Positions 1-64,000 of a stretch of 64,000 nt of DNA are shown in pieces. Both the position numbers and the translations under genes were made by a program. How positions within the stretch are numbered: position 1 is the stretch's first letter; every line of letters begins with the position of its first letter. The DNA is from Paracoccus sp. MC1862 (lineage in GTDB: Bacteria > Pseudomonadota > Alphaproteobacteria > Rhodobacterales > Rhodobacteraceae), in the NCBI RefSeq assembly GCF_016617715.1, contig NZ_CP067226.1:1-64000 (forward strand). Direction: 5' to 3'. Under the pieces are notes generated by a model. The model did not search any database and had not been told where the DNA came from. It saw nothing but the letters and a program-made list of their open reading frames with translations.

Positions 1-148
1 TGCAACCAGGTCGCCAAACCTGAAAGCCTATCTAAAGCTAAGGCCCGTTGTAGTCCCTCCTGACATCCCGATCAAGCAGAAAACGCGTTTGCGCGAACGG
101 ACCCGTCTTGCCGGCCGCCCCTGCGCCTGAACCTGTCAGGAGCAGACC
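1..148. other. repC upstream leader, possible counter-transcript region
   Basis: This stretch directly precedes repC and holds no convincing gene. In repABC-type replicons the repB-repC gap usually encodes a small antisense RNA that limits RepC synthesis. On the minus strand, positions 95 to 80 form a short hairpin (CGCG, loop CAAA, CGCG) followed by TTTT, which could end such an RNA. The stem is only 4 bp, so this is a weak hint. An SD-like CAGGAGC lies just upstream of the repC ATG. Confidence 0.25.
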
Positions 149-1384
149 ATGACACATCTTGCGGCCCAAGCCGCCCCCCTCTTTCCGACCCTTGCGCTGC
201 CCGGCGGGCGCAGCGCCCTTCTCGATCTGGTGCGCACAGTGCGCCATCTTCTGCGTCCCGTGCCTTGTGCCGGCGCGATCAACGCGCTTGCCGACATGAT
301 GGGTGCCACCCGTCCGTCCGACTGGACCGAGCCAAAGACCGAGCCCTGCTGCTACATGGACGCGGTGGAGATCGCCCGGGCCCGCGGCATCCCGGCCTCG
401 ACCTGGCGGCGCTACGAGGCGCAGCTTGCGGCGGCCCGCCTGATCGAGCGCCGTACGGCCGCGAACGGCGCCCGCAGCCGTTGGACCGGCACCGGCATCT
501 TCTTCGGGCCACTGCTGGCGCAGGTGAGCGACCTTCTGGCTATGAGAGAGCAGGCCGAGGCCGAGCGGCGCGCACACGCCCATCTGCGCGGCAGGCGCTC
601 CATCGCCCGTCGCCATCTGCGGCACGCGATCGAGGCGCTGATCGAGCTTGGTGCGGCAGGCGAGACGGTCCAGGCGCTTGTCGAGCAGCGTGACGCCTGG
701 CCTGCGGCCGAGGCGCTGTACTGCATGACGGTGGCCGAGCTGCGCCGGCACGTCGATGAGGCCGAATCCCTGTGTCGCGAAGCGCTGGCTCTTGTCGAGA
801 ACCTCGAGAAATCAAGCGGTGGACCGCTCAGTTTCGAGCGGTCTCATATACAAGATACAACCCAAATTCACATGAAGTCAGGTAATGCATGCGTGGATAA
901 CCGGAGCACGGGCAAGCCCGTGCAAGACAATCCCTCAGCTGCTCCGCCTAACGGCTCCGCGAAGAGCACAGAAAAAAATGATGGGGCGGGCAGGGCAGCG
1001 GTCAAGGGCCAGTTCATCGACCGGCTGGGACCGCAGCGGCTGTTCGAACTGGCCTCCGTCGAGATGCAGCAGGATCTGCTGCGCCACCGCAGCGACCCGG
1101 GCGAGCTGACGCTGTTCGACTTCATCTGCGCGGCCTATGACCGCTTCCCCCACATCGGCCTGCGGCCGCGGCTTTGGGAGGAATGGGCGCAGCTCATGTC
1201 CGAGGAGGAACTGATGCTTTGCACGCTCATCACCGATGCACGGCGATCGGACCCCGAAACCCCGGTCATCAGCCCAGGGGGCTACATGCGCGGCATGGTC
1301 CGGGCCTGCCAGCTCGGCACCCTCAACCTGACCGGCAGCCTGATCGGCCTCAACGAACGACGGCTGGCCGAGGAACGGACATGA
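149..1384 (+). CDS. repC: Plasmid replication initiator RepC
   Basis: A 411-residue protein of the RepC family, the origin-binding initiator of repABC-type plasmids and chromids; the usual length is about 400-440 residues. The N-terminal third (about residues 25-115) has the winged-helix organisation of RepC, including the stretch ARARGIPASTWRRYEAQL. A low-complexity linker (about 220-285) leads to the conserved C-terminal domain beginning FIDRLGPQRLFELASVEMQ. The ATG follows a CAGGAGC ribosome-binding site. In this family the origin of replication usually lies inside repC. repA and repB are not visible because the window starts 148 bp upstream, so it cannot be told whether the system is complete. 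Confidence 0.85.
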   Translation: MTHLAAQAAPLFPTLALPGGRSALLDLVRTVRHLLRPVPCAGAINALADMMGATRPSDWTEPKTEPCCYMDAVEIARARGIPASTWRRYEAQLAAARLIERRTAANGARSRWTGTGIFFGPLLAQVSDLLAMREQAEAERRAHAHLRGRRSIARRHLRHAIEALIELGAAGETVQALVEQRDAWPAAEALYCMTVAELRRHVDEAESLCREALALVENLEKSSGGPLSFERSHIQDTTQIHMKSGNACVDNRSTGKPVQDNPSAAPPNGSAKSTEKNDGAGRAAVKGQFIDRLGPQRLFELASVEMQQDLLRHRSDPGELTLFDFICAAYDRFPHIGLRPRLWEEWAQLMSEEELMLCTLITDARRSDPETPVISPGGYMRGMVRACQLGTLNLTGSLIGLNERRLAEERT

Positions 1385-1576
1385 AGGGACGGCGGCAAGG
1401 GCTGAACTTGGTTGGAAACGTCGGTCACGGCCGGGGAAAGATCAAAAATCTCCTTGGCCTTGTCGGAGCAGGATCATCGACAGCGTATTGCAGCGCATCC
1501 GGATGCAGGACGGCGGCCGGTATGAAAGGCTCATGGGTGAATGAATACCACAGCCAGGCCGTCCGAGCCGGCGAGA

Positions 1577-1801
1577 TCACCCGGTGAGGCCGCGCCGGCC
1601 CTGTCCGGTCCGGCCGGTTTCCCCGCCGGTCAGCGTGGTGCCTTTCGGTCTGACGCCCGAGGCCCTTGCCAGGATGGCAAGCTTGCCGTGGAGGATGCGG
1701 TAATCCGCATTGTGGTTATAAGCATGGATCGCTTCCAGCAGCAGTTCCCATTCCGTCTTCGTCAGTCCTGGGCCATTCATGGAACTGTCCTGGCTGGTCA
1801 T
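1577..1801 (-). CDS. Small hypothetical protein, 74 aa
   Basis: An unrecognised small protein. Its first half is helical and acidic (LTKTEWELLLEAIHAYNHN), followed by a basic glycine-rich tail, unlike the Arg/Pro-rich noise of neighbouring frames. The ATG at 1801 is one start; a second in-frame ATG (MNGPG) lies 21 nt downstream. No family is assigned. It is transcribed away from the gene at 2144, so the gap 1802-2143 may hold divergent promoters. Base composition of that gap is lower in GC than the flanks. It could be a plasmid accessory protein, but nothing in the sequence shows a function. Confidence 0.5.
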   Translation of the reverse strand: MTSQDSSMNGPGLTKTEWELLLEAIHAYNHNADYRILHGKLAILARASGVRPKGTTLTGGETGRTGQGRRGLTG

Positions 1802-2010
1802 GTGAATGTCTCGGTCGCGAATGTTGCATCTGGTCTCTTCGGAAAGCGGATGCCTCCCCAAAACCGCACGTCGAGGTGACAGCCTGAGTGTGTCCGTCCT
1901 GTCCTGCGTGAACTCCGCAACCGCCATGACCGCAAAGCGCCTGGTCCTGCATGGCTTTTCCGAAGCAACGCAGGGAAACTCTACCCAGCGTTTCGGCGAA
2001 GTCCCGAGAT

Positions 2011-2039
2011 TTGTTCGGTTTATCGCCTTCTGGTATAGC
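2011..2039 (+). promoter_or_regulatory. Putative sigma70-type promoter in the 1802-2143 gap
   Basis: TTGTTC (2011-2016) and TATAGC (2034-2039) are separated by 17 nt, about 100 nt upstream of the gene at 2144. The rest of the 342-bp gap shows no credible gene. The call rests on the boxes alone. Confidence 0.4.
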
Positions 2040-2143
2040 CAATCGGCTACACCGAAATCGCCATGTTTCCCGAAAATGCATGGAGCACCGTGGACGACAC
2101 CGAGGGTCCCACAATCCTCTTCTGATCTTGCGAGGAAGCCGAC

Positions 2144-2551
2144 ATGAAGCTGGCCGATTGGGTGGATGAAGTGAAGGCGACGGGTGGCGTGCCCGAGGGC
2201 GACCAGGACACGCTGGCCGCCATCACCAGCGCCGCCGCCCTCTGCTGGGCCGAGATCGACAGGATGGGCGATCCCCGCAGCGAGATCGTGCAACTCGGCG
2301 TCAAATGGATGGCGGCCTTCATGGTGTCCTGCGCCCGGCACGGCGAGACGGACTTCCGCGCGATCCTGGTGCCGGCTGAACACCAGCAAGACGTTTTCCG
2401 ACGCGAAGCCATGCGCAACACGGGTGTGATCGCGAAGATCCTGACCGAAGCGGCCCTAGCATCGCCCCGCCTGTTTACCAGCGCCGTTTCTGCCACCGGC
2501 GTCCATCGGCCCGATGCCCCATCCGGGCGCGGCAAGAACCGTGGCGGCTGA
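2144..2551 (+). CDS. Hypothetical protein, 135 aa
   Basis: An unrecognised, largely helical cytosolic protein that begins MKLADWVDEVKATGGVPEG. No signal peptide or membrane segment is seen. The C-terminal 30 residues are low in complexity (Ser, Ala, Arg, Gly). Its last 38 nt overlap the start of the following SNase-like gene in another frame, which suggests translational coupling and a shared transcript. The SD-like CGAGGAAGCC lies 5-6 nt upstream of the ATG. Coding appearance is better than that of the other frames over this interval. No function can be proposed beyond its position in a plasmid backbone cluster. Confidence 0.6.
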   Translation: MKLADWVDEVKATGGVPEGDQDTLAAITSAAALCWAEIDRMGDPRSEIVQLGVKWMAAFMVSCARHGETDFRAILVPAEHQQDVFRREAMRNTGVIAKILTEAALASPRLFTSAVSATGVHRPDAPSGRGKNRGG

Positions 2552-3053
2552 CCACCCGCAGCCCCAGGGCAGACCCCGCTGGCGGCGGCTGATCGTCGCA
2601 GCGGCGGCGCTTCTGCTAATCGCGGCGCTCGTCGCGTTCAGTTGGCCACAGAGCGGCAAAGAATGGCACGTTATAGACGGTGATACGCTGGAACTTGCGG
2701 GTGAGCGCATCCGCCTGTTCGGGATCGACGCGCCCGAACGTGGGCAGAGCTGCGGACCCGTCGCTTGCGGCACAGCCGCAACCGACGCCCTGGCCGACAT
2801 TCTGTCGGCCGGTCCGGTCCGCTGCACCCGCGTCAACACCGACCGTTATGGCCGCACTGTCGCCCGCTGCCGTGCAGGACGCCACGACGTCAATCGCGAA
2901 ATGGTCAGGCGCGGCATGGCATGGGCCTATCGTCAGTATGGTGACGATTATGTGCGCGACGAGAAAGCAGCGAGGACGGCGCGTATCGGCATCTGGAAAT
3001 ACAAGTCGCAACCCGCCTGGAACTACAGGGCTGGAAGACGGACAGGCAACTGA
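2514..3053 (+). CDS. Membrane-anchored thermonuclease-family (SNase-like) nuclease
   Basis: A 179-residue protein with a hydrophobic N-terminal anchor (about residues 25-44, after a basic RPRWRR stretch) and a staphylococcal-nuclease fold, so it probably acts on nucleic acid outside the inner membrane. Visible motifs are VIDGDTLEL, then RIRLFGIDAPE with the first catalytic Arg and the Glu, then DRYGRTVARC with the second catalytic Arg, and the C-terminal VNREMVRRGMAWAY ending in GIWK. All three residues of the SNase active site are therefore present. Such Nuc proteins are frequent on alphaproteobacterial plasmids. The start overlaps the upstream gene by 38 nt. A later start just before the anchor cannot be excluded. 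Confidence 0.85.
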   Translation: MPHPGAARTVAADHPQPQGRPRWRRLIVAAAALLLIAALVAFSWPQSGKEWHVIDGDTLELAGERIRLFGIDAPERGQSCGPVACGTAATDALADILSAGPVRCTRVNTDRYGRTVARCRAGRHDVNREMVRRGMAWAYRQYGDDYVRDEKAARTARIGIWKYKSQPAWNYRAGRRTGN

Positions 3054-3273
3054 ACCTATCGGCTAGGCCGTTCTAATACGCAGCCTGCCATCGCAATTGC
3101 GCTTTCCGGACGTCCGTCAGCAGCAGAGTCCTGCCTTGGAACGCAGCTGTGTTCATCCGGCCACGCGGCCCAAAAATACATACGGTTCAACGTCATTCCT
3201 TCAGTCGCAACCGAGGAATGTCAGGCTATCAGACGCCATGGCGTCCTCAGGCCGCTTTGCAGGGGAGGCGGCT

Positions 3274-3510
3274 TTGACATCCGGGATCGAGACATGCGCC
3301 TGTGGGACGAAAGTGCCTCCCTCGGTGTCGGTCGATGCCGAAAGCTTCCGGGTGTGGCGCGCGATCCTTGAGTGCCCGGCCTGCGGCTTCGCTGCCCGTG
3401 CAGTCGGCTACGAGCCGGTCAGCTCGCTTTCGCAAGCCACCTTCAGGTGGAACGCGCATGCAGCCCAGGTTCAGGCTCCCCGACTGGCCATCTCGATCCG
3501 GTATCACTGA
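3274..3510 (+). CDS. Small zinc-ribbon (Lar-like) protein, TTG start
   Basis: A 78-residue protein with a CxC...CxxC pattern (TCACG then LECPACG, about 22 residues apart) followed by an A..FRWNAHA segment. This arrangement recalls the small Lar-type restriction-alleviation zinc ribbons of phages and plasmids, which end in A...WN. The family link is by pattern only. An in-frame ATG exists at 3238, but TTG at 3274 is preferred because AGGGGAGG (3261-3268) sits 5 nt upstream of it. The 3054-3273 stretch holds nothing else recognisable. Confidence 0.45.
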   Translation: MTSGIETCACGTKVPPSVSVDAESFRVWRAILECPACGFAARAVGYEPVSSLSQATFRWNAHAAQVQAPRLAISIRYH

Positions 3511-3537
3511 CACTTTTCCGAAAGGAGCGAATGAACC

Positions 3538-3732
3538 GTGACGGGCCGGAACTGCGGAGAGTCCCAGTTCCCGGACCCGCATCTGCAGTGCGCATTCGTT
3601 GAGCAGGGCGGCGAGATCCTGGCGGTCCACATTATCGCACCGACTCGAAACCGGGGCAGGGCGCCCCGATGGAACGATCATTTCGCACCAGGGTTGAGTT
3701 CGGCATTGATGAGCAGACGAGAGCCAGATTGA
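3538..3732 (+). CDS. Doubtful small ORF, 64 aa
   Basis: A GTG-initiated frame behind AAAGGAGCG (3520-3528). It contains GGEILAVHIIAPT and a charged tail, with no recognised domain. A competing ATG at 3532 in another frame opens only a 23-codon peptide. It is listed because the SD sequence is good; coding status is uncertain. Confidence 0.25.
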   Translation: MTGRNCGESQFPDPHLQCAFVEQGGEILAVHIIAPTRNRGRAPRWNDHFAPGLSSALMSRREPD

Positions 3733-3907
3733 TTTTCAATCAGCCAGCCCAATCCGAAAGACACTGCCGCGCGCTTGGCCGCACATGCTGAGTTGCGTCG
3801 GGACAGCAGAATGCCCGGCCCAACCGATCATGTCCCGCTGCACGACGCTGGCTCCGGCAAGGCCCTGCAGGCTTGACCCGGCGAAGACATGCATCCTTGA
3901 CGCAGCA

Positions 3908-4636
3908 ATGCGCCGCGGGTGCGACGCTGGCTCACCCTCTGCCCAGGTTATCCTGACGCCCGCCGAGCTTGAGACCGCCCGTCGATCCGCTCTCCTTGCC
4001 AGTCTTCCCGACGGGGGTGAGGCCATGCTGCTGAAGGATGCACGGGTGCAGGGCCTCAGGGCCGGTCAGGTCCTCTTCCTGCAGGACGAGCCCTCCGACG
4101 CGCTGTTCGTCGTGCTGGAGGGCTGGATCAAGCTTTACCGCACTGCCGCCAGCGGGATCGAGGCGGTGGTCGGCACCATGCGCGACGGCCAGAGCTTCGG
4201 CGAGGCAGCGGCACTCTGCGGCCAGCCCTGGCCTGTCTCGGCCGAGGCGATCAGCCCGGCGCGGCTGCTGCGGCTGGACGCACGCCATGTACGCCGCCTG
4301 CTGCAGTCCGACCCGGCGCTTGCCACCTCGATGCTGGCTCCGGCTTTTCAGCGTCTGCAGCAGCTCATTGCCCACATCGAGGTGCTGAAGACATGTACCA
4401 GCGTGCAGCGGGTGGCCGAGTTCCTGCTGGACCTCATCGCGGAATGCGACGGAGACGGTCCGGTGGCCCTGCCCTACAATAAGGCGCTGATCGCCGGCCG
4501 ACTGGGGATAAAGCCGGAAACCCTGTCGCGTACCTTCGCACGGCTGCGCGATCATGGTGTGCAGGTCGATGCCACGACGGTCCATATCGAGGACGTGGTG
4601 CGTCTGCGCGACGTGATGGTCGAAGCGGTGTCGTGA
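3908..4636 (+). CDS. Crp/Fnr-family transcriptional regulator (DNR-like)
   Basis: A cyclic-nucleotide-binding-type beta-roll (from ARVQGLRAGQVLFLQDEPSD through DGQSFGEAAAL), a long dimerisation helix, and a C-terminal winged helix with KALIAGRLGIKPETLSRTF as the recognition region. This layout is that of Crp/Fnr proteins, closest in feel to the DNR/NnrR group that responds to NO or oxygen status. No FNR-type N-terminal cysteine cluster is obvious in the core. The frame stays open upstream to 3785, with alternative ATGs at 3830 and 3785; 3908 is used because family alignment begins near ILTPAELETARRS. No strong SD precedes any of them. Target genes are unknown. Confidence 0.8.
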   Translation: MRRGCDAGSPSAQVILTPAELETARRSALLASLPDGGEAMLLKDARVQGLRAGQVLFLQDEPSDALFVVLEGWIKLYRTAASGIEAVVGTMRDGQSFGEAAALCGQPWPVSAEAISPARLLRLDARHVRRLLQSDPALATSMLAPAFQRLQQLIAHIEVLKTCTSVQRVAEFLLDLIAECDGDGPVALPYNKALIAGRLGIKPETLSRTFARLRDHGVQVDATTVHIEDVVRLRDVMVEAVS

Positions 4637-4718
4637 AGGGCAGGGCCCTTCTGAACAACTCGTCTGCTGGCGCCTCTGGAACTCGGACGAGCAAGGAGCC
4701 AGCAGGGACACGCGGTTC

Positions 4719-4752
4719 TTGTTTGGTCTTCAATAATGGTCATATTGAAGAC
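4719..4752 (+). promoter_or_regulatory. parDE promoter with overlapping 27-bp operator palindrome
   Basis: A perfect 10-bp inverted repeat, GTCTTCAATA (4726-4735) and TATTGAAGAC (4743-4752) with a 7-bp spacer, lies just upstream of parD. A promoter-like TTGTTT (4719-4724) and CATATT (4741-4746) overlap it. ParD antitoxins bind such palindromes and repress their own operon, so this is the expected autoregulatory site. Confidence 0.65.
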
Positions 4753-4773
4753 GCTATCGGAAAGGACCTTGCC

Positions 4774-5028
4774 ATGGCTCAGACCACAACCATGACCGTG
4801 CGGCTCGGCCCGGTGCTGAGCGATTTCGTTGCGGCCAATGTCGGTGAGGACGGATCCTATGAGAATGTCAGCGAGTATGTCCGTGACCTGATCCGTCGCG
4901 ACAAGGAACGGGCCGAGGCTGAAGCCTTTGTTCGCCTTCAGACCGAACTGACCCGAGCGTTCGCCGCACCTGAGGACAGCTATCGACCCCTGACGGCTGC
5001 CGAGGTGATCGCGCGCAACCGGGGCTGA
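4774..5028 (+). CDS. parD: ParD-family antitoxin
   Basis: An 84-residue antitoxin of the type II ParDE class. The N-terminus TTMTVRLGPVLSDFVAANV is a ribbon-helix-helix domain for DNA binding and autorepression; the charged C-terminal part (KERAEAEAFVRLQTEL onward) is the expected toxin-neutralising segment. ATG at 4774 is chosen because AAAGGA (4761-4766) precedes it, although the frame is open further up. The stop is 2 nt before the GTG of parE, so the two are translationally coupled. ParDE pairs stabilise plasmids by killing daughter cells that lose them, which fits the repC context. Confidence 0.85.
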   Translation: MAQTTTMTVRLGPVLSDFVAANVGEDGSYENVSEYVRDLIRRDKERAEAEAFVRLQTELTRAFAAPEDSYRPLTAAEVIARNRG

Positions 5029-5030
5029 TC

Positions 5031-5348
5031 GTGGCGGCCCTTCGCATCCAGGAGGCCGCATCGATGCGGCTGGATGACATTTATCGCTACACCCGTGAAC
5101 GCTGGGACGAAGCGCAGGCCGATCGTTATATCACCGGCCTCATCGCCGCCTTCGAGCGGATCGAGGCACATGGGGTCGCCTCCCGCCCGATCCCGGCCGA
5201 GTTTGGCGTGAACGGCTTCTTCTTCCGCTACGAGCACCATTTCGTCTACTGGCGCCGGCTGTCCAATGGCGACATCGGCATTGTGACGATCCTGCATGAA
5301 CGCATGCACCAGATCGGCCGGTTCGCCGAGGATTTCAGGCGCGAGTGA
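5031..5348 (+). CDS. parE: ParE/RelE-family toxin
   Basis: A 105-residue RelE/ParE superfamily toxin. Features are an N-terminal helical hairpin (RLDDIYRYTRERWDEAQADRY), the conserved ASRPIPAEFG, FFFRYEHHFVYWRR strands and the C-terminal GIVTILHERMHQIGRF. ParE members poison DNA gyrase and are held in check by the cognate ParD. The GTG start follows the parD stop by 2 nt. Order antitoxin-toxin is standard. The similarity is strongest with the ParE branch, but target (gyrase or mRNA) cannot be proven from sequence. Confidence 0.85.
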   Translation: MAALRIQEAASMRLDDIYRYTRERWDEAQADRYITGLIAAFERIEAHGVASRPIPAEFGVNGFFFRYEHHFVYWRRLSNGDIGIVTILHERMHQIGRFAEDFRRE

Positions 5349-5539
5349 CCTCTGAGGCGGTCAGTGGTCAGCTCGATCCTGTGGCAACTCGGACAGGGTC
5401 AGCGCGACCTGAGGAGTTGACCCCACAGATCGGGACGGATCATGACGAGGTGCCCGGAAGATACCCAACCTGTCACGGGTTGCTTCCGCCCTGAGTCTAC
5501 AGCCCAAGCTATCCCCCCAACGCACGGCCGGACGCCTTG

Positions 5540-7720
5540 ATGAACCAGCAGTCTCAGGATGACGGGCGTGAGGTCCTCGCGGGACTTGTCGAGCGGGTGA
5601 CGTTCCACAATCCCGAGACCGGATTCTGCGTGCTGCGCGTCAAGGCGCGCGGGCACCGCGACCTGGTGACGGTGGTGGGCCATGCCGCCGCGATCTCGGC
5701 GGGCGAATGGATGACCGCGTCGGGGCAGTGGAGCAACGACCGCACGCATGGTCTCCAGTTCAGGGCGCAGTTCCTCAGGGCGTCCGCACCCACGACCGCC
5801 GAGGGCATCGAGAAGTATCTTGGCTCGGGCATGATCCGCGGCATCGGCCCGGTCACAGGCAAGCGCCTCGTGCGCCATTTCGGCACGGAGGTCTTCGACA
5901 TCATCGAGACCAACCCTGAACGGCTGCGCGAGGTGGAGGGCATCGGTCCGGTCCGCACGGCCCGGATCGCCGCCGGCTGGGCCGACCAGAAGGTCATCCG
6001 CGAGATCATGGTGTTCCTGCACCAGCATGGCGTGGGGACCGCGCGCGCCGTGCGGATCTTCCGGACCTATGGCCTCGATGCGGTGCAGGTGATGAGCGAG
6101 AACCCCTACCGGCTCGCGCGCGACATCCGCGGCATCGGCTTCCGCACCGCCGATGTCATTGCCGAAAAGCTCGGCATCGAAAGGACCGCCATGATCCGGG
6201 TGCAGGCGGGGATCTCCTTCGCCCTCTCCGAAGCCATGGGCCAGGGGCACTGCGGGCTGCCGCGGACGGACCTGGCGGGGCTCGCGGAAAAGCTGCTGGA
6301 GGTGCCGGTCGAGTTCATCACGCGTGCGATGGCTCTGGAACTGGCCGAGGGCACGGTCACGGCGGATCGGGTGGGTGACACCGACTGCGTGTTCCTGACC
6401 GGGCTTCACCAGGCCGAGCGCGGCATCGCCGCGCATCTCAAGCGCCTGGCCAGCGGTCCCCTGCCGTGGCCCGCCATCGATGCTGACCGTGCCCTGCCGT
6501 GGATCGAGCGGGCAACGGGCCTCACGCTCGCCATCAGCCAGGTCGAGGCTCTTCGCCTGGCGCTGCGCTCCAAGGTGCTGGTGATCACCGGCGGGCCGGG
6601 CGTCGGCAAGACCACGCTGGTCAATGCCATCCTGCGCATCCTTGCGGCCAAGGGCACGCGTCTGCTGCTCTGCGCCCCGACCGGTCGGGCCGCCAAGCGC
6701 ATGACGGAAGCCACGGGGCTGGAAGCCCGCACCATTCACCGGCTGCTCGAGTTCGATCCTGCAACCGCTGGCTTCAAGCGCAGCGAGGAGAACCTGCTCG
6801 CCTGCGATCTGCTGGTCGTCGACGAAAGCTCGATGGTGGACGTGCCGCTCATGCAGTCGCTCCTGAAGGCGGTGCCAGGCTCGGCTGCGCTGCTGATCGT
6901 GGGCGACATCGACCAGCTGCCCTCGGTCGGGCCCGGCCAGGTGCTGGCCGACATCATCGGCTCCGGCGCAGTGCCGGTCGTGCGACTGACCGAGGTGTTC
7001 CGCCAAGCGGCGCGGAGCCGCATCATCACCAGCGCGCACCGGATCAACGAGGGGCGCCTGCCGGACCTCTCGACCCCCGAGGGCGAAAGCGACTTCTACT
7101 TCGTGCCGGCCGAGGCGCCCGAACAGGCGGTGGCGCGCATCGTCGAACTGGTGCGTCACCGGATCCCGCGCCGCTTCGGGCTGGACCCCGTCCGCGACAT
7201 CCAGGTGCTCTGCCCGATGAACCGTGGCGGCGTCGGCGCGCGGGCGCTCAACATCGAACTGCAGGCGGTCCTCAATGGGGCGGGTGCCCCGAAGGTCGAG
7301 CGCTTCGGCTGGACCTTCGCGCCGGGCGACAAGGTCATGCAGGTCGAGAACGACTACGACAAGGAGGTCTGGAACGGCGACATCGGCCGGATCGAGACGG
7401 TTGATCCCGAGGAGGGGGAGGTGATGATCGACTTCGACGGCCGCGCGGTCGTCTTCGGCTTCGGTGAGCTCGACACCGTCGTGCCGGCCTATGCGGCCAC
7501 CATCCACAAGGCGCAAGGGTCGGAGTATCCGGCGGTAGTCATTCCGGTGATGACCCAGCACTATGCCATGCTGCAGCGCAACCTGCTTTATACCGGCATC
7601 ACCCGCGGCCGGAAGCTGGTCGTGCTGGTGGGTCAGAGAAAGGCTGTGGCCATCGCGGTGGGGAATGTCGCGGGACGGCGGCGCTGGACGAAGCTCGCCG
7701 AATGGCTCGCCGGGGCGTAG
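5540..7720 (+). CDS. recD2: RecD2-type SF1B DNA helicase
   Basis: A 726-residue ATP-dependent 5'-3' DNA helicase of the RecD2 family, the form found without RecBC. An N-terminal OB-like region (GLVERVTFHNPETGFCVLRV) is followed by helix-hairpin-helix repeats near residues 95-140 (IRGIGPVTGKRL, VEGIGPVRTARI). The helicase core has Walker A GGPGVGKTT (about 350), motif II LLVVDESSMVD (about 424), motif III GDIDQLPSVGPG, and C-terminal AYAATIHKAQGSEYP and YTGITRGRKLVVLVG. Length and motif order are normal for the family. ATG at 5540 is used; no strong SD is visible. It is likely a replicon maintenance or repair enzyme. The large open frame on the opposite strand is its codon-bias shadow. Confidence 0.9.
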   Translation: MNQQSQDDGREVLAGLVERVTFHNPETGFCVLRVKARGHRDLVTVVGHAAAISAGEWMTASGQWSNDRTHGLQFRAQFLRASAPTTAEGIEKYLGSGMIRGIGPVTGKRLVRHFGTEVFDIIETNPERLREVEGIGPVRTARIAAGWADQKVIREIMVFLHQHGVGTARAVRIFRTYGLDAVQVMSENPYRLARDIRGIGFRTADVIAEKLGIERTAMIRVQAGISFALSEAMGQGHCGLPRTDLAGLAEKLLEVPVEFITRAMALELAEGTVTADRVGDTDCVFLTGLHQAERGIAAHLKRLASGPLPWPAIDADRALPWIERATGLTLAISQVEALRLALRSKVLVITGGPGVGKTTLVNAILRILAAKGTRLLLCAPTGRAAKRMTEATGLEARTIHRLLEFDPATAGFKRSEENLLACDLLVVDESSMVDVPLMQSLLKAVPGSAALLIVGDIDQLPSVGPGQVLADIIGSGAVPVVRLTEVFRQAARSRIITSAHRINEGRLPDLSTPEGESDFYFVPAEAPEQAVARIVELVRHRIPRRFGLDPVRDIQVLCPMNRGGVGARALNIELQAVLNGAGAPKVERFGWTFAPGDKVMQVENDYDKEVWNGDIGRIETVDPEEGEVMIDFDGRAVVFGFGELDTVVPAYAATIHKAQGSEYPAVVIPVMTQHYAMLQRNLLYTGITRGRKLVVLVGQRKAVAIAVGNVAGRRRWTKLAEWLAGA

Positions 7721-7762
7721 GGCTTGAGGCGCCGCAGGATGCTTGGAAGAGAACGAAGAGCA

Positions 7763-7816
7763 CACAATAAGATATTGATATAATTACATAATTATCATTA
7801 ATATAAGAGTTGGTAT
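7763..7816. other. AT-rich island
   Basis: A 54-bp stretch almost without G or C (runs such as TATAATTACATAATTATCATTAATATAA) in an otherwise GC-rich region between two convergent genes. It neighbours no start codon that would need a promoter. It may be a protein-binding or DNA-unwinding site, or foreign DNA. The rest of the 7721-8087 gap holds only the terminator below and a small GGCGGAT repeat at 8040-8064. Confidence 0.5.
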
Positions 7817-7971
7817 ACGCTCGGGCCGCAGCGATGGTCAGCGACGCTCCTCGTGCCCAGAGAACGACACCGGCAGAAGAGCGCAGCTTCTACGTCACGT
7901 CGGCGAAGAGGATGGCCAGGAGAACCCCCCCAACAGCCCCATGATCGTCTCCTGGGCACCAAGGTTGTGAT

Positions 7972-8014
7972 AAAAGCGCCGGACATCAGCGTAATAGCTG
8001 ATCCGGCGCTTTTT
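7972..8014. terminator. Bidirectional rho-independent terminator
   Basis: AAAAGCGCCGG and ATCAGC pair with GCTGAT and CCGGCGCTTTTT around a GTAATA loop, with a 2-nt bulge (AC). T and A tracts on both sides let it work for the plus-strand helicase gene and the minus-strand depolymerase gene that converge here. Confidence 0.8.
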
Positions 8015-8087
8015 GTATCCACCCCGCCATATACCTCAGGGCGGATGGCGGATGGCGGATGGCGGGACGCGGACCGCGGCTACCTCT

Positions 8088-9239
8088 TCAGCCAAGCAGT
8101 CGCTTGATCATAGCAGCGACGGCACGCATCTGGACCCCTTCGCGGGTTCTCCATCCCTCACCGCTGTACCCCCAGAAGTCCCAGCATGCTCTCGGGTTGC
8201 CCGCTGACGCGGTGGCCTGCGGGTAGAGAACGACGATCTGATTGGCGGCTGCCCAGCTATTGTAGCCGGCGTCACGAACAAAATCGTCATGGATCCGGTC
8301 TTCTCCTTGGGCATCCGCATTCTGACGGCAACCATGGAAGGCGATATGAAGTCGGCACTCCTCGGACCGGCACGCGTCCGGCACGTAGATGTAGCCGACG
8401 TTGCTCATCCCGTCTGTTCGACTAGCTTGAAAGAATGGAGTCTGATCGAAGGCTTGCAGGCGGCCCAGATTGTGAGGGTCGGCCGGCCCCTCAAGAGAAT
8501 CCTCGAAGTACAGGTGGCGCAGCAGGAGCTCGGCAGCGTCGTACCCGCATTCGATCACAAAGGGCAGCGCGTGCGCCGCGCAGTCGGGCGGCACGAACCG
8601 GCTCTCGCCGGAAAAGCTGTCCACCGGCATGCCATGGTTTGCGGGGCGCTCCGGATCCCCGGGTTCGACGTGCAAGTCCTCTCCGTCGATGCCAAGGAGG
8701 TTGTAGAGACTGGCCAAGCTGCCGGCGACAGCGGCGGGGACCACCTCATCGAGGTCGCCCCGGAATAGCCACACCCGATCGTCGGCAAGGTTGGCGGGAT
8801 TATCGATCTCACCCGCCCGGTAGGCGGCATCGATCAGCTGCCGGGCGTCCTTCGCCGCTGGGGGCCGGGGCCGGAGACCCCAGAACCGGTCTCCGAAATA
8901 GTGTGTACAGGCGACCACAGCCGCGGAGCTGCGATCCAGCTTCGTGAAAGGCCAGAACGGATTTCTGATCACGTCAACGCATGCGTAGGGTCCGCCAGCA
9001 AGGACCGCCGCGCCCGCCACGGTTGCCGAGAAGGCGATGTGGAACTGGTGGGCGAAGAACCCCCCGGACGAAAGGCCGGAAACCGACACGGAACCAGAGT
9101 CGAGGATCAGATCCGTTGGCAACTGCTGTGAAACTGAAAGGGGCGGCGGATCCGGGATGTCGTCATGGTGCGCTGCGCTGAGACCAGCGCTCACCAGCAG
9201 GGCCAGGACGATTGCCGGAAGCAGACTGACTTGGCGCAT
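8088..9239 (-). CDS. Secreted poly(3-hydroxybutyrate) depolymerase (type-2 catalytic domain)
   Basis: A 383-residue exported esterase with a signal peptide (about residues 1-22, LLPAIVLALLVSAGLSAA). It resembles extracellular PHB depolymerases of the fungal-like type 2 fold: nucleophile motif SGLSSGGFFAHQ (about 54-65), acid candidate in FRGDLDEVVP, histidine candidate in RPANHGMPVD, and an oxyanion segment IAFHGCRQN in the C-terminal half. Cysteines are numerous, as in secreted members. It would cleave extracellular polyhydroxyalkanoate to oligomers. No substrate-binding domain is appended. A TGC-rich stretch lies 37-50 nt upstream of the ATG (see findings). It ends before the bidirectional terminator. 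Confidence 0.75.
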   Translation of the reverse strand: MRQVSLLPAIVLALLVSAGLSAAHHDDIPDPPPLSVSQQLPTDLILDSGSVSVSGLSSGGFFAHQFHIAFSATVAGAAVLAGGPYACVDVIRNPFWPFTKLDRSSAAVVACTHYFGDRFWGLRPRPPAAKDARQLIDAAYRAGEIDNPANLADDRVWLFRGDLDEVVPAAVAGSLASLYNLLGIDGEDLHVEPGDPERPANHGMPVDSFSGESRFVPPDCAAHALPFVIECGYDAAELLLRHLYFEDSLEGPADPHNLGRLQAFDQTPFFQASRTDGMSNVGYIYVPDACRSEECRLHIAFHGCRQNADAQGEDRIHDDFVRDAGYNSWAAANQIVVLYPQATASAGNPRACWDFWGYSGEGWRTREGVQMRAVAAMIKRLLG

Positions 9240-9375
9240 TTCGCCTCACGCGCTGCACTACGTCATCGAGATTACACTGCTGCAGCTGAAGTCGACAGTG
9301 CGCGCAAGCTGTTGCTCACGCGGATGGGGCCTCTCGAACGCCGCAGCAGCGCCGGGCCGACAACACGGGCGTGAA

Positions 9376-9540
9376 TGCAATGGCGTCGCGTTCCGGTGGA
9401 AGAGAATGCTGGAATCGGGCCAGTTCGCCACCATCGCCGAACTGCCCGAGCGCGAGGGGATCGCGCGCTCCTACATGACGCGTGTGCTGCGCCTGACGCT
9501 GCTCGCGCCCGAAATCGTAACACTGTTGGTCACTCCGGGG
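9376..9540 (+). pseudogene. Fragment of a serine recombinase-type gene (C-terminal helix-turn-helix)
   Basis: The frame contains FRWKRMLESGQFATIAELPE followed by EGIARSYMTRVLRLTLLAPEIV. This is the helix-turn-helix tail seen in large site-specific recombinases of alphaproteobacteria (pattern W..LL..G...SI.EIA..E.IS.SY..RILRL.LLAP.IV). No catalytic domain precedes it: the upstream sequence belongs to the depolymerase promoter region. The fragment ends at the IS1182-type relic. It is therefore a decayed piece left by an insertion or deletion. Confidence 0.5.
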
Positions 9541-9546
9541 GCCGCT

Positions 9547-9750
9547 TTATGCAGCTGTGAGCAGCGTGGCTAGCCGGGACTGACGCATCCGAGCCCGAGG
9601 CTGGCTGCGCAGCCATGCGTCGACACGCACCAGGTTCATCGCTGCCGCGGTGAGGACGTGCTGAAGATGGGTCTTGGCCTGTCCGAGATAACGGCAGCGG
9701 CGCAAGCCGAAGCGGCGGACGGCCTGCGACAGGGTGCCTTCGATCGGCTC
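9547..9750 (-). pseudogene. IS1182-family transposase C-terminal relic
   Basis: Only the last 67 residues of a DDE transposase remain: EPIEGTLSQAVRRFGLRRCRY, GQAKTHLQHVLTAAAMNLVR and a WLRSQPRAR tail, the typical end of IS1182/IS5-like transposases in this group, with the final catalytic Glu region at the start. The 9751-9940 sequence upstream shows no more transposase. The relic abuts the recombinase fragment, marking an old recombination junction. Confidence 0.6.
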
Positions 9751-9947
9751 TGTTGATGGCGTGGATGCCCCTCCCGACGGCATCGCAACAATCGCGCCGA
9801 TTACTGGACCACGGCCGCAATCATGGGCGTGAACAACTAGCTTGCCTGCCTTGCCCGCATCGAGCGGCGCAACGCGGCCTGACTCCCTTCCTTCAGCAAC
9901 GGAGGACACATGGCCCCGCCCCGCGCGGGGTCACTTTTTCGATTAAG

Positions 9948-9972
9948 AAAAAGCCCCGCCGACCAGCGGGGC
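9948..9972 (-). terminator. Rho-independent terminator of the LysM gene
   Basis: On the minus strand GCCCCGC, a 6-nt loop and GCGGGGC are followed by TTTTT. It lies 20 nt beyond the stop of the LysM protein gene. A second GC palindrome (CCCCGCGCGGGG, 9919-9930, then TTTTT on the plus strand) lies next to it. Confidence 0.75.
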
Positions 9973-9992
9973 ATCGCATGGGGGGCCAGGCG

Positions 9993-10553
9993 TCAGCTCT
10001 GCGGTATCCGCAGTTTCTGCCCCGGGTAAATCTTGTCCGGGTCGCTCAGCATTGGCTTGTTTGCCTCGAAGATCTCCTGGTAGCGGTTGGCGTCACCCAG
10101 GTACTTCCTAGCGATCTTCGACAGGTTATCGCCGGTCTCGACTTCATGGAACACGGGTTCCATCGTCCTGGAGGCGGCGGCATCCTCGGGCAGGTCAGCT
10201 TCGACTCGTGCGATGCCTTTGACGTTGCCAACCGCGAGGATCAACTTTTCCATTGTGGCCCGATCCGCGCCCTTGCTGACAACCGTGACCGTGTCACCCT
10301 TCAGGTGAAGCCGGACATCGCCCGAGTCCAGCCCCAGTGCTGCCACCTCGGCATTCAGCGCGTCGAGCTTGCGTCTGGTGTCGGCGTCATCGCGGGAAGG
10401 GACCGGTTCGGGCGCGGCTTTCGGCGCGGCGTGCGAGGATGCTTGCGGAGCGGCCTGAGGCGTCGCCTGCTTCGGTGCCGTCTGCGGCTCGGCAGCCTGC
10501 GCCTCGCCAAAGACCGACTTGCCGGCGTCTTTCACAAAATCCCACAAACTCAT
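9993..10553 (-). CDS. LysM/BON-domain protein (Kbp/YgaU-like)
   Basis: A 186-residue protein starting MSLWDFVKDAGKSVFG, the characteristic N-terminus of YgaU/Kbp-type proteins (potassium-binding in E. coli). An Ala/Pro/Gln-rich linker (about 20-50) leads to a BON-like domain (about 55-125, with VRLHLKGDTVTVVS and VKGIARVEADL). A C-terminal LysM domain follows (about 135-186, HEVETGDNLSKIARKYLGD to YPGQKLRIP). The start at 10553 is set by GGGAGAGGA upstream. No signal peptide is seen, which is normal for Kbp. Co-orientation with the downstream-located esterase genes suggests a stress or storage-linked role, but the link is only positional. Confidence 0.8.
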   Translation of the reverse strand: MSLWDFVKDAGKSVFGEAQAAEPQTAPKQATPQAAPQASSHAAPKAAPEPVPSRDDADTRRKLDALNAEVAALGLDSGDVRLHLKGDTVTVVSKGADRATMEKLILAVGNVKGIARVEADLPEDAAASRTMEPVFHEVETGDNLSKIARKYLGDANRYQEIFEANKPMLSDPDKIYPGQKLRIPQS

Positions 10554-10731
10554 CGGTTGTTCCTCTCCCATTTTCCTGCATGGACAAGCCCCCGAGCAGT
10601 TTTGGGTTCCAGCGAGGAGTCCGTCCGACACGACCGCGCACCCTGTGTCGCAAGGACCTTGACCCGCAAAGTCACAGCCCCGCAGCTTCATCTCCCCGGG
10701 CAGATGCCCGGGAAGATGACCTCTGCAATCC

Positions 10732-11955
10732 TCACGCGCCGGGCAGGTCCGATGCGCCGTCAAGGAAGAAGCGCACCATGGCCGCCGAGGCGTCGGGCCC
10801 GCGCGGATCGGTGTAGGAGCCACTGGGGTGCCCGCCCGACCAGGCGTGCTGCGCGCCATCGATCATCCAGCTCTCGACCCCGTGCGTGCCGTCCTTTCGT
10901 TTCGTGACCAGGCGCGTGTACCCGCGGGTTTCTCCCGCGGCGCCGGGCTCGGACCGGGAGGTCTTCCCCCCGCTTCCGCCCTTGCCGGCAATGATCCGTT
11001 CGGCATTGGACGGGTGGACCGTGGTGTCGGCGCTGCCGTGAAACACGATCAGCCGCGGCTCCGCCTCCGACCCACCATGGGGTTTCCCGGAGGCTGCTGG
11101 CGCGATCCCCGCTTGCCCGCGCATCACCGCAAAGGCCGACATGGCGTCATTGGCCGAGCCGTAGGCAAGGCCCGAGTGAACGCCGATCGCCCCATAGAGC
11201 TCGGGATAGGTCTCGCCCATGATCGCCGCCATCGCGCCGCCGGCCGACAGTCCGGCCACGAAGACCCGATCCGCCGGGATGGCGTACTGGTCGCGCAGGC
11301 TCTCGGTCAGGCCCGCGATGATTGCAGGCTCGCCGCTGTCGCGCATCTGGTCGCCCGGCCGGAACCAGTTCCAGCAGGACATGGAGTTGTCGCCGCCGGT
11401 CTGCGCCGGATAGACCACGAGCAGCCGGTGTTCTTCGGCCAGCGTGTTCATCCCGGTCCCCGCCGCGAAGTCTTCGGGGCTTTGCGTGCAGCCGTGCAGC
11501 ATCACGATCAGGCCCTGCAGGCCTTCGTCCGCGGTTGAGGGAACATAAAGCCGGTAGCGGCGGGCGCCTGCCGGGCAGGAATAGCGCTCATCCAGGAACC
11601 GGGCGCCCTCGGGCAACGGCAGTTCCGGGGCTTGCAGAGGACGGCCGAGGCCCGGCAGTCCGTCGAGCTTCAGTCCCTTTCCGCCTTCCTGCAAACTGCG
11701 GATGACCTCGCCCAATGGCTTGCGCAGCCGCTCGGTCCGCGCCGGGAAGATTTCCGAGTAATTCTCGCGCGGCAGCACGATCTCAGGTGCCTGCCCGGCA
11801 GGTGTCGGGTTGCCGGCAGGGATGCCGCCCCCCGCGCCCGACAGACCCGCCAAGGACAGCGCGTTCTGGACGATGGCGGTCACGCCTGCCGGATCCCCGG
11901 AGCGTAGGGTGCCGGTCGCGCGGAGGATCTCCGCGACGTAGTCATTGGTGTTCAT
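10732..11955 (-). CDS. PHB depolymerase-family esterase (LpqC-like)
   Basis: A 407-residue alpha/beta-hydrolase of the PHB-depolymerase esterase family. After about 110 residues of linker and leader come YRLYVPS, the oxyanion motif VMLHGCTQSPEDFA, the nucleophile elbow VFVAGLSAGGAMAAIM, an acid candidate in VFHGSADTTVHPSN, and the histidine in DGAQHAWSGG. All triad positions are present. No N-terminal signal peptide is evident, so it may act in the cytoplasm or by another export route; the family also includes feruloyl-type esterases. It is followed by the LysM gene 178 nt further and preceded by the ribbon-helix-helix gene 30 nt away, probably one transcript. Confidence 0.8.
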   Translation of the reverse strand: MNTNDYVAEILRATGTLRSGDPAGVTAIVQNALSLAGLSGAGGGIPAGNPTPAGQAPEIVLPRENYSEIFPARTERLRKPLGEVIRSLQEGGKGLKLDGLPGLGRPLQAPELPLPEGARFLDERYSCPAGARRYRLYVPSTADEGLQGLIVMLHGCTQSPEDFAAGTGMNTLAEEHRLLVVYPAQTGGDNSMSCWNWFRPGDQMRDSGEPAIIAGLTESLRDQYAIPADRVFVAGLSAGGAMAAIMGETYPELYGAIGVHSGLAYGSANDAMSAFAVMRGQAGIAPAASGKPHGGSEAEPRLIVFHGSADTTVHPSNAERIIAGKGGSGGKTSRSEPGAAGETRGYTRLVTKRKDGTHGVESWMIDGAQHAWSGGHPSGSYTDPRGPDASAAMVRFFLDGASDLPGA

Positions 11956-11985
11956 GGTCTTTGCCTTTCGTGCCGCTCGCAGCGG

Positions 11986-12405
11986 CTATTTCATTCTCGC
12001 GGCCAAGGCGGCCTTGATCTCTCGGCTTGCCTGCAGCGTACCCAGCACCGTCAGCGAGTCGATCGTCTGCAGCGCAAGTTCCGGTGTGACATCGGAGGCG
12101 ATGCGGATGAGGCCCACGACCTTGACATGAAGCGTTTCGCCTGCAGCCAGAGCGGCCTCCAGTTCGGCCGCCCCAAGCTCCAGCAGGCCGACCTCGAGCC
12201 TGTGGCGCTCGACCGAGCGCGACACCTCTTCCGACTGGCTGCGCAACTGGTTGCGGATCGCCGTCCTGATAAAGTCGGTCCGGTTCGAGAAGAAGCCTTC
12301 CTGAACCAGCAGATCGATCCGGCCGAGGTCAACGTAACCGAGGTTGATGGTGATCTTCTCGGTCTCGGGAAGCCGGTCCCGCAACTGCACCACTTTGTCT
12401 GACAT
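11986..12405 (-). CDS. CopG-like ribbon-helix-helix regulator
   Basis: A 139-residue protein with an N-terminal ribbon-helix-helix DNA-binding domain (KITINLGYVDLGRIDLLVQEG then FSNRTDFIRTAIRNQL, about residues 17-55) and a C-terminal domain that recalls ligand-sensing extensions (VKVVGLIRIASDVTPELA). It sits 30 nt upstream of the PHB-depolymerase-like gene, so it is a likely local regulator of that operon. An inverted repeat 12 nt upstream of its ATG is a candidate operator for autoregulation. The effector is unknown. Confidence 0.75.
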   Translation of the reverse strand: MSDKVVQLRDRLPETEKITINLGYVDLGRIDLLVQEGFFSNRTDFIRTAIRNQLRSQSEEVSRSVERHRLEVGLLELGAAELEAALAAGETLHVKVVGLIRIASDVTPELALQTIDSLTVLGTLQASREIKAALAARMK

Positions 12406-12416
12406 TCAGCCACTTT

Positions 12417-12432
12417 CCATCCACATGGATGG
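12417..12432. promoter_or_regulatory. Candidate operator, CCATCC-N4-GGATGG
   Basis: A 6-bp perfect inverted repeat (12417-12422 and 12427-12432) lies 12 nt upstream of the ribbon-helix-helix gene. A related half-site ATGGATG follows at 12437-12443. Position suggests autoregulation by the adjacent CopG-like protein. Confidence 0.45.
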
Positions 12433-12604
12433 TATATGGATGTATGATCAGGTATTGCAAGGGCGGAGAATGTGCTGCCTGACCTCAGGCCGATCAATGC
12501 ATCAGGGTGTGGCCGGGGTCCCTCTGCTCAGGCAAGCGACGAGTAAGCGGCAGAAGCTACCGCATCCGCGGCCTATGGAACTTATCTGAGGCCGGCGCAT
12601 TGTT

Positions 12605-12637
12605 GCAGTGCAGCATTCATGCTGCAGGCGCAGCATG
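12605..12637 (+). promoter_or_regulatory. Tandem TGC palindromes, PhaR-like site
   Basis: Two overlapping inverted repeats: GCAGCAT-TC-ATGCTGC (12610-12625) and CATGCTGC-AGGC-GCAGCATG (12618-12637), preceded by GTTGCAG. The second contains CTGC-N4-GCAG, the TGC-rich pattern recognised by PhaR regulators of polyhydroxybutyrate granules in Paracoccus and Rhodobacter. It lies 152 nt upstream of the phasin-like gene. The remainder of the 12433-12788 gap has no gene. Confidence 0.5.
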
Positions 12638-12788
12638 GGATCGTCAGAAAGCCAAAGGGACACTCGGGCCACCTGCCCGCCGAAAGCGGCTCCCCTCCGG
12701 CTCAACCTCTTCACGTCGCGTGAGGCCTTTCGGGCAAGGTTCCCGAGCCCTGCCAAGGTCACATACGCCCCCCAGCAAGGACCAAAAA

Positions 12789-13667
12789 ATGACCACCATC
12801 CAGCAGCTGATGCAGACCGGCCAGCTCAAGGCCAACGAGATCTTCGCGAAGCTCGCCGAAACTCCTCTGGCAGCCAGGACACGCGACCGGCTGGTCTCCG
12901 ACCTGAAGGTCGAGTTCGACCGCCAGGCCGAGTTCGAGGAACAGCGTCTCCTTCCGGTGCTGAGAGAGAACAGGGAGACGAAGGACCTCGTGGCCGCGGC
13001 GCTGAACGACAACCAGCAGATGCGCAAGCTCCTCGGCGAGATCGAGCGCAGCCCGAGGGACGGCGAGGCGTTCGGCACCAAGGTCGCCGAGTTCCGGGAC
13101 CTGTTCCAGCGGCGCTTTCGTGACGACAGGAACGAGATCCTGCCGGCCGTCGTGAAGGCGCTGAGCGACGCGGAGGCCGGCACCGCCGCCAGCAAGACCG
13201 AAGGCGGGACAACCGGGATCACGCCGGCGCGCCGCGCGGGCGGGCGAGAGAACCCGATGACGGACGCCGCGCGCCAGAGCGGGGAGATCATGAAGGCCGG
13301 CATGGATGTGGTGCAACAAGGCGCCCAGGTGGCACGCAGGGCCATGGGAGCCGGCACCGATGCGGCTGGCGGAAGGGACCGGGGGCTTCAGCCCACGGCT
13401 GTTCTCGGGGAACTGCAGGAAACGGCCCGCGAGGCGGGCTCTGTCGGCAATTCGATGATGGCGCTGCTCAACGAGCAGGCGCTGCAGGCGCTGCAGGTCC
13501 AGACCTCGATGGCGGCCGGCCGCATCCGGACGCTGGCAGAAATGGCCCAGATGCAAAGCGCCTTCATGGCCGGCAGCTTCCAGCGGATGGGGCAGATCAA
13601 CGACCGCTACCTTGCTTTCCTCCGCGGCTGGGGGACCATCCCGTCCTTCCCGTCCGCCCGTCGCTGA
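12789..13667 (+). CDS. Hemerythrin-like / phasin-like two-domain protein
   Basis: A 292-residue protein. Residues 1-140 form a helical hemerythrin-HHE-like bundle (IQQLMQTGQLKANEIFAKL, DRQAEFEEQRLLPVLRE, DDRNEILPAVVKAL), with the E-rich metal-ligand helices but few histidines, so iron binding is doubtful. Residues 170-292 are alanine/glutamine/methionine-rich amphipathic helices (SGEIMKAGMDVVQQGAQVA, QALQVQTSMAAGRIRTLAEM, QSAFMAGSFQRMGQINDRYL) of phasin type, which coat storage granules. The ATG at 12789 follows AAGGA. Its neighbourhood of two PHB-depolymerase-like genes supports a granule role. The domain reading is an inference from composition and helix pattern. Confidence 0.55.
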   Translation: MTTIQQLMQTGQLKANEIFAKLAETPLAARTRDRLVSDLKVEFDRQAEFEEQRLLPVLRENRETKDLVAAALNDNQQMRKLLGEIERSPRDGEAFGTKVAEFRDLFQRRFRDDRNEILPAVVKALSDAEAGTAASKTEGGTTGITPARRAGGRENPMTDAARQSGEIMKAGMDVVQQGAQVARRAMGAGTDAAGGRDRGLQPTAVLGELQETAREAGSVGNSMMALLNEQALQALQVQTSMAAGRIRTLAEMAQMQSAFMAGSFQRMGQINDRYLAFLRGWGTIPSFPSARR

Positions 13668-13707
13668 ACCTCGGAACAGTCCGCAGCCGTCCGGGATCGG
13701 AGAATCC

Positions 13708-14139
13708 ATGTCGAAGCAATCCAGACCCGCGCGGCATGCCGTTTCCGCGCCCCCTGCCCAGATCATCCCGATCGTCGAGGAGCAGGCCCTTGTCCTCAAG
13801 CGCAAGACGCTGACCGAAGGCGTTCGTGTCCGCACGGTGGTGCGCGAGGACGAGGCGCTGATCGACGAGCCCGTCGTCCGCGAGACCGTCGAGGTCGAGC
13901 GGGTGCCGCTCGGCCGATGGGTGGATGGTCCGGTTCCGGTGCGGCAGGAGGGCGACATCACGATCGTCACGCTCGTCGAAGAGGTCGTGGTGGTCGAGAA
14001 GCGCCTGCGCGCGACCGAGGAGATCCGCATCACCCGGCGCAAGGACACCGAACAGCATTCCGAGACCGTCACGCTGCGCCATGAGGAAGCCGTCATCGAA
14101 CACCTGAACGCCAACGGCGACAGCCACGACCCGGACTGA
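13708..14139 (+). CDS. DUF2382 (YsnF/AvaK-type) stress protein, short form
   Basis: A 143-residue protein dominated by the DUF2382 repeat: IIPIVEEQALVLKRKTLTEG, RVRTVVREDEALIDEPVVRET, then IVTLVEEVVVVEKRLRATEEI and ITRRKDTEQHSETVTLR. These valine/glutamate strands with alternating charge are typical of the YsnF/AvaK family, often found in desiccation or general stress loci. The start follows GGAGA. It lies 41 nt after the phasin-like gene and 61 nt before a second DUF2382 gene, so the three are probably one operon. Biochemical function of the family is not established. Confidence 0.75.
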   Translation: MSKQSRPARHAVSAPPAQIIPIVEEQALVLKRKTLTEGVRVRTVVREDEALIDEPVVRETVEVERVPLGRWVDGPVPVRQEGDITIVTLVEEVVVVEKRLRATEEIRITRRKDTEQHSETVTLRHEEAVIEHLNANGDSHDPD

Positions 14140-14200
14140 ACGGGCGCCTGCCTGTCCTGTCCGACACGACCCCGAACACCTACCAATTGGAGAGATCCCC

Positions 14201-14875
14201 ATGACAACCGTCATAAACGCCTATGCCGACCAGAAGATCGCCGACATGGCCGTCGCCGCCCTCCGCAAGGAAGGGCTCAGCGACCAGCAGGCCCGCATCC
14301 TCGGCGGCGACACCAAGGCGCTTCTGCGCGAGCTTTCCGAGTACGGCTTCGCGGATGCCGACGCCCAAGCCTATGCCGAGGCGGTCGAGCAGGGCCAGAC
14401 GCTGGTCATCGCCAGCATCTCCGAAGAGCGGGCCGACTGGGCGCTGTCCATCATGGACCGCATCCTGTCGGACCATGGCAGCCTCAAGGAAAGCAGCGCT
14501 GGCTCGGTGCCGATCGTCGAGGAAGAGCTTTCGGTCAGCAAGGCCCGGAGCGCCAACGGCGGTGTCCGCGTGACCTCGCGCGTCGTCGAGACGCCGGTCG
14601 AGGAAACCGTCACCCTGACAACCGAGACCGTGGGGGTGAAGCGTCACGCCGCCAATCGCGTGCTGGAGGACGACGAGGCCGCTGCCGTCTTCGAGGAAAA
14701 GACCGTCGAGATGATGGGCACCCAGGAAGAGGTCGAGGTGCGCAAGGAAGCCCGGGTCGTGGGCGAGGTCGAACTCACCAAAGAGGTCGAGGCGCATCAG
14801 AAGACCATCAAGGACACGGTCCGCAAGACCGAGGTCGAGGTCGAGGAAGTCGGCGTCCGCGCCACGAAGAAGTAA
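14201..14875 (+). CDS. DUF2382 (YsnF/AvaK-type) stress protein with N-terminal domain
   Basis: A 224-residue protein. The first 90 residues (VINAYADQKIADMAVAALRK to ERADWALSIMDRI) resemble the general-stress YflT-like domain often fused to DUF2382. The rest (VPIVEEELSVSKARSANGGV, TVTLTTETVGVKRHAANRVL, EKTVEMMGTQEEVEVRKEAR, ELTKEVEAHQKTI) is the DUF2382 beta-rich repeat. GGAGAG precedes the ATG. It is the last gene of the phasin-like/DUF2382 operon, closed by a hairpin at 14904-14931. A stress-protective envelope or cytosolic role is inferred from the family. Confidence 0.75.
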   Translation: MTTVINAYADQKIADMAVAALRKEGLSDQQARILGGDTKALLRELSEYGFADADAQAYAEAVEQGQTLVIASISEERADWALSIMDRILSDHGSLKESSAGSVPIVEEELSVSKARSANGGVRVTSRVVETPVEETVTLTTETVGVKRHAANRVLEDDEAAAVFEEKTVEMMGTQEEVEVRKEARVVGEVELTKEVEAHQKTIKDTVRKTEVEVEEVGVRATKK

Positions 14876-14903
14876 GACCTGCGCCCCGGCCCGTTTCGGG
14901 TGG

Positions 14904-14931
14904 GTCCCTGATCCTGCAAGGGATCGGGGAC
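14904..14931 (+). terminator. Hairpin downstream of the DUF2382 operon
   Basis: GTCCCTGATCC and GGATCGGGGAC pair over 11 bp (one G-T) around TGCAAG. There is no T tract, so it may be a 3'-end stabiliser or a terminator of the U-poor kind. Confidence 0.45.
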
Positions 14932-14984
14932 CTGAGGTCGAGGGGGCTTCGGGGAACGCGCAGGCTACGATCCGCGAGACACGC

Positions 14985-15172
14985 CCCGGGAGGCCGCGCG
15001 GTCCCGCTTGCGGTTCAGCACATGCCCGTCCCGGCGCGGATCACATGCAGGCGCCGATAACCGAACCGTGGGTGCTTTTCGGCGGTCTGGCGCAACTTCT
15101 CGCGCAGCCTGGTGTCGTCCGGGCACCGATACCGAGACCGCGCATTCTGCACCGCAAGATCGTTGATCCGAG
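14985..15172 (-). pseudogene. IS3-family OrfB relic
   Basis: The minus strand encodes RSRYRCPDDTRLREKLRQTA and KHPRFGYRRLHV, the conserved N-terminal part of IS3-family OrfB integrases. The frame then runs into a stop; the expected continuation (RRDGHVLNRKR) appears one frame over, so a frameshift lies near 15045. Neither the DDE domain nor orfA is present. It is a short decayed insertion in the gap 14932-15226. Confidence 0.6.
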
Positions 15173-15226
15173 GGGCTGGTTCTTGCTAGTCTTTCATGTA
15201 GATCCTGCCACGCTGGTGAAACTGCC

Positions 15227-16243
15227 ATGACTGGACAGATCTTCATCGAGGCGAATGATGTCGAGCTCTTCGGCTTGCCGTCGGGTGCGACGCATCTCTA
15301 CCTCGTCTTCCGGGACAACAACGGCGAGGAATATGTGATCCGCTCTGGGCCGGAGCGTCCGTATTTGCCGTGGTTCGGTGACATGAAGGTCGAGACCAAC
15401 ATCCCCATTGTCGACTCTGCCGATGACCGCGACGGCGACACGCCGGCCGAGCGCTTGAGCACACCGCTCGACTTCCCTGGGCTGACCGACGATCAGGCTT
15501 GGGCGATCATGGTCAAGTACGCGCGCATGATCGACAGGGTTGATAATGGCTACGAGGTTTTCGGTGAAAACTCCAACGCCTTCATCGGCGCGATGCTGGC
15601 TGCAGCCGGTGGCGACCCCTCGGCGATGCTGCCGACTGGCGTAAGCCGCGGGGAGGCGCTGGGGATCGCGAACTATCGCGACATCATGAACGATGTGCCG
15701 CCTCCCGCCGACGGCATCGTGCGTGGCACGTCGGGGGCAGACCGGATCAACGGCATCCAGATCGACGAGGTGATCGCCGTCGGGGCGGGGAACGACATCG
15801 TCCATGGCGGGCGCGGCGACGACCGCATCAATGGCGGCGCGGATAGCGACTGGCTTTTCGGCGAGACGGGCGACGACACGCTGAATGGCGAGACAGGGGC
15901 CGACAGGCTTTACGGGATGATCGGCAACGACATCCTGCGGGGCGGGGGTGGAGCCGACCTTCTCGACGGTGGGTCGGGCATAAACACGCTTCTCGGCGGG
16001 GCGGACGCCGATGTGTTCCAGTTCACCCAAGGCTCCGCTGGCCGTATCGGTGACTTCGAGGATGGGGTGGACCAGCTTCGCATCCGAACCGGGGCCGCCG
16101 TCGCCTATGAGGATCTTGTCATCACCAGCTTCGGAACCTCGGACCAGCATACCCGCATCACATGCGAAAACATCATGATCGAGTTGCTGAACGTCGAGCG
16201 CGCCCTGATCGATGCGCGCGACATGGACCTGTTGCTGGTCTGA
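15227..16243 (+). CDS. RTX (hemolysin-type calcium-binding repeat) protein
   Basis: A 338-residue protein with no signal peptide. Residues 1-160 are an unassigned domain (FIEANDVELFGLPSGATHLY, KVETNIPIVDSADDRDGD). From about 165 to 270 there are RTX nonapeptides of GGxGxDxUx type: AGNDIVHGGRGDD, NGGADSDWLFGETGDDTLNG, GADRLYGMIGNDIL, GGGGADLLDGGSG. A C-terminal FQFTQGSAGRIGDFEDGVDQL and NVERALIDARDMDLLLV follow, typical of type I secretion signals in Rhodobacterales. It should be secreted by an ABC/MFP/TolC system and fold on calcium outside; no such exporter is in the window. The neighbouring RTX esterase is convergent. Confidence 0.8.
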   Translation: MTGQIFIEANDVELFGLPSGATHLYLVFRDNNGEEYVIRSGPERPYLPWFGDMKVETNIPIVDSADDRDGDTPAERLSTPLDFPGLTDDQAWAIMVKYARMIDRVDNGYEVFGENSNAFIGAMLAAAGGDPSAMLPTGVSRGEALGIANYRDIMNDVPPPADGIVRGTSGADRINGIQIDEVIAVGAGNDIVHGGRGDDRINGGADSDWLFGETGDDTLNGETGADRLYGMIGNDILRGGGGADLLDGGSGINTLLGGADADVFQFTQGSAGRIGDFEDGVDQLRIRTGAAVAYEDLVITSFGTSDQHTRITCENIMIELLNVERALIDARDMDLLLV

Positions 16244-16417
16244 AGCTTGAGGCCCGTCGGATTCTTGCTCGGGCGTTATCGTTGAAGGGGAGATCAGGCG
16301 CCCTGCGGACCTCCTCGGCCTGCAGCCGCACGTTGCAGGAGGCCAGAACGTCGAGGCGCCAGTTCGTCGTCGTCAGTCGAAGCCAGTTCGAGAGGGCGGA
16401 CGTGTGCCGCTGTAGCG

Positions 16418-17926
16418 TTATACCAGCCCCCAGATATCCGCCTGCTGGTACCATGCCTCGCCGGACAGCGCCGCGAGTCCGTCGCGTCCCTCGATCACCC
16501 GGACCTCCTCGATGCCCATGACCCTGATGTCGAGAGCGGCCAGCGCCGCGCGCGGGTCGCATCCTGTCAGGTCGGTGCCAAGTTCCCGTGCGGTGTCGCT
16601 GCCGAGAACGAGCCAGAGCGTGTCGATGCCGCTGCCGCCCACAAAGACGTCGGAGTCCGTCCCTGTTGTTCCGCCGATCAGTTCGGCTTGGGTGAACAGG
16701 AACTGGTCCGCTCCATCGCCGCCCCAGCAGCGGTCGCTGCCCAACCCGTCGATCAGCACGTTCCGTCCTTGGCCGCCGAAGATCCAGTCCGATCCTTCGC
16801 CGCCGGCCAGAACGTCGCGGCCTTGCTGACCTATCAGCAGATCCTTGCCCGAGCCTCCGGACACAAGGTCATTTCCATGCCCCGCCAGGATGCTGTCGCG
16901 GCCGCTGCCACCAAAGGCGATGTCGTTCCCACGCCCGAGACTGATGACGTCGTTCCCCTGCAGCCCCAGCACCAGATCGGCGCCTCTCCCGGTCGTCACG
17001 AAGTCCGAACCATCCGTCAGTTCGGTCGGGTCATGCTCGAGCCCGAAGGCGGTGTAGGCGCCCATGATCCCGTGGGTGGCCGTGGTGGGATGCACCGGGT
17101 TCCAGAAGGCCACCTGGTCATCATCATACCGGGCCAGCGCGTCAGGAGGCGCGGTCTCGAGCGTGAGGTTCCAGGGCGCGATCAGGCCAAAGCCCGAGGG
17201 ATCCTCCAGCAGGGCCCGTGTGATCGGCTGGATATCGAGAAGCCGCACGTCCTGTCCCTGAGCCTGGAGCGCCTCGACCCCTTGTCTCAGGGCAGCGGTA
17301 TGCGCGGCCGAGAGAGCGACCGACTGTGCCGCCTGCGCGGGGTCGCCCGCCCTCAGGGCAGGAAAGAAAAGCGGCACCGGCAGGGTGGAAATGACCACTT
17401 CTCCCATGCCGAAGCCAAGCAGATCGGTCGCGGCCGACAGGGTGCCCTGGACTGCTGCTGTTACAATGGCAGGTCCGTCAGAGGGGCTCCGGATGTTGAA
17501 GAAATCGTTGCTTCCTGCAAGGATGAACCCCGTCGCGTCGGTCAACCGGGTGCCGGCCATGTCGGCTCCGAAGCGGTCGGCCTGGGCGCCGATATTGGTG
17601 TCCAGATCCAGCCGGGGATCGGTCTCGGGTACCAGCAGGGCGTCCGTGAAGCGCAACTCGGTGAAGAGATCCCCCATGCGCTGGGTGCCTGCCGCTTCGG
17701 CGCCGGCCAAGGCATAGTTTCGGCCTTGGGGCACCCCGAGCAGATCGTCGACATACTCGGCATAGGTGGGCCCGTCGCTGAGCCGTCCATCCGTCCCGAC
17801 ATAGGAGAGGAGGGCGGATTGAGCGACAAGACCCTGGGCCAGTTCGAACAGATTGCCGTTGTCGGTGAGGCTGTCACCGAAGAAATGGACTGGCCCTGTC
17901 ACGCGTGAAGTGGCTAAAGCACTCAT
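16418..17926 (-). CDS. GDSL/SGNH esterase with RTX repeats
   Basis: A 502-residue protein. The N-terminal 290 residues are a GDSL hydrolase: block I VHFFGDSLTDNGN (nucleophile Ser near 19), GRLSDGPTYAEYV and NYALAGAEAAGTQ, block III LAGSNDFFNI, and block V FWNPVHPTTATHG with the catalytic His. From about 305 to 420 come RTX repeats (GRGADLVLGLQGND, GRGNDIAFGGSGRDSILAG, GGSGKDLLIGQQGRD, GGQGRNVLIDGLGSD). No signal peptide is present, as expected for type I secretion. It is probably a secreted lipase or esterase. AGGGAAC upstream supports the ATG. The promoter region 17927-18179 has nothing else evident. Confidence 0.85.
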   Translation of the reverse strand: MSALATSRVTGPVHFFGDSLTDNGNLFELAQGLVAQSALLSYVGTDGRLSDGPTYAEYVDDLLGVPQGRNYALAGAEAAGTQRMGDLFTELRFTDALLVPETDPRLDLDTNIGAQADRFGADMAGTRLTDATGFILAGSNDFFNIRSPSDGPAIVTAAVQGTLSAATDLLGFGMGEVVISTLPVPLFFPALRAGDPAQAAQSVALSAAHTAALRQGVEALQAQGQDVRLLDIQPITRALLEDPSGFGLIAPWNLTLETAPPDALARYDDDQVAFWNPVHPTTATHGIMGAYTAFGLEHDPTELTDGSDFVTTGRGADLVLGLQGNDVISLGRGNDIAFGGSGRDSILAGHGNDLVSGGSGKDLLIGQQGRDVLAGGEGSDWIFGGQGRNVLIDGLGSDRCWGGDGADQFLFTQAELIGGTTGTDSDVFVGGSGIDTLWLVLGSDTARELGTDLTGCDPRAALAALDIRVMGIEEVRVIEGRDGLAALSGEAWYQQADIWGLV

Positions 17927-18179
17927 TGCGGTTGTTCCCTGATATGAGGTTGTTTTCGGGAAACGCAGGATCCTGCCAAAGCTGACAGGATGAGGGTGGC
18001 GCCGTGGTGGGGAATAGAACGCATGAACGGCGCTCCACCTGCCTTACTCCGGCAGGCCGATTGTGGGGATCAAGCGACGAGCGTCAATACCCGCCGCTCC
18101 GCAGCCGCGCGGACTCCTCCAAGAGGCCCCACAGAGTCACGGAATGCTCGCTGAACAGCGCCGCTGACTCGTCCGGATT

Positions 18180-18194
18180 GGCACTGTTGCAAAG
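18180..18194. repeat. Solo IS6-type terminal inverted repeat
   Basis: GGCACTGTTGCAAAG matches the terminal repeat of IS6-family elements (IS26/IS6100 type). No IS6 transposase is beside it, so it is a leftover end. A similar 15-mer, TGCATTGTTGCAAAG, lies at 49231-49245. Confidence 0.5.
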
Positions 18195-18207
18195 AGTGGG
18201 CTGAGGC

Positions 18208-18381
18208 TGTTGATTTTCACCCAGAACTGAGCCGGGTTTTCCATCGAGACGTGAGCCACCTCTGACTATGGATTTCAGGTTATGCTGGGGTCAAGGCCTG
18301 GCTGGTCTCCTTCTTCCTTGCTGCCGCAGCCGAACTGGCCTTGAAGCGGAAGCTGTCGTTTCCGGTCTCCAGGATGTGGCA
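18208..18381 (-). mobile_element. IS21-family right-end relic with istB tail
   Basis: The sequence beginning TGTTGATTTTCACCC is the inverted-repeat end of the IS21 element seen complete at 56852-59360. It is followed on the minus strand by the last 33 codons of istB (18280-18381, [20 protein letters not shown]). The protein tail differs from the 59-kb copy only near its end (KKETSQ versus KTKEAGH). Everything upstream of that is lost, replaced by an IS30 fragment in the same reading frame. Confidence 0.75.
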
Positions 18382-18510
18382 ACTGGACAGACCCGCAGCC
18401 ACTCCCCGCCAGAACCGGCATAGATTCTCACGCTGCCAAACCGGCGGTCGCCCTGGCGAACATAATTTGCGCCGTGTTGAGCGCTCCGACTTCCGTCGTC
18501 CCGTCGTCAT
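18382..18510 (-). pseudogene. IS30-family transposase N-terminal relic
   Basis: Forty-three codons from an ATG at 18510: TTGRRKSERSTRRKLCSPGR then PPVWQRENLCRFWRGVAAGLSS, the start of an IS30-family transposase. It breaks off exactly where the istB tail begins, giving a chimeric frame made of two transposon remnants. Confidence 0.55.
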
Positions 18511-18553
18511 CTGCACCTCCAGCAATGGGCTGCTGCTACGACCGGTTGAATCC

Positions 18554-18718
18554 GCCGCATACACCAGCGAGCAGTTCCAGCGCCTGCTCCACGACCACGG
18601 CATCATCTGCTCGATGAGCAGGGCCGGCAACGTTTGGGACAACTCGGCCATGGAGAGCTTCTTCTCTTCGCTGAAAACCGAGCGCACCGCCAGCAAAGTC
18701 TACCGCACGCGTGACGAG
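18554..18718 (+). pseudogene. IS3-family OrfB, 5' part of the C-terminal region, split by IS256
   Basis: Encodes AAYTSEQFQRLLHDHGIICS, MSRAGNVWDNSAMESFFSSL and KTERTASKVYRTRDE. This is the last part of the OrfB integrase including the catalytic Glu region (NSAMESFF). It stops at the IS256 left end and resumes at 20128. The front two-thirds of OrfB and all of OrfA are missing. Confidence 0.75.
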
Positions 18719-18719
18719 A

Positions 18720-20115
18720 GCTATGGCTGAATTTGGGTGACGCGGCTTGATCAGGCGGCGCGGCTTTGGTCGGCGTCGGATTGAGCGACGCCGTCGGTGA
18801 ATCTGACGCCTTCGATGAGGCGGGGCAACTGGTTTGTGCCGTTGAGCTTGCGCCATGTCTTCGATGCCGCTCTGATCAGGGTGAAGACCATCAGCTTCGC
18901 GGTCTTCTGCGACAGCGCGCCCTTCGTCCGGACGGTGCGGTGACGGACGGTGGCGAACACGCTCTCGATCGGGTTCGATGTGCGCAGATGGTCCCAGTGC
19001 TCGGCCGGGAAGTCGTAGAAGGCCAGCAAGGCCTCGCTGTCCTTGGTCAGGCACGTCACGCCACGATCGTATTTGGCGGCGTATTTTCCCTCGAAGGTCT
19101 CGATGGCCTTCCGCGCCCCGGCGCGGGTTTCGGCATGCGAGATCTCGCGCAGGTCGACGGTAACGGCGGGTTGCATGGACTTCGGAAAATGGTTGAGGAT
19201 ATTGGAGACCTTGTGGAACCAGCAGCGCTGGTGACGGGTGCCGGGGAAGGCCTCGTCCATTGCCTTCCAAAACCCGAGCGCGCCGTCGCCGACGGCCAGC
19301 TCCGGCGGCACGGCGAGCCCGCGGGCCTTGAGATCGACCAGCAACTCGCGCCAGCTCTGGGCACTCTCCCGCACCCCGACCTGGAAGCCGAGCAGCTCCT
19401 TTCTGCCCTCGGGCGTTGCCCCGATGATCACCAGCATGCACTCGGCCTGCGGCTCCATCCTGGCCTGCAGGTAGACGCCGTCGGCCCAGATGTAGACGTA
19501 ACGGCGGGCCGAGAGATCACGGCGCTGCCAGCGGTCGTAGTCCTCCTGCCAGCCCGCCGTGAGGCGCGAAATCACGCCCGCCGACAGGTTCGGCGCGTCC
19601 GCGCCGAGCAGGGCCGTCAAGGCCTCCTGGAAGTCTCCGGTGGAAACGCCCCGAAGATAAAGCACCGGCAACAGGGCGTCGAGGCTGCGGGAGCGCCGCG
19701 CCCACCGCGGCAGGATGTTCGAGGTGAAGCGGATCCTGCTCTCGGCCGGCACCTCGGTGGCGCGGTCGCGCAGCTTCTGGCGCTGCACCGGGATCGGCCC
19801 GATGCCGGTCTGGATCAGCCGCTCCGGCCCGGTGCCGTGCCGCACGACGCGCTGGCGGCCATCAGGCAGCCGCTCGTCCGCAAACTGCGCGACGAAGCTG
19901 GTCGCCTCGGCCCTGAGCGCCGCCGCCAGCATCTGGCGCGCGCCCTCACGGGCGATCTCGGTCAGCGGATCGACAATCGAACCAGGCTGGTGAAGCGGGG
20001 TGATCGTGGTATCGTCCTTCATGGCGTATCGCTCCTTCGGGAGGTTCTGGCAGGCTTCGACACCCGCCACGATACGCCGCCTTCTCAGGCCCCATCACCC
20101 AGTTTCAGCCATAGC
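18720..20115 (-). mobile_element. IS256-family insertion sequence
   Basis: A 1396-bp element bounded by inverted repeats: GCTATGGCTGAATTTGGGTGA at 18720-18740 and its near-complement at 20095-20115 (19 of 21 positions match). It carries one transposase gene and interrupts an IS3 OrfB. Flanks share only CGCGTG (18708-18713 and 20118-20123), so a clean 8-9 bp target duplication is not visible. Confidence 0.8.
18751..20022 (-). CDS. IS256-family (Mutator-type) transposase
   Basis: A 423-residue transposase starting MKDDTTITPLHQ, set by GAAGGAGCG upstream of 20022; a longer frame begins at 20070. Domains: N-terminal IVDPLTEIAREGARQML, and the DDE core with IWADGVYLQARM (first Asp), ELAVGDGALGFWKAMDEAF then PGTRHQRCWFHKVSNIL (the second Asp and the C...H signature of IS256), and HLRTSNPIESVFATVRHR (the catalytic Glu). 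Length and motifs are complete, so the element may be active. It is the most recent arrival in this IS cluster because it splits an older IS3 copy. Confidence 0.9.
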   Translation of the reverse strand: MKDDTTITPLHQPGSIVDPLTEIAREGARQMLAAALRAEATSFVAQFADERLPDGRQRVVRHGTGPERLIQTGIGPIPVQRQKLRDRATEVPAESRIRFTSNILPRWARRSRSLDALLPVLYLRGVSTGDFQEALTALLGADAPNLSAGVISRLTAGWQEDYDRWQRRDLSARRYVYIWADGVYLQARMEPQAECMLVIIGATPEGRKELLGFQVGVRESAQSWRELLVDLKARGLAVPPELAVGDGALGFWKAMDEAFPGTRHQRCWFHKVSNILNHFPKSMQPAVTVDLREISHAETRAGARKAIETFEGKYAAKYDRGVTCLTKDSEALLAFYDFPAEHWDHLRTSNPIESVFATVRHRTVRTKGALSQKTAKLMVFTLIRAASKTWRKLNGTNQLPRLIEGVRFTDGVAQSDADQSRAA

Positions 20116-20127
20116 CCCGCGTGCGCC

Positions 20128-20241
20128 GCCCGGGCCGATGTGTTCGACTACGTCGAGCGCTTCTACAATCCGCAGCGACGCCATTCGAAGCTGGGATATC
20201 TAAGCCCAGTGGCGTTCGAGGCCCGTGCTATGCAAACTTAA
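20128..20241 (+). pseudogene. IS3-family OrfB, 3' part after IS256
   Basis: Continues the split OrfB with ARADVFDYVERFYNPQRRHS and KLGYLSPVAFEARAMQT, then a stop. The sequence just beyond (20244-20270, ending CACGAAACCGGCAGCAGGCC) looks like the IS3 terminal inverted repeat. The two halves join in sense at TRDE/ARADVF once the IS256 element is removed. Confidence 0.75.
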
Positions 20242-20270
20242 CCTGGTGTCCACGAAACCGGCAGCAGGCC

Positions 20271-21805
20271 AATGTCACTCTCCCCCGGTTGAAGCATGAT
20301 CCTCGGGGGACAGACATGGGATGGCTGGTGATGAGCGAGCGCGAGTTGAACCGGATCGAGGTGCTGTCGGAGGTTGAGACTGGCCGGTTGCGAGCCGAAG
20401 ACGCCGCCGGCCTGCTCGGCCTGACCCGGCGGCAGGTATTTCGGCTGCTGGCGCGGTTTCGGGCGGATGGCCCGGCCGGGCTGGCCCACCGTGCACGCGG
20501 ACGTGCGCCGAACAACGCCCTGTCTGCCCTTCATCGGGAGCAGGTGCTGGCACTCGTTCGGACGCAGTATGCCGATTTCGGTCCGACGCTTGCGGCCGAG
20601 AAGCTGGCCGAGCTGCATGACATCCATATCTCGCACGAGACCTTGCGCAAATGGATGATCGAAGACGGTTTATGGGTCTCGCGCAAGCAGCAGCGGGTGC
20701 TGCACCAGCCGCGGCTGCGGCGCGAGGCCCTGGGTGAGCTGGTCCAGATCGACGGCTCGGAGCATCGCTGGTTCGAGGATCGGGGCCCCGCCTGCACGTT
20801 GCTGGTGTTCATCGACGATGCGACCGGCCGGCTCATGCATCTCCGGTTTGTCGCCTCCGAGAGCACCTTCAGCTATTTCAATGCGCTGGAGGGCTACCTT
20901 CAGGAGCACGGCCGGCCCGTGGCCTTCCATTCGGACAAGCACAGCGTGTTTCGGGTGAACCGCACCGAGGCGCGCAGCGGCCATGGCATGACGCAATTCG
21001 GCCGGGCGCTGAACGAGCTGAACATCGAGATCCTCTGCGCCAATTCCTCGCACGCCAAGGGCCGGGTCGAGCGCGCCAATCGCACCCTGCAGGACCGTCT
21101 GGTCAAGGAACTGCGGCTTGCCGGGATCGCGGACATGGCAGCCGGCAATACGTTCCTGCCCGGCTTCATCGCGGCCTTCAATACCCGCTTCGCCCGCATC
21201 CCGCGCCGGTCGGACGATCTGCACCGTCCCCTGAACGTCGAGCCGGAGCGGCTCCGCGACATCTTCTGCCTGCGCGACGAACGCCATGTCGGCCAGCAGC
21301 TGGCGCTGTCCTACGACAGGAAGCGCATCATCCTCGAACCGAACCACCTGACGCTCGGCCTGGTCGGCACATACGTCGACACCTACGAGTTCCCGGACGG
21401 CCGGCTGGAGATCCGGGCCAGGGGCGTGTCCCTGCCCTACCGGATGTTCGACAAGGAGCAGCGCGTCACCCACGCCGCGATCACCGAGAACAAGCGCCTG
21501 ACCGAGGTGCTGGCCTTCATCCAGACCCAGCAGGACCAGGACCCGCCCAGCGCGCGGCGCGTCGGCAAGCAGCGCACCCGCTATGAGCCCAAGGGCACCG
21601 TCGGACCTGGTCGCACACCTCTGCTGGTCAAGGCACGTCGAGCGCAGGTCGAAGCCAGAACGAACTGAACACCAGACGGAGCACTGGATCCGACGGCCGC
21701 TCAAGGCAGCCGGTCAGGGCTGCGATGGCGGAGGTCTCCGCCCTGCCCGGCTGCCGGCATCGTGGCGCCCGGTGACATTCCTGAATTGCCAGCAAGGGTG
21801 ACATT
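20271..21805 (+). mobile_element. ISNCY-type insertion sequence
   Basis: The transposase gene is flanked by imperfect inverted repeats, AATGTCACTCT at 20271-20281 and the complement of AATGTCACCCT at 21795-21805. A second GGTGACATT copy lies inside the right end at 21771-21779. The left end abuts the IS3 terminus directly. Confidence 0.6.
20316..21668 (+). CDS. ISNCY-family transposase
   Basis: A 450-residue DDE transposase. The N-terminal part has two helix-turn-helix units (LRAEDAAGLLGLTRRQVFRL and ALVRTQYADFGPTLAAEKLAE). The core shows LVQIDGSEHRWFEDRGP (first Asp), AFHSDKHSVFRV (second Asp) and NSSHAKGRVERANRTLQDRL (the Glu). The ATG at 20316 follows CTCGGGGGAC. The frame is intact, so it may be functional. 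This family is common in Rhodobacterales and Rhizobiales replicons. It does not carry passenger genes; the liv operon begins beyond its right end on the other strand. Confidence 0.85.
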   Translation: MGWLVMSERELNRIEVLSEVETGRLRAEDAAGLLGLTRRQVFRLLARFRADGPAGLAHRARGRAPNNALSALHREQVLALVRTQYADFGPTLAAEKLAELHDIHISHETLRKWMIEDGLWVSRKQQRVLHQPRLRREALGELVQIDGSEHRWFEDRGPACTLLVFIDDATGRLMHLRFVASESTFSYFNALEGYLQEHGRPVAFHSDKHSVFRVNRTEARSGHGMTQFGRALNELNIEILCANSSHAKGRVERANRTLQDRLVKELRLAGIADMAAGNTFLPGFIAAFNTRFARIPRRSDDLHRPLNVEPERLRDIFCLRDERHVGQQLALSYDRKRIILEPNHLTLGLVGTYVDTYEFPDGRLEIRARGVSLPYRMFDKEQRVTHAAITENKRLTEVLAFIQTQQDQDPPSARRVGKQRTRYEPKGTVGPGRTPLLVKARRAQVEARTN

Positions 21806-21845
21806 TCTGGATGGTTGCAACATGGGATAGCCCGTCCAAAGTGGC

Positions 21846-21883
21846 GGAAGCGGCCGAGGTCACAAACCCAAATGGCCGCTTCC
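21846..21883 (-). terminator. Candidate terminator of the liv operon
   Basis: GGAAGCGGCC (21846-21855) and GGCCGCTTCC (21874-21883) form a perfect 10-bp inverted repeat with an 18-nt loop, 17 nt past the livM stop. No T tract follows on the minus strand, so it may be a weak terminator. Confidence 0.4.
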
Positions 21884-21899
21884 AACTTCAAAAAGATAC

Positions 21900-22898
21900 T
21901 CAGCCCGGCGGCCGCAGCCCCAGCGCCCGGCCCAGGCGGGAATAGGCCAGTTCGCCCACCAGCCCGCGCCGGAACAGCATCACGCAGATCATGAAGACAA
22001 GCCCGGTGATGATCGTGACCGGGAAGGCCGAGGTCGCCAGCCGGTTCTGCAGCGCGATCACGATGCCCGCGCCCACGACCGGGCCCAGCAGCGTGCCGAT
22101 GCCGCCGATCAGCGTCATCAGCACCACCTGCCCCGACATGTGCCAGTCCACGTCGGTCAGGGTGGCGAACTGCATCACCAGCGCCTTCAGCCCGCCGGCC
22201 AGCCCTGACAGGGCCGCCGACATCACGAAGGCGCCCAGCTTGTACTGCGCCGTCGCATAGCCCAGCGAAATGGCCCGGTTCTCGTTTTCCCGGATGGCCT
22301 TGAGGATCATCCCGAAGGGCGAGTTCACGAAGCGCCAGATCACCAGCAGCCCCAGCACGAAAATGGCCAGCACGAAGTAATACATGGTCATCGTGTCGCT
22401 CAGGTCGATGAACCCGAACAGATGGCCGCGCGGCACCGCCTGGATGCCGTCCTCGCCGTGGGTAAAGGGCACCTGCAGGCAGAAGAAAAAGAACATCTGC
22501 GCCAGCGCCAGGGTGATCATGGCGAAGTAGATGCCCTGCCGCCGGATCGCGATGGCGCCGATCACCCCCCCCAAGCCGGTGGCGCCGAGAACGCCGATCG
22601 CCAGGGCGAATTCGGGGTTCCAGCCCCATTCCTTGGCCGCATGGGCAGTGAAATAGGCCGCGCCCCCGAAGAAGGCGGCATGGCCGAAGGACAGCAGCCC
22701 CGTGTAGCCCAGCAGCAGGTTGAAGGCCGCGGCGAAGAGCCCGAAGCACAGCATCGTCATCACGAAGACGGGATAGACCATGAAGGGCGCCGCGATCAGC
22801 AGAACCCCCGCCGCCAGCAGCAGCGCAAGCTGCGCCCCTCGTCCCATGGTGCGGACCGAGCCCGGCTCGGCCGTCGAGATTTCGGATGTCCTGGCCAT
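21900..22898 (-). CDS. livM: Branched-chain-type ABC transporter permease LivM
   Basis: A 332-residue integral membrane protein with about ten hydrophobic segments. The family landmarks GYTGLLSFGHAAFFGGAAY, FGMILKAIRENENRAISLGY and GGIGTLLGPVVGAGIV are present. It pairs with LivH to form the channel of a HAAT-family importer. The gene starts 1 nt after livH ends and closes the ACAD-livGFHM transcript. In HAAT systems the cargo can be branched amino acids, amides, aromatic acids or other carboxylates; the setting among acyl-CoA genes favours a carboxylic acid here (inference). Confidence 0.9.
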   Translation of the reverse strand: MARTSEISTAEPGSVRTMGRGAQLALLLAAGVLLIAAPFMVYPVFVMTMLCFGLFAAAFNLLLGYTGLLSFGHAAFFGGAAYFTAHAAKEWGWNPEFALAIGVLGATGLGGVIGAIAIRRQGIYFAMITLALAQMFFFFCLQVPFTHGEDGIQAVPRGHLFGFIDLSDTMTMYYFVLAIFVLGLLVIWRFVNSPFGMILKAIRENENRAISLGYATAQYKLGAFVMSAALSGLAGGLKALVMQFATLTDVDWHMSGQVVLMTLIGGIGTLLGPVVGAGIVIALQNRLATSAFPVTIITGLVFMICVMLFRRGLVGELAYSRLGRALGLRPPG

Positions 22899-22899
22899 C

Positions 22900-23787
22900 T
22901 CAGCCCTCCTTCCCGAACAGACCCGCGGGACGCAGGATCAGCACGATCGCCATGATGACGAAGATCACGATGTTGGAGGCCTCGGGGTAGAAGACCTTGG
23001 TCAGCCCCTCGGCCACGCCCAGCAGGTAGCCGGTGACGATGGCGCCCATGATGGACCCCATGCCGCCGACCACGACCACCGCGAAGACGACGATGATGAT
23101 GTTCGTCCCCATCAGCGGCGAAACCTGGTAGATCGGCGCCGCCAGCACGCCCGCGATGGCCGCAAGCCCCGACCCCAGCGCATAGGTCAGGGTCAGCAGC
23201 CGCGGCACGTTGATGCCGAAGCTTTGCACCAGCACCGGGTTTTCCGTGGCCGCGCGCAGGGTCGCGCCCAGCCGAGTCTTCTCGATAAGCGCCCAGACGG
23301 CAAGGCAGACGATCAGCGAGGCCACGATCACCCAGCCGCGGTAGATCGGCAGCACCATGAAGCCCAGGTTGACCGCCCCTGTCAGCGCCGCCGGGGCCGA
23401 ATAGGGCTGGCCCGAGGCGCCGAAATACCAACGGAAGGTGCCTTCCAGCGCCAGCGCCAGGCCGAAGGTGAACAAGAGCCCGTAAAGGTGGTCGAGCTGA
23501 TACAGCCGCGACAGCATCGTGCGTTCCACCAGCGCGCCGAAGGCGCCGACGACCAGCGGCGCGAGGATCAGCGCGAACCAGTAGTTCAGCCCGAACCAGT
23601 TCAGCGCCAGCAGCGCCACGAAGGCGCCCAGCATGTATTGCGCGCCATGGGCGAAGTTGATGACCCGCAGCAGGCCGAAGATCACCGCAAGGCCCAGCGA
23701 CAGCAGCGCATAGAACGAGCCGTTGATGAGGCCCACGAGGATCTGGCCCATGAAGGCTTGGATCGGGATTCCGAAGATCATCGTCAT
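22900..23787 (-). CDS. livH: Branched-chain-type ABC transporter permease LivH
   Basis: A 295-residue permease with about eight membrane spans. Family signatures are LINGSFYALLSLGLAVIFGL, RVINFAHGAQYMLGAFVAL, KTRLGATLRAATENPVLVQS and VVVGGMGSIMGAIVTGYLLG. It ends LILRPAGLFGKEG, as usual for LivH. It lies between livF (1-nt gap upstream) and livM (1-nt gap downstream), a tightly packed operon. Works with LivM, LivF and LivG; the likely periplasmic partner is the binding protein encoded at 42831-44036. Confidence 0.9.
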   Translation of the reverse strand: MTMIFGIPIQAFMGQILVGLINGSFYALLSLGLAVIFGLLRVINFAHGAQYMLGAFVALLALNWFGLNYWFALILAPLVVGAFGALVERTMLSRLYQLDHLYGLLFTFGLALALEGTFRWYFGASGQPYSAPAALTGAVNLGFMVLPIYRGWVIVASLIVCLAVWALIEKTRLGATLRAATENPVLVQSFGINVPRLLTLTYALGSGLAAIAGVLAAPIYQVSPLMGTNIIIVVFAVVVVGGMGSIMGAIVTGYLLGVAEGLTKVFYPEASNIVIFVIMAIVLILRPAGLFGKEG

Positions 23788-23788
23788 C

Positions 23789-24490
23789 TCAGACTCCCAG
23801 TGTTTCTTGCAGCATGTTCATGCGGGCGGCCAGTTCGCCCACCGGGAATTCATGGGCCATCACGCCGTGGTCCATGACATAGAAGCGGTCCGCGACCTTG
23901 GAGGCGAAGCGGAAGTTCTGTTCCACCAGCACCACCGTCATGCCGCGCGCCTTGAGTTCCCGCAGCACCGCGCCGATGGCGTCGATGATGACGGGGGCCA
24001 GCCCTTCGGTCGGCTCGTCCAGCAAAAGGCAGCGGGCGCCGGTCCGCAGGATGCGCGCCATGGCAAGCATCTGCTGCTCGCCCCCCGACAGCTTGGTGCC
24101 GGGGCTGTTGCGGCGTTCCTTGAGGTTCGGGAACAGCGTGTAGATTTCGTCCAGCGTCATGCCGCCCTGCGCCACCACCGGGGGCAGCATCAGGTTCTCG
24201 TCCACCGACAGGGTCGCGAAGATACCGCGTTCCTCGGGGACGAAGCCCAGCCCGGCCCGCGCGGTGCGGTGCAGCGGCATGGTCATCAGGTCCTGCCCGG
24301 CGAAACTGATCTGCCCGGTCCGCTTGCGGACGATGCCGATGATGGACCGCAGCGTGGTGGTCTTGCCCATGCCGTTGCGGCCGAGGATGCAGACGGTCTC
24401 GCCCTCGTTCACATGCATGTCGACGCCATGCAGGACGTGGCTTTCGCCATACCAGGCGTTCAGCCCGGCCACGTTCAGAAGCGCGCTCAT
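23789..24490 (-). CDS. livF: ABC transporter ATP-binding protein LivF
   Basis: A 233-residue ATPase with Walker A LGRNGMGKTTTL (about residues 34-45), Q-loop region GQISFAGQDL, signature LSGGEQQMLAMAR, Walker B CLLLDEPTEGLAPV and the switch His in VVLVEQNFRFA-type context. The C-terminus FYVMDHGVMAHEFPVGEL is typical of LivF. ATGA overlap with the livG stop indicates coupling. It powers import together with LivG. Confidence 0.9.
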   Translation of the reverse strand: MSALLNVAGLNAWYGESHVLHGVDMHVNEGETVCILGRNGMGKTTTLRSIIGIVRKRTGQISFAGQDLMTMPLHRTARAGLGFVPEERGIFATLSVDENLMLPPVVAQGGMTLDEIYTLFPNLKERRNSPGTKLSGGEQQMLAMARILRTGARCLLLDEPTEGLAPVIIDAIGAVLRELKARGMTVVLVEQNFRFASKVADRFYVMDHGVMAHEFPVGELAARMNMLQETLGV

Positions 24491-25278
24491 GCTTCGGTCC
24501 CCATGTAGGCGGTGCGGACGCGCGGGTCGGCGGCGACCGTGGCGTAGTCGCCTTCCGCCAGGATCTCGCCCCGCTGCAGCACGGTGACGAAATGGCAGAT
24601 GTCGGCCACGACCGACAGGTTGTGTTCCACCATCAGGACGGCACGGTGGCGGGCGACCTCGCGGATGATCTCGGCCACGGTATGCACGTCCTCGTGCCCC
24701 ATGCCGGCCATCGGTTCATCCAGCAGCAGCACCTGCGGGTCAAGCGCGAGCGTGGTCGCGATCTCAAGCACCCGCTTGCGGCCATAGGAAAGGTCGGCGG
24801 CGCGCACGTCGCGCCAGGGGGTCAGGCCCAGTTCGTCGATCAGCACCTCGGCCCGGCCGTTCAGCACGTCCAGCGCCTTGAGCGGGCGCCAGAACTGCAC
24901 ATGCAGTTCCGCCGGGCGCTGCAGCGCGACGCGGACGTTTTCCAGCACCGTCAGATGCGGGAAGACGGCCGAAATCTGGAAGGACCGCACCAGCCCCATG
25001 CGGGCCACCACGTCGGGCTTCATCTTCGTGATGTCGGTGCCCAGCAGGGTGATCTGCCCGCGCGTGGGTTGCAGGAACTTGGTCAGCAGGTTGAAGACGG
25101 TGGTCTTGCCGGCCCCGTTGGGGCCGATCAATGCGTGAATGCGGGCATGGTGGACGTCGAGGTTCACGTTGTTGACGGCCGTGAACCCCGAGAAGTCCTT
25201 TCCGAGACCGCGGGCGGTAAGCACCAATCTGGATTCAGTCGGCGATACGACCGACGCATTTGTCTGCTCAGAAAGCAT
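24487..25278 (-). CDS. livG: ABC transporter ATP-binding protein LivG
   Basis: A 263-residue ATPase. Walker A is GPNGAGKTTVFNLL, the signature is the LivG form LSYGRKRVLEIATTLALD, Walker B is VLLLDEPMAGMGHEDV, and the H-loop is VLMVEHNLSVVADI. Start at 25278 (MLSEQTNASV) is chosen over a GTG-type start 15 nt upstream because GGAGGAGGCGAC lies immediately before the ATG. It is 78 nt downstream of an acyl-CoA dehydrogenase gene on the same strand, which suggests that transporter and dehydrogenase share a transcript. Confidence 0.9.
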   Translation of the reverse strand: MLSEQTNASVVSPTESRLVLTARGLGKDFSGFTAVNNVNLDVHHARIHALIGPNGAGKTTVFNLLTKFLQPTRGQITLLGTDITKMKPDVVARMGLVRSFQISAVFPHLTVLENVRVALQRPAELHVQFWRPLKALDVLNGRAEVLIDELGLTPWRDVRAADLSYGRKRVLEIATTLALDPQVLLLDEPMAGMGHEDVHTVAEIIREVARHRAVLMVEHNLSVVADICHFVTVLQRGEILAEGDYATVAADPRVRTAYMGTEA

Positions 25279-25356
25279 GTCGCCTCCTCCCAAAGGCTCG
25301 ACATTTTTGCGCAGGCCACATGGCCCACGAAAGGATCACACAATTAAACCGCGGGA

Positions 25357-26523
25357 TCACACACCGAGCCGCTCCTTTGCCTCGGCGACCAGTGCCTTCG
25401 CGATGATGGTCTGCTGGATCTGGGTTGTACCTTCGTAGATGCGGTAAAGCCGCGCGTCGCGGAAGAGCTGCTCGGCGCGGTATTCGCGGATATAGCCGTT
25501 GCCGCCGTGGACCTGCACGTTGCGGTCGGCGACCCGGCCGACCATCTCTGAGGCGAACATCTTGGCGCACGCCGCCGCCATGGATACGTCCTCTCCCGCG
25601 TCGCGCCGCCGCGCTGCGTCCAGAACCAGTGCGTGGGCGGCCATTGCGTCGGCCTTGCTGTCGGCGAACATCCCTTGGATCAGCTGGAAGTCGGCAATGG
25701 CACGACCGAACTGCTTTCGCTCGGCGGCATAGGCGACCATGTCGTCGATCATCCGCTCGGCCAGGCCCGTGCAGGCGGCGGCGATGCCAAGGCGGCCCTT
25801 GTCCAGCACCTTCATCGCCGTCTTAAAGCCCTGCCCCTCGATCCCCCCAATCAGCGCCTCCGCAGGCACCCGGCAGTCCTGGAAGATCACGTCGGCCACA
25901 TGGGCGCCCTGCTGGCCCATCTTCTTCTCGGGCTTGCCGACGGAAAGACCCGGCGTCCCTGCCTCGACCGCGAAGGCGGACACGCCCGCCGCGCCCTTCC
26001 TGTCGGGGTCGGTGCGCGCCATGACGGTAAATAGCCCCGCGTGCGGCGCGTTGGTGATGAAGCGCTTGGTGCCGTTCAGGACATAATGGTCGCCATCGCG
26101 CCGCGCGGTGGTCCGCACGCTGCCCGCGTCGGAACCGACATCCGGTTCGGTCAGCGCGAAGGAACCGATGATCTCGCCCGAGGCGAGGCCGGGCAGGTAT
26201 TTCGCCTTTTGCTCGTCGGTGCCGTCGATCACGATGCCTTGGCTGCCGATGCCGACGTTGGTGGCGAACATCGACCGGAAGGCGGGCGCGGCGCGGCCGA
26301 TCTCGAAGGCGACCAGCACCTCCTCCTCCATCGTCAAGCCGAGGCCGCCGTATTCCTCGGGGATCGACAGGCCAAACAGGCCCATCTCGCGCATCCCCTC
26401 GACCACGTCGGCCGGTATGGCGTCGGTTTCGGCCACTTCGGGCTCGCGCGGGATCAGCTTCTCGTCCACGAAACGGCGGATGCCGGCGACGAGTTGGTCT
26501 CGGGTGTCGGGATCAAGGGCCAT
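25357..26523 (-). CDS. Acyl-CoA dehydrogenase, dicarboxylyl-CoA type candidate
   Basis: A 388-residue flavoprotein that introduces the alpha-beta double bond in acyl-CoAs and passes electrons to ETF. Visible are LFGLSIPEEYGGLGL, the FAD-binding FALTEPDVGSD and RFITNAPHAG, the helical KVLDKGRLGIAAACTGLAER and ERKQFGRAIADFQLIQGM, and the C-terminal VQVHGGNGYIREY with catalytic Glu in RLYRIYEGTTQIQQ. No pimCD-like pair is present in the window, so this enzyme is the best candidate for oxidising pimeloyl-CoA (inference from context). A strong promoter is at 26548-26576 and GGAGGAACG precedes the ATG. Confidence 0.85.
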   Translation of the reverse strand: MALDPDTRDQLVAGIRRFVDEKLIPREPEVAETDAIPADVVEGMREMGLFGLSIPEEYGGLGLTMEEEVLVAFEIGRAAPAFRSMFATNVGIGSQGIVIDGTDEQKAKYLPGLASGEIIGSFALTEPDVGSDAGSVRTTARRDGDHYVLNGTKRFITNAPHAGLFTVMARTDPDRKGAAGVSAFAVEAGTPGLSVGKPEKKMGQQGAHVADVIFQDCRVPAEALIGGIEGQGFKTAMKVLDKGRLGIAAACTGLAERMIDDMVAYAAERKQFGRAIADFQLIQGMFADSKADAMAAHALVLDAARRRDAGEDVSMAAACAKMFASEMVGRVADRNVQVHGGNGYIREYRAEQLFRDARLYRIYEGTTQIQQTIIAKALVAEAKERLGV

Positions 26524-26547
26524 GGTCGTTCCTCCACTATTTAAGAC

Positions 26548-26576
26548 AATATACTGTTACAAATCTTTGCAAGCAA
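26548..26576 (-). promoter_or_regulatory. Promoter of the ACAD-livGFHM operon
   Basis: On the minus strand TTGCTT (26576-26571), 17 nt, then TATATT (26553-26548). The predicted start is about 18 nt upstream of the ATG at 26523. The 142-bp gap is AT-rich and also serves the divergent dehydrogenase gene at 26666; TTGATAT occurs twice at 26581-26587 and 26609-26615 and may be a regulator site. Confidence 0.6.
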
Positions 26577-26665
26577 TCGAATTGATATCTGTATGAATAG
26601 ATAGAAGTTGATATGACCGCTGGAATGTAGAACAATGCATTGACTGAATAACTGGGGAGGGACAG

Positions 26666-27706
26666 ATGGAAGCCGTCATGCTGCACGAGCGCGGGGCCGC
26701 AGGGCCGCGTCTGACGCGAATCGATAAGCCGCCCCGGCCTGAGGATGGCGTCCTTGTGCGGATGCTGGCCGCTTCGGTGAACCGTGTTGACCTTTACATG
26801 CGCGACTCAGGCGTGGGCATCACCCACGAACTGCCGCTGGTTATGGGCGTCGACGGCATGGGCGAGGTGCTGGAGACGGCCCCCGATTCAGCCTTCAAGC
26901 CCGGCGACCGCGTGATCCTGTATCCTTATGACTTCTGCGGGCGCTGCCGCTATTGCCTTGCGGGCGACCAGCCGCTGTGTCTGCGCGCCCGCATCTTCGG
27001 AGAACATGTCGACGGCACATTCACCGAGATCATGGCCGCGCCCGAACGCGCACTGGTCCGCCTGTCGCCTGCAGTGGACATCCATCGGGCAGCGACGCTC
27101 GGCGTGGCCTATCTGACCGCCTGGCGCATGATCTTCGGCAAGATGGCGACCGGGCCGGGGCGGATCGTCTTCATCCAGGGCGCGGGCGGCGGCGTGGCCT
27201 ATGCCGCGATGCAGCTGGCCCGGATGGCAGGCGCGCGGGTCATTGTCTCGACCTCGGGCGAGGAGAAGCTTGCGCATTTCCGCGATCTCGGCGTCGAGGC
27301 GGTAGACTATCGCGACGGCGACATGGTCAAGCAGGTCCTGGTCCTGACCGATGGCGAGGGTGCCGACCTGGTCATCGACAACGTGGGAGAAAAGACCTGG
27401 GGTTCGTCGCTGCGGGTTATGGCGCGGGGCGGGCACCTGGCGACCTGCGGGGCGACCACCGGGGCGCATCCTTCGGCCGACATCCAGCGGCTCTTCGTGC
27501 GGCAGTTGTCGATCCACGGCTCGACCATGGGCAGCCTAGAGGAGTTCCGGCGTCTCGTCCGAGCGTTCGAGACCGGCGCCTTCGTGCCGCCCATCGACAG
27601 CACCTATCCCTTGGCCGAAGTCCCCGCCGCCTTCGCCCGGCTCGAGGAAACCAACCGCATGGGCAAGATCGTCATCTCTATTGCCGAACCGGAGGGGACT
27701 GCATGA
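26666..27706 (+). CDS. Zinc-binding MDR-family alcohol dehydrogenase / enoyl reductase
   Basis: A 346-residue medium-chain dehydrogenase/reductase. The structural-zinc loop CGRCRYCLAGDQPLC (four Cys) is intact. The catalytic-zinc Cys is replaced (ASVNRVDLYMRDSG) and the usual GHE is GVDGMGE, so catalytic zinc is probably not bound and the enzyme may work like quinone-oxidoreductase or acryloyl/crotonyl-CoA-type reductases. The Rossmann motif is IQGAGGGVAYAAMQLARMAG. GGGGAGGGACAG precedes the ATG. The stop overlaps the next gene's ATG (ATGA), so the two are coupled. Substrate unknown; an acyl-CoA or ring-ketone intermediate is likely from context. Confidence 0.8.
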   Translation: MEAVMLHERGAAGPRLTRIDKPPRPEDGVLVRMLAASVNRVDLYMRDSGVGITHELPLVMGVDGMGEVLETAPDSAFKPGDRVILYPYDFCGRCRYCLAGDQPLCLRARIFGEHVDGTFTEIMAAPERALVRLSPAVDIHRAATLGVAYLTAWRMIFGKMATGPGRIVFIQGAGGGVAYAAMQLARMAGARVIVSTSGEEKLAHFRDLGVEAVDYRDGDMVKQVLVLTDGEGADLVIDNVGEKTWGSSLRVMARGGHLATCGATTGAHPSADIQRLFVRQLSIHGSTMGSLEEFRRLVRAFETGAFVPPIDSTYPLAEVPAAFARLEETNRMGKIVISIAEPEGTA

Positions 27707-28479
27707 GCTACCAGACCATCCTGACCGCCCGCGACGGCGCCGTTGGCATAATCACCCTGAACCGCCCCGAAGCCCTGAACGCGCTGAACGGCCAGATCAC
27801 GGCGGAACTCGGCCAAGCCGTGGAGGAGATGGAGCGCGACGACGGGATCAACGTCATCGTCCTGACTGGCTCGGACAAGGCCTTTGCCGCCGGTGCCGAC
27901 ATCAAGGAAATCCTCGACAAGACGTTCATCGACGTCTTCGACGAACAGTTCATCACCGCGACATGGGAACGCATCGCCCGCTGCCGCAAGCCGACCATCG
28001 CCGCCGTATCCGGCCACGCCATTGGCGGCGGCTTCGAGCTTGCGATGATGTGCGACATCATCATCGCCGCCGAATGCGCCCGCTTCGCGCTGCCCGAAAC
28101 GAAGATCGGCATCATCCCTGGAGCGGGCGGCACGCAGCGGCTGACGCGGGTGGGGGGCAAGGCGCTGGCCATGGACATGATCCTGACCGGCCGCCGTCTG
28201 GCCGCCGAGGAGGCGCGCGCCCATGGTCTTGTCAGCCGGGTGGTGCCGGACGGCGAGCATCTGACCGCCGCCATCGCTATCGCGCAGGAGATGGCACAAT
28301 CCTCGCGGCCGATCCTGCTGATCGCCAAGGAGGCCGTGAACAAGGCCTACGAGACGCATCTGGCCGAGGGCATCCATCTGGAACGCCGGCTGCTCTATTC
28401 GACCTTCGCCATCGAAGACCGGCGTGAGGGCATGACCGCCTTCAGCGAAAAGCGGAAGCCCAGGTTCCGCAACCGCTGA
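27703..28479 (+). CDS. Enoyl-CoA hydratase, BadK-like candidate
   Basis: A 258-residue crotonase. Hallmarks are ALNGQITAELGQAVEEM, KAFAAGADIKEI, the oxyanion and first catalytic Glu in HAIGGGFELAMMCDI, and the second Glu in FALPETKIGIIPGAGGTQRL. The C-terminus EDRREGMTAFSEKRKPRFRNR is typical. Both catalytic glutamates are present, so hydratase activity is expected. The overall form resembles BadK, which hydrates cyclohex-1-ene-1-carboxyl-CoA to the 2-hydroxy compound, and also short-chain crotonyl-CoA hydratases. It supplies the hydration step missing from the badHI-aliAB operon. ATG overlaps the upstream stop. Confidence 0.8.
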   Translation: MSYQTILTARDGAVGIITLNRPEALNALNGQITAELGQAVEEMERDDGINVIVLTGSDKAFAAGADIKEILDKTFIDVFDEQFITATWERIARCRKPTIAAVSGHAIGGGFELAMMCDIIIAAECARFALPETKIGIIPGAGGTQRLTRVGGKALAMDMILTGRRLAAEEARAHGLVSRVVPDGEHLTAAIAIAQEMAQSSRPILLIAKEAVNKAYETHLAEGIHLERRLLYSTFAIEDRREGMTAFSEKRKPRFRNR

Positions 28480-28536
28480 TAACGGCCGGTCCGCCCGGAA
28501 GGCGCGGCCAGCATCCCCGGGCTATCCGCATGCGGT

Positions 28537-28968
28537 TCAGACCAGATGCGGCTCTAGCGCCGCACGCAGCCAGTCCGGAAGCGGCTGCTTGCCGTCCCTT
28601 TGCGCGATAAAGACGTTGACGCTGTTCAGCGAGAAGCAGTGCTCGCCCTTCTGCCAGCCGGTCGCGCGAAACCCCATCGAGGTCCGCCCGAGCCGCGTCA
28701 CCTCAATGGTGAAATCGAGGTCCGCGTCGCCGCGCACGGGAGACGCGAAGTCCACGTCCAGATGGACGAAGGGCATCCCCACCCCCAGCCGGACTGACAT
28801 GGCATACCATCCCCGTCCTTCGGTCACGTCAGACAGGAAGCGGTCGATGGCGCGCAGCGCGGCATTCACCAGCGCCCCGGTATAGGCGATCCCGGCCGGG
28901 TCGCAGTCCCCAAAGCCCATGTGATGAGTGTAGCGATAGACCTCGGCGGGAAGGGCGGACTGGCTCAT
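28537..28968 (-). CDS. Acyl-CoA thioesterase, 4-HBT hotdog family
   Basis: A 143-residue hotdog-fold thioesterase. The N-terminal motif HMGFGDCDPAGIAYTG carries the catalytic Asp of the 4-hydroxybenzoyl-CoA thioesterase group, followed by PFVHLDVDFASPVRGDADL and RLGRTSMGFRATGW strands. It is the last gene of the 11-gene bad/ali operon, 10 nt after etfA. It may release CoA from dead-end or over-accumulated acyl-CoAs. No signal peptide. The convergent hydratase gene ends 57 nt away. Confidence 0.8.
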   Translation of the reverse strand: MSQSALPAEVYRYTHHMGFGDCDPAGIAYTGALVNAALRAIDRFLSDVTEGRGWYAMSVRLGVGMPFVHLDVDFASPVRGDADLDFTIEVTRLGRTSMGFRATGWQKGEHCFSLNSVNVFIAQRDGKQPLPDWLRAALEPHLV

Positions 28969-28978
28969 GTGGGTTCCG

Positions 28979-29908
28979 TCACAGCTTCTCGGTCAGTTCC
29001 GGCAGGACGGTGAAGATGTCGCCGACGAGGCCGTAGTCGGCGACCTGGAAGATGGGGGCTTCCTCGTCCTTGTTGATGGCGACGATGACCTTGCTGTCCT
29101 TCATCCCCGCGAGGTGCTGGATCGCGCCCGAGATGCCGGCGGCGATGTAAAGCTCGGGCGCCACCACCTTGCCGGTCTGGCCCACCTGCCAGTCGTTCGG
29201 GGCATAGCCCGAATCGACCGCCGCGCGGCTTGCACCCACGGCGGCGCCGAGCTTGTCCGCGAGCTTCTCGATCAGCGCGAAGTTCTCCTTCGAGCCGACC
29301 GCGCGGCCGCCCGAGACGATGCGTTTCGCCGAGGTCAGTTCCGGGCGGTCCGAGGCCGCAACCCGGTCCTCGACCCAGGAGGACAGGCCGGGATCGGCGG
29401 CGGCGGCGGCGGCCTCGACCGGGGCCGAGCCACCCTCGCCCGCCGCGTCGAAGCTGGCGATGCGCACCGTCAGCACCTTGATCGGGTCCGAGGACTTCAC
29501 CGTCTGGATCGCGGCCGAGGTGTAGACGCCGCGCTCGAAGGTGTCGGCGTCCACGATCCGGCTGACCTCGGGGATCACCATCACGTCCAGAAGCGCCGCG
29601 GCCCGCGGCAGGACGTTGCGGGCATCCGTGGTGCCCGGGGCGGCGATGTGGCTGAACTGCGGCGCAAGCCCGACCAGCAGCGCCGCCATCGGCTCGGCCA
29701 GGCGGTGGGCGTAGGCCGCGCCCTCGGCCACCAGCACCTTCGCCACGCCCGCGATCTGCGCGGCGTCTTGGGCGGCCGCCTGCGCGCCCTCGCCCGCGAC
29801 CAGCACGGCCACATCCCCAAGCGGCGTCACCGCCGTCACGGCCTTGGCCGTCGCGTCCCGGTTCAGCCCGTTCTCGGCCATCTCGGCCAGCAGCAGCACC
29901 GCCATCAC
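28979..29908 (-). CDS. etfA: Electron transfer flavoprotein alpha subunit
   Basis: A 309-residue ETF alpha subunit. The N-terminal domain is [20 protein letters not shown]. The C-terminal FAD domain shows [60 protein letters not shown] and [21 protein letters not shown]. It accepts electrons from acyl-CoA dehydrogenases in the locus and hands them to ETF-ubiquinone oxidoreductase (not in the window). It overlaps etfB by 4 nt. A dedicated copy within a catabolic operon implies a high flux of acyl-CoA oxidation. Confidence 0.95.
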
Positions 29909-30663
29909 ACCACCCCCGCAGCTTTGAGTTTCGACACCAGCTCGTCGACCGAGGCCACCTTGACCCCCGCCTTGCGCCCCTCGGGCTCGGCGGTCCTGAC
30001 CACCGTCAGCCGGGGCGAGACGTCCACGCCGTAGTCACCGGCGGTCTTTTCGACGAGTTCCTTCTTCTTCGCCTTCATGATGTTGGGCAGGCTCGCATAG
30101 CGCGGCTCGTTCAGCCGCAGGTCGGCGGTCACGATCGCGGGCAGGCTGACCTCGATCACCTGCAGCCCGCCGTCGACCTCGCGCGTGACGGTGGCCTTCT
30201 CGCCCTCGACTTCCAGCTTGCCGGCCTGCGTCGCCTGCGCCCAGCCCAGCAGTGCCGCCAGCATCTGGCCGGTGGCGTTCATGTCGTTGTCGATCGCCTG
30301 CTTGCCCATCAGCACCAACTGCGGCTGCTCCTCGGCGATGATGGCCTTCAGCAGCTTGGCCACCGCGAGGGGCTCGATGTCCTGGTGCACGTCGTCGGCG
30401 GCCACCACCAGGATGCCGCGGTCGGCGCCCATGGCCAGCGCCGTGCGGATGGTTTCGGCCGCCTGCTTGACGCCGATCGACACCACCACGATCTCGGACG
30501 CCGCGCCCTTCTCCTTCAGACGGATCGCCTCCTCGACCGCAATCTCGTCAAAGGGGTTCATCGACATCTTCACGTTCGACAGGTCCACCCCCGACCCGTC
30601 CGCACGAACCCGCGCCTTCACGTTGTAGTCGATCACCCGCTTCACAGGCACAAGAACCTTCAT
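29905..30663 (-). CDS. etfB: Electron transfer flavoprotein beta subunit
   Basis: A 252-residue ETF beta subunit beginning [20 protein letters not shown], with the AMP-binding and dimer segments [40 protein letters not shown] and the family stretch [19 protein letters not shown], followed by [10 protein letters not shown]. This C-terminal loop is the recognition element for dehydrogenases. It sits 12 nt after gcdH and overlaps etfA by 4 nt. Confidence 0.95.
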
Positions 30664-30675
30664 TTCCGCATCTCC

Positions 30676-31869
30676 TCAGAAGAACGCCTGCAGCCCGGTC
30701 TGCGCCCGACCCAGGATCAGGGCGTGGACGTCATGGGTGCCCTCGTAGGTGTTCACGGTTTCCAGGTTCACCATGTGGCGCATCACCGGGTATTCGTCCG
30801 AGATGCCGTTGCCGCCGTGCATGTCGCGGGCCACCCGCGCGATCTCCAGGGCCTTGCCGCAGTTGTTGCGCTTGATGAGGGAGATCATCTCGGGCTGCAT
30901 CCTGCCGGCCTCGAACAGCCGCCCGACCCGCAGGGCCGCGTTCAGGCCGAGCGTGATCTCGGTCATCATGTTCGCAAGCTTCAACTGGTGCAGCTGCGTC
31001 TGCGCCAGGGGCTTGCCGAACTGCTTGCGATCCAGCCCATAGGACCGCGCCGCGTGCCAGCAGGCCTCGGCCGCGCCCATCGAGCCCCAGGCGATGCCAT
31101 AGCGCGCGCGGTTGAGGCAGCCGAAGGGGCCACCCAGGCCCTCGGCATTTGGCAGCAGGGCATCCTCGCCCACTTCGACCTCCTCCATGACGATCTCGCC
31201 GGTTACGGAGGCGCGCAAGGACAGCTTGCCCTCGATCTTCGGAGCGGACAGGCCCTTCATGCCCTTTTCCAGCACAAAGCCACGGATCTTGCCGCCATGC
31301 GCCTCGGACTTCGCCCAGACCACGAAAACATCGGCGATGGGGCTGTTGGTGATCCACATTTTGGACCCGTTCAGCCGGTAGCCGCCCTCGGTCTTCCTCG
31401 CGGTGGTCTTCATGCCGCCTGGATCCGAGCCCGCGTCGGGCTCGGTCAGGCCGAAGCAGCCCACCCATTCGCCGGAACAGAGCTTCGGCAGGTACTTGCG
31501 CCGCTGTTCTTCCGAGCCATAGGCATTGATCGGGTGCATTACCAAGGACGCCTGCACCGACATCATGGATCGGTAGCCCGAATCCACCCGCTCGACCTCC
31601 CGCGCAACCAAGCCGTAACTGACATAGCCTGCGCCGGTGCCGCCGTATTCCTCGGGGATGGTGACGCCCAGTAGGCCAAGCTCGCCCATCTCGGTGAAGA
31701 TGGCGCGGTCGGTGTGCTCCTTCTGGAAGGCCTCGCGCACGCGGGGGGCGAGGCGGTCCTGCGCATAGCTCCGCGCGGTGTCGCGGATCATGCGTTCTTC
31801 CTCGGTCAGCTCGTCTTCCAGAAGGAAGGGGTCTTCCCAGCGGAAGCTGCCTGTGCGGTCCATCTTCAT
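30676..31869 (-). CDS. gcdH: Glutaryl-CoA dehydrogenase
   Basis: A 397-residue acyl-CoA dehydrogenase of the glutaryl-CoA type, which oxidises and decarboxylates glutaryl-CoA to crotonyl-CoA and CO2. Diagnostic stretches are [20 protein letters not shown], the substrate-binding [18 protein letters not shown] (with the Arg that pairs with the omega-carboxylate), [25 protein letters not shown]-like [16 protein letters not shown], and the catalytic Glu in [17 protein letters not shown]. The start at 31869 follows AGGAGAAAC; the frame is open further upstream. It completes the path from pimeloyl-CoA to crotonyl-CoA within the operon. Confidence 0.9.
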
Positions 31870-31889
31870 GGTCGTTTCTCCTGTCTGGA

Positions 31890-33092
31890 TCAGACGCGTT
31901 CGATCAGCAACGCGGCGCCCTGACCGACGCCGACGCACATGGTGGCAAGCGCGTAGCGCCCGCCGGTGGTCTTGAGTTCAAGCGCGGCGGTCCCGCTGAT
32001 GCGGACACCGGACATGCCCAAGGGGTGCCCCAGCGCAATGCCGCCGCCGTTGGGGTTCAGGCGCGGGTCGTCGTCGTCCAGCCCCAGGTCGCGGGTGACG
32101 GCCAGCGCCTGCGCGGCAAAGGCCTCGTTCAACTCGATCACCGACAGGTCGTCCAGCGTGATCCCGGCCAGGTCCATCAGCCTGCGAACAGCCGGCACCG
32201 GGCCGATGCCCATGATCCGCGGGGTGACGCCTGCGCTCGCCCCCGCGACGATGCGGGCGATGGGGGTCAGGCCGTGGCGCTTCGCGGCGGCTTCCGAGGC
32301 CACAATCAACCCCGCTGCGCCGTCGTTCACGCCCGAGGCGTTGCCGGCGGTGATCGAGCCGTCCCTGCGGGTGATCGGCCGCAGCTTCGCCAGCTGTTCC
32401 AGCGTGGTCTCGCGCGGATGTTCGTCCTGCGTGACCTCGATGGGTTCCTTGCGGCCCTGCGGCACGGTGACCGCCACGATCTCGGCCGCGAAGCGGCCGT
32501 TCCTCTGCGCCGTCGCGGCGCGGGTCTGCGAGTTCAGGGCTAAGAGGTCCTGGTCCTCGCGCCGGATCTGCAACTCGTCGGCAAGGTTCTGCGCCGTCTC
32601 GGGCATCGAGTCGGTGCCGTATTGCTCCGCCATCCTCGGGTTGACGAAGCGCCAGCCAATGGTGGTGTCGTGGATCTCGGTCGCGCGCGAGAAGGCAGAC
32701 TCCGCCTTGGGCATCACGAAGGGCGCGCGGGACATGCTTTCCACGCCGCCCGCGAAGGCCAGCTCCATGTCGCCCGAGCGGATGGCGCGGGCGGCGGCCG
32801 CCACCGCTTCCAGCCCCGAGCCGCAGAGGCGGTTCACGGTCACCCCCGGCACGGTGTCCGGCAGGCCTGCCAGCAGCAGCGCCATGCGGGCGACGTTGCG
32901 GTTGTCCTCGCCCGCCTGGTTGGCGCAGCCCATCCAGACCTCCTCGACCGCCGCGGGGTCGAGGCCGGGGTTGCGGGCGATCAGCGCCTGCAGCGGGATG
33001 GCGGCGAGGTCGTCGGCGCGGACGGTCGCCAGGGCGCCGCCGTAGCGCCCGATGGGGGTGCGGACATAGTCGCAGATGAAGGCGTCGGCCAT
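31890..33092 (-). CDS. Acyl-CoA thiolase, 3-oxoadipyl/3-oxopimeloyl-CoA type
   Basis: A 400-residue degradative thiolase. The nucleophilic Cys is in [12 protein letters not shown] (about residue 90), with [10 protein letters not shown] (His) and [15 protein letters not shown] (second Cys). The segment [20 protein letters not shown] is characteristic of the PcaF/PaaJ group acting on dicarboxylyl substrates. In this operon the natural reaction would be cleavage of 3-oxopimeloyl-CoA to glutaryl-CoA and acetyl-CoA, the PimB role (inference). It lies 10 nt after the fadB-like gene and 20 nt before gcdH. Confidence 0.85.
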
Positions 33093-33102
33093 CGTGGGCT
33101 CC

Positions 33103-35148
33103 TCAGTTCAGGCTGGCGAGGGTCTGGCCCTCGGCGACAAGGCGTTCAAGCAAGGGCGGCACGCGCCAAGACAGCGGGTCTTCCGCCGCAAGCTGGCGGA
33201 TGCGGTCCAGGACCGTGGGCAAGCCCAGCCGGTCGGCATGGTGCATCGGCCCGCCTCGCCAGCGCGGGAAGGCGTAGCCGTGGACCAGCACCAGGTCGAT
33301 GTCGGCCGGGCGGCGGGCGATGCCTTCGTCGAGGATGTGGAAGCCCTCCTCGATCATCGCCAAGACGGCGCGGGTGGCGATCTCCTCGGCGCTCCAGTCG
33401 CGGCGGGCGGTCGCCTCCTCGGCCACCAGCGCCTCGACCACGGCCGAGGGCTGACGCGTGCCGCCGCCGGGATAGTCATACCATCCTGCCCCAGTCTTGC
33501 GGCCGAGGCGCTTCAACTCCTCGACCATACGGTCGGCGATGCGGACATAGCGGGTGCCGGGCCTGTCCCGTAGCCCCTTCCGCTGCCGGTTGGCGTGAGC
33601 GATGTCGAGCCCCGAGAGGTCCTGCACCGCATAGGGGCCCATTGCCATGCCCCAGCCTTCCATCGCGGCATCGACCTGCGCGGGTATCGCTCCTTCGAGC
33701 AGCATCAGGTCAGTGGTCTGGCGATAGCGGGTGAGGATGCGGTTGCCGATGAAGCCGTCGCAGACGCCCGCCTCGACCGGGATCTTCTTCAGACGCGCAG
33801 CGAGGCGGAAGGCGGTGGCCAGCGTCTCGGGCGACGTCGTCTCGGCCCGCACGATCTCCAACAGCTTCATGACATGGGCGGGCGCGAAGAAATGCAGCCC
33901 GATCAGGCGGCCGGGGTGGCTGACGTCCGCGAAGATCGCGTTCACGTCGAGGTAGCTGGTGTTGGTGGCGAGGATCGTCGCCTCAGGCAGGCCACGGTCC
34001 AGCGCGGCAAAGATGGTGCGCTTGACCTCCATCGCCTCGAAGGCTGCCTCGATGGCGATGTCGGCGGGGGAAAGGGCGTCGTAGCCGGCGCGGAAGGTCA
34101 GACGGTCCGCCAGCTGGGCGTCGGCCTCGGCCTGGGTCATGCGGCCGCGCCTGACGGCATCGGCATAGAGGCGGGTGACATTGGCGCGAGCACGTTCCGC
34201 CCCGGGTCCGTCCTGCTCGACCAGGGTGACGGCGATGCCGATCCCGGCCAGTGCATAGGCGATGGCCGCGCCCATTGTGCCGCCGCCGACCACGATGGCG
34301 GTCGAGATTTCCCGCGCCTCGGCCTCCTTCGGGGCGCGGCCGGTAGCAGCGCGTTCGGCGAAGAAGACATGGCGCAGCGCTGCCGCCTGATCGCCCGAGC
34401 GCAGGCGCAGGAAGGTCTCGCGCTCGCGGGTAAGCCCCGCGTCGAGCGGCAGCTCCGCCGCAGCCTCGACCAGCGCGATCGCCTCGGGCGGGGCGATCTG
34501 TCCAGCGGCGCGCTTCGCCGCCGTGGCGCGGGCGGCGGCGACCGCCTCGGACGCGGGCTCCGGCGCGGGCCGGTCGCGCAGGGATGGCGCGGCGTCCAGC
34601 CGCTCCTGCGGGATCGCCAGCGCCGCCGCCAGCGGGTCGGCCTCGACCGCATCGAGCATGCCGAGCAACAGCGCCTCGTCGGCCTTCACCACGCGGCCCG
34701 CGGCGATCAGCCCCACGGCGCGGTCGGTCCCGATCAGCCGCGGCAGCCGCTGCGTCCCGCCCGCGCCGGGGACCACCCCCAGCGTCACCTCGGGCAGCCC
34801 CAGCGTGGCACCGGGCGCGGCGATCCGCATCCGGCAGGCCAGCGCAATCTCGAGCCCTCCGCCGAGCGCCGCGCCATTGATCGCGGCGATCGCGGGCAGG
34901 CGTTCCAGCCGCGCCAGCACGTCCGGCAGATGCGGCGGGATGGGTGCCTGGTCGAACTCCCTCGCGTCCGCCCCAGCGACAAAGGCCCGCCCCGCCCCGG
35001 TCACGACGATCCGCCGGGCGCCCGCCGCCTCGGCCGCGTCTAGCGCTGCCATCAGCCCCTGCCGCACCGAAGCCGAGATCACGTTCACCGGAGGGTTGTC
35101 GATGGTGATCACGCAGGCATCGCCCTGCAGGGAATGGCTGACAGGCAT
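33103..35148 (-). CDS. Bifunctional enoyl-CoA hydratase / 3-hydroxyacyl-CoA dehydrogenase
   Basis: A 681-residue fusion in FadJ/PimF order. The crotonase half (1-190) has GAALGGGLEIALACRMRI and GLPEVTLGVVPGAGGTQRL, both catalytic Glu present. The dehydrogenase half has the NAD motif VGGGTMGAAIAYALAGIG (about 280), HFFAPAHVMKLLEIVRAE with the catalytic His, GVCDGFIGNRILTRYR, and the second 3HCDH domain with YPGGG and HGYAFPRWRGGPM. It would hydrate and oxidise 2,3-didehydropimeloyl-CoA to 3-oxopimeloyl-CoA in this setting. It lies 13 nt after the SDR gene. Confidence 0.9.
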   Translation of the reverse strand: MPVSHSLQGDACVITIDNPPVNVISASVRQGLMAALDAAEAAGARRIVVTGAGRAFVAGADAREFDQAPIPPHLPDVLARLERLPAIAAINGAALGGGLEIALACRMRIAAPGATLGLPEVTLGVVPGAGGTQRLPRLIGTDRAVGLIAAGRVVKADEALLLGMLDAVEADPLAAALAIPQERLDAAPSLRDRPAPEPASEAVAAARATAAKRAAGQIAPPEAIALVEAAAELPLDAGLTRERETFLRLRSGDQAAALRHVFFAERAATGRAPKEAEAREISTAIVVGGGTMGAAIAYALAGIGIAVTLVEQDGPGAERARANVTRLYADAVRRGRMTQAEADAQLADRLTFRAGYDALSPADIAIEAAFEAMEVKRTIFAALDRGLPEATILATNTSYLDVNAIFADVSHPGRLIGLHFFAPAHVMKLLEIVRAETTSPETLATAFRLAARLKKIPVEAGVCDGFIGNRILTRYRQTTDLMLLEGAIPAQVDAAMEGWGMAMGPYAVQDLSGLDIAHANRQRKGLRDRPGTRYVRIADRMVEELKRLGRKTGAGWYDYPGGGTRQPSAVVEALVAEEATARRDWSAEEIATRAVLAMIEEGFHILDEGIARRPADIDLVLVHGYAFPRWRGGPMHHADRLGLPTVLDRIRQLAAEDPLSWRVPPLLERLVAEGQTLASLN

Positions 35149-35161
35149 GAAGGACCTCCGT

Positions 35162-35923
35162 TCAGAGATGGGGGCGGATGCCCCCGGATACCGAGAGCAT
35201 CTCGCCGGTCAGGAACCGCGAGTCGTCGCGCAGGAAGAAGGCGATCGCGGCCGAGGTCTCCTCTGGCTCGGCCATGCGGCGGATCATGCCTTGGGCGACC
35301 AGCCGCTCGGCCTCCTCAGGCGGGATATTCTGGGTGACCGAGGTACGGGTCAGTCCCGGTGCCACGCAGTTGACCGTCACGGCGGGGGCGAACTCGGCTG
35401 CGAGACTGCGGGTCAGCGAGGCGACGGCGGCCTTGCCGGCCGCGTAATCCGCCTGTCCCGCCTCGCCGCCGAAGACGATGCTGGCCACGTTGACGATGCG
35501 ACCCCAGCCGCGTTCCAGCATCCCCGGTGCGAAGGCTTGGATCAGGTGGAAGCCCGGCATCAGGTTCAGGTCCATCGTCGCGCGCCACTGCTCCTCGGTC
35601 ATCTCGAGGAAGGGCGTGTAGAGCCGGGGCGAGCGCAGCCCGCCCACGAGGTTGACGAGGATGTCCACCTGCCCCAGCGCCAGCGCGGCCTCGGCAAAGG
35701 CCCCGGCCTCGCCGGCGCGGGTCACGTCGCCGCGCAGGCTGGCGACCTTCACCCCTGACCCGTCCAGCGCGACCACCGTCTCCTCCAGCCGGCGCCCCGA
35801 GATGTCGGTGAGCGCGAGCCCGGCGATCCCATCCGCGACCAGCCGATCGATCACGGCCCGGCCCATGGGACCTCCCGCGCCGCTCACTGCGGCAATACGG
35901 TTTGCAAGATGTGCCTCGGTCAT
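35162..35923 (-). CDS. SDR-family oxidoreductase
   Basis: A 253-residue short-chain dehydrogenase. The nucleotide motif is VSGAGGPMGRAVIDRL (a modified TGxxxGxG), with NLVGG, catalytic Ser in IVNVASIVFGG, and YAAGKAAVASLTRSLA with Tyr and Lys. The C-terminus FLTGEMLSVSGGIRPHL is usual for classical SDRs. It overlaps aliA by 4 nt and precedes the fadB-like gene by 13 nt. It is distinct from BadH; it may oxidise a further hydroxy-ring intermediate or alcohol precursor. No specific substrate can be named. Confidence 0.85.
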   Translation of the reverse strand: MTEAHLANRIAAVSGAGGPMGRAVIDRLVADGIAGLALTDISGRRLEETVVALDGSGVKVASLRGDVTRAGEAGAFAEAALALGQVDILVNLVGGLRSPRLYTPFLEMTEEQWRATMDLNLMPGFHLIQAFAPGMLERGWGRIVNVASIVFGGEAGQADYAAGKAAVASLTRSLAAEFAPAVTVNCVAPGLTRTSVTQNIPPEEAERLVAQGMIRRMAEPEETSAAIAFFLRDDSRFLTGEMLSVSGGIRPHL

Positions 35924-37572
35924 GCGCGATCAAGCTCCTCGTGCAGCATCTTGCGCAGCGCGAATTTCTGGATCTTGCCGGATGCGGTGGCCGGCAGGCT
36001 CTCGCGGATCTCCAGCCGCTCGGGCCAGTACTGGATCGCCAGCTTGTGTTCGCCCAAGTGGCGCCGCATCTCGTCGAAATCGAAGCTCGCGTCCGGTTTC
36101 AGCGTGACGAAGGCGCAGGCGCGTTCGCCCAGCCGGTCGTCGGGGTAGGCGACGATGGCGACCTGGTGGATCGCCGGGTGCCTGAACAGGACGCCCTCGA
36201 CCTCGAAGACGGGGATGTTCTCGGCACCGCGGATGATGATGTCCTTGGACCGGCCTGCAATGCGGATATAGCCGCGCTCGTCCATGCGTGCGATGTCGCC
36301 GGTATCGAACCAGCCATTGTCATCGGTCGCGTTCAGCAGCGGGCGCTTGAGATAGCCGCCGAAGTTAGAACAGGCACGGACGAACAGTTCCCCCGCCTGG
36401 CCCGGAGGGCAGACGTTCCCGTCATCGTCGCGGATCTGGATCTCGACACCCGGAAGCGGGAAGCCATCCGTGTTGATCGAGCGCTCGTCGTCGTCGGAAG
36501 GGTCCACCACGGTCAGCGCGCCGTTCTCGGTCATGCCCCAGGCCGAGACCACCTTGGTGCCGGTCATCACCTGCCGCGCGCGTTCAACGACCGGGCCGGG
36601 GATCGGCGCCCCGGCGCACAGGAAGATCCGCAGAGAGCTGCTGTCGAACTTGTTTTCATCGACGGCGTTCGTGAGGTCCATCAGGAAGGGGGTCGAGGCC
36701 ATGGTGAAGGTGATGCGGTCGTCCTGCACCATCTGTCCCTTCAGCCGCTTGTCCCAGGTGTCGAACAGGATCGACCGCGCCTTGAGGTAGATCGGCATCA
36801 GCAGACCGTACATGAACCCCGTCTGGTGGGCCATGGGCGAGGCCATGGCGATCACGTCATCCGCCGTCAGCCCCAGGCGTTCCGAATAGGGAATGAGGTT
36901 GGAATACATGGTGTTCGAGGTGTGCATCACGCCCTTGGGCTCGCCCGTCGTGCCGCTGGTGTAGATCAGCTGGTTGACGTCGTCGGGACCGGGGCGGTTG
37001 GCGGTCACGATCCGCTGCAACTCGGGGTCAGCGTCAAAGGCGGGGTCGGCCAGCAGCGCGTCGAAGCTGTTTTCGCCCGCACCGTTATTGACAACGATGT
37101 GCTGCAGATCGGGAAGTTGGGGCTTCATCCCCTCGGCCATCGCCTCGTGGTCGAAGTTGCGAAACACCGTGGGGACGATGAAGACCTTGGACTCGCCGTG
37201 GCGCAGCATGAACAGCAGTTCATGTTCGCGGAAGATCGGCATCACCGGGTTGAAGACCGCCCCGATCCGCGCGCAGCCGAGATAGGTCGCCACGAACTGC
37301 CAGCTATTGGGAAGCTGGCAGGTCACCACGTCGTCGCGTTCCACGCCAAGCCGCGTCAAGCCCACCGCCACGCGGTTGGCGGCACGGTCCAATTCCACCC
37401 AGGTGAAGTCACACCGCTGTCCATCAGACACGCTGATCGAGCTTAGCGCCAGCTGGTCTGGCTTCTCGGCCAGCACCTCGTCGAAATAGTCGTTGACGGT
37501 CTTGTTGCGCCAGTGGCCGGCGCGGACCATAGCCTCGCGGCGCGGCTCGATCAGGATAGCGTCGAACTTCAT
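35920..37572 (-). CDS. aliA: Cyclohexanecarboxylate-CoA ligase (AliA-like)
   Basis: A 550-residue AMP-dependent acyl-CoA ligase. The P-loop is QLIYTSGTTGEPKGVMHT, with A5 motif VVSAWGMTENGAL, A8 DTGDIARMDERGYIRIAGRS and KDIIIRGAENIPVFEVE, and the catalytic Lys in LPATASGKIQKFALR. It activates a carboxylic acid to its CoA thioester with ATP. Assignment to AliA rests on overall form and on the neighbours aliB, badI and badH, which in Rhodopseudomonas palustris lie together. It lies 39 nt after aliB. A benzoate or medium-chain substrate remains possible. Confidence 0.75.
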   Translation of the reverse strand: MKFDAILIEPRREAMVRAGHWRNKTVNDYFDEVLAEKPDQLALSSISVSDGQRCDFTWVELDRAANRVAVGLTRLGVERDDVVTCQLPNSWQFVATYLGCARIGAVFNPVMPIFREHELLFMLRHGESKVFIVPTVFRNFDHEAMAEGMKPQLPDLQHIVVNNGAGENSFDALLADPAFDADPELQRIVTANRPGPDDVNQLIYTSGTTGEPKGVMHTSNTMYSNLIPYSERLGLTADDVIAMASPMAHQTGFMYGLLMPIYLKARSILFDTWDKRLKGQMVQDDRITFTMASTPFLMDLTNAVDENKFDSSSLRIFLCAGAPIPGPVVERARQVMTGTKVVSAWGMTENGALTVVDPSDDDERSINTDGFPLPGVEIQIRDDDGNVCPPGQAGELFVRACSNFGGYLKRPLLNATDDNGWFDTGDIARMDERGYIRIAGRSKDIIIRGAENIPVFEVEGVLFRHPAIHQVAIVAYPDDRLGERACAFVTLKPDASFDFDEMRRHLGEHKLAIQYWPERLEIRESLPATASGKIQKFALRKMLHEELDRA

Positions 37573-37611
37573 TGGTAGTCCCCCCTTGCAGTGTGCGGCT
37601 TTCGGCTCTCC

Positions 37612-38772
37612 TCAGCCGGTGACCGCGTCCCGTCCAGCGCGTTCCCGCGCGATGATGTTCTTCATGATATGCGCGGTGCCGTCGCCGATCTGCAGCCCCA
37701 GCACGTCCTTGAGCCGCTGCGCGAAGGGCAGGTCGCCCGCATAGCCCGCGTGACCGTGGATCAGCAGGCAAGCGTGGATCGCCTCATAGGCCAGCAGTGG
37801 CGGCCACCACTTGGTCATGGCGGCCTCGGCGGTGTGTGGAAGGTTGTTGTCCTTGAGCCACAGCGCGTTCATCGACAGAAGCCGCGCGCCAGCCAGCTTC
37901 GTCTCGAAGTCCGCAAGCTGGTGGCTGACGCCTTGGAAGGCGCCGAGCGGCTTTCCGAATGCGCGGCGCTCGCCGATATAGGCCCAGGTCTCGTCAAGCG
38001 ACTGCTGCGCGGTGCCCACACATTGCAACCCGATCAGGCTGCGCGAAAAGTCGAAGCCCTGCATGACCTGGGCAAAGCCCCGGCCTTCCTCTCCCAGCAG
38101 GTTTTCCGCGGGCACCCGCACGTTGTCGAACCAGATCGAGCCGTGGCCGATCGAGTTCTGGCCCATGTTGTCGAACTTGGACGTGCTGATGCCGTCCAGA
38201 TCCATCGGCACGAGGATGGCTGACACGCCCCGCGCACGGTCCTCGGCTTTGCCGGTGCGGGCAAAGACGATGGTGCCGGCGGCGATCTGGTTGGCCGAGA
38301 TCGAGGTCTTCTCGCCGTTCAGGATGTAATGCGCGCCATCGCGCTCCATCCGCAGCCCGAGGTTTGCCGCGTCCGAGCCGCCCTTGGGTTCCGTGAGGGC
38401 GATAGCCAGCATGATCTCGCCCGCCGTCAGCTTTGTCAGCCATTCGCGGGCGATTTCCCGCTTTGCGAATTGGGCAAGGACCTGGCCGTTCAGCGAGCCC
38501 AGAAGCGGCACGTAGCCGAAGGTGAAATCAGCGCGGCCGATTTCCTCGACGATGGCGCCGGCATAGATCGTGCCCGCGCCCATGCCGCCGAAGTCCTCGG
38601 GCAGTTCCGGGGCGATCAGCCCGAGGCTGCCCATCTCGCGCACAAGGTCCATGTCCATGCGGCCCGCCCTCTCGCGGGCCTGGTAGCCCGGCGCGACGCG
38701 GTCCTGCGCAAAGCGGCGCGCGAGATCGCGGATCTGATCCAGTTCCTCGGTGTCGAAAACGGTCTTGGACAT
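37612..38772 (-). CDS. aliB: Cyclohexanecarboxyl-CoA dehydrogenase (AliB-like)
   Basis: A 386-residue acyl-CoA dehydrogenase. Recognisable parts are LGLIAPELPEDFGGMGAG, IALTEPKGGSDAANLGLRME, GQNSIGHGSIWFDNVRVPAE, VMQGFDFSRSLIGLQCVGTA and KWWPPLLAYEAIHACLLIHG. The usual catalytic YEGT is QIGDGTAHIMKN: Asp replaces Glu. This pattern and the LTEPKGGSDAANL segment match my recollection of ring-acyl-CoA dehydrogenases such as AliB. It would convert cyclohexanecarboxyl-CoA to cyclohex-1-ene-1-carboxyl-CoA with ETF as acceptor. ATG at 38772 follows GGTGAGG; an upstream extension to 38826 is possible but unlikely. Confidence 0.8.
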   Translation of the reverse strand: MSKTVFDTEELDQIRDLARRFAQDRVAPGYQARERAGRMDMDLVREMGSLGLIAPELPEDFGGMGAGTIYAGAIVEEIGRADFTFGYVPLLGSLNGQVLAQFAKREIAREWLTKLTAGEIMLAIALTEPKGGSDAANLGLRMERDGAHYILNGEKTSISANQIAAGTIVFARTGKAEDRARGVSAILVPMDLDGISTSKFDNMGQNSIGHGSIWFDNVRVPAENLLGEEGRGFAQVMQGFDFSRSLIGLQCVGTAQQSLDETWAYIGERRAFGKPLGAFQGVSHQLADFETKLAGARLLSMNALWLKDNNLPHTAEAAMTKWWPPLLAYEAIHACLLIHGHAGYAGDLPFAQRLKDVLGLQIGDGTAHIMKNIIARERAGRDAVTG

Positions 38773-38833
38773 AAGCCTCACCCCCGGCAGATCGAAAAAG
38801 GGGACCGCCCGGCGGGGGCAGTCCACGCTGGAC

Positions 38834-39625
38834 TCAGCCCTTGCGGGCGACGTGCTTGCGGAAGTCGGGCTTGCGCTTTTCCTTGAAGGCGACGCCGCCT
38901 TCCTTGGACTCGTCGGTGTCGTAATAAAGCGACAGCGCCCGCATCCCCATAGCCGAGATGCCGCGGATGCTTTCGGTATCGGCGTTGAAGGACACTTTCG
39001 CCATCGCCAGCGCGGTGGGCGAGCGGTCCATCAGTTCGGCCACCCAGCGGTCCACCTCGGCGTCCAGCTCCTCGGCAGGGACGACGGCGTTCGCAAGGCC
39101 CCAGTCCAGCGCCTGCTGCGCGGTATAGCGCTTGTTCAGGTACCAGATCTCGCGGGCGCGCTTTTCGCCCACGACGCGGGCCAGATAAGCGGTGCCGAAG
39201 CCGGGATCGACCGAGCCGACCTTGGGGCCGACCTGCCCAAACTGCGCGGTGTCGGACGCGATGGTCAGGTCGCAGATCGTCGCCAGCACGTTGCCGCCGC
39301 CGATGGCGAAGCCGTTGACCCGCGCGATGACGGGCTTCGGCACGTCGCGGATCAGGGACTGCAACTCGTCGATGGGCAGGCCGATCACGCCGCGCCCGTC
39401 ATACTGGCCGTCATGGGCCGACTGGTCGCCGCCGGTGCAGAAGGCCTTGTCGCCCGCGCCGGTCAGGACGATCACGCCGACCTCGCGGTCCCAGCCCGCC
39501 TTCTGGAAAGCGTCGATCAGTTCATCGACGGTGTGGCCGCGGAAGGCGTTGTACTTGTCGGCGCGGTTGATGGTGATCCAGGCCGCGCCGTTGCGGTTCT
39601 CGTACAGGATGTCGGTATAGTCCAT
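38834..39625 (-). CDS. badI: 2-Ketocyclohexanecarboxyl-CoA hydrolase (BadI)
   Basis: A 263-residue crotonase-superfamily enzyme that opens the ring of 2-ketocyclohexane-1-carboxyl-CoA to pimeloyl-CoA. The protein is strongly BadI-like: NAFRGHTVDELIDAF, AFCTGGDQSAHDGQYDGRG, IARVNGFAIGGGNVLATICD, FGQVGPKVGSVDPGFGTAY and LYYDTDESKEGG. The hydratase glutamate of GGGxE is Asn here (GGGNVL), and GPKVGSVDPGFG replaces PETKxGxxPG, as in the BadI/MenB-like subgroup that performs (retro-)Claisen chemistry. It lies between badH (13 nt) and aliB (61 nt). Confidence 0.9.
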   Translation of the reverse strand: MDYTDILYENRNGAAWITINRADKYNAFRGHTVDELIDAFQKAGWDREVGVIVLTGAGDKAFCTGGDQSAHDGQYDGRGVIGLPIDELQSLIRDVPKPVIARVNGFAIGGGNVLATICDLTIASDTAQFGQVGPKVGSVDPGFGTAYLARVVGEKRAREIWYLNKRYTAQQALDWGLANAVVPAEELDAEVDRWVAELMDRSPTALAMAKVSFNADTESIRGISAMGMRALSLYYDTDESKEGGVAFKEKRKPDFRKHVARKG

Positions 39626-39638
39626 GATGGTTCCTCCG

Positions 39639-40406
39639 TTAACCGTGCATCGTCAGGCCGCCGGACACCGAGATCACTTGGCCGGTGATGAACGAGGCGT
39701 CGTCGGAGGCAAAGAACAGGATCGCGCCCGGCAGATCCTCGGGGCGCCCGAGCCGTCCCAGTGGCACGGCCTTGGTAAAGGCGTCGCGCAGCTTGTCCTT
39801 GTTGCCCGCAGCTTCCATGAAGCTGTCGAGCATCGGCGTGTCGGTGACGCCGGGGCAGACGCAGTTGAAGGTCAGCCCCTGCCGCGCGTGTTCCCGCGCC
39901 AGCGTCTTGGAAAATGCGATCACGCCGGCCTTGCAGGCAGCATAGACGGATTCGCCAGACGAGCCCACGCGCGCTGCGTCCGACGCCACGCTGACCACCC
40001 GGCCAGACTTGCGTTCTGCCATCCTCGCCACCACCGGATGAGTGATGTTCAGCACCGACTTCAGGTTGATGTCGATCAGCTTCGACCAGTAGTCCGGTTC
40101 GGACTTCAGGAACGTGACGAACGAATCCCAGCCCGCATTGTTGACAAGCACGTCGATCGGTCCGATCTCGGCCTCGACCTTCTCGACCGCGACGCGCACG
40201 GCCTCTGCATCGGTGAGATCGACGACCATGGGGGACGCCTTGCCGCCGGCCGCCGTGATCCGGTCAACCACCGCCTGCGCAGCATCCGCCTTGATGTCAG
40301 CGACCACGACAAGCGCGCCTTCCTCGCCGAACCGCTCGCAGGTGGCCGAGCCGATGCCGCCACCTCCGCCAGTTACGACAACAACTTTATCCTTGAGTCC
40401 GCGCAT
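39639..40406 (-). CDS. badH: 2-Hydroxycyclohexanecarboxyl-CoA dehydrogenase (BadH)
   Basis: A 255-residue SDR, first gene of the operon. It has TGGGGGIGSATCERFGEEG, NNAGWDSF, catalytic SVASDAARVGSSGESVYAAC with YAACK, and SFITGQVISVSGGLTMHG. The GWD after NNA and the DAARVGSSGE segment agree with BadH, the NAD-dependent enzyme that makes the 2-keto ring-CoA for BadI. ATG at 40406 is used because GAGGAAC lies 4-5 nt upstream; a TTG lies 12 nt further up. A promoter at 40508-40536 and a palindrome at 40495-40507 precede it. Confidence 0.85.
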   Translation of the reverse strand: MRGLKDKVVVVTGGGGGIGSATCERFGEEGALVVVADIKADAAQAVVDRITAAGGKASPMVVDLTDAEAVRVAVEKVEAEIGPIDVLVNNAGWDSFVTFLKSEPDYWSKLIDINLKSVLNITHPVVARMAERKSGRVVSVASDAARVGSSGESVYAACKAGVIAFSKTLAREHARQGLTFNCVCPGVTDTPMLDSFMEAAGNKDKLRDAFTKAVPLGRLGRPEDLPGAILFFASDDASFITGQVISVSGGLTMHG

Positions 40407-40494
40407 GATGTTCCTCAACCCTATTCGCTCTGCACCGAATGCAAGCTGCGAGGCTTTGATTTACAGCCGTGCAGCGTGGAAAGGTGCGTTGATT

Positions 40495-40507
40495 CTCTTT
40501 CTAAGAG
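40495..40507. promoter_or_regulatory. Candidate BadR operator, CTCTT-TCT-AAGAG
   Basis: A perfect 5-bp inverted repeat with a 3-nt centre, just downstream of the badH -10 box and covering its predicted transcription start. A MarR-type regulator bound here would block the catabolic operon. It is the only clear palindrome in the 187-bp divergent gap. Confidence 0.45.
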
Positions 40508-40536
40508 TATTTGCCAGTCAGCACCATTTGTGTCAA
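40508..40536 (-). promoter_or_regulatory. Promoter of the badH operon
   Basis: Minus strand: TTGACA (40536-40531), 17 nt, CAAATA (40513-40508). It overlaps the badR promoter on the other strand almost base for base. Predicted start near 40501, about 95 nt upstream of badH. Confidence 0.6.
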
Positions 40537-40539
40537 TAT
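40511..40539 (+). promoter_or_regulatory. Promoter of badR
   Basis: Plus strand: TTGCCA (40511-40516), 17 nt, CAATAT (40534-40539). Predicted start near 40546, about 48 nt before badR. It occupies the same DNA as the divergent badH promoter, so the two cannot easily fire at once. Confidence 0.55.
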
Positions 40540-40593
40540 GTTTACTGATAAGTTCGCTTTCTCTACCATTCTCGGATACCCTCGGAGCTTCGC

Positions 40594-41115
40594 ATGAACA
40601 GCCGCCCTGCCCCGCCGACCCAGGACACTGCCGCCATCGATGCGCTGACTGCTGGCCTGCGCAACCGGCTGTTCTTCCGGCTGTACCAGACCGCCAACCT
40701 GCTGAACAAAACCGGCAACCGTGCGCTCGAAGATCACGGCGTGACCACGCAGCAGTGGGCGATTCTGGGCGCATTGGCCGACCCGCGGAGCGAAGGAGGG
40801 ATTTCGGTCGGTGATCTTGCCGCCCTGCTCATGGTCAGCCGCCAGAACCTGACCGGCGTGCTGTCACGGCTCGAGTCCCGCGGCCTGATCGCCCGGACGG
40901 TGGACGTGCGCGACAAGCGCTCGCGTTTCATCTGCCTGACCGGCGAGGGATTGCAGAGATGGGCCGAGATGCAGCCGCAGATCAACGAGTTCTACCAGGC
41001 CTCGCTGGCAGATTTCTCGACCTCGGACCTCATCGCCGCGATGCACTACCTTGAGAGGCTGCGGCACAACTTCGTCGTGCTTGAGGGAGGGCAGGGCGAA
41101 GCGGAGGGCGACTGA
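40594..41115 (+). CDS. badR: MarR-family regulator (BadR-like)
   Basis: A 173-residue winged-helix MarR protein: FFRLYQTANLLNKTGNRALE, VTTQQWAILGALADP, recognition helix SVGDLAALLMVSRQNLTGVL, and wing SRGLIARTVDVRDKRSRFICL. It is divergent from badH. In R. palustris the MarR protein BadR represses the badHI-aliAB-badK genes and is relieved by ring-acyl-CoA intermediates; the same role is inferred here. GGAG lies 8 nt upstream of the ATG. Confidence 0.8.
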   Translation: MNSRPAPPTQDTAAIDALTAGLRNRLFFRLYQTANLLNKTGNRALEDHGVTTQQWAILGALADPRSEGGISVGDLAALLMVSRQNLTGVLSRLESRGLIARTVDVRDKRSRFICLTGEGLQRWAEMQPQINEFYQASLADFSTSDLIAAMHYLERLRHNFVVLEGGQGEAEGD

Positions 41116-41191
41116 CCGCAGGAGCCCCGTTCCCGATCTTGCCCGAGGCAGTCAGCCGGACCCCGGCGAACGGGGCCGCCCCCGTCCCCGA

Positions 41192-42751
41192 TCAAGAGGC
41201 TCGAGCGGAATCCTTACGCGCTTCGCCCTGCCTGGATGCGAGGCTTTCCACGATTTCCCGCTTCAGGATCTTTCCTGTCGGACCCAGAGGGAAGCTGTCG
41301 AAGAACTCGATTCGCCGGGGAACCTTGTACGAGGCCAGACGATCCCGGCAGAAGGATAGCAGCGTTTCGCCGGAAATCTCGGCACCCTCGCGGATGACGA
41401 TGCATCCTATCGCCAGTTCACCCTTGACGGCGTCCGGCACCGCGACCACCGACACCAGGGCGACCGCGGGGTGCGCTGCCAGGACGGCCTCGACCTCGGC
41501 GGGGAAGATGTTCGAGCCGCCGGTGATGATGACGTCCTTCTTACGGTCCAGCATGTAGAGGAACCCGTCCTCGTCGAGCATGCCGATGTCCCCGCTTCGC
41601 CAGCCGTGGCTGGTGAAGGCGGCAGCCGTCGCCGCGGCGTCCTGCCAGTATCCCGCCCCGAGCAGATCCCCAGCCACGCAGATCTCGCCCGGCTGCCCAG
41701 CCGGCTGCGGGTTGCCCGCATCGTCCAGGATCGAGATCGTCGCACTGCCCATCGGCCTGCCGACCGAGCCGGGCTTGCGCCGGCCTTCGGGCGCCTCGGT
41801 TGTGCAGATGCCGCAGAGTTCGCTCGCCCCGTAGGCATTCACCAACGGCACTCCGAAGGTCGTCTCGAAGCGCGCCTGGACATCGGGCGGCAGCGGCGCC
41901 CCCCCCGCCATGCACAGCCGCAGGCCGCTCGTGTCGTGGCGCGCCGGATCATGCCCTTCCAGCAGATAGGAGAACATGGTCGGCGTCCCGGCGAAGAAGG
42001 TCGCGCGGTGCTCAGTCATCAGCGACAGGATCGCGGCCGTGTCCCACTTCCCGTTCAGGATCAGGGTGCCGGCTGCGTACAGGCAGCCATTCAGCATGAC
42101 CGTCGCGCCGAAATTGTTGAACAGCGGCACCGCGCATAGGAAGCGCTCCTGCTGCCAGCGCATCCTGTGATGCGAATGAGTGTCCCGAATCGCGTGATAG
42201 ATCGCGCGGTGCGTCTGCATCGCACCCTTCGGCAATCCGGTGGTTCCCGAAGTGAAGAAGATCGCGGCGACGTCCTCGGGATCGACCGGCACGGGTTCGA
42301 AGACATCCGGCCACTTCGGCAGTTCGTCGCGCAGCGCGGTCCCCCAGTCCGGGGCGTCCCCGCCGGACACGAGCACATACTGGAGGTCGGGCAGTGAGCC
42401 GCGCACGGCGTCCACGACCGGCACGCCTTCACTCCGGCAGATCAGCACCGGCATGCGGGTCTTTCGGCCCAATGTCTCGACTTCCGACGACTTGTAGCTG
42501 TCGCTGATCGGCAGCGCGATGGCACCGATCTTCTGACAGGCGTGATAGGTGACCGCGACCTCGGGCGTGCTGGGCAGGTAAAGACCGACAGGCGTCCCCT
42601 TCCCCACGCCAAGGCTGCTCAGCAGGCCCGCCAGCCGGGCGGTCCGGCGGTTGAACTCGGCATAGGTTATACTTTCGCCCTCGAAGAGGAGGAAGGGCTT
42701 GTCCGGGAACCAGCGCGCCGTGGTCTCCAGCATCATTCCAAGCGTCTGCAT
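41192..42751 (-). CDS. AMP-dependent acyl-CoA ligase
   Basis: A 519-residue class I adenylate-forming ligase. P-loop IFFTSGTTGLPKGAMQT, A5 LVNAYGASELCGICTT, A7 WRSGDIGMLDEDGFLYMLDR and KKDVIITGGSNIFPAEVE, and the catalytic Lys in FPLGPTGKILKREI. It lies 79 nt downstream of the binding-protein gene and is probably cotranscribed from the promoter at 44097-44125. Import followed by CoA activation would trap the solute. The substrate is unknown; the family contains benzoate, fatty-acid and carnitine-type ligases. Confidence 0.85.
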   Translation of the reverse strand: MQTLGMMLETTARWFPDKPFLLFEGESITYAEFNRRTARLAGLLSSLGVGKGTPVGLYLPSTPEVAVTYHACQKIGAIALPISDSYKSSEVETLGRKTRMPVLICRSEGVPVVDAVRGSLPDLQYVLVSGGDAPDWGTALRDELPKWPDVFEPVPVDPEDVAAIFFTSGTTGLPKGAMQTHRAIYHAIRDTHSHHRMRWQQERFLCAVPLFNNFGATVMLNGCLYAAGTLILNGKWDTAAILSLMTEHRATFFAGTPTMFSYLLEGHDPARHDTSGLRLCMAGGAPLPPDVQARFETTFGVPLVNAYGASELCGICTTEAPEGRRKPGSVGRPMGSATISILDDAGNPQPAGQPGEICVAGDLLGAGYWQDAAATAAAFTSHGWRSGDIGMLDEDGFLYMLDRKKDVIITGGSNIFPAEVEAVLAAHPAVALVSVVAVPDAVKGELAIGCIVIREGAEISGETLLSFCRDRLASYKVPRRIEFFDSFPLGPTGKILKREIVESLASRQGEARKDSARAS

Positions 42752-42830
42752 AACGTGATCCTCAAGGGCTAATAGGCTGCAGCACAGGAAGGAAGCGCCT
42801 GCCCGCCGCTTCCCCTTGTTCGTGCAGGCT

Positions 42831-44036
42831 TCACTGCACCAGAGGGCAGCCGCCTTCGGAGAGCGGACGGAACGCCTCGGCCGCCGGGATCGTCGCGACC
42901 GTCTCGTACAAGTCCCATTCGCCCGTCGATTTTTCCGGCGACTTCACGCGGAACAGGTACATGTCGTGGATCGCGCGTCCATCGGCGCGGATCTCGCCCT
43001 TGCCGAACAGCGGATCGTCGATGGGCGTTTCCTTCATCTTTGCCATCACCGCCGAGGCGTCCTTGGTGCCGGCCGCCTCGACCGCCTCGAGGTAGTGCAT
43101 GATCGAGGAGTAGACCCCGGCATGAACCTGCGTCGGCATCCGACCCCCGTGCGCTTCGGCGAACCGCTGGGACCAGGCCCTGCTTTCGTCGCTCTGATCC
43201 CAGTAGAAGGCTTCGGTCAGCACCAGTCCCTGCGCCGTTTGCAGCCCGAGGGAATGGACGTCGGTGATGAAGGCCACCAGCGCGGCGACGGACTGGCCGC
43301 CCTGCATGATGCCGAACTCGGCCGCCTGCTTGACGGCGCTGATCATGTCGCCACCCCCATTCGCCAGGCCAATCACCTTGGCACCGGAGGATTGGGCCTG
43401 CAGCAGAAAAGAGGCAAAGTCGCTGGTGCCGAGCGGATGGCTCGCGGACCCGACAACTGTCCCGCCCGAAGCTTCAACGACGGCGGAGGCATCCTGCTGC
43501 ATGGCCTTGCCGAAGGCGTAATCCGCCGAAATGAAGAACCAGCTGTCGCCGCCCTGCTGGACCATGGCCCGCGCCGTTCCGTTGGCCAGCGCCCAGGTGT
43601 CATAGGTCCAGTGCACGGTGTTGGGCGAGCACTTGGCGCCGGTAAGCTCCGCCGTGCCGGCCCCCGAGTTCAGGTGGATGCGGCCCTTTTCGCGGGCCAG
43701 ATCGCTGACCGCCAAGGCGATCGCCGATCCCGGTATGTCCGAGATGACATCGACGCCCTGCTGGTCGAACCAGTTGCGCGCGATATTGCTGCCGACGTCC
43801 GGCTTGTTCTGGTGATCTGCCGCCAGCACCTCGACATTGATGCCCTTCGAGGCGCCGTCGAAATCCTCGACCGCCATGCGGGCAGCGACGACCGAGCCCA
43901 TGCCTGCCAGGTCGGAGTAGATCCCCGACTGATCGTTCAGCACGCCGATCTTGATGCTGATGTCTTCCGCCAGGCTCGGGCTGACCCCGAGCACAAGGCT
44001 GGCCGCGAACACGTGCGTTCCAATTTTCTTGAGCAA
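42831..44036 (-). CDS. ABC transporter periplasmic binding protein, LivK-like
   Basis: A 401-residue type 1 periplasmic-binding-fold protein with a signal peptide (KKIGTHVFAASLVLGVSPSLAE, cleavage near residue 24). It continues IKIGVLNDQSGIYSDLAG, AVEDFDGASKGINVEVL and FISADYAFGKAMQQDASAV, features of the branched-chain/carboxylate receptors. TTG at 44036 is chosen because GGGGAGGA lies 6 nt upstream; an in-frame ATG at 44057 lacks an SD. It is the only HAAT receptor in the window and is the plausible partner of LivGFHM at 21900-25278. The ligand is inferred to be a carboxylic acid. Confidence 0.85.
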   Translation of the reverse strand: MLKKIGTHVFAASLVLGVSPSLAEDISIKIGVLNDQSGIYSDLAGMGSVVAARMAVEDFDGASKGINVEVLAADHQNKPDVGSNIARNWFDQQGVDVISDIPGSAIALAVSDLAREKGRIHLNSGAGTAELTGAKCSPNTVHWTYDTWALANGTARAMVQQGGDSWFFISADYAFGKAMQQDASAVVEASGGTVVGSASHPLGTSDFASFLLQAQSSGAKVIGLANGGGDMISAVKQAAEFGIMQGGQSVAALVAFITDVHSLGLQTAQGLVLTEAFYWDQSDESRAWSQRFAEAHGGRMPTQVHAGVYSSIMHYLEAVEAAGTKDASAVMAKMKETPIDDPLFGKGEIRADGRAIHDMYLFRVKSPEKSTGEWDLYETVATIPAAEAFRPLSEGGCPLVQ

Positions 44037-44096
44037 ACCACATCCTCCCCGATGCAACTGCCTTCATCCCGTGCCGAGTGGCACAGGACCATCCCA

Positions 44097-44125
44097 AGAA
44101 TAATCCATGGTCAAAAGCGTGTCAA
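44097..44125 (-). promoter_or_regulatory. Strong promoter of the binding-protein gene
   Basis: Minus strand: perfect TTGACA (44125-44120), 17 nt, TATTCT (44102-44097). Predicted start near 44090, leader about 54 nt. TACG-N7-CGTA (about 44135-44149) lies upstream and could bind a regulator. Confidence 0.7.
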
Positions 44126-44214
44126 CATCTTGATACGTTATTCCCGTACCAATGCCGGTTCTCCTACCACAGGAAGACACCATCGCCATTCCCTCTTCAC
44201 AGGACAAACCTCAC

Positions 44215-44313
44215 ATGCTTGCCGAAAATACGCTTGCACAATGGCTGCAGGCGCTGGAAGCCGGTACACTGCTCAAAACGGGAGATATGCTTTCAAGGCT
44301 TAGGAATAGGTAG
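44215..44313 (+). CDS. Possible 32-aa truncated ORF
   Basis: ATG at 44215 behind AGGACA opens a short frame with helical, regulator-like composition (LAENTLAQWLQALEAGTLLK), ending in TAG at 44311-44313. It may be the front end of a divergent regulator that has been lost. The remainder of the 44126-44565 gap (440 bp) shows no other gene or clear repeat. Confidence 0.25.
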   Translation: MLAENTLAQWLQALEAGTLLKTGDMLSRLRNR

Positions 44314-44565
44314 CACTATTGCTATTATGAGTGCCTGAATGCTTGCGTCTGGCAGGCCGCCAAGCACTATTCAGCCGGCAGGCAAACCCCACTCGAACGC
44401 TCTCGCCGGCGGCTACCTCCTGGCGGCTCTCTCTGGCCGGAAGGACGCCGTCGAATCGATCCTACCATGTGATCGGGGCGACAACCTCATGTCCTCCTAG
44501 GTCCGGACGCCCTACTCGCCTCTGCCTGGCCGCACGACGGGAATCTTCGTACCAGTCTACCTTCC

Positions 44566-45345
44566 TCAGAGCGAACGGCGTGAAGCCATGCCACCATCGA
44601 TGGTGAAGATCGTGCCCGACAGATAGGCGCCCCTTGTCGAGGCAACGAAGGCAATCAGGTCGGCCACTTCGTCCGCCTCGGCCGGCCGGCCGGCCGGGTA
44701 CCGGTCGAAAAACCGACGATACTCTCCGGGATCGCCATAGGTTTCCGCCGCGCGGCCCGAAAGCAACTTTCGCAGCCGCTCGGTCTCGACCGCGCCCGGA
44801 TTGATGCCGACCACGCGCACGCCCATGTCCAGGCTGCGCCCCCCAACCGCACGGGTGAAGGCCATCAGCGCCGCGTTTCCGGTCGAGCCGCAAACATAGT
44901 CGAAATCCGGGCTCTCGCCGGCGCTGCCGATCGTGTTGACGATGGCACCGCCACCCGCCTCGGACATGGCCTTCAGGAAATGCCTGGTCAGGGCGATGTA
45001 GCCGAAGACCTTCAGGTCCCAAGCCCTGCGCCAGGTTTCCATCGAGATGTCGAGCAAGTTCCCCGCGGGAATGGCGCCGGCATTGTTCACCAGGATGTCG
45101 ATGCGCCCGCACGACCCCGTTACCGCGACGATGCCGGCCTCTGTGGCGAGGTCTGCAGCGATCGTGCGGCATTCCCCGCCGTGCACCTGCTTCAGCCGCT
45201 CCGCCTGCGCGGCGAGCTTCGCCGCATCTCGGGCGACGAGGATGAGCCCTGCCCCCTCGACAGCGAAACGGTCTGCGACCCTGCTGCCGATGGCGCCAGT
45301 TGCCCCGGTGATGAGGACGGTCTTGCCGTCAAGCCCGAGGTTCAT
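44566..45345 (-). CDS. SDR-family oxidoreductase lacking the catalytic Lys
   Basis: A 259-residue short-chain dehydrogenase: TGATGAIGSRVADRFA, NNAGAIPAG, GGAIVNTIGSAGESPDFDYV, and YLSGTIFTIDGG near the end. Where classical SDRs have YxxxK this one reads DYVCGSTGNAALMAF, so Tyr is present but Lys is replaced by Ser. The GNAALMAFTRA stretch recurs in a subgroup I recall as having this change. ATG at 45345 follows AAAGGC and overlaps the upstream crotonase gene by 17 nt. It probably oxidises a hydroxyacyl-CoA in the same module; activity is uncertain. Confidence 0.75.
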   Translation of the reverse strand: MNLGLDGKTVLITGATGAIGSRVADRFAVEGAGLILVARDAAKLAAQAERLKQVHGGECRTIAADLATEAGIVAVTGSCGRIDILVNNAGAIPAGNLLDISMETWRRAWDLKVFGYIALTRHFLKAMSEAGGGAIVNTIGSAGESPDFDYVCGSTGNAALMAFTRAVGGRSLDMGVRVVGINPGAVETERLRKLLSGRAAETYGDPGEYRRFFDRYPAGRPAEADEVADLIAFVASTRGAYLSGTIFTIDGGMASRRSL

Positions 45346-46162
45346 CTTTGCCTTTCTGGACGCGAGTACCCCGGAAGTTCGGCGGGCGCTTCTCCCGGTG
45401 TGAGGCCACGCCCTCGCGCACCTCCGGGCCTGCAAAGCCCAGCATCTCGAGCGCAGTCGAGGTGTCGAAGGTGGGCCCCGCACTGCGGAGCCAGTTGTTC
45501 ATGGCGTATTTGGTCCAGGCGATGGCGTCGGTGGCACCATTGGCGAGTTCCGCCGCGATCTCCAGCGCGGTCGGCAGCACCTGGTCGGGCTCGACGGCCA
45601 GCGAGACAAGACCGATACGCTCGGCTTCCTCGCCGGTGATGGGGCGGCAGGTCATCAGGTAATACTTGGCCTTGGCCATGCCGCAAAGCAGCGGCCAGAT
45701 GATCGCCGCCGCGTCACCCGCCGCCACGCCGAGCCGGGTATGGCCGTCGACCAGCTTCGCGGTCTTGGAGACGACGGAGATGTCGGCCAGAAGCCCGACC
45801 ACCAGCCCCGCGCCCGCGGCAGGTCCGTTGATCGCCGAGATCACCGGCTTGCGGCAGTTGATGATGTTGTAGACCAGATCCCGCGTCTCGCGCCAGGACG
45901 AGACGCGCTCGGCATGATCGTTCATCAGATTCTCGACCCAGCCGAAGTCGCCGCCTGCCGAAAACGCCCGGCCTGCACCGGTGACAACCACCGCCTCGAC
46001 CTCGGGCGCGTCGTCGATGTCGCGCCAGATGCGGGTGATCTCCGTATGGGTTTCCCGATCGATCGAGTTCATCGCCTCGGGCCGGTCGAAGGTGATCTGC
46101 AGGATGCCGCCATCGAGCATCTCGAGCTTCAGCTTCGTATAATGGCGATGCCAGTCGGTCAT
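45329..46162 (-). CDS. Enoyl-CoA hydratase/isomerase-family protein
   Basis: A 277-residue crotonase-fold protein. It shows [38 protein letters not shown] and [20 protein letters not shown]. Neither hydratase Glu is in place (GAGLVV instead of GGx[14 protein letters not shown] instead of PExxxG), so chemistry other than simple hydration is likely. Start at 46162 follows AAAGAAG. It lies 22 nt after the acyl-CoA synthetase gene and overlaps the SDR gene. Substrate unknown. Confidence 0.8.
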
Positions 46163-46184
46163 GGTTTCTTCTTTCGTGATCGGG

Positions 46185-48113
46185 TCAGGGACCCAGTCTT
46201 GCGGCCTCGGTAGCCGCGCGCAAGCTTTCCAGTGAGGCCGGGTTCTCGAGGGTGGTGAGATCGCCGAGCGGTTCACCAAGAACTACCTGCCGCGCGAGGC
46301 GGCGCAGGATCTTACCATTGCGGGTGCGCGGAAGCTCGGGGACGATCAGCACCTCGCGCGGGCGCAGCCCCGCACCGAGCTTGCGCGCGACATGCTCGCG
46401 AAGTGCCTCGGCCATGGTGCCGTCGTCGGGAACCTCGGGCCTCGGGACGACAAGCAGCACCACGGCTTGGCCGCTCTTCGCGTCGGGCACGCCGATCGCC
46501 GCCGCGGCGACGACGCGGCTGTCCGACAGCGCGGCTTCCTCGATCTCGGAGGGGCCGACGCGGCGACCCGAGATTTTCAGCACATCATCGCTGCGGCCCC
46601 GCAGTTCCCAGACGCCGTTCGCGTGGCGGACGACAAGGTCGCCGTGGCTCCAAAGACCCGGACGCTGCGACCAGTAGCTTTCGATGAAGCGGTTCGAGTC
46701 CTGCCAGAGCCCGACCGTCAACCCCACCATCGGGCGGCGCAGGACCAGCTCTCCGACCTCTCCCGGCGCGGTCTCGTTTCCGTCGTAGACTACCGCAGCG
46801 TCCACGTCGGTGACGACAGAGTTGAAGCCAACCGGATAGATCGGGCGCAGCACGATGTTCGAGAGGATCCCGCCCGAGATCTCGGTACCGCCGGTCAGGT
46901 TGATGATCGGGGTCCGCTGATGGCCGATCTGCTGGAATGCCCACAGGAAAGTGGGTTCGTCGATCACCTCGCCCGCAGTGATGATGGTGCGGAAGTTGCC
47001 GCCCAGCTCGGCTGGCAGTTCCGACACGGCTGCCCTCATGACGCGCAGCATCGTGGGCGCAGTGCCGAAATGGCTGACATCCGCAGCCTTCGCCACACGC
47101 AAAAGCTCGAGCGCGTCGGGCGAGGTTGGTCCGCCGTTGTAGAGGACCAGTGATCCGCCCAGCATCAGCGGCGCGCAGATCTGCCAGGGGCCGACCATCC
47201 AGCCCATGTCGCTGTACCACATCAGGCGGTCGCCAGGGCGGAAGTCGACCTGGTAGGCGGTATCATGCGCCACACGGAACGGGAAGCCGCCATGGATATG
47301 GACGGTGCCTTTCGGCATGCCGGTGGTCCCCGAGGTGAACATGATCATCCAGGGCGTGTTAGGGTCCAACGCGGGCGCCTCCACGACGCGATCGCCGGGA
47401 AGGCTTGCCCAGTCGCAGGTTCCTTCCGGCGCCCCCTCGCCCAGGCTGTCGAACACGGCCACCGTTTCAAGGCCGGGACAAGCCACGGCGATCGCGGCGA
47501 GGGTGCCGACGGTGCGGATGGTCTTGCCGCCGCGGACCCAGCCATCGCAACTGATCAGCACCCTGGCGCCGGCCGCATTGATCCGCGTCGCGATCGCCTC
47601 GGGTCCGAAAGCGGAATAAAGCGGCACGATGATCGCGCCGATCCGTGCGGTGGCAACCATCACGACGGCGGCTTCGGCGATGTTGGGAAGCAGCATTGCT
47701 ACGCGATCGCCCTTGCCTACCCCAAGTGAGGCCAGCCTGGACATCGCCGCCTCTACTTCGCGACAAAGCTCGGCACGGGTGATGTCGCGCCGCGCGCCGG
47801 ATTCCGACAACTCGACAAGCGCCAGGTCACCGTCCTTCGCACCCTCCGGCGCGAGCAGGATGTCGGTGAAGTTTAGCGCACCGCCCTCGAACCAGCGCGC
47901 CCACTCCACCCCGCCCCTCAGGTCCATGACCTGCCGGAAAGGGCGGCGGAAGCGGAGGCCGAGGTCGGCAACAACATGTCGCCAGTAGCCCTCCATATCG
48001 GCCAAGGCGAAGTCGCGCAGGGCGTCGAAGTCCTGCCGCCCCGAATGCCGCAACAGCCGCGACAGGGCGGCGCTTTCAATCCGTGCCGGATCCGGTACCC
48101 ATACCGGAGTCAT
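46185..48113 (-). CDS. Acetyl-CoA-synthetase-like acyl-CoA ligase
   Basis: A 642-residue adenylate-forming enzyme of the AcsA/propionyl/acetoacetyl-CoA synthetase branch. An N-terminal ACS-type extension (ALADMEGYWRHVVADLGLRF) precedes WARWFEGGALNFTDILL. The P-loop is MIMFTSGTTGMPKGTVHIHG, then MWYSDMGWMVGPWQI and ITAGEVIDEPTFLWAFQQIG, A8 GRSDDVLKISGRRVGPSEIE and the Lys in LPRTRNGKILRRLARQ. It heads a minus-strand unit with the crotonase and SDR. A short or cyclic acid is the likely substrate. Confidence 0.85.
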   Translation of the reverse strand: MTPVWVPDPARIESAALSRLLRHSGRQDFDALRDFALADMEGYWRHVVADLGLRFRRPFRQVMDLRGGVEWARWFEGGALNFTDILLAPEGAKDGDLALVELSESGARRDITRAELCREVEAAMSRLASLGVGKGDRVAMLLPNIAEAAVVMVATARIGAIIVPLYSAFGPEAIATRINAAGARVLISCDGWVRGGKTIRTVGTLAAIAVACPGLETVAVFDSLGEGAPEGTCDWASLPGDRVVEAPALDPNTPWMIMFTSGTTGMPKGTVHIHGGFPFRVAHDTAYQVDFRPGDRLMWYSDMGWMVGPWQICAPLMLGGSLVLYNGGPTSPDALELLRVAKAADVSHFGTAPTMLRVMRAAVSELPAELGGNFRTIITAGEVIDEPTFLWAFQQIGHQRTPIINLTGGTEISGGILSNIVLRPIYPVGFNSVVTDVDAAVVYDGNETAPGEVGELVLRRPMVGLTVGLWQDSNRFIESYWSQRPGLWSHGDLVVRHANGVWELRGRSDDVLKISGRRVGPSEIEEAALSDSRVVAAAAIGVPDAKSGQAVVLLVVPRPEVPDDGTMAEALREHVARKLGAGLRPREVLIVPELPRTRNGKILRRLARQVVLGEPLGDLTTLENPASLESLRAATEAARLGP

Positions 48114-48466
48114 CGGCCGACCCTCCCGCGGGCTATGGGGCGACTGGCCGCCCGAAGATCATCGCCATCCAGATGCCCTGATACCGCGTGGATGGGGTAC
48201 TTGGCCGTCCCCTCCGGCTCGGATGAATCGCTCGCAAAACGAATGCTGTCAGACCGGTCTTTGCAGCGACGGAATTCGGGCACGTTTGCGTTGGGCGAAA
48301 GCTGCAGACGTCCGCTCGCACAAGGTTTGTCCTGCATGGAGCGAGGCTTGTTGAAGAACAGGGCCTCGACTGCAGTGCCTTTGGCGTTCCGCCCCGTTGC
48401 GCCAATAGCCCTCCTGTGCCGGATCCGCCGCATCTTCAATTTCCTGCAATGGAAATGCATCAGACC
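48114..48466. other. Gene-free stretch of 353 bp
   Basis: Between the synthetase and GST genes. The open frames here have no protein-like composition. The stretch presumably contains the promoter of the synthetase unit, but no convincing -35/-10 pair, hairpin or repeat was picked out. Confidence 0.4.
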
Positions 48467-49078
48467 TCAGATCAGCCCTTCCGTCTTCATGGCCCTAGCG
48501 GCTGCCGGTCGCTCAGCCACCCTTTGCACGAATAAATGGATGTTCGGCCAGCGGTCCAAAGCCACGCCAACGCGGGGCGCCCAGCTGGCCACGACGAAGG
48601 CGTAAGCGTCGGCAACGGTGAAGTTGCTGCCGGTCAGGAACGGACGGCCGTCCGACAGCAGTCCCTCGAGCCACTCCATGTTACTGGCCACACTCTCACG
48701 GGCGCTCGCCTTGACTGTCTCGTCGCTGCCGGGTTTGAAGAGCGGCTTGAATGCCGCGTGCAGGCTTGTGCCGGTGAAGTTCAGGACTTCCTGCACCCGC
48801 GCACGTTCGATCGTGCCGGGCTTCGGGGCCAAGGCTTCGTTGCCGGCACTGTCGGCCAGGTATTGCAGGATCGCCGGCCCCTCGGTCAGGATCTCTCCGC
48901 CGTCAAGCTCAAGCGCAGGAACGACCCCCTTCGCATTGATGGACGTGTAATCCTGGCCGCTCTCGGTCCTCTTGGCGGCGGTGTCCACCTTCTCGACCTC
49001 GTGCGGCAACCCGAGTTCATGCAGCACGATATGTGACGCCAAGGAGCAGGCGCCTGGCTTGTAGTAGAGCTTCATCAT
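48467..49078 (-). CDS. Glutathione S-transferase, beta-class-like
   Basis: A 203-residue GST. The N-terminus MKLYYKPGACSLASHIVLHE carries the Cys near residue 11 typical of bacterial beta-class enzymes; KGVVPALELDGGEILTEGPA supplies the cis-Pro and glutathione-binding Glu/Gly. The C-terminal helical domain includes FLTGSNFTVADAYAFVVASW, the N-capping motif. AGGAGACC precedes the ATG. It probably detoxifies electrophiles or peroxides; a direct role in the catabolic route is not shown. Confidence 0.85.
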   Translation of the reverse strand: MMKLYYKPGACSLASHIVLHELGLPHEVEKVDTAAKRTESGQDYTSINAKGVVPALELDGGEILTEGPAILQYLADSAGNEALAPKPGTIERARVQEVLNFTGTSLHAAFKPLFKPGSDETVKASARESVASNMEWLEGLLSDGRPFLTGSNFTVADAYAFVVASWAPRVGVALDRWPNIHLFVQRVAERPAAARAMKTEGLI

Positions 49079-49230
49079 GGTCTCCTGTGCTTGCGACCAA
49101 GGCTGCCGAGAGTCCCGGCGCCGGACTGCCGGTCAATGGACCGAGCGGCGCCCAATCCTGGAGCGGGATCATCGATAGTGTTGATCAACATGTCCAGCCG
49201 TGGCCGCTGAGGCACGGATCGGCAGGGTAA

Positions 49231-49245
49231 TGCATTGTTGCAAAG
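49231..49245. repeat. IS6-type terminal repeat remnant
   Basis: TGCATTGTTGCAAAG differs at two positions from the IS6-type end at 18180-18194. No IS6 transposase is near. The 49079-49382 gap holds nothing else identifiable. Confidence 0.35.
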
Positions 49246-49382
49246 ACTGGCTGTCCGGAACCGAGGGTTGCGGGCAGACTCTGCAGGTATGTCCGTAATT
49301 CAGCTTGATCTGCTTTCGAACGGGGAGGAAGATCTGTACTGCCCTTACGAATGCCCCCCAAGTGGCGCACCTTCGCCTAGGA

Positions 49383-49940
49383 TCAAGCCGAACCGCTCTC
49401 CGGCAAGAACCGATACACCGACGATCGTGCAATCCCGAGCCTGCGTGCGATGGCGGTGGGGCTGAGCCTTTCTTCGGTGTGTAACCGCCGCACCTCCTCG
49501 GGATCGATCTTCGGCTTGCGTCCCTTGTAGACGCCGCGGGCCTTTGCGGCGGCGATCCCTTCCATCTGCCGCTCGCGGCGCAGGTTGGTCTCGAACTCGG
49601 CGAACACGCCCAGCATGTCAAAGAAGGCCTTGCTGGCTGCGGTGGCGGTGTCCACGGGCTGCTCGGTGGCCTTCAGCGTGACACCCTTTGCCTTCAGCTC
49701 GTGAACGATGTCCTGGAGGTCCTTGAGGGAGCGTGCCAACCGGTCGATGCGGGTGATGACGAGCGTGTCGCCTGCTCGCAGGAACTGCAGCAAGATGTCG
49801 AGCTCGGAGCGGCCTTCGCGGGAGGTGCCGGTTTTCTTCTCCGCCCGGATCACCTGGCAACCGGCTGCTCGCAGAGCGGACTCCTGCAGCGAGAGGTTCT
49901 GGTCCGTCGTGGAGACACGGGCATACCCATAGGAGGTCAT
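49383..49940 (-). CDS. tnpR: Tn3-type serine resolvase / invertase
   Basis: A 185-residue small serine recombinase. The catalytic Ser is in YGYARVSTTDQNLSLQ (about residue 9), with FLRAGDTLVITRIDRLARSL (Arg residues), AFFDMLGVFAEFETNLRRER, and a C-terminal helix-turn-helix RLSPTAIARRLGIARSSVYRFL. Length is standard for TnpR/Pin proteins. Candidate res sites lie 48 nt upstream of the ATG. No transposase tnpA is in the window, so it is a lone resolvase, as often seen on plasmids where it resolves multimers or cointegrates. Confidence 0.9.
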   Translation of the reverse strand: MTSYGYARVSTTDQNLSLQESALRAAGCQVIRAEKKTGTSREGRSELDILLQFLRAGDTLVITRIDRLARSLKDLQDIVHELKAKGVTLKATEQPVDTATAASKAFFDMLGVFAEFETNLRRERQMEGIAAAKARGVYKGRKPKIDPEEVRRLHTEERLSPTAIARRLGIARSSVYRFLPESGSA

Positions 49941-49987
49941 GAAAAAGCCAGTCTGTACGATTTGAGTTCAGACCCACGCACATTGAC

Positions 49988-50036
49988 GTCCGAAAATACT
50001 GAAAGCAATCCTAGTCGGACGCACAACGGTGTCCGA
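49988..50036. promoter_or_regulatory. Candidate res site of the resolvase
   Basis: The hexamer GTCCGA occurs at 49988-49993 and 50031-50036, and inverted as TCGGAC at 50015-50020. The last two form TCGGAC-N10-GTCCGA. Paired, spaced half-sites just upstream of tnpR are the expected arrangement for resolvase binding and autoregulation. Confidence 0.5.
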
Positions 50037-50312
50037 AGCAGATGGCCTTCTACGGTATACCCATTGCGCCTTTCTCCGCGACACGTGCTTGACGCAACGT
50101 CGTGAAGAATTTCAGTAGCTTGCCGGCGCGGCCAAGGTTCTTCATCAACCCTCGATATACAGTCCAAGGCCTCCAAGCTGTTCGAACAACCGCCACAATC
50201 TGAGAAGCCGGCTTCCGGTGCCCCGAAGCTTGCAACCTCACGGATCACGGCTGCCGGAGGCACGAGCCCTGCCGACACGCCAGACTTTCCCGCAGCGATC
50301 CACAGCGAAGCT

Positions 50313-52553
50313 GTGGCGCAGCCCTCGCTGGACGCTGAACGGTCAGAAGGCTCGGTGCGCGATGCGTCGCGGGCTCTCTGGCACGCTGTCCGGCACAAAG
50401 GTGAGGTGACCGCTCGACACGCCTGGAGGTGGGTTGCCCATCGAGCACGGGTGCAGCTTGCAGCCACCGGATCCCATATTGCGATGCGAGCGCGCACGCT
50501 GGCGGATCGCGGGTTCTCCGCAGCTGCATCGAGGCTCGCGGTCAATAGAAGGTCAGCGGTTTCCGCCTCATCCCTCCAAACGCGATGGCACCGCATGCGA
50601 ACCGCGGGGGCGCGTGGCGTGCGGGTGATCCGTTTCGGCTGGCGGCTCACCCTCTGGTCGCTCGGTCTGCTCCTGGTCGGAGGGGGCGCCATGGCTTTCG
50701 CGATGTGGATGACCATGCGGGATCTGCCTCTGGCCGATGTCCTGCCGCCCTTGCCCGAGCCGACGATTGCCGTGCAGCTTGCGAATGGGGAAACGCTGAC
50801 TTCGCAGGGCGCCTATCGCGCCCCCTATGTCGCCCTGGACGAGATGCCCCCGCATCTGGGTGAGGCCGTGCTCGCCATCGAGGATCGGCGCTTCCTCGAG
50901 CATACCGGTGTCGATCTGCGCGCAATCGCACGCGCCCTGCTGCGCAACACCCGAGCAGGCGACGTCGTGCAGGGCGGCAGCACCATCTCCCAGCAGCTGG
51001 TGAAGGTCCTTTATCTGAAGCCGGAGCGCACCTATGCGCGGAAGCTTCAGGAGGCCGTTCTGGCAGGGATGCTGGAGCGGCAACTGGGCAAGGAGCGCAT
51101 CCTCGAGCTTTACCTCAATGCGGTCTACCTCGGTTCGGGCGCTCATGGGATGCCGGCAGCGGCCCATACCTATTTCGACAAGGACGTCGGCGAGCTGAGC
51201 CTGCCCGAGGCCGCCCTGCTTGCCGCATCGATCCAGCTGCCCTCGCAGGTGAACCCCCTTTCGAACCTGGCCGCGGCCCGGGAGCGGGCAACACTGGTCC
51301 TGAGGCTCATGGTGGAGCAGGGCCGCATCGACGCAGCTACGCGCGACCAGGCGGTGAAGGGTCTGGCGGCCCTTGAACCCAAACCGCTGCCCAGCCGTGC
51401 CGGCAGCTACTTTGCGGACTGGGTGCTCAAGGAACTGGAGACGCTCAAGGGACAATCCGGCGGGGGCCTGTCAGCCACGGCCAGCCTCAATCCGCGGCTC
51501 CAGGCCAGCGCCGAGCGGATCGTCCGTGAGGTCATGGCCGAACGCGGGGCGGCAGCGGGGGCCACACAAGCGGCCCTTGTAATCATGACCCCGGACGGGC
51601 GGGTGCGCGCCATGGTCGGGGGGCTCGACTACAAGGCCAGCCAGTTCAACCGTGCCGCCGATGCGAAGCGTCAGCCAGGCTCTACCTTCAAGCTGTTCGT
51701 CTACATGGCGGCGCTGGCCATGGGTGCCCAGCCGGACACCCGGATCTCGGACGACCCCATCACCATCGGCGACTGGAAGCCCGAGAACTTCGACCGAAGG
51801 AGCCATGGCACCGTCACGTTGCGCCAGGCCTTCGCCCATTCCTACAATCTCGCTACTGTCCGGCTGGCCCAGGAGGTCGGCATCGGGAAGGTGGCCGAAG
51901 TGGCACGAATGTTCGGGATCGAGGCCGAACTCCGGCCGACACCCTCGCTGGCACTGGGCACCTCGGAGGTGACCCTGCTCGACATGACCGAAGCCTTCGC
52001 CGGATTGCTCCGGGGCCGTGTCCCGGTCCGGGCCACCGGCATCGAGACGCTGCGGCTGAGCGAAAGCAGCGATGCCCTGAGCATCACCGCGATCAACGAG
52101 CGCGAGCAGATGAGCCTCAGCCGGACGCAGGGGTCCATGCTCGCGCTGTTGCGTGCGGCCGTCGAGGAGGGGACGGGACGTGCTGCCGCGATCGAGGGGC
52201 TCGATATCCTGGGCAAGACCGGAACGAGCCAGGACAGCCGCGATGCGTGGTTCATCGGCCTTGTGCGCGGGCGCGGACTCATCGTCGGCGTCTGGGTTGG
52301 AAATGACGACAACTCGCCCATGGACCGCGTCACCGGAGGCAGTCTTCCGGCAGAGATCTTCCGGCGGACCGTCACCGCAGCCCTGGAAGGTACACCTGCC
52401 CCGCAGGCCGCTCAGGTGCAGCGCACGGCACCAGACATGGCCGAACGCGCACAGTGCGATCTGCGCGCCTGTTCGGCGGCCTATCGGTCGTTTCGTGCGT
52501 CAGACTGTACCTTTCAGCCCTATTCCGGGCCGCGTCGGCTGTGCACGCGCTGA
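50313..52553 (+). CDS. Class A penicillin-binding protein (PBP1A-like), 5' end uncertain
   Basis: A bifunctional peptidoglycan synthase. A basic cytosolic region of about 105 residues leads to one membrane span (LTLWSLGLLLVGGGAMAFAM). The GT51 transglycosylase has AVLAIEDRRFLEHTGVD with the catalytic Glu, GGSTISQQLVKVLY and RKLQEAVLAGMLERQL. The transpeptidase has RQPGSTFKLFVY (SxxK), HSYNLATVRL (SxN) and LGKTGTSQDSRDAWF (KTG). A cysteine-rich tail (CDLRACSAAYRSFRASDCTF) closes it. GTG at 50313 has no SD, and coding-like sequence extends upstream to 50106 without a start codon (see findings). Confidence 0.85.
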   Translation: MAQPSLDAERSEGSVRDASRALWHAVRHKGEVTARHAWRWVAHRARVQLAATGSHIAMRARTLADRGFSAAASRLAVNRRSAVSASSLQTRWHRMRTAGARGVRVIRFGWRLTLWSLGLLLVGGGAMAFAMWMTMRDLPLADVLPPLPEPTIAVQLANGETLTSQGAYRAPYVALDEMPPHLGEAVLAIEDRRFLEHTGVDLRAIARALLRNTRAGDVVQGGSTISQQLVKVLYLKPERTYARKLQEAVLAGMLERQLGKERILELYLNAVYLGSGAHGMPAAAHTYFDKDVGELSLPEAALLAASIQLPSQVNPLSNLAAARERATLVLRLMVEQGRIDAATRDQAVKGLAALEPKPLPSRAGSYFADWVLKELETLKGQSGGGLSATASLNPRLQASAERIVREVMAERGAAAGATQAALVIMTPDGRVRAMVGGLDYKASQFNRAADAKRQPGSTFKLFVYMAALAMGAQPDTRISDDPITIGDWKPENFDRRSHGTVTLRQAFAHSYNLATVRLAQEVGIGKVAEVARMFGIEAELRPTPSLALGTSEVTLLDMTEAFAGLLRGRVPVRATGIETLRLSESSDALSITAINEREQMSLSRTQGSMLALLRAAVEEGTGRAAAIEGLDILGKTGTSQDSRDAWFIGLVRGRGLIVGVWVGNDDNSPMDRVTGGSLPAEIFRRTVTAALEGTPAPQAAQVQRTAPDMAERAQCDLRACSAAYRSFRASDCTFQPYSGPRRLCTR

Positions 52554-52694
52554 TACCGGAAGCCCTGACCACGCTTGACCGCAGTCGGCCCGATCAATCA
52601 GGACTCCTGGCCAGATCGCAGGAAAGCGCGGGGCCCTGGACCTACTTTTCCGAGACCTTCGGCCTCCACGTTCAGACCGGTGCTGGCGTTGAGA

Positions 52695-53381
52695 TCAGCG
52701 CACGAGCACCGCGCCCCTGGGCACCTTCACATTGCAGGACGTGGGGGGCGGCTGGTGGCCCGGTGGGCGGTCCGGATACCAGATCCGGCAGGAGCCGGGG
52801 GGCGGGCGGTGCCCCTTCGGGACCTTCAGTCCGGCTCGCTTGCCCTCTTTGCGGTCACGATCCTTCGCGCGACCTTCGCGTTGGTTTCTCTCTTCCTGGC
52901 GAGCCCCGACGTTTCGATCCAGGACTTGAGAAACCCCCGCCGCACGCGCGATGGATTGCAACAGCTCGTAGCTCTTGGGATCAAGTTCCGCGATCATGCC
53001 AGCGGGCTCAGCAGGGCGCGCGCTCGAGGACCGCGACACGTCCGAAGGGCCGCCCCCATCGGGCAACTTGGCCCCCTGCCCCTCCGCGAGATGGCTGAGA
53101 ACAGGTTCCTGCGGTTGCGCAGGGGACATCCTTGTTCCGGTATCCGGCTCGACGTCGACCGTCGTCACGGTGCCCGTAGGAGCCGGAAGCGGTGAAGGCT
53201 CCCCGCCGGCAACTTCGTCCTGCAATGGCGTTCCCGGCGGGCTGCAATCCATCAGTGCAGCCTCGAGGCTTCCCGCTTCCAGGGTGGTGCAGTCGGGCGA
53301 TTGCCAGGATCGTGCGTCCTGAGCCTCGGCCCAGGCTGCAAAGGCGAGCGTGGCAGTCCCACAGAGTATGGCCAGGCGCAT
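52695..53381 (-). CDS. Secreted proline-rich hypothetical protein
   Basis: A 228-residue exported protein with a signal peptide (MRLAILCGTATLAFAAWAEAQ, cleavage near 21). A low-complexity Pro/Ser/Gly middle, one helix (DPKSYELLQSIARAAGVSQV), a basic stretch (REGRAKDRDRKEGKRAG) and a C-terminal module PPPGSCRIWYPDRPPGHQPP ending in TSCNVKVPRGAVLVR follow. The C-x-IW-P-x-RPPG-x-QPPP-x-C pattern recurs in alphaproteobacterial envelope proteins, possibly with a disulfide. Start at 53381 follows GGAG. It converges with the PBP gene, which hints at a cell-wall link. No function is established. Confidence 0.7.
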   Translation of the reverse strand: MRLAILCGTATLAFAAWAEAQDARSWQSPDCTTLEAGSLEAALMDCSPPGTPLQDEVAGGEPSPLPAPTGTVTTVDVEPDTGTRMSPAQPQEPVLSHLAEGQGAKLPDGGGPSDVSRSSSARPAEPAGMIAELDPKSYELLQSIARAAGVSQVLDRNVGARQEERNQREGRAKDRDRKEGKRAGLKVPKGHRPPPGSCRIWYPDRPPGHQPPPTSCNVKVPRGAVLVR

Positions 53382-53656
53382 GAAGCGGTCTCCGGGAAAG
53401 CTCAGAACGAACACGACCTTGGAGCAGCAGTTCCCGAATAGCTGCGTGGGTCACGACCCTTTGAGGCCGAACCCATGCGGGGCAATTATCTTGGACGTTA
53501 ATGGGATCTTCCGGCCATCTCCTCACCCGGGTCCTATCAGTCGAAAGGCTGGTTCAGAGTCTGGACACCAGCAAGCTGCACTGTCCGGCTGGGGGCTGTA
53601 AGCGATCTAGCTGACGGCGGGCATCGGCGTGATGGCTACGTTGGCGCTTTTCCTGC

Positions 53657-54913
53657 TCAGGCGGAGTCGAGTCTGCGGGCAGCCAACCAGCTGCACAGCG
53701 CCATTGCCCCTGCAGTGGCGAGGCAGAGCGGCAGCCCGCCCAGCTGGAAGCTGACGCCCGACAGAAGCGTCCCGATCAGCCGCCCCGCGGCATTCGCCAT
53801 GTAGTAGAAGCCGACGTCCCGGGTGATCCGCTCGGCCGCCCCGAAGGCGAGGATCAGGTAGGAATGGACCGAGGAGTTCACCGCGAAGACGAAGCCGAAG
53901 AGCAGCAGGCCGAGGACCAGCGTGACCGTTAGCCAGGGCGCCGGGCCGCCCGCAACCAGTGCCACCGCCGCCAGGGCAAAGGGGATCGGCACCAGCAGGC
54001 CTGACCAGCGGATTGCCTTGGCCGTGGTCGCGGCCTCGGACTGGCGCTTGCCCCCGAGAATGCGCGGGGCCGCGGCCTGCACCGCGCCATAAAGGATGAT
54101 CCAGAGCGCCATGAAGCCGCCGACGAGGAAGAAGGCTGCGCGCCGGCCCTCGGGCGTGCCGTCCGACAGAACGGCCTGGAAATAGACCGGAATGCCGACC
54201 ACGAACCACACGTCGCGAGCGCCGAACAGGAACATCCGGGCCAGCGAGAGCCGGTTCACGCGGGGGTCTTTCGATCGCCAGCCGCTCCAGGCCTCGGAGG
54301 ATTTCATCCGGCCCGGCAGGCCGGGCGGCAGGAACAGGACCACCGCGATCAGGATCAGGGTCAATCCCGCTGCCATGCCCCAGACCGCGGCCTGGAACCC
54401 GGCCAGTGCCAGTAGCGCGGCGCCGAGAAAGAAGCCCAGCCCCTTCACGGCGTTCTTCGAGCCGGTCAGCGCCGCGACCCAGCGGAAGAGGCCGCCGTCT
54501 TCTGCCGGGGCGAGCAGCTTGACGGCCGATTTCGAAGACATCTTGGCCAGATCCTTGGCCACCCCCGACACCCCCTGCACCGCCATCACGAAGGCGACCG
54601 AGGCGGGGATGCTCCAGGCCGGATCAAGCTGGCCCAGTGCCACCAGCGCCCCGACCTGCAGCACAAGTCCGCCATAAAGGGTGGCGGCCAGCCCGAACCG
54701 GGCCGCCAACCATCCGGCCCCGAGATTGGTGACGATCCCCGCCACCTCGTAGAGCAGGAACAGCCAGGCCAGTTGCACCGGCGTGAAGCCAAGCGTGTTG
54801 AAATGCAGCAGCACCAGCATCCTGAGCGCGCCGTCCGACAGCATGAACGCCCAGTAGGCGGCGGTCACCGCGGCATAGGCACGCAGCGGGTTGGCGGCGG
54901 CAAGGGTGTTCAC
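53657..54913 (-). CDS. arsJ: Organoarsenical efflux MFS permease ArsJ
   Basis: A 418-residue, 12-span MFS protein. The N-terminal [20 protein letters not shown] and the core [17 protein letters not shown] and [15 protein letters not shown] segments are typical of ArsJ. ArsJ exports 1-arseno-3-phosphoglycerate made by the partner GAPDH. GTG at 54913 overlaps the GAPDH stop (GTGA), giving tight coupling. It is the last gene of the arsenic operon; no terminator was clear downstream. Confidence 0.85.
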
Positions 54914-55932
54914 AATGTGGCCTTCACGCTCTGCGCGACCATGCGCGCGATGTCGCCAAGACGGCAGGCGTAACCCCATTCGTTGTCATACCAGGCGTAG
55001 ATCTTCACCTGGGTGCCGTTCACCACCATGGTCGAGGGGCCGTCCACGATCGCCGAGCGGGGATCGTTGGTGAAGTCCGACGAGACCAGCGGCCGCGCCT
55101 CATAGCCGAGGATGCCCTTCAGCGGGCCCTCGGCGGCGGCCCGGAACAGGGCATTGACCTCCTCGGCCGTGGTCGGACGCTCGACCTCGAAGACGCAGTC
55201 GGTCAGCGAGGCGTTGAGCAGCGGCACCCGCACGGCGTGGCCATTCAGCCTGCCTTTGAGTTCCGGATAGATCAGCGTGATCGCCGTGGCGCTGCCCGTC
55301 GTGGTCGGGATCAGGTTCAGCAGCGCCGAGCGGGCCCGGCGCATGTCCCTGGCCGGGCGATCCACGATTGTCTGGGTGTTCGTCACGTCATGGATGGTGG
55401 TGATCGAGCCGTGGCGGATGCCGATGGCCTCGTGGATCACCTTGACCACCGGGGCGAGGCAGTTCGTCGTGCAGGAGGCCGCGGTGATGAGGTCATGCAC
55501 GGCCGGATCGTAGAGGTCATGGTTCACCCCATAGACGAGGTTCAGCGCGCCGCCATCCTTGACGGGGGCACTGACCACGACCTTCTTCACCCCGGCCGCG
55601 TAGTAGGGCGCGACCCTGGCCGCGGTCTTGAAGACCCCAGTGCAGTCGATCACCAAATCGACGCCCAGGTCCCCCAGCGGCAGGGCCTCGATGGTCTTCT
55701 CATGGGTCAGGCGAATGTGGGTCCCGTTGAGCACCAGGGCGTCGTTCTCATGGGAAACAGGGGTGCGCCAGCGGCCATGAACGCTGTCGAACTCCATTAG
55801 TAGGGCGTGCTGTTCGGCGTCGCCGGCGGGGTCGTTCAGCAGTACGATCTCGCCACCTGCGCCACTGTCGATCAGGTCCCGCAGGACGAGCTTTCCGATC
55901 CGGCCCAAGCCGTTCAGGGCAATCCGGGTCAT
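54910..55932 (-). CDS. Glyceraldehyde-3-phosphate dehydrogenase of the ars operon
   Basis: A 340-residue GAPDH-type enzyme. NAD motif [17 protein letters not shown], catalytic Cys in [20 protein letters not shown], His in [18 protein letters not shown], and C-terminal [17 protein letters not shown]. Paired with arsJ it should use arsenate in place of phosphate to form 1-arseno-3-phosphoglycerate for export, a detoxification that needs no reduction. It lies 4 nt after the arsR-arsC gene and overlaps arsJ by 4 nt. Core glycolytic function is less likely in this context. Confidence 0.85.
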
Positions 55933-55936
55933 CCGC

Positions 55937-56785
55937 TCAACCCTCCACGTGGTTCAGGGTGTCCGAGCCGATCTGATCCACACGCGTCTGCAGTGCGAGC
56001 CGGTCCAGCGAGGCGATGGGCAGTTCCACGAAAGCCTCGATCCGGCGGCACAGCGCGCCATAGGTCCGGGAAAAGGCAAGCGCCTTCTCGGCATTCGTGC
56101 CGGTCGCCTTCACCGGATCAGGCAGGCCCCAGTGACCGGTGATCGGCTGCCCCGGCCAAGGCGGGCATTCCTCGGCCGCCGCGGTGTCGCAAACGGTGAA
56201 GACGAAATCCATCACCGGAGCGCCGGGCTCCTGAAACTCGGAAATATGCTTTGATCGCAGCCGCGAGATGTCGTGACCGTTGCGGGTCAGCACCTCCAAG
56301 GCGAAGGGATTGAGCTGGCTTCCCGGCCGCGTTCCGGCCGAACAGGCGTTAAACCTGCTCTTGCCGAGATCGCGCAAGAGCGCCTCGGCAAAGATCGAGC
56401 GGGCGGAGTTGCCCGAACAGATGAACAACACGTTGTAGCCGGTATCGCGCATGGGCGGGGTCTCCTTGCGGGCAGGAAGAAGCGGCGGCATGAGGTCCGG
56501 CCGGGCGCGCCCCACGTGGAGGGCCAGGTAGCCGATCAGCCCCTCGGTCGCGTCGAGATCCACATAATAGAACAGCGATCGTCCTTGCCGCTCGACCTGC
56601 ACCAGCCCCGAGGCCACAAGGTCAGAGAGATGGTGAGAGAGCGTGTTCGGCTTCAGCTTCAGTGCCTGCGCGATCTCGGTCGGACGCACGCCGCGCGGGG
56701 CGAAGCGCATCAGCAGCCGAAAGACGGCTAGGCGCCCGGGATGGCCGAGGGTAGAAAAGGCGAGCGTGGCGCGATTAGATTCCAT
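55937..56785 (-). CDS. arsC: ArsR-ArsC fusion: regulator plus low-MW-phosphatase-type arsenate reductase
   Basis: A 282-residue fusion. Residues 1-100 are an ArsR winged helix ([59 protein letters not shown]). Residues 115-270 are an LMW-PTP-like arsenate reductase with the P-loop [19 protein letters not shown] (Cys then Arg), [13 protein letters not shown] with further cysteines, and [12 protein letters not shown] containing the DP acid. The ArsR part contains no cysteine. It is the first gene of the operon. The ATG lies immediately at the predicted transcription start (see promoter), so translation may be leaderless. Confidence 0.85.
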
Positions 56786-56786
56786 T

Positions 56787-56820
56787 ATTCCTATATCTAG
56801 GAATCATAATTCTCTGTCCA
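56787..56820 (-). promoter_or_regulatory. ars promoter and ArsR operator
   Basis: Minus strand TGGACA (56820-56815), 17 nt, GATATA (56797-56792). The -10 lies inside a perfect inverted repeat ATTCCTA-TATC-TAGGAAT (56787-56804), the kind of palindrome ArsR proteins bind. The predicted start coincides with the A of the arsR-arsC ATG at 56785. Confidence 0.6.
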
Positions 56821-56962
56821 GTGTTTTCCTGTTATTCGTTGGCGATAATCCTGTTGATTTCCACCCGGAACTGACCCGGGTAGGGGCGTAATTTCCACTG
56901 AGAACTGACCCATGTGAACCTTCCCCAAAGCGGAGCGCGGCGGGGGTAATGGAGTGATCCAC

Positions 56963-58503
56963 ATGGGACTTTTGAACATCATCCGACGCATGGCGTTGCG
57001 GGAGAAGCTGCCGATCCGGGAGATCGCACGGCGGACCGGCCTGTCGCGCAACACCATCAGGAAGTATCTGAGCGCTGGGACCATCGAGCCGAGGTTCGCG
57101 ACGCCTGATCGGCCGAGCAAGCTCGATCCGTTTTCCGAGAAGCTGGCGGCGTGGCTGAAGACGGAAGCCGGCAAGTCACGCAAGCAGCGCCGGACGCTGA
57201 AGCAACTCCATGCCGACCTCGTGGCGCTCGGCTTCACCGGCTCCTACGGCCGGGTCGCGGCCTTGTCGCGGCCTTCGCCCGGCAATGGCGGATGGACCGG
57301 CAGCGCGAGCAGCAGACGACGGGCCGCGGCACCTTCGTCCCCTTGGTCTTTCGTCCGGGCGAGGCGTTCCAGTTCGATTGGAGCGAGGACTACGCGGTTC
57401 TGGGCGGGGAGCGCACGAAGCTTCAGGTCGCCCACATCAAGCTGGCACACAGCCGGGCCTTCCTGGTTCGGGCCTATCTGCTGCAAACCCACGAGATGCT
57501 GTTCGATGCCCATTGGCACGGGTTCCGCGTCTTTGGCGGCGTGCCGGGTCGCGGCATCTACGATAACATGAAGACAGCGGTTGACCGCGTTGGCCGCGGC
57601 AAGGAACGGCAGGTCAACATCCGCTTCCTCGCCATGACCAACCACTATGTCTTCGAGCCGGAGTTCTGCAATCCTGCCGCGGGATGGGAGAAGGGACAGG
57701 TCGAGAAGAACGTTCAGGATGCCCGGCCTCGTTTGTGGCAGCCGATGCCGAACTTTCCTGACCTGGCGGCGCTGAACGCCTGGCTGGAACGGCGCTGCCT
57801 GGAGTTGTGGCGCGAGATCCCGCACGGGGTTCTGCCCGGAACCGTCGCCGACGCCTGGGCCGAAGAACAGGCCGCGCTGATGCCGCTGCCGCCTGCCTTC
57901 GACGGCTTCGTCGAGCGGAGCAAGCGTGTCTCACCCACCTGCCTGATCAGCTTCGAGCGCAACCGCTACAGCGTGCCGGCGTCCTTTGCCAACCGTCCTG
58001 TCAGCCTCAGGGTCTACCCGGATCGGCTGGTGGTTGCCGCCGAGGGACAGATCCTGTGCGAACATGGGCGGGTGATCCAGCGGTCCCATCACCTGCCGCC
58101 TCGCACGATCTATGACTGGCGGCATTATCTGGCCGTCATCCAGCGCAAGCCGGGTGCCCTCAGGAACGGTGCGCCCTTCGCGGAACTGCCCGCGGCCTTC
58201 CGACAGTTGCAGGACCAGATGCTGCGACGACCCGGTGGCGATCGCGAGATGGTCGATATCCTGGCGCTGGTCCTGCAGCATGATGAACAGGCTGTGCTGG
58301 TTGCTGTGGAAATGGCCCTGGCCGAAGGCGTCGCGACCAAGACCCATGTGTTGAATCTCCTGCACAGGCTGATCGATGGCAAGACGACCGGCGGCCCGAA
58401 CATCGACACACCGGAGGCGCTGATCCTGCGCCATGAGCCGAAGGCCAATGTCGAACGCTATGACGACCTGCGGGCGCAGATCGGAGACCGCCATGCGTCA
58501 TGA
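56963..58503 (+). pseudogene. istA: istA transposase, broken by an 11-bp tandem duplication
   Basis: The N-terminal helix-turn-helix (REIARRTGLSRNTIRKYLSA) and linker are in one frame up to SYGRVA. GTCGCGGCCTT then occurs twice in tandem (57254-57264 and 57265-57275), shifting the frame. The rest continues in the other frame: FARQWRMDRQREQQTT, FQFDWSEDYAVLGGERTKLQ (first Asp), IYDNMKTAVDRVG (second Asp) and GWEKGQVEKNVQDARPRLWQ (the Glu). Removing one 11-bp copy gives a 509-residue protein of normal length. The last 11 nt overlap istB. Confidence 0.85.
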
Positions 58504-59287
58504 TCCCGCCAGCGGCGCCATCGTCATCATGCTCCGCAGCCTGAAGATGCACGGCATGGCCCAGGCCGTCACCGACCTGATCGAACAGGGGGCGCCGGCA
58601 TTCGAGACAGCCGTGCCGATCCTGTCCCAGCTGCTGAAGGCCGAACTGGCGGAACGCGAAGTGCGCTCCATTGCCTATCACATGAAGGCCGCGCGCTTCC
58701 CGGCCTACAAGGATCTCTCGGGCTTCGACTTCGCTGCCAGCGAGATCAACGAGGTCACGGTGCGCCAGCTCCACCGCTGCGAGTTCATCGACGGCGCGCA
58801 GAATGTCGTGCTGATCGGCGGGCCGGGCACCGGCAAGACCCATGTCGCAACCGCCCTGGGCATCCAGGCCATCGAACACCACCGCCGGAAGGTCCGCTTC
58901 TTCTCCACCATCGAACTCGTCAATGCCCTCGAGCAGGAGAAAACCAAGGGCAAGGCGGGCCAGATCGCGGAGGGATTGACCCGGCTCGATCTCGTGATCC
59001 TGGACGAACTGGGCTACTTGCCGTTCAGCGCTTCAGGCGGTGCGCTGCTCTTCCACCTTCTGAGCAAGCTCTATGAGCGCACCAGCGTTGTCATCACCAC
59101 CAACCTGAGCTTCAGCGAATGGGCCACCGTCTTCGGCGATGCCAAAATGACCACCGCGCTGCTCGATCGCCTCACCCACCGCTGCCACATCCTGGAGACC
59201 GGAAACGACAGCTTCCGCTTCAAGGCAAGCTCAGCCGCAGCAGCCAGGAAAACCAAGGAGGCCGGCCATGCCTTGACCCAAGCCTAA
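58493..59287 (+). CDS. istB: IS21 helper ATPase IstB
   Basis: A 264-residue AAA+ ATPase that assists IstA in target choice. Walker A is [20 protein letters not shown], Walker [21 protein letters not shown], sensor [20 protein letters not shown], and arginine-finger region [23 protein letters not shown] at 58493 overlaps the istA 3' end by 11 nt, normal for IS21. The protein looks complete although its partner istA is not. Confidence 0.9.
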
Positions 59288-59435
59288 CCCACGAAACATA
59301 ACCTGAGGGTGGGTCAGTTCTCGATGGAAAACCCGGGTCAGTTCCGAGTGGAAATCAACATCTCAGCGACAAAGAAGGTCCGCATCACCCGGCGTCCAGC
59401 GCGTCGAGGCACCGACGCGCCCTGTCTGTCTGAGC

Positions 59436-59462
59436 GGAAAGGAAGGGCGGCCGGTGCCGCCC
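59436..59462 (-). terminator. Terminator of glpQ
   Basis: Minus strand GGGCGGC-ACCG-GCCGCCC followed by TTCCTTTCC, 12 nt beyond the glpQ stop. The pyrimidine tract is imperfect. Confidence 0.5.
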
Positions 59463-59473
59463 CCCAAAGAGCC

Positions 59474-60754
59474 TCACAGCCCCATACAGTTCGCGTAATA
59501 GGTCACGGTCGCCGGCCAGTCCGAGAAGATGCCCTTGACGCCCACTTCCTGCGCCAGCGTGTCCACCATCTCGTAGATCGCGCCGTCGTCCTGCGCCACC
59601 GAGGCGACCGAGCCGTAATACCAACCGCCGCCGTTCTCCGGGGTGATCGGGCCGGACCGTTCCAGCGACCAGCCGATCAGGTCCATGCCGGCGGCCTTGA
59701 CCGCCTTGGCGAACTCGGAGGCGACCATGTCGCCGTTCGGGCCCGGCACGATCATCATCGTCAATGCGGGTGCGATTGTCCTGATGCCCTTGTCGGCCAG
59801 CGGCTGCGGCGCATACATGCCCCAGGTCTCGGGGTTCTGGTTATCGAAGCCCTCGACCAGATCGGGATCCACCAGATAGGCGGCAGTCGCGGCGAACTCC
59901 GGCTCGTTGGCCAACCAGTAATCGATGTGCCCGATCTCGAAGCTTTGCAGGATCACGTCCTCGGGCGGGATGCCGGCGGCCTTGTATTCATCGACGATGG
60001 CCTGCGCGTAGTCGTCGTTGCCATAGCCCTCGAAGGGCATCTCTTCCACCGCCGCCTTCAGTTCAGGCGTGAACTTCGCACCGAGTGCCTTGAACAGCTG
60101 AATCGACTCGGCATGCGTCATCAGATGCGCACCGTTCGTGTAGAGGTCGGTGCGCCAGGTGGCGTTGCCGCCCATGTAGTCCTCAACGGTGGTGGCGGTT
60201 GGGTCCGACGAATCCATCTTGGGCTTCAGCGTGCGGAACTCGGCCAAGGTGATGTCCGAGGTGCGGCACTCTGCATTGGCCGGTTGGCCGTTCGCGGCGG
60301 GGGTGAAGGGCACGGTGCATTTGTCGGCCAAGGGCGTCGCGAGGATGTTCGTCGTGGTGTGCAGATCGTTCTGCGCGTGACGGCAGACCAACTGCTTGTC
60401 GCCGGTGAAGGCCACGTCGCATTCCAGCACGCCCGCACCCATCACGGCGGCGGCGAGGTTGGATTCCACCGTGTGTTCGGGAAACTGCAGTGGCGCCCCC
60501 CGGTGGCCGATCGAGAACTCGGACACCGTGGGCGTCTGGCCCACGCAGGACATCAGCTTGTCCTTCAGCGCGCCCGCTGGAAGCTTGTCGATCAGGTAGA
60601 AGGGACGGGGCCCGTAGGTGACGGCCGGCCGGGTCGCGCCCGCGAAGTCATAGGCGGCCGCCCCGGCGGCCGCTGGGGCGGGCGCGGCCTGTGCCGCCGC
60701 CATGGCCGGAGCCAGTGCGACCAGCGCGACGCTGCGAAGAAGGGAAAGGGACAT
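59474..60754 (-). CDS. glpQ: Periplasmic glycerophosphodiester phosphodiesterase
   Basis: A 426-residue exported GDPD-family enzyme that hydrolyses glycerophosphodiesters to glycerol-3-phosphate and an alcohol. Signal peptide about 1-21 (LLRSVALVALAPAMAAAQA). Active-site segments are IGHRGAPLQFPEHTVESNLA with the catalytic His and Glu, GVLECDVAFTGDKQLVCRHA with the metal ligands and second His, and LPFEG-type EEMPFEGYGNDDYAQ. An inserted loop of about 60 residues (KCTVPFTP to NATWRT) makes it longer than E. coli GlpQ. ATG at 60754 follows GGAGCA. Near phoX, it fits phosphate scavenging. Confidence 0.85.
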   Translation of the reverse strand: MSLSLLRSVALVALAPAMAAAQAAPAPAAAGAAAYDFAGATRPAVTYGPRPFYLIDKLPAGALKDKLMSCVGQTPTVSEFSIGHRGAPLQFPEHTVESNLAAAVMGAGVLECDVAFTGDKQLVCRHAQNDLHTTTNILATPLADKCTVPFTPAANGQPANAECRTSDITLAEFRTLKPKMDSSDPTATTVEDYMGGNATWRTDLYTNGAHLMTHAESIQLFKALGAKFTPELKAAVEEMPFEGYGNDDYAQAIVDEYKAAGIPPEDVILQSFEIGHIDYWLANEPEFAATAAYLVDPDLVEGFDNQNPETWGMYAPQPLADKGIRTIAPALTMMIVPGPNGDMVASEFAKAVKAAGMDLIGWSLERSGPITPENGGGWYYGSVASVAQDDGAIYEMVDTLAQEVGVKGIFSDWPATVTYYANCMGL

Positions 60755-61160
60755 CGGATGCTCCGTCATGAGGTGGACCGGCGGCTGTCAGGCGAGGCGC
60801 ATGATGAACCTTTCACGGGTCCGCGAAAGGCTGATGACATCGCATGTGTTCGGGAAGTGGTTCGAAGGCGGGTTGCTTTCCGCATGACTCCTCCGTGTCG
60901 CCCAGCCGATCGGACGGTGACATCCTGGGCATCGAATGTCCGCTTCCTGTCGCTATGCCGGCGCGGTCTGACTGGTGAGATCGGGGCCAACCCGCCGCTG
61001 AGCGGCAGCGGCAGGTCCGTGATCTCTTGAGCGTCTCTATCGCACGCCCTGATGGAGTCGGCTCCTGACCGTTTGGAACCGGCGCCGGCAGGGGCACCGC
61101 GGCGGCACGCGCTGGATGGCGAAGCCGGGCAAATCCCGGCTACGCCCTCTGTCTCCGGCG
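60755..61160. other. Gene-free stretch of 406 bp between phoX and glpQ
   Basis: No credible gene. CTTTC-N10-GAAAG (about 60806-60825) is a small inverted repeat near the glpQ start that may be regulatory. No clear Pho box or terminator was identified. Confidence 0.4.
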
Positions 61161-63140
61161 TCATGCGTCGCCGATGCGGCCGCCGCCTCGGCGGGTGATT
61201 GCGACGACGGCCGGACGAACCGGCATCGCGTCGTCGAAGTCGGGCCAGCGGGTCGAGAGATCCTCGTAGTAGGATGGGCGCCCGTGGCCCTTCCAGTCCT
61301 CGCCGCCGTCGCCCGGATGCTGGACCGCGACGAAGAAAGTCGTCATGTCCTCGGTCGGGCAAGGCCCGCAAAGCTCGGCCCCGACCGGGACGCGGTAGAA
61401 CAGCCGCGAGGTGCCGCGGGCGTCGCCTTCGGTGTCCACGGCCCACAGCCCGTCCGTGCGACCGGTGTCGGAGGGCGAGTTCCCGTCGGTCGAGACCCAC
61501 AGGCGGCCCTGAGCGTCGATCGCGGCGTTGTCGGGCATGCCGAACCACCCGTTCTCGGTTGTTTCGGTCGAGAACGTCGCACCGACCTCGGCGATCGAGG
61601 GGTCGCCGCACTGTAGCAGGACCTCCCACCGGCCAGTGGTGGCGGTGAAGTCCTGCCCCTCCTCGATGATCTCGATGATATGGCCGAAGGCGTTCTTCAC
61701 GCGCGGGTTGGCGGCGTTCGGCTCCTCGCGCTTCGTGTTGTTGGTCAGCATCACATAAGCGCGGCCATTGGCGGGGTTCGGCTGGATGTCCTCGGGACGG
61801 TCCATCGGCGTCGCTTCCAGCAGGTCGGCGGCGCGGCGGGTCTCGATCAGCACGTCGGCCTGGGACTCGAAACCGTTCGCGGCCGTCAGCGGGCCCTGGC
61901 CGTGGACCAGCGGCAGCCATTCCATCGAGCCGTCTTCGGTAAAGCGCGCGACATAGAGCGTGCCCTCGTCCAGCAGGTCCATGTTGGCGGCGCGGTCGTC
62001 GGGGTTGTATTGGCCCGCGGTCACGAACTTGTAGACGTAGTCGAAACGCTCGTCGTCGCCCAGGTAGAAGACTACGCGGCCATCCTCGGCCACGACGCTC
62101 TCGGCGCCCTCGTGCTTGAAGCGGCCCAGAGCGGTGCGCTTCTTCGGCACCGAGTTCGGGTCCATCACATCGACCTCGACGATCCAGCCGAAGCGGTTGG
62201 GCTCGCTCGGCTGCTTCGAGACGTCGAAGCGGTCGTGGAACCTGCCCCAGGCATAGGTGGCCTCGGGGATGCCCAGGCGCTCGTAGTTGGCGGCCTCGCG
62301 GTGGCCTTCGGGCAGTTCGCCCAGGAAATAGCCGTGGATGTTCTCCTCGGCCATGATGTAGGTGCCCCAGGGCGTGATGCCGCCGGCGCAGTTGTTGATG
62401 GTGCCGAGGACCTTGGTGCCGGTCGGATCGTCCGGCGTCTGCATGCGGGCATGGCCGGCTGCTGGGCCGCGGATCTCCATCGGCGTCTCGGCGGTGATGC
62501 GGCGGTTCATCGCGCCGTCCAGGACAACCTCCCACTTGCCGGCGTCGTTCCTGCGGATCTCGACGATGGTGCCTCCATGGGCAGCCATGTCGATGTCGAC
62601 GCGCGCCTCGTCCGCCTCGGAGACGGTGATCTCGCCCTCCTTCACCGTGACGATGCCGGGGAACATCAGGTGTTCGTTGGTGTACTCGTGGTTGACGCAG
62701 AGCAGGCCATGGTCGGTGCTGCCTTCCAGCGGCACGAAGCCCACGAAGTCGTTGTTGTAGCCAAACTGCCGGCGCTGCGCCTCGGCCGTCTGGGCCTTGG
62801 GGTCGAATTCCGGCGCATCGGCGAACAGCCTGTCGCCCCAGCGCAGCAGGACGTCGGCATTGTAGCCCTCGGCCACGTGGTGGTTCGCGTCTACACCAGC
62901 CTCGACCTCGGGGAAGGCGAAGGCCGACGCGCTCTGCGCCTTCGCTTCCGACGCAGCCATCATCGCCATCGGGCTGACGGTGGCGGCGATTGCTGCCGTC
63001 GCCAGCGAGCCCTTCAGGAACCCGCGCCGGGAAAAGCGGGCGGCGATGATCTCGCCCATGGTGCGGTTCGCGGTCGGGTTGGTGCCCGGGCCGTCGGCGT
63101 CCTCAAGCTGTGTGGTGCGGAAGGGGGTCTGGTTCGTCAT
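61161..63140 (-). CDS. phoX: PhoX-family alkaline phosphatase, Tat-exported
   Basis: A 659-residue calcium/iron-dependent phosphatase. A twin-arginine signal RFSRRGFLKGSLATAA (about residues 36-51) sits after a 35-residue n-region, normal for PhoX. Family segments include GLLCVNHEYTNEHLMFPG, NNCAGGITPWGTYIMAEENI, FHDRFDVSKQPSEPNRFGWI, ERFDYVYKFVTAGQYN and PEDIQPNPANGRAYVMLTNN. It releases phosphate from esters in the periplasm. Start at 63140 follows AGGAGAC; an upstream extension to 63173 is in frame. A Pho-box-like sequence lies 80-100 nt upstream. Confidence 0.9.
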   Translation of the reverse strand: MTNQTPFRTTQLEDADGPGTNPTANRTMGEIIAARFSRRGFLKGSLATAAIAATVSPMAMMAASEAKAQSASAFAFPEVEAGVDANHHVAEGYNADVLLRWGDRLFADAPEFDPKAQTAEAQRRQFGYNNDFVGFVPLEGSTDHGLLCVNHEYTNEHLMFPGIVTVKEGEITVSEADEARVDIDMAAHGGTIVEIRRNDAGKWEVVLDGAMNRRITAETPMEIRGPAAGHARMQTPDDPTGTKVLGTINNCAGGITPWGTYIMAEENIHGYFLGELPEGHREAANYERLGIPEATYAWGRFHDRFDVSKQPSEPNRFGWIVEVDVMDPNSVPKKRTALGRFKHEGAESVVAEDGRVVFYLGDDERFDYVYKFVTAGQYNPDDRAANMDLLDEGTLYVARFTEDGSMEWLPLVHGQGPLTAANGFESQADVLIETRRAADLLEATPMDRPEDIQPNPANGRAYVMLTNNTKREEPNAANPRVKNAFGHIIEIIEEGQDFTATTGRWEVLLQCGDPSIAEVGATFSTETTENGWFGMPDNAAIDAQGRLWVSTDGNSPSDTGRTDGLWAVDTEGDARGTSRLFYRVPVGAELCGPCPTEDMTTFFVAVQHPGDGGEDWKGHGRPSYYEDLSTRWPDFDDAMPVRPAVVAITRRGGGRIGDA

Positions 63141-63218
63141 CGCTGTCTCCTGCGTGAGCGCCTGCGGGCGCACTCCGTGGCATCATGCGGGGCTCCGCGT
63201 GCGGACGGCTTAGGAGCC

Positions 63219-63240
63219 GATCCTGACGATTACGTGACAG
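63219..63240 (-). promoter_or_regulatory. Pho-box-like site upstream of phoX
   Basis: Minus strand CTGTCACGTAATCGTCAG: a near-perfect first half-site (CTGTCAC against CTGTCAT) and a weaker second TCGTCAG at the required 11-nt period. PhoB binds such repeats in alphaproteobacteria. It is 79 nt upstream of the phoX ATG. Confidence 0.45.
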
Positions 63241-63477
63241 GTCCTGCGGAGAGCGGCATCAAATCGTGGGATCAAACACCTTGTGTGTCTCGACCCTGCT
63301 ATAGATGCCCCATCACCGGTCCCGGCCAGGACCGGTGATGGGGTGGGATACAGCGCCAAACACCTTGTGGCATGACCACGCTCTCTAGCGGGCTGATCTC
63401 GCCTCTCTTCACCGTCTCGAACAGTTGACGGCGGCCCGTTCCCCCGGGACCGCGAAGCATAAGGAAGAGAGAGCGAG
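63241..63477 (+). other. IS110 left-end non-coding region with perfect 15-bp hairpin
   Basis: Upstream of the transposase. CCCCATCACCGGTCC (63308-63322) and its exact complement (63329-63343) enclose a 6-nt loop, without a T tract. CAAACACCTTGTG is repeated at 63273-63285 and 63357-63369 around the hairpin. In IS110-group elements this region encodes the structured bridge RNA, so this is a candidate. The exact left boundary of the element is not determined. Confidence 0.45.
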
Positions 63478-64000
63478 ATGACAGCAGCGGCGACGCTGGT
63501 CGGGATGGCTGTCTCCCGCGACTGGCTCGATGGCTTCTGTCTGCCGTGTGGCCGCCGGTTCAGGCTCCCGAACTCGCCGGAAGGCCATACGCACTTGGCC
63601 GAGATCATCCAGGATCTGCCCGCGCCTTCAAGGATCGGCTTCGAGGGCTGTGAGAATCGGAAATCGATCCAGTGAGTCGATTTCCCGAACAGCGGTGGTC
63701 AGGAATGGGCACTCTGGACGCGGCTTGTCACGGCCGGGAAAGACGCCGTGCAGTCGTCCCCGGCCCAGATCAAGGCTTTCGCTTTTTCCAGAGGGAAGCG
63801 TGCAAAAACCGACCCGATCGATGCCGAGCTCATTGCCCGGTTCATGGCCTTCCGCCCCGAGGCCGGGCGAAGCCTGCCAGGCGAGAAGCTGCGGGTTCTC
63901 AGAGCCTTGACGACACGCAGGGCCCAGATCGGCGCACGAGCAAGACAGGGTATCGCCGCAGACCTGGAGGCCATGGACGCCGATCTCAGGACCATGCTCG
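63478..64000 (+). pseudogene. IS110-family transposase, interrupted and cut by the window end
   Basis: The N-terminal DEDD domain begins TAAATLVGMAVSRDWLDGF, where the usual GMDVS is GMAVS. It continues to LPAPSRIGFE. A 47-nt imperfect palindrome (63647-63693) then brings an in-frame TGA (63673-63675). After it the same frame resumes with GGQEWALWTRLVTAG, AFAFSRGKRAKTDPIDAELI, ARFMAFRPEAGRSLPGEK and RALTTRRAQ, and a short deletion relative to the family occurs at QIGARARQGIAADLE. AAGGAAG precedes the ATG. The element is probably inactive. Confidence 0.75.

Follow-up and report, generated by a model that had tools for sequence, protein, structure and literature searches.

Clusters in which the ring genes bad-ali stand together with aab genes (pimelyl-CoA to glutaryl-CoA) have been described by Sanz and Diaz (2022; PMC9795900), whose text also places gcdH-etfAB in Thauera phenolivorans and other Gram-negatives. 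According to this description, the bad-ali-aab cluster of Aromatoleum sp. CIB, which is also used aerobically, combines AliA, AliB, BadH, BadI and a MarR-type BadR with a pimelyl-CoA beta-oxidation set, and in some relatives gcdH-etfAB is added. In R. palustris, the operon badHI-aliBA-badK, with the order badH-badI-aliB-aliA, is divergent from badR and linked to anaerobic benzoate breakdown (PMC9795900).

The locus presented here lies in a window of 64,000 nucleotides (the whole stretch of DNA that was analysed) of Paracoccus sp. MC1862. At the level of families it shares the gene set just named with Aromatoleum sp. CIB, and the gene order and the divergent badR with R. palustris. A preliminary description had seen a novelty in the union of ring, pimelate and glutarate steps; going by the text of the article, this union of bad-ali, pimelyl-CoA beta-oxidation and gcdH-etfAB is already in print (PMC9795900). 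Unlike in the Aromatoleum cluster as published, badH here apparently heads one operon that covers both ring and lower genes, with a fused hydratase/dehydrogenase and without badK; the operator at badH has a variant form, and a HAAT transporter adjoins. In contrast to the published R. palustris operon, this one continues with the lower-pathway genes. A search of the genome for benzoyl-CoA reductase, made with the model of the D subunit, gave no match, and a membership in anaerobic benzoate degradation was rejected on this ground; the ring genes probably do not serve it as they do in R. palustris.

Gene content and family assignments

The genes of the locus, in window coordinates, are as follows.

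21900..25293, minus strand: HAAT/Liv permeases and ATPases, four genes (Pfam/NCBIfam; 23789-24490 by tblastn to Liv clusters only)
25357..26523, minus strand: acyl-CoA dehydrogenase, candidate pimeloyl-CoA dehydrogenase (AabA role; family match, linkage)
26666..27706, plus strand: Zn-dependent MDR reductase/dehydrogenase (Zn-reductase), no step assigned (family match)
27703..28479, plus strand: crotonase, candidate BadK (cyclohex-1-ene-carboxyl-CoA hydratase; PRK05862, EchA8)
28537..28968, minus strand: hotdog (4HBT) thioesterase (Pfam PF03061, 30.5 over 20.6)
28979..29908, minus strand: etfA (family match)
29905..30663, minus strand: etfB (family match)
30676..31869, minus strand: gcdH, glutaryl-CoA dehydrogenase (PDB matches, motifs)
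31890..33092, minus strand: PcaF-type 3-oxoacyl-CoA thiolase (AabD/PimB role; NF006551, TIGR02430)
33103..35148, minus strand: PimF-like enoyl-CoA hydratase/3-hydroxyacyl-CoA dehydrogenase fusion (AabB+AabC role; FadB/FadJ-type matches)
35162..35923, minus strand: FabG-like SDR after aliA, no step assigned (family match)
35920..37572, minus strand: aliA, cyclohexanecarboxylate-CoA ligase (TIGR03208)
37612..38772, minus strand: aliB-like cyclohexanecarboxyl-CoA dehydrogenase (TIGR03207)
38834..39625, minus strand: badI-like 2-ketocyclohexanecarboxyl-CoA hydrolase for the opening of the ring, allele of foreign type (TIGR03210, tree, AU test, sliding identity)
39639..40406, minus strand: badH-like 2-hydroxycyclohexanecarboxyl-CoA dehydrogenase of the SDR type, heading the operon (TIGR03206)
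40594..41115, plus strand: badR-like MarR repressor, divergent from badH (Pfam MarR_2, 51.6 over 27)
41192..42751, minus strand: second acyl-CoA ligase, no step assigned (family match)
42831..44057, minus strand: HAAT periplasmic binding protein (PF13458, 366 bits)

Eleven minus-strand genes, badH-badI-aliB-aliA-SDR-pimF-pcaF-gcdH-etfB-etfA-thioesterase, run from 40406 to 28537, the MarR gene being divergent; on either side lie the genes for the acyl-CoA dehydrogenase, the Zn-reductase, the crotonase and the HAAT transporter. With refined starts the gaps are 13, 61, 39, -4, 13, 10, 20, 12, -4 and 10 nt, exactly the span of -4 to 61 nt reported earlier, and this spacing suggests one transcript. 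All genes named in the preliminary description are intact frames at or within the positions it gave, and of its HAAT transporter, Pfam/NCBIfam confirmed the permeases and the binding protein as well as one of the ATPases.

AliA scores 818 bits against the curated NCBIfam model TIGR03208, over the cut-off of 792.3 for a cyclohexanecarboxylate (CHC)-CoA ligase. The profile check suggested beforehand was thus passed in full by AliA, whereas the three other ring proteins lead the next families clearly but stay under the curated cut-offs: AliB by 2 bits (573.2 versus 575.35, TIGR03207; next family 251.6, 322 behind), BadI by 4 (463.9 versus 467.6, TIGR03210; next MenB families 342.7 and 307.1, 121 behind) and BadH by 50 (381.4 versus 431.2, TIGR03206; next family 240.6, 141 behind). 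AliB has Asp where the acyl-CoA dehydrogenase 1ukw has Glu; among 76 AliB rows, 63 agree with it in this Asp and 13 are unreadable at the position.

The lower set beside bad-ali (hydratase, dehydrogenase, thiolase, GcdH, EtfAB) is assigned at family level. The thiolase exceeds both NF006551 (690 over 605) and TIGR02430 (664 over 597); for the PimF-like fusion, FadB/FadJ-type matches are well below their cut-offs, and no PimF model is among the matches listed. Judged by its PDB matches 4w9u (681 bits), 3eom (624.8) and 1sir (564.7) and its TYEGT and GYRS motifs, the gcdH product is a canonical glutaryl-CoA dehydrogenase. The entries 3eom and 1sir, titled 'Glutaryl-CoA dehydrogenase', we take to be the Burkholderia and human enzymes, and TYEGT is presumably a glutaryl-CoA dehydrogenase motif. 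A role of this gene as pimeloyl-CoA dehydrogenase was rejected because the protein groups with the solved glutaryl-CoA dehydrogenases. The pimeloyl-CoA step is probably carried out by the flanking acyl-CoA dehydrogenase, for which linkage speaks; its PimC and PimD scores are weak (103.5 and 129 bits against cut-offs of 623.85 and 652.7). The Azoarcus KH32C plasmid pAZKH was discarded as an AabA reference, its locus being a different kind of cluster. The crotonase fits PRK05862 best (366.8 versus a cut-off of 396; EchA8, 299.5 bits), with no BadK model among the matches listed (25 of 59 families). According to the published text, badK is missing from many bad-ali clusters (PMC9795900).

For comparison we used related loci ranked by how closely they match the BadI found here, taking the best 80 of 456; frequencies in such a selection do not reflect those in nature. 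The counts over 82 loci leave out L011, L012 and the loci of the genome itself, and with flanks of at most 10 kb those for the lower module are lower bounds. The tblastn queries for gcdH and aliB lacked the first three residues, with M at the first position, and those for badH, etfA, livG and the binding protein began at an upstream alternative start. Counterparts of at least 55% identity were found for the crotonase in 36 of the 82 loci, for the flanking dehydrogenase in 28, and for the SDR and the Zn-reductase in 23 each. Ring genes and pimF occur together in 22/82 (same locus, adjacency not required), which also speaks against the novelty of their union.

Substrate and enzyme roles are read here from families and gene order. 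CHC would be taken up via the HAAT transporter and activated by AliA; CHC-CoA would be desaturated by AliB with EtfBA as electron acceptor, hydrated by the crotonase (BadK role) and oxidized by BadH, before BadI would open the ring to pimeloyl-CoA. The flanking dehydrogenase (AabA role) and the PimF fusion would then form 3-oxopimeloyl-CoA, which the PcaF-type thiolase would cleave to glutaryl-CoA and acetyl-CoA, and GcdH would yield crotonyl-CoA and CO2. The preliminary description is supported in its operon spacing, its family assignments and this route from ring activation to crotonyl-CoA.

As a whole, the locus is probably a BadR-controlled operon degrading CHC to crotonyl-CoA. The NCBIfam and PDB matches argue for this reading, as do the related clusters in the 82 loci, the 12 genomes, among 125 from the genus, with an AliA over the cut-off, the function published for bad-ali-aab of Aromatoleum sp. 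CIB (PMC9795900), the operator statistics and the conjugation genes on the same contig (see below). Against it stand the three ring proteins under their cut-offs, the candidate status of the BadK and PimCD orthologues, the absence of an exact CAAN4TTG from the badH promoter, and four genes for which the route has no step (SDR, Zn-reductase, thioesterase, second ligase). Moreover, an Aromatoleum aabC mutant is described as still growing on CHC after a longer lag, so the lower genes may be dispensable (PMC9795900).

BadR and its predicted operators

Divergent badR/badH pairs form 56 regions among the related loci, and here, too, a MarR-type badR faces badH. Two predicted operators are central to the following.

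40532..40545, minus strand: variant BadR operator GTAAAN4TTGAC (predicted), merged with the TTGACA -35 box of the badH promoter (motif search)
26633..26642, no strand assigned: CAATGCATTG, in exact agreement with the BadR operator as published, located between dehydrogenase and Zn-reductase (motif search)

According to the article's text, the published site CAAN4TTG is present in most, though not all, Gram-negatives, and a predicted overlap with -35 boxes is given for the published operators (PMC9795900). An exact CAAN4TTG is absent from the badR-badH intergenic region 40407-40593, as from 32 of the 56 regions; what we found is the one-mismatch form CAATATGTTT within GTCAATATGTTTAC. The motif GTAAAN4TTGAC(A) occurs 36 times in 1.63 Mb, against 0.3 sites expected under a first-order Markov model: 32 sites lie in badR-badH regions, two beside the Zn-reductase gene (22 and 79 nt from it in L044 and L073) and two elsewhere (L058; L102, 2 kb from badR). 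The motif was discovered in badR-badH regions and then counted, a procedure that by itself accounts for part of its accumulation in them; independent support comes from the chance expectation and from three of three clusters outside the discovery set (L121, L123, L131) with the motif beside badR. Of the eleven genus clusters, the other eight coincide with loci already used or, in the case of L130, closely resemble one. Five loci have both operator forms near badR.

From these motif statistics we infer the regulation. BadR would bind GTAAAN4TTGAC over the badH -35 box as well as CAATGCATTG in the dehydrogenase/Zn-reductase promoter, where a second CAAN4TTG lies at 26560-26569, and would be released by CHC-CoA, the effector known from Aromatoleum. 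The site CAATGCATTG, also new here, would thereby tie the dehydrogenase and Zn-reductase genes to BadR. In Aromatoleum, a change in the first or second base of the operator inverted repeat is reported to have abolished binding (PMC9795900); since the variant alters one of those bases in one half-site, its binding by BadR is a prediction.

Could GTAAAN4TTGACA be a strong promoter element only? The canonical -35 sequence TTGACA in 36 of 40 sites would fit, and so would the bases where a 17-nt spacer would place the -10 box, A in 75% and T in 50%. We nevertheless regard this as unlikely, as the motif is nearly palindromic, has its half-sites 4 nt apart like the published operator CAAN4TTG, recurs beside the Zn-reductase gene in L044 and L073, and sits on a -35 box, where published operators are predicted as well. 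In a comparison of 27 variant-class with 14 CAAN4TTG-class BadR sequences, residues tracking the operator type were rejected: a single weak column emerged, outside the recognition helix in our judgement, and we therefore claim no co-evolution of BadR and operator. New here is GTAAAN4TTGAC(A) in the badH promoter, a motif related to the BadR operator but asymmetric and placed on the -35 box; in the open-access literature we found nothing nearer in print than the text of PMC9795900.

Lower pathway and natural substrate

The block gcdH-etfBA has 90% DNA identity to a block on a Paracoccus yeei plasmid (GcdH, 96% in protein), where BadI, BadH and close AliA/AliB were not found within 14 kb. Similarly, on a Leisingera plasmid typed as conjugative, pimF-pcaF-gcdH-etfBA form a block (59-81% in protein) around which neither BadI nor a close AliA/AliB was found within 10 kb. 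Moreover, the thiolase passes the 3-oxoadipyl-CoA thiolase cut-off, and a second gcdH, 82% identical, is present on contig C3 of the genome. All this would suit a lower pathway of general use for dicarboxylates and aromatics that only happens to stand after the ring genes. Such an arrangement seems quite improbable to us, given that the lower genes follow the ring genes at gaps of 10-20 nt and that pimF accompanies aliAB-badHI in the 22 loci counted above.

Another alicyclic acid (an alkylated naphthenic or terpene-derived ring acid) as natural substrate, with plain CHC as an analogue only, would give work to the conserved or present genes lacking a step in the CHC route (SDR, Zn-reductase, thioesterase, second ligase) and has a parallel in a badKHI cluster without aliAB suggested for monoterpenes (PMC9795900), but is very doubtful in view of AliA scoring over the CHC-CoA ligase equivalog cut-off and of the related Aromatoleum cluster, described as CHC-induced and with badHI required for growth on CHC (PMC9795900).

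Putative plasmid setting and proposed badI replacement

The degradation of CHC thus remains our preferred reading, and its setting is marked by these elements.

149..1384, plus strand: RepC-like replication initiator (PF03428, 54.5 versus 24.4)
18751-20070: Mutator/IS256-type IS (family match)
20121-21668: ISNCY (478 versus 250)
49383-49940: resolvase (family match)
57151-58503: IS21 (239 versus 160)

The same 113.7-kb contig has genes for a relaxase, a coupling protein and a VirB-type channel besides the replication gene, and is putatively a conjugative plasmid. Conjugation genes on the contig of the operon are new here. Of the transferable module proposed earlier, the transferable setting is borne out by these genes; the IS-flanked island as unit of transfer is not, and a composite transposon was rejected, since the elements on the left (Mutator/IS256-type, ISNCY) and on the right (resolvase, IS21) give no matched pair. 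The cluster is not tied to plasmids, because it is also present in a 3.2-Mb genome from the same genus that consists of one contig (G090). All 11 genes recur in identical order on the plasmid pPABY2 of Salipiger abyssi (NZ_CP015090), their proteins being 36-83% identical to those here, and badR, the extra dehydrogenase and the crotonase adjoin; no Zn-reductase was found there between dehydrogenase and crotonase, and TRAP transporter genes lie nearby in place of HAAT. The second ligase was not found in the closest relative (L124), where the binding-protein gene adjoins badR.

Within this Paracoccus-type operon, badI is a foreign allele by tree conflict (p-AU 3e-5), in quick trees with SH-aLRT in which the support of the BadH core clade is only 87 and the Paracoccus group was named after viewing identities. 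In sliding DNA identity, the contrast of badI is clear against Novosphingobium and weaker against L073, where identity is also low (74-76%) at the badH start. A native-type badI is located on another contig of the same genome, in a decayed second cluster; this combination is likewise new here. The operon would then be a patchwork of Paracoccus-type ring genes, a foreign-type badI and a gcdH-etfBA block common to another Paracoccus plasmid.

On balance we favour, with some reserve, a joint reading: an alphaproteobacterial BadR switch with the asymmetric GTAAAN4TTGAC on the badH -35 box, a symmetric CAATNNATTG putting a separate dehydrogenase/Zn-reductase/crotonase unit under BadR, and an operon evolving by gene-sized exchange, badI having been replaced in the native operon and its native type surviving in the decaying second cluster. 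With badI, the operon offers a clear example of the replacement of a single gene, and the operator variant provides a testable prediction on repressor specificity. Alicyclic (naphthenic) acids are toxic pollutants of the oil industry, and a compact operon that unites nearly all of the route, together with conjugation genes on the same putative plasmid, shows how the ability to degrade them may spread in Paracoccus and its relatives.

Operon layout and enzyme families

The source genome comprises 3.63 Mb in 7 contigs, of which C2 has 113,686 bases; the window is bases 1-64000 of C2. Gene calls with refined starts gave the following layout:

40406 down to 28537, - strand: operon of 11 intact genes in the order badH, badI, aliB, aliA, SDR, hydratase/dehydrogenase fusion, PcaF-type thiolase, gcdH, etfB, etfA, hotdog thioesterase
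40594-41115: MarR gene (badR), divergent from badH
Past the thioesterase, + strand: crotonase, then Zn-reductase
Past the Zn-reductase, - strand: acyl-CoA dehydrogenase and four genes of the HAAT (Liv) transporter family
Past the MarR gene: second ligase and HAAT binding protein

Intergenic gaps measured 13, 61, 39, -4, 13, 10, 20, 12, -4 and 10 nt, which bears out the spacing of -4 to 61 nt across 11 genes given in the preliminary description. This is a real and probably working cyclohexanecarboxylate (CHC) operon of a known kind.

In profile searches, AliA (818 bits, cut-off 792.3) and the thiolase (690, cut-off 605) scored above their cut-offs, and AliB (573.2, cut-off 575.35), BadI (463.9, cut-off 467.6) and BadH (381.4, cut-off 431.2) below. 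Since the runner-up families trail by 322 (AliB), 121 (BadI) and 141 bits (BadH), the scores do not put BadI and AliB in other crotonase or dehydrogenase clades and so do not refute the proposed assignment. The BadI shortfall is a property of the allele, not of the window copy, because all four copies of this allele type (on C2 and in the genus genomes G092, G104 and G062) score just below the cut-off, at 459-464 bits; with the same model, 9 of 15 genus genomes yielded a match above it. Another genus relative has, in addition to the BadI of its bad-ali cluster, a second BadI-like gene (G118:C68:13900-14676, 452.9 bits). Where the acyl-CoA dehydrogenase 1ukw has Glu, the AliB alignment of 76 rows shows Asp in 63 and is unreadable in 13.

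GcdH matches the solved glutaryl-CoA dehydrogenases 3eom and 1sir at 624.8 and 564.7 bits, and contains the motifs GYRS and TYEGT. A second gcdH, 82% identical to that of the window, is located on contig C3 (31079-32248). The crotonase is, judged by sequence, an unproven candidate for the BadK role. The acyl-CoA dehydrogenase at 25357-26523 is an equally unproven candidate pimeloyl-CoA dehydrogenase, proposed on the basis of its linkage (seen in 28 of 82 related loci) and as the sole unassigned acyl-CoA dehydrogenase of the cluster.

Adjoining the cluster, an SDR, a PRK07327-type crotonase (426.8 bits, cut-off 292) and an acetoacetyl-CoA-synthetase-like ligase lie in tandem (44566-48113, - strand), perhaps a separate acyl-CoA operon. 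Elsewhere in the window we found two proteins with RTX repeats, one of which also has a GDSL lipase domain (15227-17926), and a tRNA-Arg (tcg) gene on this plasmid contig (10385-10482, ARAGORN) that overlaps a predicted LysM-domain gene on the opposite strand.

Precedents, distribution and plasmid setting

Sanz and Diaz 2022 (PMC9795900) report that in Aromatoleum sp. CIB badHI are required for growth on CHC with or without oxygen, that the aab neighbours lead from pimelyl-CoA to glutaryl-CoA, and that an aabC mutant still grew after a longer lag; in Thauera phenolivorans and other Gram-negatives, the cluster also includes gcdH-etfAB. The novelty claimed for ring, pimelate and glutarate steps in one place thus does not hold, as the arrangement is already in print there. 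Among related loci, aliAB-badHI together with pimF (>=55% identity) occurs in at least 22 of 82, a lower bound because the loci have cut flanks, and Salipiger abyssi pPABY2 resembles the window in having the same 11 genes, with the order kept. The closest clusters, among the best 80 of 456 matches, are those of Paracoccus (L025, L026 and L028, BadI 95-97% identical). The trait is patchy within the genus, since AliA scored above cut-off in 12 of 125 genomes, with matches at E 1e-150 in 15; in G090 the cluster is located on the genome's single 3.2-Mb contig.

Contig C2 also encodes RepC and the following transfer genes:

C2 94997-96883: relaxase
C2 96895-98988: T4SS-DNA_transf coupling protein
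C2 98985-109069: T2SSE (VirB11-like), TrbI, CagX, VirB8, TrbL and CagE_TrbE_VirB homologues

The ISNCY-gene segment at 20263-21823 has a 99% copy on contig C5. At the sequence level, these transfer genes and the ISNCY copy support a mobile setting; of the transferable, mobile-element-flanked module proposed earlier this part stood, and insertion sequences bounding the operon as a unit did not.

Paracoccus yeei pYEE3 carries a gcdH-etfBA block 90.2% identical to that of the window (28986-31909), with GcdH at 96% in protein; BadI, BadH and close AliA/AliB were not found within 14 kb either side of it. L028, the best bad-ali relative, reaches 83-88% elsewhere and has only an etfA scrap where the window has this block. 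On Leisingera thetidis pBMJM1_2 (L116, 10001-16190), a plasmid typed conjugative, a pimF-pcaF-gcdH-etfBA block without ring genes lies near a salicylyl-CoA 5-hydroxylase gene; its gcdH matches as two overlapping pieces, with no gene listed there.

The HAAT uptake genes seem to stem from at least two recruitments, because in 10 of 82 related loci the set between badI and aliB is a different one (32-47% identity with the window genes), while Pseudomonas/Marinobacter loci (L087, L090, L092, L098) have a set resembling the window's (54-66%). In these four loci, the 54-66% refers to the four Liv genes of 21900-25293; the binding protein at 42831-44057 is matched at 49-52%.

The badI gene and a second cluster

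In the AliB tree, the window, L025, L026, L028, L073 and L077 form one clade (99 SH-aLRT), which recurs in the BadH tree (87). BadI rejects this clade (log-likelihood 132.9 lower, p-AU 2.7e-5); its tree groups the window copy with Novosphingobium, L025, L026, L028 and four Brucella/Ochrobactrum-type rows, nine members in all (98). AliB (p-AU 2e-94) and BadH (6e-5) reject the converse group, in which Novosphingobium joins the window, L025, L026 and L028. Compared with L073 and L077, the window BadI protein is 76% identical, and BadH, AliB and AliA are 83-93% identical (AliA of L077 82%). At the DNA level, most of badI is 80-87% identical to Novosphingobium, compared with 58-81% for badH, aliB and aliA; identity to L077 is 72-80% in badI versus 78-88% in badH and aliB, and with L073 the badI dip is less clear.

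The genome holds a further cluster:

C5 5796-8650 (L105): badR and badI intact; badH, aliA, SDR and the binding-protein gene present as scraps

Its badI is intact and of the native type (491 bits, above cut-off; 90% identical to L077). Sulfatase, MgtC and FGE genes follow on C5, and L028 has MgtC and FGE genes between SDR and thioesterase. As C5 keeps badI and badR intact with only scraps of the other genes, an older cluster seems to be decaying, the C2 copy being whole.

Predicted BadR operators

In Aromatoleum sp. CIB the binding site of BadR is CAATNNATTG, from which CHC-CoA releases it (PMC9795900). We found CAAN4TTG in 24 of 56 badR|badH regions, against 4.0 expected; for dehydrogenase|Zn-reductase the figures are 8 of 19 (1.3 expected), and for dehydrogenase|crotonase 2 of 4 (0.3 expected). 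Since the whole window has no more than chance (8 versus 7.7 expected), it is the position of the motif that is informative, not its number. The dehydrogenase|Zn-reductase promoter of the window carries one site:

26633-26642: CAATGCATTG

The motif scan found no CAAN4TTG in the badR|badH region of the window. Among the 37 regions without an exact site, the window included, 31 have TCAAN4TTTA. The longer form GTCAAN4TTTAC occurs 36 times in 1,626,166 bases (84 loci and the window; 0.3 expected): 32 sites lie in badR|badH, two (L044, L073) next to the Zn-reductase gene and two elsewhere (L058, L102), and the flanks of 25 of the 36 are <60% identical to one another. It stands beside badR in all three clusters outside the motif discovery set (L121, L123, L131) and in 10 of 11 other genus clusters, the eleventh (L126) showing no badR. 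Read towards badH, the motif becomes GTAAAN4TTGAC, which at 36 of 40 sites extends to TTGACA, mostly TTGACATAAA. We read this as a predicted BadR operator superimposed on the -35 box; the Aromatoleum operator mutations (PMC9795900, section 19) are a reason for caution on BadR binding to it. What the analysis adds is this operator variant, the proposed extension of the BadR regulon and the replacement of badI.
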